39,326 bases of DNA from Okeania sp. SIO2B3 (lineage in GTDB: Bacteria > Cyanobacteriota > Cyanobacteriia > Cyanobacteriales > Microcoleaceae), in the NCBI RefSeq assembly GCF_010672525.1, contig NZ_JAAHGH010000072.1:1-39326 (forward strand), in the 5' to 3' direction. The position numbers and the translations under genes were made by a program. Positions within the stretch are counted from its first letter, which is position 1. Each line of letters starts with the position of its first letter. Under the pieces are notes generated by a model. It was given only the letters and a program-made list of their open reading frames with translations. It did no database searches and was not told where the DNA came from. This document shows, in pieces, positions 1 through 39,326 of this stretch.

Positions 1-2
1 AA

Positions 3-695
3 AAAACTGAACATGACTCGGCTTTAAGACAATATGAACAGGCATTAAAGCAATGGCAAAATCAGGAATTGGCAACTACTAATAGCCACAGTCAAATTTT
101 AACAAATCAGATTGATTTTATTCAAAGAAATAAGGTCATTGAACACTATAAACATCGGTTCAACCAGCTCGAAGTATTGTCTCCTACTCCGGGAAGCTCT
201 GCACCAAAAGGTCGCACTGAATTTAGTTTTTATGATAAATTAAATCGTTATTTTCCTGGGCAAATATTAATAGATTACAAGATGGTAAAATATGTAGAAT
301 ATCCATATACTCCAGACTTTATTTTACATTTACCAGCGTGGAACTTATATGTAGATATTGAAATAGATGAGCCTTATGATGCAAAGAAAAGGAAACCTAC
401 TCACTGTATTGATGTTCCGAAAGATACAAATAGAGATGATTTCTTTTTGGAGAAAAATTGGATTGTAATTCGTTTTGCTGAAGAGCAAATTGTAGAATCC
501 CCTAAAAGTTGTTGTAAGTTCATTGCATCAGTTGTGAGTGCATTAACTGGTCAGTCAATTCCTGAAGAATTACAGAATACACCTAGATTGAAAGATGTGC
601 CTAGATGGAATACAAAAAAGGCAAAACGGATGGCTCGGAAAAAATACCGCAATTATGTATCCACTCAATATGATGGGGTAGGCAATGATTTATAG
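3..695 (+). CDS. PD-(D/E)XK-like nuclease-fold protein, 5' end outside window
   Basis: The frame is open from the first bases of the window, so the start lies upstream; a TTG at 69 is only an internal codon. The visible 230 residues begin with a Gln/Glu-rich helix (ALRQYEQALKQWQNQ). They continue with a compact domain that contains a conserved Glu (GRTEFSFYDKL), PDFIL, and then a strand VDIEIDEPYD followed by FFLEKNWIVIRF. The order Glu, PD, and E-x-D on adjacent strands resembles the restriction-endonuclease-like fold, Vsr/DUF559 type, where the last strand often reads EIDxP. The C-terminus is very basic (KKAKRMARKKYR), which would suit nucleic acid contact. No target is suggested by the sequence. 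It is separated from the next gene by an IS66 remnant, so it need not belong to the GTPase cluster. The fold is inferred from motifs only. Confidence 0.55.
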   Translation, partial: KTEHDSALRQYEQALKQWQNQELATTNSHSQILTNQIDFIQRNKVIEHYKHRFNQLEVLSPTPGSSAPKGRTEFSFYDKLNRYFPGQILIDYKMVKYVEYPYTPDFILHLPAWNLYVDIEIDEPYDAKKRKPTHCIDVPKDTNRDDFFLEKNWIVIRFAEEQIVESPKSCCKFIASVVSALTGQSIPEELQNTPRLKDVPRWNTKKAKRMARKKYRNYVSTQYDGVGNDL

Positions 696-841
696 CTGCC
701 AAGACCAACCAAAGGAATTAACAGAAGAGCGATACGGCTGACACCACGCTCCGCGAACGCGAATAATAGTTGCCAGAGACGGAATCTTCTTATACCATAG
801 AATGCTATACTTGATGATGTGACCGCATATATGTAAAAAAA

Positions 842-1183
842 TTATTTAGATATGCGTTCACATACTTGTTTTGCGAGCCGAATGACTGGCCAAGATGTTT
901 CATCTAAATGAATTGAAGGTTGTTATATTTTCACCTAATTTGACAATTGCTCTACATAAGGTTTAATTGCTTTGGTTAACTTTTGATTAGTGTTGACTAA
1001 AGTTCCCAGACCAATCTCTATTTTCCCCAATTCCCATAACATCTTTTGATCAGAGCTTGGAGTATCTTCAGCATTTTTTGCTTTTTCTGATTTTTTTAGT
1101 AGGTCTGTTGATGGTGGTTTGGAGGAAGTCTTACTGTCTAAATTTCGACTAATTAAAATTTTTTTAGCTGAAACTGCATATAC
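842..1183 (-). pseudogene. IS66-type transposase remnant with internal deletions and two in-frame stops
   Basis: One minus-strand frame reads continuously apart from two stop codons at 935-937 (TAG) and 923-925 (TAA). It contains the IS66 N-terminal signature DSKTSSKPPSTDLLKKSEK. This is joined directly to a middle segment (WELGKIEIGLGTLVNTNQK), and then comes QPSIHLDETSWPV, which carries the first catalytic Asp motif (DET.W) of IS66 transposases. The zinc-finger region that normally lies between the first two parts is missing, and everything after the first catalytic motif is reduced to about 15 residues. The stops fit simple TGG-to-TAG and CAA-to-TAA changes in the phrase SNWVKIQQPS. There is no start codon in the correct position. 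This is a fossil insertion sequence that explains most of the 577-bp space between flanking genes. Confidence 0.8.
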
Positions 1184-1272
1184 TTATCAGCCTAACCTGA
1201 ATATATAAATGAAAGAGCAGACTGAGAAACTTTTCACAAGAAGTTCTTAATTGTCAATATAAGTGAAATACC

Positions 1273-2682
1273 ATGTGGCAAAATAAATTTATTAAACGTT
1301 TTGACAAAAACAACGGTAGTTGGCAAATTAGTCTACAACTAGAAAATAGTCTTAATAATTGGGTTAATAGTGTTGACAAACCAAATGAAGCTGATTTTGC
1401 TGATTTTTGTTTTGAACAATCTAATTTGCTCAATTTAGATAATATTTACACACAACATTTATGTGCTTATTTAGAAAATATTGGCTGGTATACTTCTCAA
1501 AGTATTCATTATAAAATCATAAGAAAAGGAGAAGATTTACGCAGTAATATTATTCATACTTCTGTAGAAGATATTTTTCAAATTTTCTGGGAGAAAGAAG
1601 CTAATAATCCTATAGTTTTTTATAAAAATTATAATCCCACTCTAGGAACGTTAGTTAAATATACCAAAAGAAAAATGAAATGCATCATTGAAGATGATGT
1701 TTTTGATAATCCAGTAGATACTCATACTGGTTATGGTTTATTAAAAAAACTTAACTCTGAAATCAAGAAGAAAGAGGCTTTACAAAGGCAAGGATATAAT
1801 AAAAAAACAGATGTAATGTTTGATAATTACATTACTATTTGGAAGTTATTTAATGAAGTTTGTAGACATCATAAAAAAGAACCTAAGCCAGAACATTGGC
1901 AAACTTTAACTCAACTTTATAACAAAGATAATCAACCTACAGTTGAAGAAGAAGTAATTCAAGGCTGGATTAATAATATTTGCATTTCTGCTGCTAAAAA
2001 CTATTTATCCATTCGGATACAACAACCTAACTCTCCTGAACAAGATATTATAGAACAACTACGAGGTGATAATAATACGCCTGAATACATACTAGAACAA
2101 GAACATTTTAATCATCTAACCAATCATCTAACCAACAATTTTTATGCACAATCTAGAACTAATTTTCAAGATTTTATAAACAACAATTTAACTCTTGAAG
2201 AACAACAAGTTATGTTTTTATTATATGGTTTAAACTTTAATCAAACAGAAGTAGCAGAACAGTTAGGATGGTATTCTACAAAAAATGATAAACCAGAGCA
2301 ATTTAAAGTTAGTAGATGCAAAACCAAAATATTTAAAAAATTAATTAAATCATATATCGATGTAATTAAAACTAATCAAAATCAATTAGAATGGTTGAAT
2401 TTAGATGCACAAGTAAAACTAAATTCAGAAATAATTAATTTAGCTAAAAATTATTTTGAACCTATATTGGAAAAGTATAACTCAGAGTCAATGAACCTTT
2501 TAGTTGAACAAGCGCTAAATCAAAGTAGTAATCAAAATGAATGTGTATTATTAAAACAACGAAAAAGCCAACTTAAAACACAAATAACTAATAGAATTTA
2601 TCAGGAATTAAGAGTTTGTTTTTTAGATTCATATATCCTGTTATCAAAAATTAATGAATTAATTAGGGATTACTATGACTGA
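1273..2682 (+). CDS. Sigma-70-like HTH protein (cyanobacterial DUF1822-associated type)
   Basis: 469 residues, highly AT-biased and Asn/Gln-rich. Around residues 306-355 is a sigma region 4-like helix-turn-helix: LTLEEQQVMFLLYGLNFNQT, then EVAEQLGW, then a recognition-helix-like FKVSRCKTKIFKKL. Upstream, around residues 125-240, an RNA-polymerase-contact-like helical region (YTKRKMKCIIEDD) has no clear -10-melting signature, so whether it acts as a true sigma factor is open. The gene lies 77 bp upstream of a DUF1822 protein. The same pairing, with a divergent paralogue (26937-25375), recurs on the other strand of this window. Family knowledge: in cyanobacteria, sigma-70-like proteins of this large divergent type often sit next to DUF1822 genes. 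Promoter recognition is inference; it could instead be a DNA-binding adaptor. ATG at 1273 has no strong Shine-Dalgarno sequence. Confidence 0.6.
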   Translation: MWQNKFIKRFDKNNGSWQISLQLENSLNNWVNSVDKPNEADFADFCFEQSNLLNLDNIYTQHLCAYLENIGWYTSQSIHYKIIRKGEDLRSNIIHTSVEDIFQIFWEKEANNPIVFYKNYNPTLGTLVKYTKRKMKCIIEDDVFDNPVDTHTGYGLLKKLNSEIKKKEALQRQGYNKKTDVMFDNYITIWKLFNEVCRHHKKEPKPEHWQTLTQLYNKDNQPTVEEEVIQGWINNICISAAKNYLSIRIQQPNSPEQDIIEQLRGDNNTPEYILEQEHFNHLTNHLTNNFYAQSRTNFQDFINNNLTLEEQQVMFLLYGLNFNQTEVAEQLGWYSTKNDKPEQFKVSRCKTKIFKKLIKSYIDVIKTNQNQLEWLNLDAQVKLNSEIINLAKNYFEPILEKYNSESMNLLVEQALNQSSNQNECVLLKQRKSQLKTQITNRIYQELRVCFLDSYILLSKINELIRDYYD

Positions 2683-2759
2683 TAATTTTTCTTAACAATT
2701 AATAGTGCATATTTCATAAAGCTGTTCTTGATAAAACTATAGATTGGAGGTATTCAAAA

Positions 2760-4319
2760 ATGGGATTAACTTTAAAAGAATTAAAAATTATTGATGTAGA
2801 ATCAGTTTGGATCGCTTTATCACTAGAAGATGAAAAAACCGAACTTAAAGAATCTGATTATGCTGATGAAACAGCGTATTACAATGCTTTTGTTAATAAT
2901 CTTTGTTTAAAAGTAGTTGCTACTTGGTTAACAGAATATCTAGAAATAGATGAGCAAAAAATTACTATCTTTCCCACTCAAAAAGATGCACAAAAGCTCT
3001 GGAATTTTATTGATGGAACAGCTATTGAAGTAGAAAATACTCGTTTTATTATTGTCCCTGTAGAATCTGTAAATATTCAAGAATGTTCTATTCAAAAAGA
3101 GTGGATAGATTTACAAAATTGGATAGGTAACTATTATTTGTTCGTGGAAATAAATTTAGATAAACACTGGCTGAGAATATTGGGTTATACAACTCATAAA
3201 ACCATAAAATCAAAAGGGAAATACGATTGTACAACTCGCACTTATTCATTAGCTAGAGAACAATTAATTGATGACTTAGAAGTAATGTGGATAGCTAGAG
3301 AACTTTGCCCAGATGAAACAGAAAAAGTTGAGCAGTTACCAGTTATTACAAGAAGTAAAGCTTTAGATTTAGCATCAGAAGTTCAAAATTATTTGTCGAG
3401 TGTTGCTCGCTTAAGTTTAGATTTTGAGCATTGGGGAGCATTATTAGAAAATCATTGGGATTTATTATCTATAAAAATACCAGTTAGCACAATCAATCAA
3501 TCATTAAGTCCACTCAAAAATATAGTAGATATTTCTGAAGATATTATGATTAATTTAAAATCATGGTGGCAAAGACAATTTCCTAAAAACTGGTATCCTA
3601 TATATGAACTTTTAGGTTCAAATGAAAGTAATTTTACTTTTGCATTTCGTGGAAAAGCAGGGTCGAGAGAATCTATTCCTGAAGATCGAAAAACTATTCC
3701 TGCTTTAATCCAATTACTAGATGATAAAGATGAAGAGACTCGCTTAAAAGCAGCAGAATGTTTAGGAAGAATTGCACCAAATAATGCAGAAGCTATTACG
3801 GCACTTATTGATTTATTTAATACCAGTTTTGATAAATGGACTCGTCATCAAGCTATTGATAGTTTAGAACGAATTGGTAAAGGAAATAAACAAGCAAGTT
3901 CAGCTTTATCTCAATTACTAAAAACTCTAGAAGAAGATGAATTTCGGTGGAAAGTTGCACTTGCTTTAGGAAAAATAGATCCAGAACATCCAGAAGGTGG
4001 TGTAAGTCGTGCCAAACAAATTGATTTAGGTATGGAATTAGCAGGTCATTCGGTAGCTTTATTGGTTGCTCAAATGCCTAAAACAGAGCAAGAAACAGAT
4101 ATTTTGGTGCGAGTTCGCCCAATGCAGGAACATCTTTATTTACCTTCTGGTTTGCAGTTAATGATATTCGATCAGTTTGGGGAAAAAGTTGATGATGTTC
4201 ATGCTAGAGATGCGGATAATTTGATTCAATTACCGTTTTGCGTTGAGCCTCCAGAGCGCTTTAGCATTACCGTTGAATTAGGAAAAGTCTCTCATACAGA
4301 GCAATTTACCAGTGGTTGA
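2760..4319 (+). CDS. DUF1822 family protein with internal HEAT repeats
   Basis: 519 residues. Residues 1-185 are the DUF1822 N-terminal region (DGTAIEVENTRFIIVPVES, IGNYYLFVEINLDKHWLRI, LGYTTHKTI) and align residue by residue with the start of the GTPase fusion at 25344-22549. Residues about 300-410 form three HEAT/PBS-lyase-type helical repeats (IPALIQLLDDKDEETRLKAA, TALIDLF, SALSQLLKTLEEDEFRWKVA). Residues 416-519 are a beta-rich tail typical of DUF1822 proteins (LAGHSVALLVAQMPKTEQ, VRVRPMQ, LPSGLQLMIFD, ERFSITVELG). The start is supported by GGAGG at 2747-2751. DUF1822 has no established biochemical role; HEAT repeats usually bind other proteins. Together with the preceding sigma-like gene, 77 bp away, it probably forms a two-gene unit. 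A regulatory or adaptor function is inference. Confidence 0.8.
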   Translation: MGLTLKELKIIDVESVWIALSLEDEKTELKESDYADETAYYNAFVNNLCLKVVATWLTEYLEIDEQKITIFPTQKDAQKLWNFIDGTAIEVENTRFIIVPVESVNIQECSIQKEWIDLQNWIGNYYLFVEINLDKHWLRILGYTTHKTIKSKGKYDCTTRTYSLAREQLIDDLEVMWIARELCPDETEKVEQLPVITRSKALDLASEVQNYLSSVARLSLDFEHWGALLENHWDLLSIKIPVSTINQSLSPLKNIVDISEDIMINLKSWWQRQFPKNWYPIYELLGSNESNFTFAFRGKAGSRESIPEDRKTIPALIQLLDDKDEETRLKAAECLGRIAPNNAEAITALIDLFNTSFDKWTRHQAIDSLERIGKGNKQASSALSQLLKTLEEDEFRWKVALALGKIDPEHPEGGVSRAKQIDLGMELAGHSVALLVAQMPKTEQETDILVRVRPMQEHLYLPSGLQLMIFDQFGEKVDDVHARDADNLIQLPFCVEPPERFSITVELGKVSHTEQFTSG

Positions 4320-4402
4320 AAAAAATTTTTGCTGTTGAAGTGCATATTTCTGAATTTTTATCCTGATGAATAAGTACCAGGGCAGAATTAACCTAACATT
4401 TT

Positions 4403-4522
4403 TTGGAGGGTAGGTATAAATACATTGATGCCAGAGGTAAAAGGAATGTAGTTGGTTTAGTAAATACACAAATAATTTTGCACGACTACTTAAATAGCAA
4501 GTTAATTACAAAGGATAATTAA
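4403..4522 (+). other. Short reading frame (39 codons) with an IDARG...NTQI leader-like motif, possible remnant
   Basis: From a TTG at 4403 one frame stays open to TAA at 4520-4522, four bases before the ATG of the next gene. The product reads EGRYKYIDARGKRNVVG followed by LVNTQIILHDYL. The phrase IDARG-x-NVVG-x-NTQI resembles the IDARGxQGVQVGDGNTQ leader seen in some NLR- and CHAT-linked proteins, which has been discussed as an RHIM-like amyloid signalling motif. A good Shine-Dalgarno sequence (GGAGGG, 4405-4410) is present but lies inside the frame and is followed by no ATG, GTG or TTG in frame, so translation is doubtful. It may be the decayed 3' end of a gene or a tiny coupled peptide. 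Confidence 0.3.
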
Positions 4523-4526
4523 AAAT

Positions 4527-6902
4527 ATGCCTACTATTGCAGACATTGAACAAAGAGTACAAGTAATTCAACAGGAAATTAAACAATATTTACCTGATAT
4601 TACATCTGAACAAGCAAAAAAATTTGCTTACCAAGTAATTCGTTTAGATTTAGTTAAGGATTATAAAACAAAATATCCTGAAGATTTTAATTACTTTGAA
4701 CTCAAGGATTTGTTTGTTGCTGCTTGTAAATCACTAGATTATACTAAGCCTTATCGTATTGCTATTATTGGTAATACAGGTGTTGGTAAAAGTACCTTTA
4801 ATAATAGTTTAGTAGGGCGTAATCTTTTGTTCACTCGTGCTGAAGGAAAGGCAGCAACAGGAACAGTTTTAGAAATATTTTTTGTTGAGGAAAATGAACA
4901 AGAAATTGCAATTGTTGAATATCGGAATCAAAGAAAGATTAAAGCTTTAATCAAAAAAGTATTTCAAAAACTCAGCGAAAAAAATCTGATTAATATTCCT
5001 AATTGGCAAACAGTAATTGATGGTTCTCCTATTGACGATAATTTTAGGATGAATCTTGGTAATTTGAATCCTCCAAATAATCTTGGTTCAGGAGAACAGA
5101 CTTTATTCCAACAATATAAAGATACTGTTGTTGATATTATTGAACAATATCTACTACACGGCAATTTAAACTCAGAAACTTTTTACCTTAATAATCCAGA
5201 ACATTTACAACAGCTAAATCAATTAACTGATGAAAACAGTTTATTAAACAACTCCGATAATCCTAACCCTAACCGTAGAATTGGCTTGATTGAAAAAGTA
5301 ATATATAAGATTAAACCTAACACGCAAAACGACAATTTAGGGCTAGAATTTCCTACGAATGTTTGTTTAGTTGATTTACCAGGTTTAGATGGTAGTTTAT
5401 TACATGATTTAATTATTCTTGATGGAATAAAAGATGCTGATGCGGTTATTTACATTAATAACCCCAAACGAATTGATACTAATGCCGATCTCCAGTTACT
5501 AAGTGAGGTCAAAAGTTCAATTACTGTGAACAATAATAGAGATTCCTACAAAGGTATTTTCTTTATCCTAACTTCCAGAGATAATATTACCAGGGATGAA
5601 AACTATGATTCAACTCAATTGCCTCAAAATATGAGAGATTTCATAGATAAGTTTTTGCCTGGTTATACTCAACAGTTATCTAATCGAAACGATGAGGGCG
5701 ATCCTTATTTTTATGTATCATCTATTGCTGCTTATTACGCTAAAAAGTTATTGCGAGGAGAAACTTTATCAGAAGAATTAAGACAGACTTATGAACAAGC
5801 TTGTCTTGGTTTAAGAATCAGAAATTATGATGATTATAAAGCTGTATTAAATGCTAGTCGGATGCCTAAATTAATTGACAAGTTAAAATATTTTGTTCTG
5901 AATGAGCGCATCGATCAGCAAATTAATAATGGTAAAATTGCTCTTGATTCGATTATGATTTTTTTGGTTAATAAATATACTCTAGACCAAGAACAACAAA
6001 CTCGCATTATGGGTAATTTGTCTTTGGATGAAATTCAAACACAAACCTTGCTAAAAAAAGAAAAATACCTGAACGAGTTAGTTCAAAAGTTTAGCGTCAA
6101 AGAATTTAATTCTTTATCAGGATATCAGAATAAATTGTCTGCTTCAGTAAACGAAATTTGCCAAGAAATAGATATAGCAATTCAAAAACAAATGCCACAA
6201 ATTTGGCGAAAGTGCGTATCAACAGGAAGACCTTTAAATAATGGAAAGCCTGAATTAGCTGTATTAGCAAAAACATTTTTGTTAGAAGTTCAAACTAAAT
6301 TATGGCATCAACTAGGATATCGGATGGTTCGTTTTAGTGAACAGTTGGTTCAAGAATATCGCAATAGCTTACAACAAGAAAACTTAGTTAGAACAATAAC
6401 TAGAGAGTGTTATGAAACAGTTCAATATCAAGAATTAGAAAATAAATTAAACCATTGGATTGAGAAACAAATGGCCTTTAAACTAAAGGAAATTGCTTCT
6501 CGTATAGGTTTAGTTTTCTTGGGAAGGTCTCAAGATGATTTGTTGAATGATAATTCAGAGATTCTTAAAAAGAATAAATTTCTTAGTATTATTCGGCAAC
6601 TTCCTCAACAAGAAGAACTTGAACCTGAGAAATTTAAGCCTTTAGTACAAGAAATTCACGACCATTATACTCCTATTATTACTAGCTACTGTCTTACTGC
6701 ATTAATTAATGTATATCGCTATGAATATACTGTAATTGAAGAAAATTTAGTAGATTTTATTCGTCAGACTTTTCATAAGTTACTTTACACTCCTAATGCT
6801 AGAGCAAAAGATAAAATTCAAGGGGAGTTTAATCAACAACCTGGATGGCGAGTATTAGCAAAAATTGAAAATAAATTAGCTTTATTAAAAGCAATTCCTT
6901 AG
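4527..6902 (+). CDS. Large dynamin-like GTPase (GTPase A)
   Basis: 791 residues. The P-loop (G1) is IAIIGNTGVGKSTFNN at about residues 79-94. The switch II motif (G3) is VCLVDLPGLDG at about 279-289. The position expected for G4 reads FILTSRDNIT (about 345-354), where TSRD replaces the usual N/TKxD. A roughly 110-residue insertion between G1 and G3 includes a Pro/Gly/Asn-rich stretch (GNLNPPNNLGSGEQTLFQQY). After the GTPase domain the protein is almost entirely helical and lacks the Gly-rich hydrophobic hairpin seen in the other dynamin-like proteins here, so membrane insertion is not predicted. Its long helical tail would suit self-assembly. AAGGAT at 4511-4516 precedes the ATG. It is followed by another GTPase gene (7028) and a GAP1-like gene, an arrangement like the reported paired-GTPase conflict systems; that link is inference. 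Confidence 0.8.
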   Translation: MPTIADIEQRVQVIQQEIKQYLPDITSEQAKKFAYQVIRLDLVKDYKTKYPEDFNYFELKDLFVAACKSLDYTKPYRIAIIGNTGVGKSTFNNSLVGRNLLFTRAEGKAATGTVLEIFFVEENEQEIAIVEYRNQRKIKALIKKVFQKLSEKNLINIPNWQTVIDGSPIDDNFRMNLGNLNPPNNLGSGEQTLFQQYKDTVVDIIEQYLLHGNLNSETFYLNNPEHLQQLNQLTDENSLLNNSDNPNPNRRIGLIEKVIYKIKPNTQNDNLGLEFPTNVCLVDLPGLDGSLLHDLIILDGIKDADAVIYINNPKRIDTNADLQLLSEVKSSITVNNNRDSYKGIFFILTSRDNITRDENYDSTQLPQNMRDFIDKFLPGYTQQLSNRNDEGDPYFYVSSIAAYYAKKLLRGETLSEELRQTYEQACLGLRIRNYDDYKAVLNASRMPKLIDKLKYFVLNERIDQQINNGKIALDSIMIFLVNKYTLDQEQQTRIMGNLSLDEIQTQTLLKKEKYLNELVQKFSVKEFNSLSGYQNKLSASVNEICQEIDIAIQKQMPQIWRKCVSTGRPLNNGKPELAVLAKTFLLEVQTKLWHQLGYRMVRFSEQLVQEYRNSLQQENLVRTITRECYETVQYQELENKLNHWIEKQMAFKLKEIASRIGLVFLGRSQDDLLNDNSEILKKNKFLSIIRQLPQQEELEPEKFKPLVQEIHDHYTPIITSYCLTALINVYRYEYTVIEENLVDFIRQTFHKLLYTPNARAKDKIQGEFNQQPGWRVLAKIENKLALLKAIP

Positions 6903-6912
6903 TTCTAAAAAT

Positions 6913-6974
6913 AGGGAGTATCAGAGTTTTAGTATTTGATTATTTTCATAAAAATTTTAACTCTGAAACACCCT
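6913..6974. repeat. Inverted repeat between two GTPase genes
   Basis: The 16-bp arm AGGGAGTATCAGAGTT (6913-6928) is matched by AACTCTGAAACACCCT (6959-6974), with two mismatches and a 30-bp AT-rich loop. It starts 11 bp after the stop of GTPase A. It could fold in the transcript as an attenuating stem-loop or represent a small MITE. No T-tract follows directly, so a simple terminator is less likely. Confidence 0.6.
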
Positions 6975-7027
6975 AAAAATAACATAAATATATTCACAAT
7001 CATAAAATGCAATAGTAGGTAAATATT

Positions 7028-8314
7028 ATGATTCTCAAAGATTTTCTTCAAAATAACAATAATCACGCACTAACTCAAATTCGGATTGGTATTTGGGGTG
7101 GAGTTGGTTCTGGTAAAAGTATTTACTTAACTCGACTTTTTGAATGTTTAGAAAAATCACCAAATTATAGAATTGCAGCAGATGACAAAGCAATTGAATT
7201 TATTCAAACAAATAAACATATTTTAGATAATGAGAAAAGACCAGGTTCTCTACTGAAAGAAACAGACCCAGCTATGAGTGAATTAGAAATTTTTCGTTAT
7301 ACCATAACTTCTCAATCTAGTTGGTTTCAAGATGTAACAATTGTTTGGGAATTTATTGATGCTAGTGGTGAATTTTACGAAAATCCTGATAGCAATGTAC
7401 AAGTAAGTGACGGAGAAACTACTTATAACATTATTGAATATTTAATGAGTTGTCATGGAATTATTTTTTTGCTCGATCCTCTGCGCATATTAAAGACAGA
7501 ACAAACTAAAACTTATCGTAAATTATTATCAGATTTGTTCATTGAATTTAGACGCAGGTCTCGATCTAGTGTCAATCAAAAAGTAACTCCTTTAGAACAA
7601 TATATGGCATTTTGTGTGTCAAAAGTTGACGAGGAAGTCGCTAAAATTGATGGGAAAATTGTTAAAAAGACCGATGTAACTGAAGAAGAATATCAAAGAA
7701 TTAACTCAGAAGATGATAGAGATTGGTTATGGAAAGCTGGACAGAATCCCTATGATTTAGTTACAGAAATAATGGGAGAAGATATGACGACAAAATTAAG
7801 TACAGAATATTGTCGGGTAGAAACAAAGCCTGATAAACGAGAGAAACCCCATCCTCAAAATCGTTGTAATTTTTATGCTATTTCTGCATTTGGACGTTAC
7901 AGAGATGAGCGAGGAGAATTATGTACAGTTTTTGAAGATATTCAGCCTCAAATTCCTAATTCTAATTCACCAGATGCAGAAGAAGAAAAAAATACAAATG
8001 TTTGGGGAAATCAACCAGATTGGAATTCAGCTTTTTGCAATAATTCTAATAATCAAGAGTCGCAAACATCAAATTCATCAACGGGTTTTACTTGGGAGCA
8101 AGAGGAAGAGTATTCTAATGTTCCAGAACCTAATAAACTAATTATTAAAGAAGGAGTACCTATTAATTCATTCAATATAATTGAACCTCTTGAATGGTTA
8201 ATTAAAGGCATTCGTAAACATCCACCTATTCTTTTCTCGGATCGGCAACAAACATCATCAGTTCAAGAGAATCAAAAAAGAGTTAGATCCAGAAGCAGAA
8301 AAAGAGATAATTAA
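7028..8314 (+). CDS. TRAFAC-type P-loop GTPase resembling DO-GTPase (double-GTPase conflict systems)
   Basis: 428 residues. G1 is IGIWGGVGSGKSIYLTRLFE (about residues 20-39). G3 is WEFIDASGEFY (DxxG, about 107-117). A strand IIFLLDPLRI follows at about 147-156, G4 is CVSKVDEE (SKxD, about 196-203) and G5-like FYAISAFGR is at about 282-290. The end of the domain, FNIIEPLEWLIKGIRK, matches the closing helix (VxEPLxWLL) that I associate with DO-GTPase/TRAFAC proteins of NTP-dependent conflict systems. Between G5 and that helix is a low-complexity acidic/Asn-Ser stretch, and the C-terminus is basic (RVRSRSRKRDN). No transmembrane segment is seen. The ATG at 7028 gives the first Met before the P-loop. 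A MITE abuts the stop codon. Substrate and partner are unknown; the neighbouring large GTPase and GAP1-like protein are the likely partners. Confidence 0.7.
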   Translation: MILKDFLQNNNNHALTQIRIGIWGGVGSGKSIYLTRLFECLEKSPNYRIAADDKAIEFIQTNKHILDNEKRPGSLLKETDPAMSELEIFRYTITSQSSWFQDVTIVWEFIDASGEFYENPDSNVQVSDGETTYNIIEYLMSCHGIIFLLDPLRILKTEQTKTYRKLLSDLFIEFRRRSRSSVNQKVTPLEQYMAFCVSKVDEEVAKIDGKIVKKTDVTEEEYQRINSEDDRDWLWKAGQNPYDLVTEIMGEDMTTKLSTEYCRVETKPDKREKPHPQNRCNFYAISAFGRYRDERGELCTVFEDIQPQIPNSNSPDAEEEKNTNVWGNQPDWNSAFCNNSNNQESQTSNSSTGFTWEQEEEYSNVPEPNKLIIKEGVPINSFNIIEPLEWLIKGIRKHPPILFSDRQQTSSVQENQKRVRSRSRKRDN

Positions 8315-8415
8315 CAGGACTTACACACCAAAACAAGAAACCGGGTTTATTGCCCTGATTATTGTTTCTCAAATCACAAATTTTCGTATCATAACCCGGT
8401 TTCTACGTAAGTCCT
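8315..8415. mobile_element. MITE-like element, family with AGGACTTAC ends (copy 1)
   Basis: The left end AGGACTTAC (8316-8324) is followed by AGAAACCGGGTT (8336-8347), and the right end is AACCCGGTTTCTACGTAAGTCCT (8393-8415), its inverse with a small insertion on the left. AATTAA occurs on both flanks and may be a target duplication. The element begins right after the stop codon of the TRAFAC-type GTPase gene. If AATTAA is the duplication, the original stop would have been the same, so the protein was not truncated. Confidence 0.75.
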
Positions 8416-8468
8416 AATTAAATAAAATTTAGACCCATATTGACAAAATATAAAATCGAACAAAAAGT

Positions 8469-11400
8469 ATGAATATACCATCAGCATTTCCCCAAATAAT
8501 TTATGGAAAATTAGTTGGTAATAATGATTCTGAATATCAAATTATTGCTTGGAATAATCAACATACTTCTGCTCCTAATCTTCCTCCTTATCGCTTTTGG
8601 GGTCAAAGTTCTCCTGATGTTAATAACATTAGAACTGTTGGCTTAGTTTGGGATAAAAATCAACCTATTTTGATTCAAGCAACTACACCAATCAATCCTA
8701 AAACTAATCAATTTTTTAGATTTACTGATAGTAAACGTAGTTTTACACAATATCGTTATGTATTTTTAACTTCGGAATTTTTAACTCACATTGAAGGAAG
8801 AATTTATCAATTATTAGAATGGTTGTATAGCCAGACAATTGAGCTTTATCCTCAAGTCAATCAAAATCTTGATAATTTAGAAATTACTTTGTCTTCAGAA
8901 ACGAATAATGATTCTGAAATAGTTGAATCTTTTTTAAATAATTCCAACTCTAATCATTCTTTGATTTTTACTACACAGAATTATCTGTTAAGCAAGAAAA
9001 GAGTTTTATTGACTTCTGATAAATTATCGTTTAAGCCAAATGATTTTTTAGCAACTTTATTATTATTATTTCCTATTGCTATTCGTTGTAAAGTTTCTAT
9101 AGCAATAGGAATAATAGATGAAAAATATTGTGAGTGGGCAGACTTAATAATTAAATTAAATCAATCAAATGGAGGGTGGTTTAATCAAAATCGTGTCTCT
9201 GATAATGTAGTTTGGTTAAATCAATTTTTGAATAAAAAACAAGAAGATTTATCATTTAATTCAAATTATGTTAATTGTCTGCAATCAATTACTCAAAATA
9301 CCAATCATTTATCTGAGTTGCTGACTCAATTAAACCAGATGAATAGCGAGAAAATAATTTTGGTTCAACCTATTCATCCTCAAGCTATTATTCCTTTGAT
9401 TAAACTTTTACCAAATGAACAACAGAAAGATTATTTAGAGCGGTATGTATCAAATCTAAATCCTGCACAATTACGAGAAACTATTCCTTTATTAAAAGAG
9501 AATCAGCAAGGGTTATTATACATTGCTCAGGAATTAATTAAACACGATCAACAAGAATATGCTACTCAGTTTATTGAAGTTTGGGGATTAATTACTCAAC
9601 CTGAAGCTATTTTACCATTCATTAATCCCCTGTCTCATTTTACAGTTGCTTTACTTAAACAAGGTTTACTGAATTATCATTTTGATAGATTGACTGAAGG
9701 TTTAACTAATTTATGTTGTCAAGTTGCTCGTATTATTTCTCCGGATGAAGCTTGGTCATTTGCTTGTGAATTAGAACAATATTTTATTAATTATCCCCAA
9801 AGATATATTAAGTTACTTGATGCACCATTTTCTCAGCCATTTCAGGTGAATTCAGAATTATTTCAAAATCCTGACTATCTTCATAAAATTATTGCTTTAA
9901 TTCCTCAGTTACCAGAAGGCGAGCAAGATAGTTACTGGAAAAAATATTTGGGTAATTTAAACGAGAGACAATGGGAAGATATTATTGATTCAATTCAAAG
10001 TGAAACAGGTATTAATTGCGCTTGGAATTATTTGTGTAATCTTAGACTTCAAAATGAAAGTAAATATGCCAGTTTAGCAGTTAAACTATGGTCAAAAATG
10101 ACTGCAATACAGCAGATTAATATTTTAGATAATCAGCTAAATCAGCATTTACCTTTAGCAGAAAAATTAATTAATTGTAATTTACATATTCAACCACAAA
10201 CAGAAGAAATTACGGCAAAATTACGTTTACTTTGTCAAAATGTTATCGAATATAAAGCTAGAGCTGATGTTAGTCAAGGTTGGAGTTTAGCTGTAAAACT
10301 AGAAAAAGATACTATTTTTAAGTCCGTACAAGATAAATTTGATTTATTCGATTCAACTTTTGTTGCTGATTTTAGAGAAACTGATTTTTATCAAGTATTT
10401 GGTTTGAAAGTAGTCAATTTCTTACCTTACTTAGATGCAAATAAAGTTATTTCGAGTAAATTTTCTCGCCAACTTAAAAAGAAAAATTTACAAGCTGCTA
10501 ATTTATTATATAGTCTATTTACTAATAAAAATCAAGATTTATCTGAGGTTCCTCAGTTTACTATTCTAATGCGAATGAATGTCAAACAACAAGATAACTT
10601 TTATTACGATCTACTTAATAACTGCCAACTAAATTATGTTTATGCAAAAAATGTATTGATTAGTTTATTAAAGTTAAATGAACAGCAAAAAATTGAATTT
10701 ATTTTTACTTCTTATGTAAAAACTTGCAGTTACCTTACAAAGGATAAACCAGAATTAAAAGATATCATCAATCAGTTTAATCAAGGTGATATAAATTGGC
10801 AAATTTGGTATAGATTAGGCAATTTGCTATGGGATAATCCGCAATCCGCTTTGCTATTTTTAGATCGACTTTTAGGCAGACATAAATTTAAAATTGAAAT
10901 TTTAAAATGTTGGTTATCTTTTATTAGTGATAATAAAATAACAATACCAAAATTTTCTCAAACAAGCCATACTTGGCAGTGTTTACAAGAAAATGAGTTT
11001 TATCAACTATTAAATACTACTCCTGAATCAGCGATTATTTTGACTCGTTGTTTACGCGACAGTCAGCGTCTTAATTGGATTAAAGAAGATTTGCTCCATT
11101 GCTTAGGGGAGATTTGGATTAAACAAAAAAGTATTGATGAAGATTTAAAATTTTTAATTACGATTCCGAATGTGGTTAAAAATTTCACTGTTGATGAACA
11201 TTTAAAATTGATGGAAATTAAATTTAGGCTAGTAGCTATTAGTCATCCTAATAATAGGAATTTACCCTGGACTAAGCAAAATATATCAAACACTAGGTCT
11301 AATTCACCCCATAAAAATGAATTGCATTCTGCTCCGCAACAATCAAATATTACTACTTCAAAACAGTATAAATCTGAAGGTTTTGATTTGCTCAAAAATC

Positions 11401-11957
11401 CCTTAAATCAACCTACTTTATCTAATGAAGATAAAATAAATCTAACTCGTTTGGCTAAAAAAATAGTACAAAATTATGAGAATATTTTTCCTCAACAACT
11501 TCAAATTATACTTAGTGATTGTCAAAGTTGGGGATTAAGTGAATCTCAAATAAAGGAAATAATTAAAATAGCAAAATCCCCAACTTATACTATTTCTCTG
11601 TTATTTCCTTATTTAATATCTTCAAATTTTAATCCAACAGAGGATATACAGCTTTTAGAACAATTTTTGCAACTTGAGCCGAAGGATAAACAAGAAACCG
11701 AGGATTACAAGAAATTAATTAAGGATTTGTTAATTCAAGATATTAAATCTAACAGTGATTTTGAATATATTGAATTACTAAGGAGTAAAGTACCCGAATC
11801 ATTTCTTGAAAAAGCTTTAGATGAGGTAGTAAAAAGCTTAATTTTAACAGAATATTTACTGAATTTGAGAGACTTGTGCATAAAACTAAAATCCTATTCT
11901 GATATACATACAAGACTAGCAAAAATGATCGTGAAAAATCTTGACAATGTTCTTTGA
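8469..11957 (+). CDS. Large GAP1-like protein (GTPase-associated) with helical C-terminal region
   Basis: 1162 residues. It opens with PQIIYGKLVGNNDSEYQIIA, and its N-terminal 300 residues are mixed alpha/beta. They include YVFLTSEFL and a segment FLATLLLLFPIAIRCKVSIA followed by IGIID. The opening IYGxLxGxxxxYQIIA and the LLLLxPxxxRxxxS pattern resemble the N-terminal and middle regions of GTPase-associated protein 1 (GAP1) from paired-GTPase conflict systems. The rest (about residues 300-1162) is helical, repeat-like and without recognised catalytic motifs; a low-complexity Ser/Asn linker lies near residues 940-980. No signal peptide or membrane span is visible. The gene follows the TRAFAC-type GTPase, with only a MITE between, which is the context expected for GAP1. 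The family call rests on remembered patterns and context, so it is tentative; the alternative is an uncharacterised helical scaffold. Confidence 0.45.
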   Translation: MNIPSAFPQIIYGKLVGNNDSEYQIIAWNNQHTSAPNLPPYRFWGQSSPDVNNIRTVGLVWDKNQPILIQATTPINPKTNQFFRFTDSKRSFTQYRYVFLTSEFLTHIEGRIYQLLEWLYSQTIELYPQVNQNLDNLEITLSSETNNDSEIVESFLNNSNSNHSLIFTTQNYLLSKKRVLLTSDKLSFKPNDFLATLLLLFPIAIRCKVSIAIGIIDEKYCEWADLIIKLNQSNGGWFNQNRVSDNVVWLNQFLNKKQEDLSFNSNYVNCLQSITQNTNHLSELLTQLNQMNSEKIILVQPIHPQAIIPLIKLLPNEQQKDYLERYVSNLNPAQLRETIPLLKENQQGLLYIAQELIKHDQQEYATQFIEVWGLITQPEAILPFINPLSHFTVALLKQGLLNYHFDRLTEGLTNLCCQVARIISPDEAWSFACELEQYFINYPQRYIKLLDAPFSQPFQVNSELFQNPDYLHKIIALIPQLPEGEQDSYWKKYLGNLNERQWEDIIDSIQSETGINCAWNYLCNLRLQNESKYASLAVKLWSKMTAIQQINILDNQLNQHLPLAEKLINCNLHIQPQTEEITAKLRLLCQNVIEYKARADVSQGWSLAVKLEKDTIFKSVQDKFDLFDSTFVADFRETDFYQVFGLKVVNFLPYLDANKVISSKFSRQLKKKNLQAANLLYSLFTNKNQDLSEVPQFTILMRMNVKQQDNFYYDLLNNCQLNYVYAKNVLISLLKLNEQQKIEFIFTSYVKTCSYLTKDKPELKDIINQFNQGDINWQIWYRLGNLLWDNPQSALLFLDRLLGRHKFKIEILKCWLSFISDNKITIPKFSQTSHTWQCLQENEFYQLLNTTPESAIILTRCLRDSQRLNWIKEDLLHCLGEIWIKQKSIDEDLKFLITIPNVVKNFTVDEHLKLMEIKFRLVAISHPNNRNLPWTKQNISNTRSNSPHKNELHSAPQQSNITTSKQYKSEGFDLLKNPLNQPTLSNEDKINLTRLAKKIVQNYENIFPQQLQIILSDCQSWGLSESQIKEIIKIAKSPTYTISLLFPYLISSNFNPTEDIQLLEQFLQLEPKDKQETEDYKKLIKDLLIQDIKSNSDFEYIELLRSKVPESFLEKALDEVVKSLILTEYLLNLRDLCIKLKSYSDIHTRLAKMIVKNLDNVL

Positions 11958-11980
11958 GTAGAAATAAGGAGAATATAACA

Positions 11981-12808
11981 ATGGTATTATTTACGACTAC
12001 ATGGAATTGTACAGGAAATGACGAATTTCGTCATCCACAAATCACAAATCATACTCATAAATGTTCATACTCAGAATGCCATCAAAACTGTCCTCCATTT
12101 GTTAATTTGTTGTTATGGCTAAAAGGAGATAATTCTGAGCAGTTATATCAACGTAAGATTATTGTTTGGTCATTTCTTGGAGTTTCTCTAAGTTTATTTT
12201 GCTATTCCTTATCTCAAGAAGTATTAGAACTTAAAGCTAAAAATCAAAAACTTTATTCTCAACTGATAGCATATCAAAGTAACAATACTAATCTCTCAGA
12301 TAAAGTATCAAGAATGAAGGATGATTATGAGCGCATTACTAAAGAATTAAATGAGGTGAAACAGGATTTGATTAATTCCCATAATAGTTTGGCACTTATG
12401 ACTAATAAAAGAGATACTTTATTAACAAAATTAAACAACTATGACTATCGGAATCTAACCTTTTTATATATTCCAGAATCAAGAAATGTTCAGCCAGTTT
12501 ATTCAGGAAATAATCTCCCATTAAGAGGTCAATTATCTTCTTCTCAAAAAGAGCATTTTTACTATCTTGATGTAAAAAATCAGAGTAAATTTAACTTGGC
12601 TTTATCTAATTTAAGTAATAATGCTGATATTTATATAGTTGAATTATGTCGTGATGGTAGTCAAAGAAATGTTTCTAAATCAACTAATGGAGGAACAGCA
12701 AATGATGTTTTTACTCTCAATCTTAATTCTGGTATTTATATGATTAAGATTAAACTTCAAAATGACAGTTCAACATCTTACAACTTGAATGTGACTCGTA
12801 AAACTTAA
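11981..12808 (+). CDS. Single-pass membrane protein with coiled coil and PPC-like beta-sandwich
   Basis: 275 residues from ATG 11981, chosen because AAGGAG (11966-11971) lies nine bases upstream; an earlier TTG at 11954 overlaps the previous stop and lacks such a site. Residues 1-45 hold His and Cys residues (NCTGNDEFRHPQ, HKCSYSECHQNCPP) that could bind zinc. A transmembrane helix follows (IVWSFLGVSLSLFCYSL, about 58-74), then a coiled coil to about residue 150. The C-terminal 95 residues (LRGQLSSSQKEHFYYLDV, ADIYIVELCRDGS, GIYMIKIKLQN, YNLNV) look like a bacterial pre-peptidase C-terminal (PPC) beta-sandwich. The topology would place the zinc-like part in the cytoplasm and the PPC domain outside or in the thylakoid lumen. 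It probably links the GTPase/GAP1-like unit to the envelope; this is inference. Confidence 0.6.
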   Translation: MVLFTTTWNCTGNDEFRHPQITNHTHKCSYSECHQNCPPFVNLLLWLKGDNSEQLYQRKIIVWSFLGVSLSLFCYSLSQEVLELKAKNQKLYSQLIAYQSNNTNLSDKVSRMKDDYERITKELNEVKQDLINSHNSLALMTNKRDTLLTKLNNYDYRNLTFLYIPESRNVQPVYSGNNLPLRGQLSSSQKEHFYYLDVKNQSKFNLALSNLSNNADIYIVELCRDGSQRNVSKSTNGGTANDVFTLNLNSGIYMIKIKLQNDSSTSYNLNVTRKT

Positions 12809-12834
12809 GTTAGTCTACCCGGCATTGTTAAAAC

Positions 12835-12860
12835 AATTTTTCCTGGATTCAGGAAAAATT
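12835..12860 (+). terminator. Perfect stem-loop, candidate terminator after the PPC protein
   Basis: AATTTTTCCTG (12835-12845) and CAGGAAAAATT (12850-12860) form a perfect 11-bp stem with a four-base loop, followed closely by a T-rich run (12864-12873). It lies 27 bp after the stop at 12808 and could end the GTPase/GAP1-like transcript. The stem is AT-rich at its base, so its strength is moderate. Confidence 0.55.
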
Positions 12861-12930
12861 TCATATTTTTTATAAGCAATAGTCGTTTTACTTTGGATAA
12901 CAAAATTAATTTTAGAAGGTATTTAAAAGT

Positions 12931-13185
12931 ATGTCTTGGAAATGTAAGAATGGGCATCCAGAAGTAACTAATTATGGCAACCAATGTCAAATTTGTGGAT
13001 GTAATCAACCAGCACCAAATTTGCTCAAAAATACTAGACTATGGCTAATTCTGGTAAGTTTTGTATTTTTCTTAGGAGGAGGTTATGGAACTTATTTATA
13101 TTTTAAACCTTGTCCTTCTGGTTTATACAAGCAAGGCTTAAAATGTCACTCACAGAGCATCTTCATTAATCCTAACCCACGTTAG
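12931..13185 (+). CDS. Small zinc-ribbon membrane protein
   Basis: 84 residues. The N-terminus has CKNGHPEVTNYGNQCQICG, a short zinc-ribbon-like pattern (C-x3-H ... C-x2-C). One transmembrane helix follows (WLILVSFVFFLGGGYGTYLY, about 38-57). The C-terminal tail keeps two more Cys residues (PCPSGLYKQGLKC). AGAAGG lies at 12914-12919, a slightly long distance from the ATG. Zinc-ribbon plus single-helix proteins often act as membrane-anchored scaffolds or sensors, but no function can be assigned. Like the preceding gene, it combines an N-terminal zinc-like motif with one membrane span. Confidence 0.65.
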   Translation: MSWKCKNGHPEVTNYGNQCQICGCNQPAPNLLKNTRLWLILVSFVFFLGGGYGTYLYFKPCPSGLYKQGLKCHSQSIFINPNPR

Positions 13186-13278
13186 CCAAGAAAAGTTTAC
13201 AAAAGTTAATACTATCTACTGCATATATATTGAAACCTATACCTGATATGTAATTAGAAAATTCAAAGAGGTGCTGTT

Positions 13279-13854
13279 ATGAAGCATTTATCTAAGACGG
13301 CAATAATTTTAGTAGCTACCCTTGGTGCTGCTGCTTGTTCTAATGTTTCTAATCCTTTGTCTAAAATTACTAATTCTGAACCAGAAGTCAGCTATGCTTG
13401 CATTACTGATAGTAGTGGTACTCCTACTACTGTAGCTCAAGGCAAACAACGGGGTGATATTCCTATTATTCGCTGGACATCAAATTTTGGTTCGGGTGCA
13501 GGTTATACTCCCCAAAGTCGTTGTGAAGAAGTCTCTGCCAACTTCCAAAAATACTACAAACAGGGAGTTTTAAACTATATTACTACTGGACAAAAAAATA
13601 ATTACGATATTATTTGCGTTTCCAATGAGTTAGGTGGCGGATGTTTAAATGATGCAAGTAAAGGACAACTTTGGACGCTTAAATCTGAAGATAATGCTAG
13701 CGAAGTTATTCCCAAAGTTTTTGATGTGGGTTACATGGGTTCTGCACCTTTAAGCCAAACTGATGGAAGTGATGGAAGTGTAATCATTCGTCAAGGTTCG
13801 CAGGTTTATTTAGATATCAACAAACATCTACAGCAAGCTCCAACTATGCGCTAA
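13279..13854 (+). CDS. COP23-domain lipoprotein (copy 1)
   Basis: 191 residues. The N-terminus is a lipoprotein signal (KTAIILVATLGAAACSN), with the likely modified Cys at about residue 20. The COP23 domain (circadian oscillating protein, 23 kDa, a cyanobacterial membrane-associated family) is recognised by SGTPTTVAQG, IPIIRWTSNF, GYTPQSRCEEVSANFQKYY and GVLNYITTGQKNNYDIICVS. Paired Cys residues (YACI, RCEE, ICVS, GGCLN) may form disulfides. GAGG precedes the ATG. It lies just upstream of the double-trypsin/TPR gene. The second COP23 gene of the window (28688) also lies beside a peptidase gene, so a substrate, inhibitor or targeting partner role is plausible but unproven. Confidence 0.85.
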   Translation: MKHLSKTAIILVATLGAAACSNVSNPLSKITNSEPEVSYACITDSSGTPTTVAQGKQRGDIPIIRWTSNFGSGAGYTPQSRCEEVSANFQKYYKQGVLNYITTGQKNNYDIICVSNELGGGCLNDASKGQLWTLKSEDNASEVIPKVFDVGYMGSAPLSQTDGSDGSVIIRQGSQVYLDINKHLQQAPTMR

Positions 13855-13874
13855 ATCTGGTTGTTTGTCTCTTT

Positions 13875-13977
13875 CAAGACTTACACGCGGAAACCTAGAA
13901 ACCGGGTTTTTTCCTAGTTGTCTATTATTCAAACCAAGGATTTCTCCTGGTAACTTGGTTTCTTTGCACAAGTCTTA
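13875..13977. mobile_element. MITE-like element, AGGACTTAC-end family (copy 2, diverged)
   Basis: The left part is CAAGACTTAC (13875-13884) followed by AGAAACCGGGTTTTTTCC. The right part is AACTTGGTTTCTTTGCACAAGTCTTA (13952-13977), a diverged inverse. Length and layout match copy 1 at 8315-8415. It lies in the space between the COP23 gene and the trypsin/TPR gene. Confidence 0.65.
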
Positions 13978-14003
13978 TCTTTTTTATTAAACAGGAAAAG
14001 TAG

Positions 14004-14022
14004 AGTGCGTTACCAACGCACT
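14004..14022. repeat. Perfect short palindrome (hairpin)
   Basis: AGTGCGTT (14004-14011), loop ACC, AACGCACT (14015-14022). It is a GC-rich hairpin in an AT-rich spacer, about 100 bp before the ATG of the trypsin/TPR gene. It could be a repetitive extragenic palindrome or an RNA processing/attenuation site. There is no T-tract. Confidence 0.5.
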
Positions 14023-14123
14023 TTACATAAACTACTAAAGTATTGTGTTGGATAGCGATCGCTTCGAGATACAGCTCCGCCAACACATCATCAAAACTTG
14101 CAAACCTACTACTTTCAAAAGTT

Positions 14124-17078
14124 ATGAAAAAGCGATCGATATTAATTTCTATTCTGTGTTTGAGTGGTTTAACTGTTGGAGGTATCTTCTTTACTCCTGC
14201 TATTGATGCCATCCAAGAAGAATTATTTGCTGCTCAATGTGACAATCAATGGGTAGCTACAAATCCTAGTTTAACCGATATTCGAGAACAAGCGAAGTTA
14301 ATTACTACCAAAATTTACAGTAAAGATAGTGGTGGTTCTGGAGTAATTATTGCTCGTCAAAATAACACCTACACAATCCTTACTAATCAGCACGTTCTCA
14401 GTCAAGATTCTGACTTTCAATATCAAGTAAAAATGCCTGATGGAGAAATTTATGATGCTGAAGTAGTTAGAAATATTAGCTTTGCTGAGGATGATATTGC
14501 TTTATTAGAAGTGCGTAGTGAGAAAGATTATCCCACTGCAAATATTGCTCCAAAAAATTCTCCTATTTCTCCAAAAGATACTGTTTATGCAACTGGTTTT
14601 CCCTATGATAAGGAAGAAGTAATTGCTAACGAAGGAAAAATTATTCAACAATTATCTAAATCCTTTGAAGGTGGATATCAAGTTGGTTATACAAATGATA
14701 TTCAAAAAGGTATGAGTGGAGGTCCAGTTTTAAATAAACGAGGAGAATTAATTGCCATTAATGGAATTTTGGCTTATCCTTTGTTTGGTAAAAAATACAT
14801 ATTCGATGATGGAATTACTCCGACAGAAGCAGAACAAGAATTGATGCAAAAGTCTAGTTGGAGTATTCCTATTCATACCGTAGTGTCTCAAGCACCAGAT
14901 ATGTTTCCTCCAGGAGTAGTCAGGGAAAATAATGCGCTCGCTCGTCAAATTTTAGTTTTTATTGATGATATAGATGATGTAGATGAAGAGAATAAGAGGG
15001 ATAGTAATGGTTCTGGTGTAATTATAGCTCGCGATGGAAATACCTATACTGTTTTAACTTCTGCTCATACTTTTACAGGTAAACGTTCCAGTGAATATAT
15101 TAACCAAGATCCTACTCAATTTTCTATTCCTACGAAAACCTATGAAATTTTAACTGCTGATGGAAAATGTCATAGTATAGACAGAAAAAGTATTCGCTTT
15201 CTTGACGAAGCAGCTAATCTAGATTTAGCAGTATTTAAGTTTACTAGCAGACATAATTATTCTGTAGCTAAACTTGCTGATTATCAGTTAGCAACACAAG
15301 AGAGTCAATGGATATTTGTTTCAGGATGGTATCCTACAGAAACAGGAATTAGTAGACCTTTAAATCCTGGTGTTTTATTTAGTAAAGAACAAGGAGCATT
15401 TAATGCTAGAAATTCTGATTCTCAAACTGAAGGTTATGAGTTAGTATATACAAATCAAACTAAAGGTGGTATGAGTGGAGGTCCAATATTAGATACTGAA
15501 GGGCGATTAATTGGTATTCATGGACGTGCGGATGGTACTAATTATAATGGTGAAAATTTTTATCTGGGTTATAGTTTAGGCATTCCCGTTAGTAAGTTTT
15601 TAAATGTTGCTAATTTAGTTGATATTAATCCAGAGAATTTAGAAGTAGCAACAAACAAACCACAACAAACTACTGACGAAGAAAAGACAGAAATTTATAA
15701 TCATTTTCAGTTTGATGTTCCCTCTGAAGAAGATGGTGCAAATGCTTGGATAAATTTTGGCAATCAACTATGGCGATTTTTTGAGTATGATTATGCTATT
15801 ATAGCTTACAACGAGGCGATCAAAAAAGACCCTGATTCAGCTTTAGGTTATTATGCCAAAGGATTAGCTCAACGAAATCGAGGGTATAATACAAATAATA
15901 TTCAATATCATCGTGAGGCTTTGGAATCCTTTGAAAATGCTATTAAATATCAAAATAATTTCTATGAAGCATGGCGAGAAAAAGCCAGAACTCTTTTAGT
16001 TTTAAAAAACGAGGAAGAATATCCTAATGCTTTAAATGATGCTCTTTTTGCAGTTGATAAAGCAATTAAGCTATCTGATACAGATATTAATTTGTATGTG
16101 CTTCAATCTAGTATTTACTTTTTAATGGAAAGATTTGATAAAGCAAAAGAATCATTAGATGAAGCCATTATACTTGCTAAATATAAGCAACCAATGCTCT
16201 ATGTTTATAGAGGAAATATATTAGGAGCAGATCAAAAACTAGATGAAGCAGAAAGAGATTTTAGTAAAGCAATTGAACTTGATGAAAATTCTCCCGATAT
16301 CTATTTAGCTCGTGCTAGTTTTTATTACAATAGAAAACAAGATATTAATAAAGCAGAAGTAGATTTTGCTAAAGCAATTGACTTAAATCCTGACTATGCT
16401 GAAGCTTATTATCAGCGAGGAAATATGCGTTTAAATTGGGGTAAGTATCGAGACGCAATTAAAGATTACGATCAGGTAATTAAGATTTTACCTTATTCTC
16501 CTGCTGCTTACTATCAGAGGGGTTTTGCTTACCGTTGGGTGGGAAATACATCTGATGCTTTCAATGATTTTAGTAAAGCTGCTGAATTTTACAAACAACA
16601 AGATAATACAATCTATGCTCAAGAAGCAGAAAAACGGGCTAAAGATTTAAGAGATGGGGTAGAAAGATTAGCTTTATTTGAAGGTAAGGCATGGAATAAA
16701 ACTGCTAAAAAAGGAAGTAAAATTTCAATAGAAATTTTGGAATTAGACAGAAACAATAAATCAATTAAAATTCAAGTAGCTTGGTCACAAGGTTTATATG
16801 GAGAAGGTCAGTTATCAGGAACAATTGATGAGAATAACAATGTTACTACAACTGGAGAAACATTCGGTTTTCAAGCAGGAGGACTTTTTCAAAATCAGAT
16901 CAACTTTCAAATTGTTGATAATCAAATAATTAATGCAACTTATACTTTTATCCCTAAAGGAGTAACTACACATTTTAATCTTCAGGAAGGAGAATTTTAT
17001 GAAGTATCTCAAACTGAAGGTGAACCTCTTGAATTAAATCAAGAAGAAGAATATAATTATGTGGATATTTACAACTGA
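14124..17078 (+). CDS. Secreted double trypsin-like serine protease with TPR repeats
   Basis: 984 residues from ATG 14124, chosen because it starts a clean signal sequence (MKKRSILISILCLSGLTVGG); the frame is open further upstream from TTG 14043 but would bury that signal. The first trypsin-like domain has GSGVIIA, LTNQHVL (His90), EDDIALLE (Asp124) and GMSGGPVL (Ser198). The second has GSGVIIA, LTSAHTF (His315), NLDLAVF (Asp367) and GMSGGPIL (Ser451). Both triads look intact. From about residue 540 to 870 there are TPR units (YAKGLAQRNRGYN, DKAKESLDEAIILAK, LDEAERDFSKAIELD, AEVDFAKAIDLNPDYAEAYY, YRDAIKDYDQVIKILP). The last 110 residues form a beta-rich domain. It is predicted to act outside the cytoplasm or in the lumen. 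Neighbours are a COP23 lipoprotein upstream and the CHAT-STAND protein downstream. Confidence 0.88.
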   Translation: MKKRSILISILCLSGLTVGGIFFTPAIDAIQEELFAAQCDNQWVATNPSLTDIREQAKLITTKIYSKDSGGSGVIIARQNNTYTILTNQHVLSQDSDFQYQVKMPDGEIYDAEVVRNISFAEDDIALLEVRSEKDYPTANIAPKNSPISPKDTVYATGFPYDKEEVIANEGKIIQQLSKSFEGGYQVGYTNDIQKGMSGGPVLNKRGELIAINGILAYPLFGKKYIFDDGITPTEAEQELMQKSSWSIPIHTVVSQAPDMFPPGVVRENNALARQILVFIDDIDDVDEENKRDSNGSGVIIARDGNTYTVLTSAHTFTGKRSSEYINQDPTQFSIPTKTYEILTADGKCHSIDRKSIRFLDEAANLDLAVFKFTSRHNYSVAKLADYQLATQESQWIFVSGWYPTETGISRPLNPGVLFSKEQGAFNARNSDSQTEGYELVYTNQTKGGMSGGPILDTEGRLIGIHGRADGTNYNGENFYLGYSLGIPVSKFLNVANLVDINPENLEVATNKPQQTTDEEKTEIYNHFQFDVPSEEDGANAWINFGNQLWRFFEYDYAIIAYNEAIKKDPDSALGYYAKGLAQRNRGYNTNNIQYHREALESFENAIKYQNNFYEAWREKARTLLVLKNEEEYPNALNDALFAVDKAIKLSDTDINLYVLQSSIYFLMERFDKAKESLDEAIILAKYKQPMLYVYRGNILGADQKLDEAERDFSKAIELDENSPDIYLARASFYYNRKQDINKAEVDFAKAIDLNPDYAEAYYQRGNMRLNWGKYRDAIKDYDQVIKILPYSPAAYYQRGFAYRWVGNTSDAFNDFSKAAEFYKQQDNTIYAQEAEKRAKDLRDGVERLALFEGKAWNKTAKKGSKISIEILELDRNNKSIKIQVAWSQGLYGEGQLSGTIDENNNVTTTGETFGFQAGGLFQNQINFQIVDNQIINATYTFIPKGVTTHFNLQEGEFYEVSQTEGEPLELNQEEEYNYVDIYN

Positions 17079-17102
17079 ATATTTTAGATTGTAGATGACA
17101 AA

Positions 17103-17130
17103 GTAGGGACGTTGCATGCGAAGTCCCTAC
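17103..17130. repeat. Cyanobacterial-type palindrome GTAGGGAC...GTCCCTAC
   Basis: GTAGGGAC (17103-17110) pairs with GTCCCTAC (17123-17130) around a 12-base loop containing the palindrome GCATGC. It lies 24 bp after the trypsin/TPR stop. A TTTTTTT run at 17143-17149 lies about a dozen bases downstream, so it could also act as a weak terminator. The GTAGGG-type palindrome resembles widespread cyanobacterial interspersed repeats. Confidence 0.6.
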
Positions 17131-17313
17131 AGAGTTATCATTTTTTTTAGTATAGTTCATTGACCTCAAAACTACTGTAATAACCAGAATTGTTGAAAAC
17201 ATTCCTGAACCTTACTTATTACTTAATAACTGAAGTATAGAATTAAGTATAGCATTATTTTTGGGAATCAGTATGATTTATAATCAGGGAATGAACTTAC
17301 AAGGAGAAATATA

Positions 17314-17706
17314 ATGGGATACGAAGTCAAAACCGTTACTCTTAAGCAAAAAACTAATATTGAAAAATTGGGTTATGAAATCTCAGACTGGATGCTCGAT
17401 AATCATAAATTCTCTCTTGAGAAAAGAGAATGGCGTAATCAAAAATACTTTATTCAACTTAGTAAAAGTAATATGATGAGACAATTATCTGGTTTGGTTT
17501 ACACTTTTAAGATTGAATTAGAACAAACTGAAAAAGTTTTGACTATTACCATTGATGATGGTGATTTACGCAATCAGTTGGTAGCATTAGGGTTGGCTGT
17601 ATTTGTTGCTTGGCCATTACTTTTAAGTGCAGGATGGGGAATGTATGCAAAGGGTGATTTTCGGCAAAAAATATTTGGTAAGATTGAAAAAATGGCAAAG
17701 TCATAA
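17314..17706 (+). CDS. Small membrane protein of unknown function
   Basis: 130 residues with AAGGAG (17299-17304) upstream. The first 80 residues are predicted beta-rich (YEVKTVTLKQKT, FSLEKREWRNQKYFIQLSK, LVYTFKIELEQ, KVLTITIDDG). One hydrophobic helix follows (LVALGLAVFVAWPLLLSAGW, about 88-107), then a short basic tail (FRQKIFGKIEKMAKS). I do not recognise the family. It ends 11 bp before the ATG of the CHAT-STAND-WD40 gene, which has no clear ribosome site of its own, so the two are very likely co-translated. A membrane anchor or sensor for the CHAT protein is a reasonable guess. Confidence 0.6.
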   Translation: MGYEVKTVTLKQKTNIEKLGYEISDWMLDNHKFSLEKREWRNQKYFIQLSKSNMMRQLSGLVYTFKIELEQTEKVLTITIDDGDLRNQLVALGLAVFVAWPLLLSAGWGMYAKGDFRQKIFGKIEKMAKS

Positions 17707-17717
17707 CACTAACTATA

Positions 17718-20700
17718 ATGAGAAAAACAGCTATTTTAACAATTATTGAAGGGACAGTAAAAACAGGTTTTATTATTACTTTTAGTATACAGGAAGAGAA
17801 CGGCGATTTTTTACTCTCTGTTAAAGCTAATTTACCTCCTAATGTGGAGATTGAGCAATTTTATAAAGCTTGGACAAAAAATTATAGTTTATTCTATGAT
17901 GCCACTTCTTGTCGTATACAAGCCAAAAAAACAGGAAATTTATCAAGAAATGTTTCTCTTTTAGAACCCCTTGCCGAGCAAGAATTAAAACTCAAAACAT
18001 CTCTAATTTTTTGGTTAGATTCTAATAAATTCAGACCAATAAAGGAAGCAATTTTAAGTAATTTTAATTATGATGATGAAATTAAATTTATTATTCAAAC
18101 AGAAAATATATTTTTAAGGAAATTGCCATGGTCTGAATATAAACTATTTGAGAATTACCCCAAATTAGCTATAGTTTTTTCTAAATCTAAAACTAGAGTT
18201 ATACATCCCAAGGATAGACATAAAGATAAAGATAAAGATAAAAAACAAGTCAAAATACTTGCTATTCTAGGCGATAGTTTCGAGCTTAAAGTAAAGGAAG
18301 ATTTAAAGCAATTAAAAACTAAACTTCCTGATGCTGATATCTTCGAGATAATTAATCCTACGAGAGAAAAATTAACGGATAGATTATGGGAACAAAACTG
18401 GGATCTATTCTTTTTTAGTGGTCATAGTTCGTTAGATATGGATAGGGATAAAGCCTGGTTTGAGCTTCAACCTAATCTGGACGATCAAATCATAGTGTAT
18501 TTTACTATTTTCTTACTAGCTAGAGACAAGAAATACCAACTAATATTTTTCTTCTTAGATTTTTATTACCCCACCGAATATATAACGATTAAAGATTTAA
18601 AAGAAGGCTTAAAAACAGCAATTAACAATGGATTACAGCTTGCCATATTTAACTCATGCGATGGTTTAGGTTTAGCAAAGCAATTAGAAGAATTACAACT
18701 GTCGGCGACAGTTGTTATGACTGAAAAAATACCTGATGAACTTTCACCTAAGTTGTTACAATATTTCCTTAATTTTTTTGCCAAAGAAGGAAACACTTTA
18801 GAATTATCTATCAGAAGAACTAGAGAAAGATTATCTGATTTAAAGAAAAAATATCCTAGTGCTAGTTGGCTGCCAGTTGTTTGTGAATCTTTAAAAACTG
18901 AATCTTTAACTTTGCACAAATTAGGAGGATTACCAGCTTGTCCTTATCGAGGTTTATTTACTTTTACAGAAGAAGATAGCGAGTTATTTTTTGGCAGAAA
19001 TAAATTTATTGAACAGTTAGTAACAGCGGTTCAATCTCAATCATTAGTTACTGTTATGGGAGCATCAGGAAGTGGTAAGTCTTCAGTAGTATTAGCTGGC
19101 TTAGTTCCCTATTTGAAACGACAAGCAAAAGAAGTTCAAAAAGAAATTAAAATTGCTATTTTTACTCCCGGACATCATCCTTTTGATGCACTAGCTGGTG
19201 CTGTTATATCTTTGCAAAATTCAACTGAAAATAATCAACAGATATTAGAAAAATTAAATTTCTTTACTCAATTACAGCAAGATAATCAAGCATTAGCTAA
19301 AAATCTTGAAAAAATTATCTTGGATAGTAGTGTTAATCAGATTGTTTTAGTTATCGACCAATTTGAAGAATTATATACTTTTGCCCCTCAAGCACAAATT
19401 AAACCTTTTTTAGATAGTTTATTAACTGCTATTGAACAACTAGATTTTTTACGAGTAGTCATCACCTTAAGAGAAGATTTTTTAGGCAAAGCATTAGAAA
19501 CTTTTGGTGAAACATTACAGAAGTATAAACCAGAATTTCTTCTGAAAATGAATCGTGAGGAAATAGAAAAAGCGATCGCTTCACCCGCAAGAAAACGAGG
19601 AGTAACTATAGACAAACAATTAACAGAAAGTTTAATTAATAGTGTAGTCAATGAACCAGGATATTTGCCACTATTAGAGTTTACTTTAACTCAACTCTGG
19701 AAATTACAGAATGATGGTCGTATTACTTATGAAATTTATCAAAAATTTGGTACTTTAGAGAAAAGTTTAGGGGAATATGCAGAGATAATATATCTTCAGA
19801 GAACTAAAGATGATAGAAAACGGATAGAGCAAATTTTTATTCAATTGATTTATTTTGGAGAGCAGCAAATAAATTCTCAAAGTAATGATAATAATCATCA
19901 AGTTGAACCATCTAATTTAGCACATCAACAAGATACCAGAACAATAGCAACAAAGGAACAGCTAGGAGATAAAAATTGGGAATTAATTTCTTATCTTGTT
20001 GCTGCTCGTCTAGTAGTAACTGGATATAATGAAAATACAGGGGAAGAAACAGTAGAAATTATCCATGAAGCATTAATTACTCATTGGAAAAGGTTACAAA
20101 AGTGGATTAGTAATAATCGATATTTTCGCAGTAAAGAACAAATAATAGGACAAAAAAGGAAAAAATGGCTGAATAAACATCAGTGTAGCGATGAAGCTTT
20201 ATTGCAAGGTGTAGATTTGCTCGAAGCTGAAGCATGGTTGCAGAAATATTCTGACAAAGTTAAGCAAGATGACAAAAAATTTATTCAAAAAAGTATTGAT
20301 TTTGAAGATGGGAAAAAGCAGGAGAAGGAACATTTAGATAAATTAGTTTTACAGCGCACTATTTATGCACTTTCTGGTATTTCAATAGCTGCTTTAATGG
20401 CTTTTTTAATTATTTTTATTCAATTCAAGCAATTGGAAAAACAAAGAATTAATGGTTTAAATCAACAAGTTGATAGTCGGAATAGCTCTAGTCAAAGCTT
20501 ATTGCTTTTAAACAAAAATTTTGATGCTTTACGAGAAAGTTTCAAAGCTGCTAATTTAGCCCATAATAACTCAAATATTACTCATCATAATTATGTTAAT
20601 ACAGCTATTACGTTACAGAGTATATTATATCGTGTTCGATTAATGAGTGTTTGGGAAAAACATCAAAATATAGTCTTAAGTGTTGACATTAGTCCGAATG

Positions 20701-22532
20701 GTCAATTAATTGCTTCAGGAAGTCGAGATAATACAGTAAAAATCTGGTATTTAGATGGTACTTTGTTGACAAATATTACAGGGCATAAAGGAAGTGTTAA
20801 TTATGTTGATTTTAGTCCGAATGGTCAATTAGTTGCTTCTGCTAGTAACGATAAAACTATTAAAGTCTGGCATAATAATGGAACTTTAATTACCACGCTA
20901 AAAGGGCATCAAGGTAGAGTATTATCTGTTAAATTTAGTCCTGATGGTCAGTATCTAATTTCAGGAGGCGACGACTCTACTCTGAGAATATGGAGTATTA
21001 ATGGTCAATTACTGAGAACTTTAGATTCACATAAAAATTGGGTTTTTGATGTTAGTTTTAGTCCTCCCATACTAACTGCACAAAGGGAGAAAAACGAACT
21101 GTTAATTGCTTCTGCTAGTTGGGATAAGACAGTCAAAATTTGGAATTTAAAAGGTAAGTTATTAACTACTCTTGAAGGACATACAGATCAGGTTGATAGT
21201 GTAGTTTTTAGTCGTGATGGTAAGTTAATTATCACTGGCAGTGCTGATAATACGATTAAAATTTGGCAACCAGATGGTACTTTAATTAGAACTATTGAAA
21301 CAGTACCTAATTTAGAGAATCTTTCACAAAAGGAAAAAGATGCAAATATTGTTTATAGTGTTAGTCTAAGTCCAGACGGTAAAATAATTGCTTCTGCAAG
21401 TAAAAATGGCAAAATTCAACTGTGGAATCTTCAAGGCGAATTATTGGAAACTTTGATAGGACATACAAATAGCGTTAACAGTGTTAGTTTTACTCCAAAT
21501 GGTAAGGTTTTAGTTTCAGCAAGTGGAGATAGTACTGTGAGACTTTGGGATTTATCGCCTCGCCCATTTTTAAATCATAATGGTACCATTGTAGATTTGG
21601 ATTTTATTTTAGATGGCAAAGAAATAGTTACTATTAGTAATGTTAGTCAAAATGAAACTGATAAGAAGAAAGTAATTAGACTTTGGGATTTGCAGAAACA
21701 ACAATTTTCAGAATTTGCTAATCAAGAAAAATATCGCAGGGTTAGCGTAAGTCCAGATGGAACAAAAATTGTCACAACTAATGATGATAAGACAGTACAA
21801 ATATGGAATAAAAAGGGAATATTACTGAAAACTTTAACAGAACATACTGAGAGAGTATTTGATGTTAATTTTAGTCCTGATAGTAAATTATTTGCCACTA
21901 CAAGTTACGATAAGACTGTGAAAATATGGCGTGAAGATGGAACCTTAATTAATACTTTAACAGGACATAGCGATCGCGTCTTAGCAGTTAGTTTTAGTCC
22001 AGACGGTAAAAGAATAGCAACGGGAGGAGGCGATCGCACTATAAAATTATGGACGACAGAAGGTAAATTCTTAACCACATTAGTAGGTCATAATGATTGG
22101 ATTTTAGATATTAAATTTAGTTCAGATGGTCAATTAATTGCTACTGCTAGTCACGATCAAACTATTAAAATTTGGAATTTACAAGGGGAGTTAATTAAAA
22201 CTTTAAAGGGACATACAAATACAGTTAATAGTATTGATTTTAGCTCTGATGGTGAATTAATTGTTTCTGGAAGTGAAGATAATACGATTAAATTATGGAG
22301 TCGTGAAGGAGATTTATTAACTACAGTTAATCAGCATCAAGGAGGAGTGCGTAAAGTAGCTTTTAGTCCAGATGGTAAGAGTATTGTTTCAGGAGGTGGT
22401 GATGGAATTATTATTTTATGGAGTTTAGATTTAGGTACTTTAATTGAACAAGGATGTGGTTTGATAGGGGATTATTTAAGAACTAATTCCAATGTGAAAG
22501 AAGAAGAAAGAATGTTATGCGAGGTGAAGTAA
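17718..22532 (+). CDS. CHAT protease - STAND NTPase - 14-blade WD40 protein
   Basis: 1604 residues. Residues 1-160 are the usual cyanobacterial pre-CHAT region (ending IFLRKLPWSEYKLFENYPK). The CHAT (caspase-like) domain has the catalytic His in FFFSGHSS (about residue 236) and Cys in IFNSCDG (about 314), and ends with RRTRERLSDLKKKY and SWLPVVCES. The STAND NTPase begins with CPYRGLFTFTEEDSELFFGR. Its Walker A is VMGASGSGKSS (about 446-456) and Walker B LVIDQFEEL (about 544). A membrane helix lies at about 885-905 (ALSGISIAALMAFLIIFI). From about 977 there are 14 WD40 repeats, enough for two seven-bladed propellers. The usual model is that WD40 senses a ligand, the STAND domain oligomerises with ATP, and the CHAT protease is released. 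The stretch between catalytic His and Cys is about 30 residues longer than I expect. Confidence 0.9.
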   Translation: MRKTAILTIIEGTVKTGFIITFSIQEENGDFLLSVKANLPPNVEIEQFYKAWTKNYSLFYDATSCRIQAKKTGNLSRNVSLLEPLAEQELKLKTSLIFWLDSNKFRPIKEAILSNFNYDDEIKFIIQTENIFLRKLPWSEYKLFENYPKLAIVFSKSKTRVIHPKDRHKDKDKDKKQVKILAILGDSFELKVKEDLKQLKTKLPDADIFEIINPTREKLTDRLWEQNWDLFFFSGHSSLDMDRDKAWFELQPNLDDQIIVYFTIFLLARDKKYQLIFFFLDFYYPTEYITIKDLKEGLKTAINNGLQLAIFNSCDGLGLAKQLEELQLSATVVMTEKIPDELSPKLLQYFLNFFAKEGNTLELSIRRTRERLSDLKKKYPSASWLPVVCESLKTESLTLHKLGGLPACPYRGLFTFTEEDSELFFGRNKFIEQLVTAVQSQSLVTVMGASGSGKSSVVLAGLVPYLKRQAKEVQKEIKIAIFTPGHHPFDALAGAVISLQNSTENNQQILEKLNFFTQLQQDNQALAKNLEKIILDSSVNQIVLVIDQFEELYTFAPQAQIKPFLDSLLTAIEQLDFLRVVITLREDFLGKALETFGETLQKYKPEFLLKMNREEIEKAIASPARKRGVTIDKQLTESLINSVVNEPGYLPLLEFTLTQLWKLQNDGRITYEIYQKFGTLEKSLGEYAEIIYLQRTKDDRKRIEQIFIQLIYFGEQQINSQSNDNNHQVEPSNLAHQQDTRTIATKEQLGDKNWELISYLVAARLVVTGYNENTGEETVEIIHEALITHWKRLQKWISNNRYFRSKEQIIGQKRKKWLNKHQCSDEALLQGVDLLEAEAWLQKYSDKVKQDDKKFIQKSIDFEDGKKQEKEHLDKLVLQRTIYALSGISIAALMAFLIIFIQFKQLEKQRINGLNQQVDSRNSSSQSLLLLNKNFDALRESFKAANLAHNNSNITHHNYVNTAITLQSILYRVRLMSVWEKHQNIVLSVDISPNGQLIASGSRDNTVKIWYLDGTLLTNITGHKGSVNYVDFSPNGQLVASASNDKTIKVWHNNGTLITTLKGHQGRVLSVKFSPDGQYLISGGDDSTLRIWSINGQLLRTLDSHKNWVFDVSFSPPILTAQREKNELLIASASWDKTVKIWNLKGKLLTTLEGHTDQVDSVVFSRDGKLIITGSADNTIKIWQPDGTLIRTIETVPNLENLSQKEKDANIVYSVSLSPDGKIIASASKNGKIQLWNLQGELLETLIGHTNSVNSVSFTPNGKVLVSASGDSTVRLWDLSPRPFLNHNGTIVDLDFILDGKEIVTISNVSQNETDKKKVIRLWDLQKQQFSEFANQEKYRRVSVSPDGTKIVTTNDDKTVQIWNKKGILLKTLTEHTERVFDVNFSPDSKLFATTSYDKTVKIWREDGTLINTLTGHSDRVLAVSFSPDGKRIATGGGDRTIKLWTTEGKFLTTLVGHNDWILDIKFSSDGQLIATASHDQTIKIWNLQGELIKTLKGHTNTVNSIDFSSDGELIVSGSEDNTIKLWSREGDLLTTVNQHQGGVRKVAFSPDGKSIVSGGGDGIIILWSLDLGTLIEQGCGLIGDYLRTNSNVKEEERMLCEVK

Positions 22533-22548
22533 ATTATTTTTTTCACGT

Positions 22549-25344
22549 TTAAGAATTCATAATCTGTAAAATTTCTTGAGATAGTCTTTGAGCATTATCT
22601 AATATTTGTAAAGTTTCGGCTTTTATTTCTTCAAGTTCTCGCTGTTTAGCTTCACTTAAAACTACTCCTCGTTCGCGATCGCCTCGTAATTGAGCCAGTT
22701 TATTTTGAGTATTATCTAGAAGTGCTTCTACTTCCTGGTTTAAGGTTTGCTGAAGAGCGGCAAAAGGTTCTGAAATTAGATTACTAATTTCTTGTTCAAG
22801 ATGTTTTTCTCGCAGTCGCTTATCAATTTCTTTGGTAATTGCTTCTTTGAAATTAGCTCTAAAATTACGTTCCATTTCCTTAGTAAAAACGCTTTTAGCT
22901 AACCAATCTCCTGCAAAAATACTAGCAATTCCAGTAGCTAAAACAAGAGGAAAACCAACTGTTATCCCAAATAATCCTGCTAAAATTCCTGTACCTATAA
23001 AAGTACCTACACTAGCTCCTGCACCTACAGCAGCACCTTTAACTCCCACAAGACGATAACCAGACCAAATTCCACCTAATCCTGTAAATGCAGCTAAAGC
23101 AGGAGTAATTGCTTGTGCATCAGAAGTCGTCTTTTTTTCAGCATTAAATTCAATATCAACAAACTCCATTTCAATATAATTCAAACTTCGATCTACTGAG
23201 GTTACAAAATCTTTAAGACGCTCTACTTCTCGATCAATTCCCTGTTTAGTTTCTGTTTGTATTTTCTCGGAAAATTGACGACTTACTTTTTGTATTGCAT
23301 TAGTAACAGCGTGAGAAAAATTTTCTTGTAAAATGTTCTTACTTCTTACTTCACCTTTCTCAATGGGAGTTTCTTCAATAGCTGTTTCTGCTGCTTGTTT
23401 GAGAATAATTGGTAGCTGATAAATTAAAGGCTGAACTCGATATTTTACATTTTCAGTCGCTTGATTAATCAAGTTCATTTCTTCTTTTTTCCGATTCCGA
23501 ATACCTTCTAGTTCAACAACACCAATATCATAGTTTTGTAGGAATTTACTCTGCTCCATTTTTACAGCACTTTCTTCAAGATTAATTGTTTTAAGAATCT
23601 CTGTAGCAGAAGCAATTATACGATTGATTGGTACTTGTAATAAAATAGCAGCTCTATCTAAAGTTAAAAATTCTTCTAAAGCTTTTTCAAATATAGAAAA
23701 ACGACTCTGAGCTAATAAATTTAGTTGATTCGTTTGTTTAGCTTTTAATGCTTTAAGAGCAGAAATACCAAAAACTTTAGGTTTCCCAATTTTTTTGATA
23801 AAGTTATGATATTCAGAAGAATCTTTAGTATATTGTTCTTCAGCTCGCTCAAGAATAAAGTCTGTAATTTTATTTTTGGTATAATTAATAATACGGTCTG
23901 CATCACTTCGAGAGAAATAATCAAGCCCATTAACAATAAAAATAACTCTTCCTAAGTCACTACTTAAAAGTTTATTTTCAAGAAAATCTTTTTCTGATTG
24001 AGAAAAGGGAGATTGAGCAGAAATAACCATAATTGCTGCATCTACTTGAGGTAAAATAGAAAATGTTACTTCTGCCATATTAGCTTCATCATTAAGCCCT
24101 GGTGTGTCAAAAATTTCAATATTATTCCTGCAATATTCAATATTATGCTGAATAATTACTTCCTGAATTGAAATAGCTTTTTTTTCAGACTCAACAGTTA
24201 ATTTAGTTACATATTGTTTTAATCCCTGAATAGGAACTTCTGTTTCTAGGCCATCCTTAAATACAACTTTGACGGATGGTGTCAATCCGAAGATAACACG
24301 GTTGATAGCTGCTGTTGTCGGCAATACATCAGATGGTAAAATTTCTTGACCTAATAAAGCATTAATAAAGGTACTTTTGCCTCTGTTAAATTCCCCAACA
24401 ACAGCTATGGAAAACGATTGTGTTTGAAGATTATTTAAAACTCTATCAATTAGTTCAATAGACTTGTTTAAATTAAGCTTTTGAGAAAAAGATTTTAATC
24501 TAGTCAAATTATCCACTAATTTGAACTTAGTTTGCTCATAATATTCAAATGAAGATAAAACAGGTATATTTTCGAGATTTGATTTTGGTTTCCAATTAAT
24601 ATTACCAAGTCTTAATTGATAAAGCTGCTCTCTCCAACCAGCATTTCCTAATAAAGCCTTAAACCAAGTAAAATATTCTACTTCCAATCTTGGGAAATAA
24701 ATACTATCCTGACTTAAATTTTCTACTAAATCAGTTACTTCTGTAGAAGATAAAGTCGGTAAAGCTTCTAAAGCTTCAACATTATTATCTAACTCATTTT
24801 CATCTAAATCCTGCATCAAAAAAATAACATTCAAATCCTCAACTAAATCTTCCCTCTCCAATACATAACTACGATTAACTTCATCATATTCACCCTCATT
24901 TTTAATCTGTTTATGGGTAGCATATCCCAACACTCTTAACCAACCATCTTCACAATTAACCTGCACAGCTAAATAATAATTACCCCTCCAACTTGGAATA
25001 TCAACCCACTCCCCAGGAATAATAAATTCATCTGTATCAATACCATCGCTAGGAATAATTACAAACCTTGCTTTACCAAAATCAATAGCTGTCCCATTCA
25101 CAAATTCCCATACACTAGGCAACTCATTTCTCTTAGGAAAAGGTAATGGTTGCACTCCTTCTTCTTCCTCTTGAAACCAAGCTAATAAAAGATTTAAACA
25201 AAGACTATTCAAATAAGCATTTAACCTAGCAGCATCATTAGAATAATCCCCTTCATTAGGTAGTGCATTCTCCTCATCTTCTTCAGAGATTTCTATCCAA
25301 ATTTGTTCGGGAAATTCTCTAGCTAATTCATCAAAACTCAACAT
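22549..25344 (-). CDS. DUF1822 domain fused to a dynamin-like GTPase
   Basis: 931 residues. Residues 1-190 are a DUF1822 module (VWEFVNGTAIDFGKARFVII, WRGNYYLAVQVN, WLRVLGYATHKQI), colinear with the start of the HEAT protein at 2760. From about residue 310 a dynamin-like GTPase follows. G1 is VVGEFNRGKSTFINALLGQE, G2 region LPTTAAINRVIFG, G3 IFDTPGLND (about 411), and the G4 position FIVNGLD (NxxD without the usual Lys). A Gly/Ala-rich hydrophobic hairpin (ALAAFTGLGGIWSGYRL ... FGITVGFPLVLATGIASIF, about 745-815) is a likely membrane paddle, and a coiled-coil tail ends the protein. From residue 270 onward it is closely similar to the free GTPase at 34302. It lacks the beta-rich DUF1822 tail. 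It ends 16 bp from the convergent CHAT gene, and its start is 30 bp from the sigma-like gene upstream. Confidence 0.88.
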   Translation of the reverse strand: MLSFDELAREFPEQIWIEISEEDEENALPNEGDYSNDAARLNAYLNSLCLNLLLAWFQEEEEGVQPLPFPKRNELPSVWEFVNGTAIDFGKARFVIIPSDGIDTDEFIIPGEWVDIPSWRGNYYLAVQVNCEDGWLRVLGYATHKQIKNEGEYDEVNRSYVLEREDLVEDLNVIFLMQDLDENELDNNVEALEALPTLSSTEVTDLVENLSQDSIYFPRLEVEYFTWFKALLGNAGWREQLYQLRLGNINWKPKSNLENIPVLSSFEYYEQTKFKLVDNLTRLKSFSQKLNLNKSIELIDRVLNNLQTQSFSIAVVGEFNRGKSTFINALLGQEILPSDVLPTTAAINRVIFGLTPSVKVVFKDGLETEVPIQGLKQYVTKLTVESEKKAISIQEVIIQHNIEYCRNNIEIFDTPGLNDEANMAEVTFSILPQVDAAIMVISAQSPFSQSEKDFLENKLLSSDLGRVIFIVNGLDYFSRSDADRIINYTKNKITDFILERAEEQYTKDSSEYHNFIKKIGKPKVFGISALKALKAKQTNQLNLLAQSRFSIFEKALEEFLTLDRAAILLQVPINRIIASATEILKTINLEESAVKMEQSKFLQNYDIGVVELEGIRNRKKEEMNLINQATENVKYRVQPLIYQLPIILKQAAETAIEETPIEKGEVRSKNILQENFSHAVTNAIQKVSRQFSEKIQTETKQGIDREVERLKDFVTSVDRSLNYIEMEFVDIEFNAEKKTTSDAQAITPALAAFTGLGGIWSGYRLVGVKGAAVGAGASVGTFIGTGILAGLFGITVGFPLVLATGIASIFAGDWLAKSVFTKEMERNFRANFKEAITKEIDKRLREKHLEQEISNLISEPFAALQQTLNQEVEALLDNTQNKLAQLRGDRERGVVLSEAKQRELEEIKAETLQILDNAQRLSQEILQIMNS

Positions 25345-25374
25345 AGTCTTTTGCTTCCTTATCTTAGTTTTATA

Positions 25375-26937
25375 TTATAGATTATTTATTTTGATTTTTT
25401 CAAATAATTGTGCGTAAGAAACTTTTTTCAGAAATTCATCTATGAATTTAAGTAAAGTTTCATCTAGTGTGGGAATTAAATTACTATCTAGCTCTTTAGG
25501 TAATTCTAGATTATCGTTAATATATCTTTTTAACCGCTCTAATAAATAATTTCGGGAATCTGTCAAACATTTCTCAATTTCAGAATCAGTTATTTCTAAT
25601 TTCTCTGCTATCTCTTTTTTAATTGATGCAGACTTTTCTTCTAATGACTTTTTATCCATAGAAAAAGTTTCTATATAATAAAGACTCATGATTTTCAGAT
25701 TACTGCTAGAAGTTTGTGTTAATAAATCCTCTAAAATTTCATAAAAATCTTGCTTGCAACAAGAATATCTTAACCATTCATTGATTTGTTTAGATAGATT
25801 TTTGTTCTCTTCTTTAGTAAGTTTTCTCTCTACTTGCTCTTGCTTCATCTTAACACATTTATCTAATAACGGTTTACGGTATTTTGTTAACTTGCGAGAA
25901 ATTTGATACTGTTTTAGATTAAATAATTTAGCGATTTCTGTCTGTCCTAGTTGTATACCATTTTCAAGAATTAACAAAGTTTTTGCTTCTGGAGATAACT
26001 TGGTAAAATCATCGGTTAAAATATTATTTATTTCTTGCCATTCTTGGTCTTTTTCTAGTTTCTCCTCTCTAAAACTATCATCACTGGCAATTTCAAAATA
26101 TTCTTTCTCCTCATCATCAATATAAACAAGTGACTGAGGTTTTTGATAATTCCTCATAGCATTAACACATTCATCTAGCAATTTTTGAATTGCTTCTCGA
26201 TCTATATCGTTTGTAATACCTCTACTATTTCTCACATAATTATAATCATTGACTATCTTTTTCCATTGTTCATCAGTAGGCTCCGGGAATCTTTGATTTG
26301 CTCTAACTATAGGATGATAATGTTTTTGAAAGCACTCCAAAGCTAATAAACAAGATGATAATTTTACATCTAATATTCTTGCTGATTCTAAAACCTTTCC
26401 CCATTTTTTAGAAGAAATATTTTTATCCTTTAATATCCTCCAATCACTAGCACCATCTAATCTCCTTCGCTTCAGATAAAATTCTTTCAAATAATCTTTG
26501 ATTTTTTGTTGACACCAACTTCTAATGTTAGTAGGTTTAAAAAAAATCCAATTGTATTTTTCAAAGATTTTCAGAGTCTTTTCCAGAACAAAATTTATTG
26601 CTTGGTAAAATCCATCTATCCACCTATCATCATCAGAAGCAAACTTATTATGAATTTCTTTAGTTGCCCAAAAACAACACTCTTGTAAATAAGATTGAAG
26701 ATGCCTTTGTGGTATGCTTATAGAACCATTTTCAACAACAGCCAAATCATACCAAAATTTTACCCAAATAGGTTCATATTGTTCTAAATTACCATTTAAA
26801 CTCGGTCTATTTTTCTGCTGCTGTTCAATATTACTTTTTAATTTTTTATCGTATAACCATTTACTCGAATTTCCATAATCATCTTGCACATCAAGAAAAG
26901 TGGAAAACATATTGAGAATATTAGTTCGTTTTTCCAT
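25375..26937 (-). CDS. Second sigma-70-like HTH protein, paired with DUF1822-GTPase
   Basis: 520 residues from ATG 26937; a TTG at 26961 in the same frame would add eight residues, and neither start has a good ribosome site. The protein is highly charged (Lys/Glu-rich). A helical core with IRSWCQQKIKDYLKEFYLKR and DGASDWRILKD precedes a sigma region 4-like motif: LSPEAKTLLILENGIQLGQT, then EIAKLFNLKQYQISRKLTKY (about residues 310-355). The overall plan matches the 469-aa protein at 1273, but the sequences are well diverged. It lies 30 bp upstream of the DUF1822-GTPase gene, so they are surely co-transcribed. Sigma activity is not proved. The pair is transcribed away from the C39/COP23/GTPase genes, with a 620-bp intergenic region filled with repeats. 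Confidence 0.6.
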   Translation of the reverse strand: MEKRTNILNMFSTFLDVQDDYGNSSKWLYDKKLKSNIEQQQKNRPSLNGNLEQYEPIWVKFWYDLAVVENGSISIPQRHLQSYLQECCFWATKEIHNKFASDDDRWIDGFYQAINFVLEKTLKIFEKYNWIFFKPTNIRSWCQQKIKDYLKEFYLKRRRLDGASDWRILKDKNISSKKWGKVLESARILDVKLSSCLLALECFQKHYHPIVRANQRFPEPTDEQWKKIVNDYNYVRNSRGITNDIDREAIQKLLDECVNAMRNYQKPQSLVYIDDEEKEYFEIASDDSFREEKLEKDQEWQEINNILTDDFTKLSPEAKTLLILENGIQLGQTEIAKLFNLKQYQISRKLTKYRKPLLDKCVKMKQEQVERKLTKEENKNLSKQINEWLRYSCCKQDFYEILEDLLTQTSSSNLKIMSLYYIETFSMDKKSLEEKSASIKKEIAEKLEITDSEIEKCLTDSRNYLLERLKRYINDNLELPKELDSNLIPTLDETLLKFIDEFLKKVSYAQLFEKIKINNL

Positions 26938-27020
26938 AGTAAAAAGACTTGTATAAATCAAAACTGACGATGATTAAACATTAATATTTTTTTGATAGTT
27001 AGATAACATTACCAGCTATT

Positions 27021-27237
27021 CCTGCATAGTAATGGTAGATAGGAATATCTCTAGCACGGGAGCAAGATGCTCCCACTATTCTCGTAACAAAAATACAGCA
27101 GATTCCAAGTATATGAAGTACAGATATTAACAATTAAATGTTTATAGTCCGGGCATCTTGCCCGCTCCGGGGTGTACCTCACGCCTGGTGGAATCTGCTG
27201 TAATTATAATGGACGACCATTACAATGCACCACTACC
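27021..27237. repeat. Interspersed repeat (copy 1), interrupted by a TA-flanked MITE
   Basis: This repeat begins CCTGCATAGTAATGGTAG and contains GCAAGATGCTCCCACTATTC and CTCGTAACAAAAATA. It ends GACCATTACAATGCACCACT. The same order, without the interruption, occurs at 31883-31997. The inner GGGAGCAAGATGCTCCC is itself a hairpin. It lies in the 620-bp divergent region between the second sigma-like gene and the C39 peptidase gene. Confidence 0.75.
27094..27202. mobile_element. Nested 105-bp MITE with TA duplication and CAGCAGATTCCA ends
   Basis: A 105-bp insert (27096-27200) begins CAGCAGATTCCA and ends TGGAATCTGCTG, a perfect 12-bp inverted repeat, and is flanked by TA on both sides (27094-27095 and 27201-27202). 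The uninterrupted paralogue reads AACAAAAATAATGATAATG, with a single TA at 31961-31962, so the empty site is visible in the same window. TA duplication is typical of IS630/Tc1-type transposition. It has no coding capacity. Confidence 0.85.
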
Positions 27238-27266
27238 TAATTCTCTTTGATGATTTCTTTCTAATT

Positions 27267-27447
27267 TAGGACTTACTTGGATAAATTCACTTTTCATAAC
27301 CGGATTTGGTATGATTTGATATTGTGTGCAAGTCCTGTAATTTTAATTCAGGATTAGCTTGACACATGAACAAATTGTTCTCTAGTTAGCTTAGTAATTG
27401 GATTAAGATTTAATACAATTGATAAACCCAGTTTCTGCGTAAGTCCT
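27267..27447. mobile_element. AGGACTTAC-end MITE family (copy 3, composite)
   Basis: AGGACTTAC at 27268-27276 is followed by ATAACCGGATTTGG. An inverse end GCAAGTCCT lies at 27328-27336, and a second inverse end with AAACCCAGTTTCTGCGTAAG then TCCT lies at 27424-27447. One left end with two right ends suggests a nested or partly deleted pair of copies of the element seen at 8315 and 13875. It is upstream of the C39 peptidase gene and may carry part of its promoter region. Confidence 0.6.
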
Positions 27448-27557
27448 AAATTTCTCAAAAATTTCTATCCCCACTTTGCATTTTTTCTTAAACCCTACCT
27501 GATATAGAAATATAGAAGGGAATAAATCCGTCTAAATATTATAGTAAGAGGTGTACT

Positions 27558-28613
27558 ATGTTGTTTAATTACCTTTTTTCACAATTTGCTGAGGATTGGT
27601 TTCAAGGAGATAATTCTCCAGATAACCCAGATAAAGATGATTTTGGTAATGATCCACCAAACAGTACCAGTAATTTCACTGAGTCAACCTTAAAGGATGA
27701 ATATTTTGGTGGAGATAGACATGGAGATAAATACGGTTATAATCTACCTGATGCTACAGAGTCCTTTTCTGACCTACCATCAAACGAAATATTCTTCCGA
27801 GGAGACGATCCTGATGGTAACGGTCACGAGCCTCCAGATAATATCCAAGAGTTTTCTGAATCTAATATTAACGATTTAGATTTAGATGAGAGCATAACTG
27901 ACGATTCTTGGGAGGATGATAATGATGAAAAATTCTTTCAAAGAAATAGTTCTGATGATACTAATGCAGACAACAGTATAGCTAGTAGTGACTCTTTGGA
28001 AAGCGATCGCGCAGACTATTACATCCCAGAAAATAATTGGTGTCCAGAAGACTTTGACGGATGGGGCGATCCTATTCAAGATGGTAATTGTTGGGAACAA
28101 CAAGATAGTGGAACATCTTGCGCTGTAGTTGCTCAAATTGCTGTTTATGAGTCTATTACAGGAATGGAAATTTCTGAGACTAAAGCTTGTGAAATAGCTC
28201 AAACAAACGGTTGGTACGATCCTCAAAAGGGTACGACTGGTGAGGATATTGGGAAATTATTAGAAGGTTTTGGCATTTCTACAAAGCAATCTTACGATGC
28301 AACCTTAGTTGATATTGCAGAAGCTTTAGAAAAAGGAGATAAGGTAATTGTAGGACTAGATGCTAATGAAATTTGGTATCCCTATCGAGATAGTACAACA
28401 GGTAATCCCATCGAACAAACAAATGTAGGTCATGCTGTCTGGGTTACAGGAATAGACCCTCAACCCGATGGCAGTATCAAAATTATTCTTAATGATAGCG
28501 CTACACCTGATGGCAAAATGAAAGCTATAGATGCAGAAGATTTTCTTAATGCTTGGGAAGATTTTAGCAATTTATTAGTAGTAGCTGATACACCTAACAA
28601 AAGACTCTGGTAA
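27558..28613 (+). CDS. C39-like cysteine peptidase with acidic repeat N-terminus
   Basis: 351 residues; AAGAGG at 27546-27551 precedes the ATG. The N-terminal 150 residues are strongly acidic and low-complexity. They hold three spaced units, each F-x-GD followed by a Pro-rich acidic loop and then F-[TS]-[ED]-[SL] (starting at Phe15, Phe50 and Phe80). The C-terminal domain is papain-like, C39 type. Gln/Cys are in WEQQDSGTSCAVVAQ (Cys188), His in NVGHAVWVTGI (His292) and Asp in ILNDSATPDG (Asp313). There is no signal peptide at the N-terminus, so the substrate may be cytoplasmic, or export may use a leader-like route. It is followed 75 bp later by a COP23 lipoprotein. The repeat region could be an autoinhibitory or recognition tail. 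Peptidase assignment is from the ordered Cys/His/Asp motifs. Confidence 0.75.
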   Translation: MLFNYLFSQFAEDWFQGDNSPDNPDKDDFGNDPPNSTSNFTESTLKDEYFGGDRHGDKYGYNLPDATESFSDLPSNEIFFRGDDPDGNGHEPPDNIQEFSESNINDLDLDESITDDSWEDDNDEKFFQRNSSDDTNADNSIASSDSLESDRADYYIPENNWCPEDFDGWGDPIQDGNCWEQQDSGTSCAVVAQIAVYESITGMEISETKACEIAQTNGWYDPQKGTTGEDIGKLLEGFGISTKQSYDATLVDIAEALEKGDKVIVGLDANEIWYPYRDSTTGNPIEQTNVGHAVWVTGIDPQPDGSIKIILNDSATPDGKMKAIDAEDFLNAWEDFSNLLVVADTPNKRLW

Positions 28614-28687
28614 AAATTAATTTTTGGCTGCATAAATCAGAAAAATTAACCTAATACTACTTTAGAGGAATTAGAGATATTTAGTGT

Positions 28688-29206
28688 ATGAACATCAAAC
28701 ATTTGGTATTAGTTCTATTAGCACTTGCAACATTCAGTTGTTCCTCAACTACTGCTAATAGTTCAAATAAAATTGCTCAATCTAATATTTTATCTCAAAG
28801 TCGTTTTTTCTGCGAGCAAGACTTCAAAGGAACCCCTACTACTTATGTACAAACAGAAAGAGGAAGAATTGCTATTATTAAGTGGGTTTCTGAGTTTTTC
28901 ACAGATTCAGGTTACGACCCGCAAACTCGTTGTCAACAAGTTTCTCCCCAATTTCAAAAACTTTATAATAGGGGACAACTTAACTATCTTAGTGCTGGAC
29001 AAAAAAATGGTCAATATATTATCTGTGGTTTAAACGAACTAGGCGGACAGTGCGACCAATTATTTACTCTTAAACCTCAAGAAAATCCTGGTGCTATTTT
29101 AACTCATTTAAGAAAATTAGCTAGTGGAGAAACAAAAGAAGCTTATTTTGGTAGTTCTGCTGTTGATTTTAATAATTTCTTAGAAAATGCTCCTGTCGAA
29201 CCTTAG
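28688..29206 (+). CDS. COP23-domain lipoprotein (copy 2)
   Basis: 172 residues. The signal sequence LVLVLLALATFSCSS gives a probable lipidated Cys at about residue 18. The COP23 domain shows GTPTTYVQTERGRIAIIKWV, GYDPQTRCQQVSPQFQKLY, GQLNYLSAGQKNGQYIICGL and GGQCDQLFTL. Compared with copy 1 at 13279 the C-terminal part is shorter. It probably forms a unit with the C39 peptidase gene upstream. Family knowledge: COP23 proteins are cyanobacterial membrane-associated proteins first described for circadian-regulated abundance; their molecular function is unknown. Confidence 0.85.
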   Translation: MNIKHLVLVLLALATFSCSSTTANSSNKIAQSNILSQSRFFCEQDFKGTPTTYVQTERGRIAIIKWVSEFFTDSGYDPQTRCQQVSPQFQKLYNRGQLNYLSAGQKNGQYIICGLNELGGQCDQLFTLKPQENPGAILTHLRKLASGETKEAYFGSSAVDFNNFLENAPVEP

Positions 29207-29290
29207 AATTTTTCTTTAATTGTGGTTGGTGGGTTAACTAAACTTTGAGGCAAAGAGACTAAGTAAAAAAAGTATAGTTACAACAAGAAT

Positions 29291-29318
29291 GTAGGAGCGA
29301 ATAGCTATTTGCCCCTAC
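29291..29318. repeat. Near-perfect palindrome GTAGGAGCGAATAGCTATTTGCCCCTAC
   Basis: The 28-bp sequence is almost its own reverse complement (mismatched or wobble pairs at three positions). It sits between the COP23 gene and GTPase B, 36 bp before the next start. It resembles widespread cyanobacterial GTAGGGGC palindromes and could form a stem-loop in the mRNA. Confidence 0.6.
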
Positions 29319-29353
29319 TTACTACAGTTCAATAATATTTAGGAAGAATAAAA

Positions 29354-31756
29354 ATGACAATTAATCATCAATTACTGCAACAAATATCTGCTAAAGCAGC
29401 CAAAAAACAAACAGGTGTTGGTGCTTTACCCCGCAGTATTCATAAAACACCAGGACTTCGAGAATGGGTGACAATACAATCTTTTGCTTTGCCCCCTGTA
29501 CCTTTTAAACATCATCAAGAATGGAGGATTATTTCATTATTAATTACCCAAAAAAAAATCAATAATCAACAACAAGAGTGGTTTGCTCCTTGGGGAGCAA
29601 TAGAATGGTCTTTTTCTCAGAAAAGTGTTATTCAAAAAATTGATTTTCGAGATTTACCCCAAAGTTCACCAATAACTTCTTTAAGAGAAAGAAGTTTCAT
29701 ATCTGTTCATCCAGCCAATGGTAAAAATTATCTAGAATTAGACTCATATACTGAACGGGAAAATCGCCTTTTTCAAGCTCTTGATAAATTACTAAAATTA
29801 CCACCATCCGAAGAGATCGATTTAGCTACTCTTAATCCTGATTATGCTGCGATTTTACCAACAGAAATTTATCCTTATTATTGGGCTTTAATTCCCGAAA
29901 GTAAAACTTGGCTACATTATGATAGTTCAGCTATAAAACAAAATTCTGAAAATTCTGTTCGAGTAGAGCAACCTTCTAATAGAGAAGAGCGACAAACTCA
30001 ACCATCACAAGATAGTAAAAAAGCTATAGATGTAACTAATCATTTAATTTCTTGGCTACATCAAACTTCTGCCTTAGCAAAATCTACTCAAATTGATAAT
30101 CTAATTTTAGAATTAGATAATATAGAAAAACGTGACCGATCAAATAGTTTTTGTTTAGTTATTGTGGGAGAAGTAAATCGTGGTAAAAGCAAATTCATTA
30201 ATCAAATTTTCAATCGTAGCCTTGTTCCTGAAGGAATATTACCTACCACAGCTACTTTAACTTCAATTACTGCTGCTCCCATAGAAAAAATGATAGTTTA
30301 TTCTGCTAAAAATCGAGAAGAACGAGATTTACAAGAATCTTCATGGAATGATTTATTAGCAACAGATAAAGCAGGAACAGATCGAGAAACATTTGCAGGA
30401 GTTGAACTAACTGTTAATGATGCTTGGTTAAAAGAATTAGATGTTGAATTAATTGATACTCCTGGAACCCAAGATTTATGTAATCGTCGTGCAGAATTAG
30501 TTTTCGATGTTTTAAGCAATTCAGATGCAGCAATTTTTGTGATTCATAGTAATTTCCCTTTAAGTCTTACTGAAAAAAATTTCCTGAAATATGAATTACT
30601 CAAACGTCGTGTCCCTAACATTTTAGTAGTAGTTTCTCACTTGGATAAAATCTCAGTAGAAGAAAGAATTAGAGTTATTAATCATATCAAAAAACAATTA
30701 AGTGAAATTTCTAGCAATATTCCTGTATTACCTTTACATCCAATTGATGATTCTACTACTGATGAAGAAGTTATTAATCAGGTTAAATTTTTTATTCAAG
30801 AAATGACTAACAAAGGAAAGCGTAGAATTTATAAAAGTCAACAAATAGCAGGTCAAATAACAGAATGTCTTACTAATTTAATTAACATAGGGGAAGGAGC
30901 GATCGCTACAGCTAAAATGAATCCAACTGAAAAAGAAGCTGCTGTTCAAAAAGCTCGTTTAGAAGTTGAAAATAATGAAGAAAATTGGGGTAAAATCCGT
31001 CGTAACTTACATCAAAAATATCAGCAAAAAGTTAAAGACTTACAAGATAAAATCTTTGACGATAAAAGCCAGTTATTAGAAACACTTATCTTTGAGCTAG
31101 ACCGAAACTCAAATCCTAAATATTGGTGGCAAAGAGAATTACCATTTCGTTTAAAACGTGAATTACTCAGCTTAAGTCGTAAATTAGAAGATTATATAAT
31201 TAGAGCTATAGCTGCTGATTTTGATTGGTTAAACAAGGCAGTTTCTCAAACTTTTTCAATGAAAATATCTAAAAATAGTTCATTTGATCGACAAAATTAT
31301 TCTTCAAGAAATATTGATCCTCATCTCAGCGATATAGAACTTTCCGATCTACAAAAAGACCGTTTATTTAATCGTTTAGGAATGGGAGGAATAACAATAT
31401 GTGCCTCTATTTTTGGCGGTCCTGTTGGAACTCTAGCTAGTATGGGAACAACAATTTTAACCGAACAAATTATTCATAAAAAAATCAATGAACAAAAACA
31501 GATTATTAAGATTAATTTAGAACCAACTATTAATAAAATTTTTGAAGAATATTATCAAGGTGCTTCTAAACGTCTTTACCATCTATATGAGCAATTAATT
31601 GCAGAAACAAAACAGAAACAAATGCTTTGGTTATCATCCCGTAATAAAGCCATTAAACAAATGAACTTTGTGAGTTCTGCCGAGCAACATTGGGAACCTA
31701 TTATCAAGCAAGCATCAGAGTTAAAAGAAGAAATTTTACATACTCTATCTGCATAA
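29354..31756 (+). CDS. Dynamin-like GTPase with unique N-terminal domain (GTPase B)
   Basis: 800 residues; AGGAAG at 29341-29346. Residues 1-200 form a domain I do not recognise (LREWVTIQSFALPPVPFKHH, WFAPWGAIEWSFSQKSVIQK, NYLELDSYTERENRLFQALD), followed by a Gln/Ser-rich linker. The GTPase domain has G1 VIVGEVNRGKSKFINQIFNR (about 270), G2 region LPTTATLTSI, G3 LIDTPGTQDL (about 365), and the G4 position VVVSHLDKI (SHLD). A short Gly-rich hydrophobic hairpin (GMGGITICASIFGGPVGTLA, about 675-695) is a probable membrane-insertion element, flanked by long coiled coils. It is the most diverged of the three tandem dynamin-like proteins. The gene starts the tandem B-C-D array. A 383-bp gap with a repeat separates it from GTPase C. 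Confidence 0.85.
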   Translation: MTINHQLLQQISAKAAKKQTGVGALPRSIHKTPGLREWVTIQSFALPPVPFKHHQEWRIISLLITQKKINNQQQEWFAPWGAIEWSFSQKSVIQKIDFRDLPQSSPITSLRERSFISVHPANGKNYLELDSYTERENRLFQALDKLLKLPPSEEIDLATLNPDYAAILPTEIYPYYWALIPESKTWLHYDSSAIKQNSENSVRVEQPSNREERQTQPSQDSKKAIDVTNHLISWLHQTSALAKSTQIDNLILELDNIEKRDRSNSFCLVIVGEVNRGKSKFINQIFNRSLVPEGILPTTATLTSITAAPIEKMIVYSAKNREERDLQESSWNDLLATDKAGTDRETFAGVELTVNDAWLKELDVELIDTPGTQDLCNRRAELVFDVLSNSDAAIFVIHSNFPLSLTEKNFLKYELLKRRVPNILVVVSHLDKISVEERIRVINHIKKQLSEISSNIPVLPLHPIDDSTTDEEVINQVKFFIQEMTNKGKRRIYKSQQIAGQITECLTNLINIGEGAIATAKMNPTEKEAAVQKARLEVENNEENWGKIRRNLHQKYQQKVKDLQDKIFDDKSQLLETLIFELDRNSNPKYWWQRELPFRLKRELLSLSRKLEDYIIRAIAADFDWLNKAVSQTFSMKISKNSSFDRQNYSSRNIDPHLSDIELSDLQKDRLFNRLGMGGITICASIFGGPVGTLASMGTTILTEQIIHKKINEQKQIIKINLEPTINKIFEEYYQGASKRLYHLYEQLIAETKQKQMLWLSSRNKAIKQMNFVSSAEQHWEPIIKQASELKEEILHTLSA

Positions 31757-31882
31757 TTGTCTTAATTTATTTTGATATCTATTATATGGCAGTCCTAAAC
31801 AATTCGTGAGAAATGAAGATATTTTGATTGACTGTAACCCTTTGGAGTAAACCTTGTGCTTCTATATAAATAATAGGGTAGT

Positions 31883-31997
31883 CCTGCATAGTAATAGCAT
31901 ACAGGAAAAAGGAATGCCTGGCACGGGACCAAGATGCTCCCACTATTCTCGTAACAAAAATAATGATAATGCACGACCATTACAATGCACCACTACC
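31883..31997. repeat. Interspersed repeat (copy 2), uninterrupted
   Basis: This is the intact paralogue of the repeat at 27021-27237: CCTGCATAGTAAT, then GATGCTCCCACTATTCTCGT, then GACCATTACAATGCACCACT. It fills part of the 383-bp space (31757-32139) between GTPases B and C. Nothing else is seen in that space except the ribosome site of GTPase C. Short overlapping frames across it are judged non-coding. Confidence 0.7.
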
Positions 31998-32139
31998 AAT
32001 AATAGTAACTTGTTATATCAAATCCCTTTAGTTAGGCATAAAAAAATATTTGCCATAATCACAAATATTTCTAATTTTCCCTGATTATGACTGCTAGTTC
32101 CTGACTCCTGAATCCTAATTTAATGAGGTACAAATAATT

Positions 32140-34119
32140 ATGTATCCAGTTTCTATTGACTATCAAGAAACAACATTGATTTTGCTAAATATCATCAAAG
32201 TATTACAACAGTTCTCTCAAATACTAAATCTAAATAATTTAATATTTATTATGGAGAATGCTGAAAAACGCCTTAAAGATCATCAATTTTCTATTGCCGT
32301 CGTCGGCGAATTTAATCGGGGCAAAAGTACCTTAATTAATGCTTTATGCGGAGAAGAGATTTTACCTTCAGATATTTTACCTTGTTCGGCAACTCTAAAC
32401 CGCATAAGTTACGCAGAAAAACCAAGTGCTAAAATTAATTTCCAAGACGGAAGCGAAAGAGAAATAGAGTTTTATAAATTAGCTAATTTTGTTACTAAAA
32501 AAAATACAGAATCACAAGCCGTAGCAGCAACAGTAAAAGAAGCAAAAGTCTATTATCCTATCTCTTATTTTCAACATAATAAGATTGAAATTATTGATAC
32601 ACCGGGATTAGGCGATGAAGATAATATGACCGCTGTTACTCTATCAGTTTTACAACAATGTGAATTAGCAATTATGATAATTTCGGCTCAATTTCCCTTT
32701 TCTATTACTGAAAGTAATATTCTCATTGATAAATTATTAGAAAATGGTGTTGGAGAAGTTTTATTTATTGTCAACGAAATTGATAGATTTGATAAAACAG
32801 AAGATGTAGAAAGAGTAATTAATAAAATCAGCCATCGCATTGAAGAAACTATTAATGAATGGGCACAAGACCAAATAAACCCTGAATTAGCTCTAAAAAA
32901 AATTGGCAAACCGAGAGTTTGGGGATTATCAGCACTACAAGCTTTAAAGGCTAAACAAACCCACGACATGGCTTTATTAGGTCAAAGTCAATTCGTTAAT
33001 TTTGAACATGACTTGAAGACTATTTTATCTGAAAAAAGAAGTTTAATAATTTTACAAGTAACTGTTAATCAAATTATTAAAGTTGTGACTGAAATTATCG
33101 AAACTATTAGTCTTCAAAAAGAATTACTAGATCGACAACAAGCACAATTACAAGAAATGAGTGCAATTATTGATTCTGAGGTATCCAAAATTCGTCAAAA
33201 GAAACGAGAAGTTATTCAATTTATAGACGATACAATTTCGACAGCTCAACAACAGGCTCAGACATCAACCTACAAATTTCAACAAGACCTAAAAAAAGCA
33301 GCGGAAATAATCATTGACAATACAACAGTAACTCCAGCGGAAATAAAGAATGATAATTTTTTACCAAATTTATCTAATCAAATATCTACTTCTTTGAATG
33401 AGGCTAGTAATAAGCTAACTCAAAACATCGAAAGTGAAATTATACAAGGACAAGAATTATTCGTAGCTAAAATTTTAGATTTTAGTCAGTTCGTTGAAAA
33501 TATGCCTGACAATATATATCATAAATTAAAACAATTAGAAATTGATATTAGCTTGACTGATGAAGTAATTCAGCAAATTGAAACAGTTAATCAACTTTGT
33601 AATAACTTAACTGCTAATAATAATAATAATAATGAATTATTTCTAATATCTTTTAACTCAGATAGTTTTATGATTCAAAATAATCCCAGTGGCGTAGGAA
33701 CTGGTATTGGTGCTGGTATTGGACTTGTCTTATTAGGACCAATTGGCGCAGGTATTGGTGCTGGTATTGGGGCAAATATTGGCAACAGATCGAGAGCTAA
33801 GAAATTTAAAGAAAAATTTCAACCATTAGTTAATATAGCTATTGATGATAAATTACGAGAAAAAAATATTAATCAGATAGTTGATGATTATGTATCTCAA
33901 GCTTTGGTAGAAGTATTGCGACAAGCTAAAAAAATCCTAGAAACTATCAACTCTGTAATCGAAACTATCCAATCAAACTTAGTTGAACAAATAGCGCAAC
34001 AGGAGACGCTTATTAATCATAAAAAACAACAAATTACTCAAATGGAACCAGAAACACAGTCTATTTTAAACTATGCTCAAAACTTATCAGAAAAATTAGT
34101 TAAAATCAGGAGTGCATAA
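32140..34119 (+). CDS. Dynamin-like GTPase with glycine-zipper paddle (GTPase C)
   Basis: 659 residues; GAGG lies at 32125-32128. G1 is FSIAVVGEFNRGKSTLINAL (about 49-68). G2 region LPCSATLNRISY follows, G3 is IIDTPGLGDED (about 151), and the G4 position FIVNEIDRF (NxxD). The following helical region carries a coiled coil. At about 519-549 there is a striking glycine-zipper hairpin (GVGTGIGAGIGLVLLGPIGA, then GIGAGIGANIG), which should insert into or oligomerise in a membrane. A coiled-coil tail closes the protein. The G2-G3 region is close to GTPase D and to the DUF1822 fusion, but the paddle is different, so these proteins could form mixed assemblies with distinct membrane contacts. Bacterial dynamin-like proteins often occur in tandem and work as hetero-oligomers; that is family knowledge. 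Confidence 0.88.
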   Translation: MYPVSIDYQETTLILLNIIKVLQQFSQILNLNNLIFIMENAEKRLKDHQFSIAVVGEFNRGKSTLINALCGEEILPSDILPCSATLNRISYAEKPSAKINFQDGSEREIEFYKLANFVTKKNTESQAVAATVKEAKVYYPISYFQHNKIEIIDTPGLGDEDNMTAVTLSVLQQCELAIMIISAQFPFSITESNILIDKLLENGVGEVLFIVNEIDRFDKTEDVERVINKISHRIEETINEWAQDQINPELALKKIGKPRVWGLSALQALKAKQTHDMALLGQSQFVNFEHDLKTILSEKRSLIILQVTVNQIIKVVTEIIETISLQKELLDRQQAQLQEMSAIIDSEVSKIRQKKREVIQFIDDTISTAQQQAQTSTYKFQQDLKKAAEIIIDNTTVTPAEIKNDNFLPNLSNQISTSLNEASNKLTQNIESEIIQGQELFVAKILDFSQFVENMPDNIYHKLKQLEIDISLTDEVIQQIETVNQLCNNLTANNNNNNELFLISFNSDSFMIQNNPSGVGTGIGAGIGLVLLGPIGAGIGAGIGANIGNRSRAKKFKEKFQPLVNIAIDDKLREKNINQIVDDYVSQALVEVLRQAKKILETINSVIETIQSNLVEQIAQQETLINHKKQQITQMEPETQSILNYAQNLSEKLVKIRSA

Positions 34120-34301
34120 ATTTTACTTTTTAACCTGATGAAAGAATAAGTAACCAATTTTACGAATTAAGGAGGTGATGTTAATGGTTATCTAGCAGTT
34201 ATTCTAAATATCCATCAGGAGTAACTACCTAATTCTATATTAGCCTCGACATTTTGAAATGATATCTACTTTAAAGTTTTGAAATTTAGGAAAATACAAC
34301 C

Positions 34302-36356
34302 ATGTCAACTCAAGAAAAATCAAGTACAGAAACAACAACCAATTCTCTTGGTTCATTCATTAACTATAACCAAGTAATAATGACTTTAGTAGGAGACTTA
34401 AATAAATTAAAGTCATTTAGTCAAAAACTTCACCTAAACAAATCAATTAAACTAATTGATACTATTTTAAAAAAAATCAAAACAGAATCTTTTTCTATTG
34501 CTATTGTTGGTGAATTTAATCGTGGCAAAAGTAAATTGATTAATGCTTTATTAGGTCAAGAAATTTTACCATCTGATGTATTACCCACAACAGCAACTCT
34601 CAACCGTGTTATCTTTGGGTTTACACCATTAGTCAAAGTTGTATTTAAGGATGGTTCTGAAAAAGAAGTTCCTATTAAAGAATTAAAACAATATGTAACT
34701 AAATTAACTATTGAATCTGAAAAACAAGCTAGTTCAATTCAGGAAGTAATTCTTGAATATAATGTTGAATATTGTAAGAAAAATGTTCAGATTTTAGATA
34801 CTCCTGGATTAAATGAACATGGTGATATGGATGAATTAACAATTTCTCTTTTACCTAATGTAGATGTAGCTATTTTGGTAATGTCAGCTCAAGCTCCTTT
34901 TGCAAAATCAGAACAAAATTTTTTAGAAACTCACTTACTAAATAGCGATCTAGGACGAGTTATTTTTGTTGTTAATCAAATCGATTATCATAGCCCGGAA
35001 GACGCAAATCGAATTATAAGTTATGTGGAACAAAGAATTAAAGCATATGTTTTAGAAAGGGCTGAAGAAGAGTATGGGACAGAATCTCCAGAATATCATA
35101 AATACATTAAAACAATTGGGAGACCTAAAGTTTTTGGTATTTCTGCTCTGAAAGCATTAAAAGGTAAAGAAACAAATCAACTAGAGTTATTAGCTCAGAG
35201 TCGTTTTCCAGTGTTTGAAGATGCGCTAGAACAGTTTTTAACTCAAGATCGAGCCGCAATTTTATTACAAGTTCCTGTTAATCGAATAATTAGTTCGTCT
35301 ACAGAAATTATCTATACCATTAATATGGAAGAAAATGCCTTGAAAATGAGCAGAGAGCAATTTCAACAAAGTTATGATACTGGTGTTAACGAAATAGAAG
35401 GCATTCGTAAGCGGAAAAAAGAAGAAATGGAGTTGATTAATAAGGCAGCAGAAAATGTAAAATATCGAGTTCAGCCTTTAATTTATCAGCTTCCAATTAT
35501 TCTGAAACAAGCAGTAGAAACAGCTATTGAAGAAACTCCCATTGAAAAAGGAGAAGTCAAAAGAAAGAAAGTTTTACAAGAAAAATTTTCTCGTGCTGTT
35601 ACTAATGCAGTACAAAAAGCAAGTCGTCAATTTTCCGAGAAAATACAAACAGAAATTCAACAGGGTATCGATCGAGAAGTAGATCGTCTTAAAGATTTTA
35701 CTACTTCAGTAGATGAAGCTTTTAATAAGATTGAAATGGAGTTTGTTGATATTGAATTTAATACTGAAAAAAAGACGACTTCTAATGCACAAGTAATTAC
35801 TGCTGCTTTAGCTGCATTTACGGGATTGGGTGGAATTTGGTCTGGTTATCGGGTTGCAGGAATAAAAGGTGCAGCAGTTGGTGCAGGTGCTAGCATTATA
35901 ACAGCTTTTGGAGTAGGATTTATAGCAGCCATGTTTGGTCTGACGATTGGTTTCCCAATTATTGTAGCTACTGGAATTGCTGGCATTTTTACAGCAGATT
36001 GGTCAGCTAAAAAAGTTTTTACTAAAGAGATGGAACGCAATTTTAAAGATAATTTCCAAGAAGCAATTACCAAAGAAATTGATAAGAAACTGCGAGAACA
36101 ACATCTTGAACAAGAAATTAGTAATCTAATTTCAGAACCTTTTAATGCTCTTCAGCAAACCTTAAACCAGGAAGTAGAAGCACTTCTGGATAATACTCAA
36201 AATAAACTGGCTCAATTACGAGGCGATCGCGAACGAGGAGTAGTCTTAAATGAAACTAAACAGCAAGAACTAGAGACAATGCGTACCGAAACTCAAAGAA
36301 TATTAGGTAATGCTGAACGATTATCAAAGGAAATTGTGGAAATCATGGGTATTTAA
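34302..36356 (+). CDS. Dynamin-like GTPase, close paralogue of the DUF1822 fusion (GTPase D)
   Basis: 684 residues; TTAGG lies 11 bases before the ATG. G1 is FSIAIVGEFNRGKSKLINAL (about 65-84). G2 region LPTTATLNRVIFG follows, G3 is ILDTPGLNEHGD (about 164), and the G4 position FVVNQIDYH (NxxD). The membrane paddle is long (about 499-568: AALAAFTGLGGIWSGYRVAG ... GLTIGFPIIVATGIAGIF). The C-terminal coiled coil matches the DUF1822-GTPase (22549-25344) nearly residue for residue (LNQEVEALLDNTQNKLAQLR), and the DNA over positions 36177-36265 differs at about five sites from its inverted counterpart at 22664-22752. It lacks a DUF1822 domain, so it is a free version of the same enzyme. It is the last gene of the tandem GTPase array. 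Confidence 0.88.
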   Translation: MSTQEKSSTETTTNSLGSFINYNQVIMTLVGDLNKLKSFSQKLHLNKSIKLIDTILKKIKTESFSIAIVGEFNRGKSKLINALLGQEILPSDVLPTTATLNRVIFGFTPLVKVVFKDGSEKEVPIKELKQYVTKLTIESEKQASSIQEVILEYNVEYCKKNVQILDTPGLNEHGDMDELTISLLPNVDVAILVMSAQAPFAKSEQNFLETHLLNSDLGRVIFVVNQIDYHSPEDANRIISYVEQRIKAYVLERAEEEYGTESPEYHKYIKTIGRPKVFGISALKALKGKETNQLELLAQSRFPVFEDALEQFLTQDRAAILLQVPVNRIISSSTEIIYTINMEENALKMSREQFQQSYDTGVNEIEGIRKRKKEEMELINKAAENVKYRVQPLIYQLPIILKQAVETAIEETPIEKGEVKRKKVLQEKFSRAVTNAVQKASRQFSEKIQTEIQQGIDREVDRLKDFTTSVDEAFNKIEMEFVDIEFNTEKKTTSNAQVITAALAAFTGLGGIWSGYRVAGIKGAAVGAGASIITAFGVGFIAAMFGLTIGFPIIVATGIAGIFTADWSAKKVFTKEMERNFKDNFQEAITKEIDKKLREQHLEQEISNLISEPFNALQQTLNQEVEALLDNTQNKLAQLRGDRERGVVLNETKQQELETMRTETQRILGNAERLSKEIVEIMGI

Positions 36357-36364
36357 CCTCATGG

Positions 36365-36493
36365 GGTGACAAGTAAGCTAAAAGATAGATAGAGAAACAG
36401 TTTTGTGACATAGATAGAACAATAATTCAAATAAAAGGCTCTTCCTTCAGGGCAAATCCCTTTCTATATATAGCTTTCAACTGGCTTGTCACC
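36365..36493. repeat. Imperfect 129-bp inverted repeat downstream of GTPase D
   Basis: The outer arms GGTGACAAG (36365-36373) and CTTGTCACC (36485-36493) are exact inverses. Inner arms (AGCTAAAAGATAGATAGA on the left, CTATATATAGCTTT on the right) pair partly. It starts 9 bp after the stop of GTPase D. It may be a MITE or the transcript-ending structure for the GTPase array. Confidence 0.5.
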
Positions 36494-36529
36494 TCGTGAA
36501 TAAAAATGGTTGTAGTATGATGACCTAAC

Positions 36530-36712
36530 GTTTCATCACACGCCCGTTCGGCTCTTTCCAGGGCATCTGCCTAGTTTGTCTGGTTTGTCTGGTTGGCTCT
36601 AGTCTCGTGGCGGTTCTGGTTTTTTGGGAGTTTCGCTCTTGTCTCGTGTAGAGACTTGTAGACTTTGAGCGAGCGAGAAGGGCAGGAGGCAGCACTGCCT
36701 TCTGCTTTTTCT
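36530..36712 (+). ncRNA. Candidate small RNA in a GC-richer block ending in a terminator
   Basis: This 180-bp block has visibly higher GC than the surrounding DNA and no convincing reading frame on the plus strand. It contains local inverted repeats (GTCTCGTGTAGAGAC) and repeated GTCTGGTT words. It ends in a strong intrinsic terminator (36682-36710). A terminator with no protein gene directly before it suggests a non-coding transcript. I do not recognise it as 6S, tmRNA, RNase P or SRP RNA. The 5' end is a guess. Confidence 0.3.
36682..36710 (+). terminator. Strong intrinsic terminator
   Basis: GCAGGAGGCAG (36682-36692) pairs with CTGCCTTCTGC (36695-36705) through one G-T wobble pair and a two-base loop, directly followed by TTTTT (36706-36710). 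It is oriented to stop plus-strand transcription. It is 326 bp beyond the stop of GTPase D and upstream of the recombinase. Confidence 0.75.
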
Positions 36713-36949
36713 CCGAATCTGTTAAGACTATGGACGCACGTTGTTTTTTTCGGATTGATGTCGCAATGCCAATCAGGTTGGTTGTAGGAGAGGAAGCTAT
36801 AACTTTTGTCTAGGAAAAATCACCAAAAGACTAGATATTGTGAAATTGAGCCACAAGTTGCTCTTAGCAACTTTATCAATCGATTTAGCTGTTGTCAAGA
36901 ATTATGCTTTACCCAAAAATTAATTAATAATTCTTAATTTTTAGATGAT

Positions 36950-36966
36950 CCAACGCTCGGTTGGAC
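36950..36966. repeat. Perfect palindrome TCCAACGCTCGGTTGGA
   Basis: TCCAAC (36950-36955), a five-base loop, then GTTGGA (36961-36966). It is about 360 bp upstream of the recombinase start. It could be a recombinase or operator site or simply a repeat; nothing else recognisable is seen between 36711 and the promoter at 37146. Confidence 0.4.
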
Positions 36967-37145
36967 ATGACTTAGCCAGTTGGCCAAGACTTTTACCCGT
37001 TGAATTATTTCCTAATTGAACCTGACGATAAATTCAATAGGCTCAATAATTTTTGTGGCCTTTTACTCTAATTTACAGACTTTTCTGGGAAAAACTTCAG
37101 TAAATATAATTAAGCTATTACTAACTAATTTATTTTTTATACAAA

Positions 37146-37175
37146 TTGCTAAAATTAAAGTAATCGTGCTATAAT
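37146..37175 (+). promoter_or_regulatory. Sigma-70-type promoter upstream of the recombinase
   Basis: TTGCTA (37146-37151), 18 bp, then TATAAT (37170-37175). The spacing and -10 box are near consensus. The leader to the recombinase ATG would be about 150 nt and holds a Shine-Dalgarno-like AAAGGAG (37184-37190) with no start codon after it, plus a 23-codon upstream frame. Confidence 0.5.
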
Positions 37176-37286
37176 AAAATATAGAAAGGAGTAAAGAATA
37201 AATACATAGACACGAAAAAGTATTAAAAATATCTCAAACCAGAGATAATTCAAAGGTAATAAAAAGAGAATAAAAACTGTGAGAAA

Positions 37287-37358
37287 ATGGCTCTTGAGAA
37301 TCCCACTTTTGAAGAGCTATTAGAGTTATCATGGAAAATCTCTCTTTGTGTGGCCTAG
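37287..37358 (+). other. Upstream 23-codon reading frame overlapping the recombinase start
   Basis: ATG 37287 opens a frame of 23 codons (ALENPTFEELLELSWKISL in the middle) ending in TAG at 37356-37358, 25 bases inside the recombinase gene in another frame. NPTFEELLE looks protein-like. It could be a leader peptide controlling recombinase translation, or the true N-terminus of the recombinase displaced by a frameshift. There is no good ribosome site. Confidence 0.3.
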
Positions 37359-38275
37359 ATCATCTTGGACTCACTGCCCCTGTCCCTCTTAACCAACATC
37401 CTGTGGGGGTCTATTTGGCCTCTTTGAGTCCTGGTTCTGTTGTCACCATGAGACAGTCTCTCAACACTATGGCCTCTCTCTTGACGAAGGGTGAGTGTGA
37501 TGCAATAACTCTGGATTGGTCTAAACTCCGCTACCAACACACCGCTGCACTCAAAGTTGCCCTTAGACAGAAATATTCCCCATCCACTGTCAATAAAATG
37601 CTTTGTGCTTTGAGGCGGGTATTAAAAGAGGCTGTTCGTTTGGATTTAATCGACCCCCAAAACTATTCACACGCAGTAGATTTATCTAATATGAGAGTTC
37701 AAGGTAAACCTAGAGGTCGCGCTCTGACTCGTTCTGAAATTACACGCATCATGGAAGTCTGTCAGTCAGATGCACCAATAGATGTGAGGGATACTGCAAT
37801 AATTGCTATCCTACGGGGTACGGGTTTGCGTCGAGCTGAAGTGGTTAATTTAGACTTAGAAGATTTTGACCCTACAACCGGAAAGGTGCAGGTACGTCTG
37901 GGGAAAGGAGGTAAGGATAGAATGGTTTATTTGCCAGAAAGTGCGATCGCACTTGTGGAAAATTGGTTACGGGTAAGAGGAGAAATGCCTGGACCATTAT
38001 TGTGTCCGGTTAATAAGGGTGGCAACTTACAGATGCGCAGGATGTGTCCTGATGCGGTTTTGAAGATTTTGAAGAAGCGCGCTCTACAGGCGGGTGTTGA
38101 GGAGTTTAGTCCCCATGATTTCCGTCGGACGTTTTGTTCTGATTTGCTCGATGCTAATGTGGATATTGTGACGGTACAGAAATTAGCAGGTCATGCTTCA
38201 CCCGTTACTACAGCGAAGTATGATCGACGGGGTGAGGAAACTAAAAAACGGGCGGTGCAAAATTTAGAGTTTTGA
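37331..38275 (+). CDS. Tyrosine recombinase / phage-type integrase
   Basis: 314 residues. The N-terminal half is a SAM-like core-binding domain (QHPVGVYLASLSPGSVVTMR, ALKVALRQKYSPSTVNKMLC). The catalytic domain has the first Arg in LRGTGLRRAEVVNL, Lys in GKGGKDRMVYLP, HDFRRTF (His-x-x-Arg), LAGHASPVTTAKYDRR (His and the nucleophile Tyr), so all active-site residues are present. Length is close to XerC/XerD-like enzymes. The gene is clearly richer in GC than the GTPase and DUF1822 genes, which hints at a different origin. It stops one base before the end of the convergent gene at 38277. No tRNA or obvious attachment repeat is seen nearby, so island mobility is suggested but not shown. Confidence 0.92.
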   Translation: MENLSLCGLDHLGLTAPVPLNQHPVGVYLASLSPGSVVTMRQSLNTMASLLTKGECDAITLDWSKLRYQHTAALKVALRQKYSPSTVNKMLCALRRVLKEAVRLDLIDPQNYSHAVDLSNMRVQGKPRGRALTRSEITRIMEVCQSDAPIDVRDTAIIAILRGTGLRRAEVVNLDLEDFDPTTGKVQVRLGKGGKDRMVYLPESAIALVENWLRVRGEMPGPLLCPVNKGGNLQMRRMCPDAVLKILKKRALQAGVEEFSPHDFRRTFCSDLLDANVDIVTVQKLAGHASPVTTAKYDRRGEETKKRAVQNLEF

Positions 38276-38276
38276 C

Positions 38277-38882
38277 CTAATCAACAAGTGGATTAAATTC
38301 GGTTCCATGTTCTCTTACAATTGCATTCATGTTTTCAATATTTTCCTCTAATATAGAATTGATAAACATTTCTCTTGCTTGATGTGGAATAATAATTGTA
38401 GTATCATCATCTTCTGGAATTGCATCTAAAATCTTTTTAATATTATTATTATCCCAACCAATAGGGCTAAAATTGAGAACCATTGGATAGATTTTGTCGG
38501 CAATTTCAATAGCTTTTTCATAAGAATTCCAAACTGATAAACATTTTGCTAATGTGGCTCCTGGAGGTTTAGCAATTATTAAAAATTTTCCTGATAAATT
38601 TGATTGTTCAATCCATAGATAATATTCATCTGTTTGAAATTTTCTCGATTGAATATAGAGATGCTCTTGATCGACATTTATTTCAAGACGTAAATTTTTA
38701 TATTCCTTTGATATTGCATTTACAGTCCATTGGAATGCTGTGATATCTCCTTCTATAGGTATTTTTATTGTAATTGGTTCTGTTAAACCTATCAAAATTT
38801 TTTCGAGAATATACTTTTTGAGTCTATTAATTTTTTTTCTACGACTTTCAGGAAGTATTTGAAAAAGATTATTTTTACCCAT
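38277..38882 (-). CDS. Hypothetical protein, AT-rich, unknown family
   Basis: 201 residues. The N-terminus is basic and helical (ESRRKKINRLKKYILEKIL). The centre is beta-rich (PITIKIPIEGDITAFQWTVN, NLRLEINVDQEHLYIQSRK, DEYYLWIEQSNLSGKFLIIA), and the C-terminal third is acidic (AIPEDDDTTIIIPHQAREMF). There is no signal peptide or membrane span. It converges with the recombinase gene with a single base between the two stop codons. The start ATG at 38882 follows a purine-rich AGAAAAAGAAAAA stretch. I do not recognise the family and propose no function. Confidence 0.6.
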   Translation of the reverse strand: MGKNNLFQILPESRRKKINRLKKYILEKILIGLTEPITIKIPIEGDITAFQWTVNAISKEYKNLRLEINVDQEHLYIQSRKFQTDEYYLWIEQSNLSGKFLIIAKPPGATLAKCLSVWNSYEKAIEIADKIYPMVLNFSPIGWDNNNIKKILDAIPEDDDTTIIIPHQAREMFINSILEENIENMNAIVREHGTEFNPLVD

Positions 38883-39109
38883 TTTTTCTTTTTCTGATTT
38901 TGATGTAGTTTATATTAAATGTTAGCAAATTATTAACAGTTGCTCAACCTTAAGAAAAACCCACATCGTTTTAATAAGATTCCGTAATCTGCCTGGCTTT
39001 TGGTAGCTACAGTAGTCTGCGAATGATGTTGAAACAGAACTCCGCAAGCTCCGCTCTGTGTAACGAAGTGGGTCTTTATATGTGCTTCAAAATTTTAACT
39101 GTTCAACTT

Positions 39110-39143
39110 GCCAAAGGGTCTGATTGAGCGTACGCCCTTTGGC
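39110..39143. repeat. Hairpin GCCAAAGGG...CCCTTTGGC
   Basis: Nine-base perfect arms at 39110-39118 and 39135-39143 around a 16-base loop containing CGTACG. It lies in the 356-bp gap between 38882 and 39239, which otherwise holds short GC-rich cyanobacterial repeat words (CTCCGCAAGCTCCGCTCTG near 39041) and the terminator below. Confidence 0.5.
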
Positions 39144-39154
39144 TATAAAACAAG

Positions 39155-39183
39155 TTTTTCGATAGCAAATACTATCGAAAAAA
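39155..39183. terminator. Bidirectional terminator
   Basis: TTTTTCGATAG (39155-39165) and CTATCGAAAAA (39172-39182) form a perfect 11-bp stem with a six-base loop. A-runs and T-runs at the stem base allow termination on both strands. It fits the end of the minus-strand gene whose stop is at 39239. Confidence 0.65.
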
Positions 39184-39238
39184 TAGATGCAAAAAAAACA
39201 AGAGCGATCGCTGGCTTCTTAATACTTTTTATTGAACA

Positions 39239-39325
39239 CTATTTACCAGCAGAAGAACTACCTGCCCTCTCCTCCTGACATTCTAACCAAAACCCTATAG
39301 CTTCTCTAATTATAGCTGATTTTGT
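39239..39325 (-). CDS. Ribbon-helix-helix protein C-terminus (antitoxin-like), 5' end outside window
   Basis: The last 28 codons of a minus-strand gene run in from the window edge. The visible peptide TKSAIIREAIGFWLECQEE is typical of the second helix and turn of small ribbon-helix-helix DNA-binding proteins (CopG/ParD type, consensus S-x-x-I-R-E-A), followed by a flexible Ser/Gly/Lys tail. A terminator follows at 39183-39155. Such proteins are often antitoxins, but the partner, if any, is outside the window. Confidence 0.6.
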   Translation of the reverse strand, partial: TKSAIIREAIGFWLECQEERAGSSSAGK

Positions 39326-39326
39326 T

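Follow-up and report, generated by a model that had tools for sequence, protein, structure and literature searches.

In Okeania sp. SIO2B3, an operon encoding a dynamin-like protein (DLP), a DO-GTPase, a GAP1-like protein and zinc-ribbon membrane proteins (positions 4527-13185; hereafter core A) looks, on the basis of sequence comparison, to be a new variant, acting on membranes, of a known predicted immune-switch family. The window, that is, the whole stretch of 39,326 nucleotides that was analysed, carries core A within a 35-kb island (1273-36356), which is a stack of gene modules A-D, modular rather than one machine, and which holds six GTPases, five of them DLPs and one a DO-GTPase. An earlier note on this DNA had counted five GTPases (four dynamin-like and one TRAFAC-type); the gene at 4527-6902 is now read as a fifth DLP and that at 7028-8314 as the DO-GTPase.

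Composition of the core operon

The first gene of core A (4527-6902, plus strand) matched Dynamin_N (E 2.3e-8) and, by hydropathy, lacks a strongly hydrophobic stretch; no 19-residue window with a Kyte-Doolittle mean above 1.6 was present in the core DLP of any of the systems compared (13/13). Its predicted structure (pLDDT 78, pTM 0.55) supports a dynamin GTPase domain plus a long helical stalk: the top PDB match was SynDLP (E 3.4e-15) and BDLP was also matched, with low TM-scores against PDB entries (0.35). Orthologues of this gene stand before DO-GTPase genes in other loci. The second gene (7028-8314, plus strand) matched the DO-GTPase2 model (E 4.3e-5), its 23.7 bits falling short of the cut-off of 27. 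All nine aligned relatives matched both the DO-GTPase1 and the DO-GTPase2 models at a lax limit of E 0.1 (the best E was 1.6e-12, for a member that the scan does not name), and a copy from Stanieria matched the DO-GTPase family model (E 1.6e-5). The gene is assigned to this family.

The third gene (8469-11957, plus strand) is the conserved downstream partner of the DO-GTPase. The earlier note had called its product GAP1-like; no match to the Pfam GAP1 models was obtained, and profile evidence for GAP1 homology is no more than suggestive. The N-domain showed weak similarity to GAP1-N1 and GAP1-N2 (hhalign probability 2.9% and 8.8%, respectively), and its score was equalled by 1 of 200 and 0 of 200 column shuffles, whereas the full-length comparison gave E 0.17 and 0.15 with probabilities below 1%. 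The Pfam GAP1-N2 model itself had no matches in 117 cyanobacterial genomes.

Immediately after the GAP1-like gene, the fourth gene (11954-12808, plus strand) encodes a zinc-ribbon-like protein with a W-x-C...C-x(2-4)-C motif, a hydrophobic segment (hydropathy 1.79), a coiled coil recognized by eye and a PPC-like part (Pfam E 0.013, below the cut-off). The same motif occurs in a second, short zinc-ribbon protein of 84 aa (12931-13185, plus strand), whose hydrophobic segment reaches 1.57, just below 1.6; loci L165 and L166 likewise carry two such genes. Among 174 ORFs of ten loci, all 11 matches to the motif lay directly downstream of a GAP1-like gene, and 15 of 17 zinc-ribbon proteins had a 19-residue Kyte-Doolittle window above 1.6. 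Both zinc-ribbon genes were missing from the gene list of the earlier note.

Conservation and distribution of the core

In all 17 loci compared, the DLP gene lies directly upstream and the GAP1-like gene directly downstream of the DO-GTPase gene, and the fourth gene was present in 14 of 16 core loci. DLP, DO-GTPase, GAP1-like protein and, mostly, the zinc-ribbon membrane protein thus form one conserved operon. The 17 loci do not include contig-end fragments (L178 and L187), duplicates (L170, L171 and L177) or distant DO-GTPases (L138, L180, L183-L186 and L188-L193). Family labels were assigned by profiles built from window proteins (E 1e-5; 0.01 for the zinc ribbon, whose profile was seeded with sequences of the window, L045, L137, L164, L165 and L167). 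For 13 of the 17 systems, the identity matrices of the three core proteins correlated at r 0.92-0.94, a value reached in none of 2000 permutations. Exceptions to the association were locus L169, which has a DLP orthologue without a DO-GTPase or GAP1-like gene, and L138, in which a distant DO-GTPase relative lacks an adjoining DLP or GAP1-like gene.

Core A is spread over several families of Cyanobacteria, where the Stanieria copy is plasmid-borne, and also occurs in a MAG of Chloroflexi; the search patterns were derived from cyanobacterial sequences, and the finds are mainly in Cyanobacteria. A two-row DO-GTPase alignment searched in 386 genomes gave four with E up to 0.001, two of them strong (the own genome and G320). 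Viral contigs yielded no DO-GTPase relative (94 pattern matches, none confirmed), and a plasmid search with the type I core DLP (the L165 copy) gave no match. Evidence for exchange of core A between families is mixed. L166 (family f17) and L167 (family f4) share 81, 55 and 66% identity in DLP, DO-GTPase and GAP1-like protein, versus 64, 52 and 71% for the same-genus pair L164-L167; the claim that exchange had been shown was dropped, as only one of the three proteins was clearly in favour. The core of Nostoc CHAB 5836 is 86-94% identical to that of NIES-2108, and CHAB 5836 lacks flanks B and C.

This distribution bears on a housekeeping reading, in which the core would be an envelope-stress or thylakoid-remodelling device rather than part of immunity, and the proteases would serve envelope quality control. 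Such a role would fit the nearest fold, that of SynDLP (a Synechocystis dynamin), the commonness of the COP23-trypsin gene pair in genomes and the mixed evidence for exchange. However, the type I core DLP gene occurs in only 7 of 195 genomes of the order, Stanieria PCC 7437 carries core A on a plasmid and the flanks vary; a patchy spread, a plasmid copy and variable flanks are unlike a housekeeping set. We consider this reading slightly less likely than the conflict-system reading proposed below; dropping the exchange claim moved the balance a little in its favour.

Modules around the core and the extent of the island

Module B starts upstream of core A with a sigma-70/ECF-like gene (protein A; 1273-2682, plus strand), which stands directly before a DUF1822 gene with HEAT repeats (2760-4319, plus strand; Pfam E 2.5e-79). 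The earlier note had reported two sigma-like/DUF1822 pairs. The sigma-like protein B of the second one (25375-26961, minus strand) matched the sigma70-ECF model with 47.6 bits (cut-off 42.9), whereas protein A remained below the NCBIfam cut-off (E 5e-4). The AlphaFold model of the DUF1822 protein shows an N-terminal alpha/beta part, a HEAT middle and C-terminal strands. A known anti-sigma fold was considered for it and set aside, with no anti-sigma factor or Csx30 among the best 50 PDB matches listed. Module B resumes, on the same strand and 13 kb downstream, with a large gene (17718-22532, plus strand) previously described as CHAT-STAND-WD40; before it lies a gene for a small protein with a hydrophobic segment (17314-17706, plus strand; hydropathy 2.17), 95% identical in the close relative L176. 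In the large gene, the nSTAND1 (E 5.6e-98) and WD40 parts were recovered by Pfam, whereas a direct Pfam CHAT match was absent at E 0.05. The CHAT assignment now comes from slot-3 homology: residues 1-400 match 41 of 52 genes directly following DUF1822 (best E 7e-66), and Pfam CHAT was confirmed on one slot-3 homologue (L148). On this basis, module B includes a CHAT/caspase protein with a constant N-part.

Among 76 DUF1822 genes, hand-picked from ranked lists rather than random, and with the own genome and family over-sampled, a sigma-like protein or its short class preceded DUF1822 in 67 of 71 same-strand neighbours. Of the 52 same-strand neighbours that follow DUF1822, 41 encode CHAT, and 29 of these 41 also have a CHASE2-class region. 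Sigma-DUF1822-CHAT is a common cyanobacterial unit in its own right. In the window, sigma-DUF1822 and CHAT-STAND-WD40 form a module of the EACC2 type, a kind already known, wrapped around core A; this likeness was judged by slot-3 homology rather than with an EACC2 model.

Module C consists of a COP23 gene (13279-13854, plus strand; Pfam E 2.1e-34), whose N-terminus looks lipoprotein-like by eye, and a trypsin-TPR gene (14043-17078, plus strand), whose product has an N-terminal hydrophobic segment by hydropathy and matches Trypsin_2 in two stretches (E 1e-42), in agreement with the double trypsin-TPR protein proposed before. COP23-trypsin is a common cyanobacterial gene pair in its own right (control: the best-scoring 30 COP23 loci returned, with 1.5-kb flanks). 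Module D is a second DLP operon. It comprises a C39-like cysteine peptidase (27558-28613, plus strand), for which the Peptidase_C39_2 match expected from the earlier note is present but weak (22.9 bits, cut-off 24), the second of the two COP23 genes listed earlier and now borne out by Pfam (28688-29206, plus strand; E 9.4e-35), and three plus-strand DLP genes: 29354-31756 (Dynamin_N E 2.5e-19), with a 250-aa N-terminal extension that is conserved in L141, and 32140-34119 (E 1.2e-25; hydropathy 1.82) and 34302-36356 (E 2e-28; hydropathy 2.23), each with a hydrophobic stretch near the C-terminus. The last also matches BDLP 2j68 (E 4.5e-29). In L141, from another family, a C39 homologue and three DLPs stand together without core A.

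Between modules B and D lies a minus-strand cassette of sigma-like protein B and a DUF1822 N-part fused to a DLP (22549-25344). Pfam upheld this fusion, and Pfam/NCBIfam upheld it and the three DLPs of module D as the four dynamin-like proteins first noticed. The DLP half of the fusion has 82% DNA identity to 34302-36356. The cassette is absent from the close relative L215, which otherwise has nearly the same order, and the homology between the window and this relative picks up again at 26910, at the second internal ATG of 25375-26961. No further DUF1822::DLP fusion was present among the matches listed for 291 genomes (best three candidates per genome scored) or in four genomes with all candidates scored.

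How far do these modules belong together? Of 11 type I loci, five (from three lineages) have COP23 and trypsin adjoining core A, upstream or downstream, and three (from two lineages, with one copy broken) have sigma-DUF1822 immediately upstream of it. In the stretches retrieved, the core stood free of genes labelled as COP23, trypsin, sigma, DUF1822 or CHAT at six of the 11 type I loci and at all six type II loci. CHAT-STAND-WD40 closes the gene run both here and in a close relative. A reading in which unrelated modules have piled up in the island, only A (and D) being a unit and the rest coincidence, would account for the occurrence of A, B, C and D each without the others, for the tyrosine recombinase gene at the right end of the window and for the cassette that the relative lacks. 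We regard it as unlikely: COP23 and trypsin lie beside A in three lineages against about 1% expected per 10-kb stretch (rough arithmetic from 10 COP23 genes in 10 Mb), and sigma-DUF1822 directly precedes A in two.

Far less probable still is the proposal of the earlier note that the entire 35 kb forms one system. Trichodesmium MAG_R03 does carry all four modules on a single contig in unchanged order; because it is so close (84-96% DNA identity over the seven genes compared), this counts as weak evidence. Among the distant loci retrieved, none combines all modules, and loci with A alone or D alone weaken the idea further. MAG_R03 also differs in that the cassette is missing, the zinc-ribbon and COP23 frames are merged and an insert of its own is present. 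The single-system idea is partly supported: the genes are not scattered independently, the outcome that the earlier note named as refuting it, and recur in ordered units. This support does not extend to one system joining everything, since many core loci are free of B and C labels. The island arrangement is beyond chance because its blocks keep their gene order in other genomes. Rfam and tRNA scans of the window gave no matches; promoter-like sites were not above shuffles (86 versus a mean of 101.6; 83 versus 81.6) and terminator-like sites showed no clear excess (10 versus 7.0; 5 versus 9.7), and these scans therefore cannot define operons here.

Known systems and proposed function

The nearest described counterparts of core A are the DO-GTPase/GAP1 GTPase-centric conflict systems (Kaur et al., 2020; PMC7159879). 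As in core A, a TRAFAC DO-GTPase-family gene stands in front of a large GAP1-like one, the set includes zinc ribbons and membrane segments, and the neighbours of a constant core vary. In contrast, the constant first gene here is dynamin-like (the word dynamin occurs 0 times in PMC7159879), zinc ribbon and membrane segment appear on a separate protein, the GAP1-like protein is too divergent for Pfam, and the core is mainly in Cyanobacteria, as found with cyanobacterial search patterns. Pfam scans of window proteins (for one protein, the best 25 of 57 rows) had no row for FNIII or GASH, and Pfam may have no GASH model. In agreement with the earlier note, which knew of no described system joining these families, a literature search outside subscription journals and bioRxiv found no paper placing dynamin in a DO-GTPase/GAP1 system; 'dynamin' occurred 0 times in the papers found naming DO-GTPase, and PMC8998981 is listed with the term 'double-GTPase'.

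Module B resembles the EACC2-caspase systems with ECF sigma and DUF1822 (Kaur et al., 2021; PMC8195603) in combining, as one unit, a sigma-like protein and DUF1822 with a CHAT/caspase protein whose C-terminus varies (CHASE2, STAND); here the dynamin/DO-GTPase set sits between DUF1822 and CHAT genes, and the cassette fuses dynamin to the DUF1822 N-part. The known bacterial DLPs (BDLP, SynDLP, LeoABC and DynA) share the GTPase with long helical stalk and, with module D, several DLP genes in a row, whereas the core DLP has no hydrophobic paddle and a DO-GTPase, not a second DLP, as constant partner. In Craspase (CASP-sigma, Csx30 and the TPR-CHAT protein Csx29; PMC10028731), a sigma factor, a candidate inhibitor and a CHAT protease are likewise encoded together and may, by analogy, work alike; no CRISPR parts were seen in the window, and DUF1822 had no Csx30 fold match among the 50 PDB matches listed. 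PADLOC found no complete known anti-phage system in the window. Its matches were to isolated proteins of such systems: the DLPs matched LeoA/LeoBC, the trypsin-TPR protein matched LmuA and RT-Protease_XI, and both the DUF1822 protein and the CHAT-STAND-WD40 protein matched HEAT-ARM_XIII. There was none for the DO-GTPase or the GAP1-like protein, and none in a search with a set of ten proteins.

It is possible, and we propose tentatively, that core A represents a dynamin-containing form of the GTPase-centric systems, with a patchy distribution and the following mechanism. DO-GTPase and GAP1-like protein would form a GTP switch at the inner membrane face. Because the operon DLP itself lacks a hydrophobic paddle, the switch would be held by the zinc-ribbon protein, whose ribbon would lie inside and whose coiled coil and PPC-like part would lie outside. 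Once the switch was flipped by an invader or by a lesion of the membrane, the DLP would be able to assemble, and through it the membrane would be sealed, drawn into tubules or breached; as in the earlier note, membrane or phage stress would be what is sensed. The membrane protein might also pass the switch state to the exported COP23/trypsin pair. Sigma-DUF1822-CHAT would add an arm that acts on transcription: DUF1822 may keep the sigma-like protein bound until DUF1822 is cleaved or pulled off. Where a DLP replaces the C-terminal part of DUF1822, as in the cassette, sigma release would depend on the nucleotide or membrane state of that DLP. Protease and extra DLP capacity could come from modules C and D. 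A bolder version, which we consider improbable, is a distinct class of immune GTPase systems, in which the switch drives a membrane dynamin via a zinc-ribbon transmembrane coupler, lineages add the sigma/DUF1822/CHAT arm and exported proteases, and DUF1822::dynamin is a dynamin-controlled candidate anti-sigma factor.

To our knowledge, the membrane output of the predicted DO-GTPase/GAP1 immune switches has not been identified, and little is known about the regulators of bacterial dynamins. A gene set that pairs DO-GTPase/GAP1 with dynamin makes both questions testable, and Stanieria PCC 7437 offers a culture-collection strain with a plasmid-borne core operon. In addition, the GTPase-centric and the EACC2-caspase systems, both of them families of predicted conflict systems, are linked in this one locus.

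Gene content and modules of the region

The assembly of Okeania sp. SIO2B3 is cyanobacterial and comprises 10.0 Mb in 249 contigs. Pfam and NCBIfam scans confirmed most entries of the gene list in the earlier note, and its GTPases were revised to five dynamin-like proteins (DLPs) and one DO-GTPase (7028-8314, plus strand). The DLPs are encoded at 4527-6902 (plus strand, core), 22549-25344 (minus strand, fused to DUF1822), 29354-31756 (N-terminally extended), 32140-34119 and 34302-36356, the last three in module D. Two plus-strand genes for zinc-ribbon membrane proteins (11954-12808 and 12931-13185) had been missing from that list. From 1273 to 22532, eleven plus-strand genes form a run; past 22532 lie the minus-strand DUF1822::DLP fusion and a sigma-like gene (25375-26961), together termed the cassette, and then the C39 peptidase, COP23 and three DLP genes. 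The gene for a XerC-like tyrosine recombinase (37331-38275) has a G+C content of 46%, compared with mostly 28-35% in the region, and is possibly a recent arrival or the edge of a mobile element.

The earlier intuition of a link among these families was correct in part, but no support was found for the single 35-kb GTPase-protease system proposed earlier. The window contains separate modules: A, the core (DLP, DO-GTPase, GAP1-like and zinc-ribbon genes; 4527-13185), B (sigma-like, DUF1822 and CHAT-STAND-WD40 genes), C (COP23 and trypsin), D (C39, COP23 and three DLPs) and the cassette.

The core operon

The DLP of 4527-6902 was found in seven of the 195 genomes of the order, its own included (E up to 1e-8). 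It was directly followed by DO-GTPase and GAP1-like genes in five of the six other genomes; in the sixth (locus L169), neither gene was found within the 19.9 kb fetched. A search of 292 cyanobacterial genomes with the GAP1-like protein gave, besides itself, a single match, in its own genome and adjoining a second DO-GTPase. The DO-GTPase alignment, searched against genome contigs, added Planktothricoides SR001, Roseofilum halophilum, two Nostoc, Symploca, Trichodesmium, Okeania and one Chloroflexi MAG. Stanieria cyanosphaera PCC 7437 came from a search of plasmids; its pSTA7437.02 carries the four core genes in a row, one annotated as 'dynamin family protein' and the other three as 'hypothetical protein'.

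Counting each place once, 17 core loci were obtained (the window, L045, L137, L164-L168, L172-L176, L179, L181, L182 and L248); contig-end fragments (L178, L187), duplicates (L170, L171, L177) and distant DO-GTPases (L138, L180, L183-L186, L188-L193) were kept outside this set. In all 17, the DLP was the next substantial same-strand gene 5' of the DO-GTPase and the GAP1-like gene the next 3', small frames (≤81 aa) between core genes of some loci being disregarded. The DLP of L181 is split in two frames (both 90-95% identical to the L182 DLP), two frames make up the DO-GTPase of L182, a contig end cuts the GAP1-like gene of L173, and extra GAP1-like frames occur in L045, L181 and L182. Two types could be distinguished, type I with a DLP of ∼790 aa (11 loci) and type II with one of ∼725 aa (6 loci). 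L045, the second operon of the window's own genome, is of type II and has a tandem pair of GAP1-like genes. A zinc-ribbon gene came next after the trio in 14 of 16 loci (L173, being cut, was not counted) and was not found after the GAP1-like gene in L168 and L174. Among the 17 zinc-ribbon proteins of these 14 loci, 15 exceeded 1.6 in a 19-residue hydropathy window; the other two were the window's 84-aa protein (1.57) and a short L181 frame (1.49).

Both Pfam DO-GTPase models matched all nine aligned DO-GTPases (E up to 0.1; best 1.6e-12, for an unspecified member), which include the distantly related L138, a copy with neither a DLP nor a GAP1-like gene beside it; the Stanieria copy gave E 1.6e-5. 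In L183 (Anaerolineales), the neighbours of the DO-GTPase include three tubulin-like proteins and a vWA protein, and GAP1 was not found in the seven proteins scanned there. The model of the window DLP, based on 12 sequences (pLDDT 78, pTM 0.55), best matched SynDLP (E 3.4e-15, with a low TM-score of 0.35) and BDLP (E ∼1e-10, TM-score 0.21).

The product of the third core gene is named GAP1-like here; Pfam did not find GAP1 in it. The genome scan also yielded a true GAP1 protein with EAD1, from another bacterium (GAP1-N1 at E 3.4e-22), and one whose GAP1-N2 match was marginal (E 8e-4, below the cut-off). When the GAP1-like protein was compared with alignments of these two by hhalign, the best match lay near the N-termini and was non-significant (E 0.17 and 0.15, probability <1%). 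With its N-domain only, the probability was 2.9% for GAP1-N1 and 8.8% for GAP1-N2 on thin alignments, and the N-domain score was reached by 1 of 200 and 0 of 200 column shuffles, respectively. Such alignments cannot decide GAP1 membership, because GAP1-N1 and GAP1-N2, which PMC7159879 treats as two versions of one domain, scored even lower against each other than the GAP1-like protein did against either.

Identity matrices from 13 of the 17 systems were correlated (r 0.92 for DLP/DO-GTPase, 0.94 and 0.94 for the other pairs; 0.91-0.96 in type I only), shared ancestry of the hosts adding to these values, and none of 2000 permutations reached any of them. Judged from their sequences, the DLP, DO-GTPase and GAP1-like protein diverge together. 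Compared on core proteins alone, L166 (family f17) and L167 (f4) share 81, 55 and 66% identity in DLP, DO-GTPase and GAP1-like protein, and L164 and L167, of the same genus, 64, 52 and 71%, a mixed picture for a possible movement of the core from one family to another.

Flanking modules and the cassette

For module B, 76 DUF1822 genes from the window and 86 fetched loci were used, chosen from ranked lists in which the own genome and family are over-sampled. In this sample, 71 had a same-strand gene within 400 bp 5', and 67 of these neighbours were long sigma-like (40) or of a short class (27); among the 31 neighbours outside the long class, 8 matched the NCBIfam model sigma70-ECF (E up to 0.01). 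A CHAT-class gene accounted for 41 of 52 same-strand 3' neighbours, with a CHASE2-class region in 29 of the 41. According to PMC8195603, EACC2-caspase systems have the same sigma-DUF1822-CHAT arrangement as the module B loci. One frequent neighbourhood has the order sigma, DUF1822, CHAT-CHASE2 and DUF928 (L148, 7962-12595, the example on which Pfam confirmed CHAT, CHASE2 and DUF928), a candidate transmembrane sensor-protease-sigma relay. Residues 1-400 of the protein at 17718-22532 directly match 41 of the 52 genes 3' of DUF1822 (best E 7e-66), and a CHAT-STAND(-WD40) protein stands right after DUF1822 in L082; in L069 the two are separated by an 82-aa frame. Therefore, the window holds an EACC2-type module in which module A separates DUF1822 from the CHAT gene. 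The sigma-DUF1822 pair 5' of module A is intact in Trichodesmium MAG_R03 (L176). Only remnants of it persist in Nostoc NIES-2108 (L172): the sigma gene is split there by minus-strand frames, transposase-like by eye, and the contig stops short of any CHAT gene.

COP23 occurred in 56 of 60 genomes, with 10 genes in the window's own. Among 30 control loci (best-scoring first, 1.5 kb flanks), a trypsin-class gene lay within 21 and was the next same-strand frame in 20. COP23 and trypsin were found near module A in 5 of 11 type I loci (downstream in the window, L176 and L172; upstream in L164 and L167) and in none of the 6 type II loci. These represent three lineages of about seven, and by rough arithmetic (∼1% expected per 10-kb stretch) the association is unlikely to be due to chance. 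In Roseofilum (L164, 3421-8659), COP23-trypsin and the dynamin gene are separated by genes for a DUF4344 metallopeptidase, a VWD protein and a papain-like protease, which stand directly 5' of the dynamin gene. Elsewhere, a double trypsin directly follows sigma-DUF1822 (L094, by Pfam) and a trypsin-TPR gene follows CHAT (L090).

In L141 (family f3), the C39 peptidase, the DLP with the N-terminal extension and the two further DLPs keep the order of module D, the COP23 label being absent there; relatives of the last two DLPs also lie in tandem in several other genomes. MAG_R03 is nearly co-linear with the window (84-96% DNA identity in seven genes compared), apart from the joining of zinc-ribbon and COP23 parts in one frame, an insert peculiar to it and a contig end inside the last DLP. 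The cassette is absent there, ∼210 bp taking the place of 4.4 kb (22542 to 26910). The adjoining insert encodes a 205-aa protein (L215, 7771-8388); by eye, it is similar to a protein next to the own-genome type II operon (L045, 14085-14702). In the fusion, the DLP half shares 72% protein identity with 34302-36356, and 82% DNA identity over 1939 bp, so duplication and fusion would be the simplest origin. No further DUF1822::DLP fusion was found among the matches listed for 291 genomes (three best candidates each) or in four genomes with all candidates scored. The fusion covers only positions 1-223 of the 370 of the DUF1822 profile; in our mapping on the model of the DUF1822 protein at 2760-4319 (pLDDT 86.5), it keeps the N-terminal part without the C-terminal strands.

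Possible function of the core

Gene order, families and motifs were observed directly, and the mechanism, which goes beyond them, we infer as follows. Hydropathy revealed no hydrophobic paddle in the core DLPs (13 of 13 systems), and for this reason the zinc-ribbon protein is proposed as the membrane recruiter of both the DLP and the DO-GTPase/GAP1-like switch. Its C-terminus is probably outside, as suggested by basic residues ahead of the hydrophobic segment and a PPC-like domain after it (by eye; PPC E 0.013, below the cut-off). In MAG_R03, the ribbon and membrane part continues in a single frame into COP23, whose end there looks frameshifted; this hints at contact outside the membrane, or at decay. 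Sigma-like protein, DUF1822 and protease might form a relay like Craspase, with CASP-sigma/Csx30/Csx29 as the analogue (PMC10028731), which serves as a working analogy only.

Membrane maintenance is the main rival explanation for the core. From what is known of the family, together with the core's patchy distribution, its presence on a plasmid and its changing flanks, we infer immunity as its function. The core would represent a variant of the DO-GTPase/GAP1-type systems, new in its constant dynamin.
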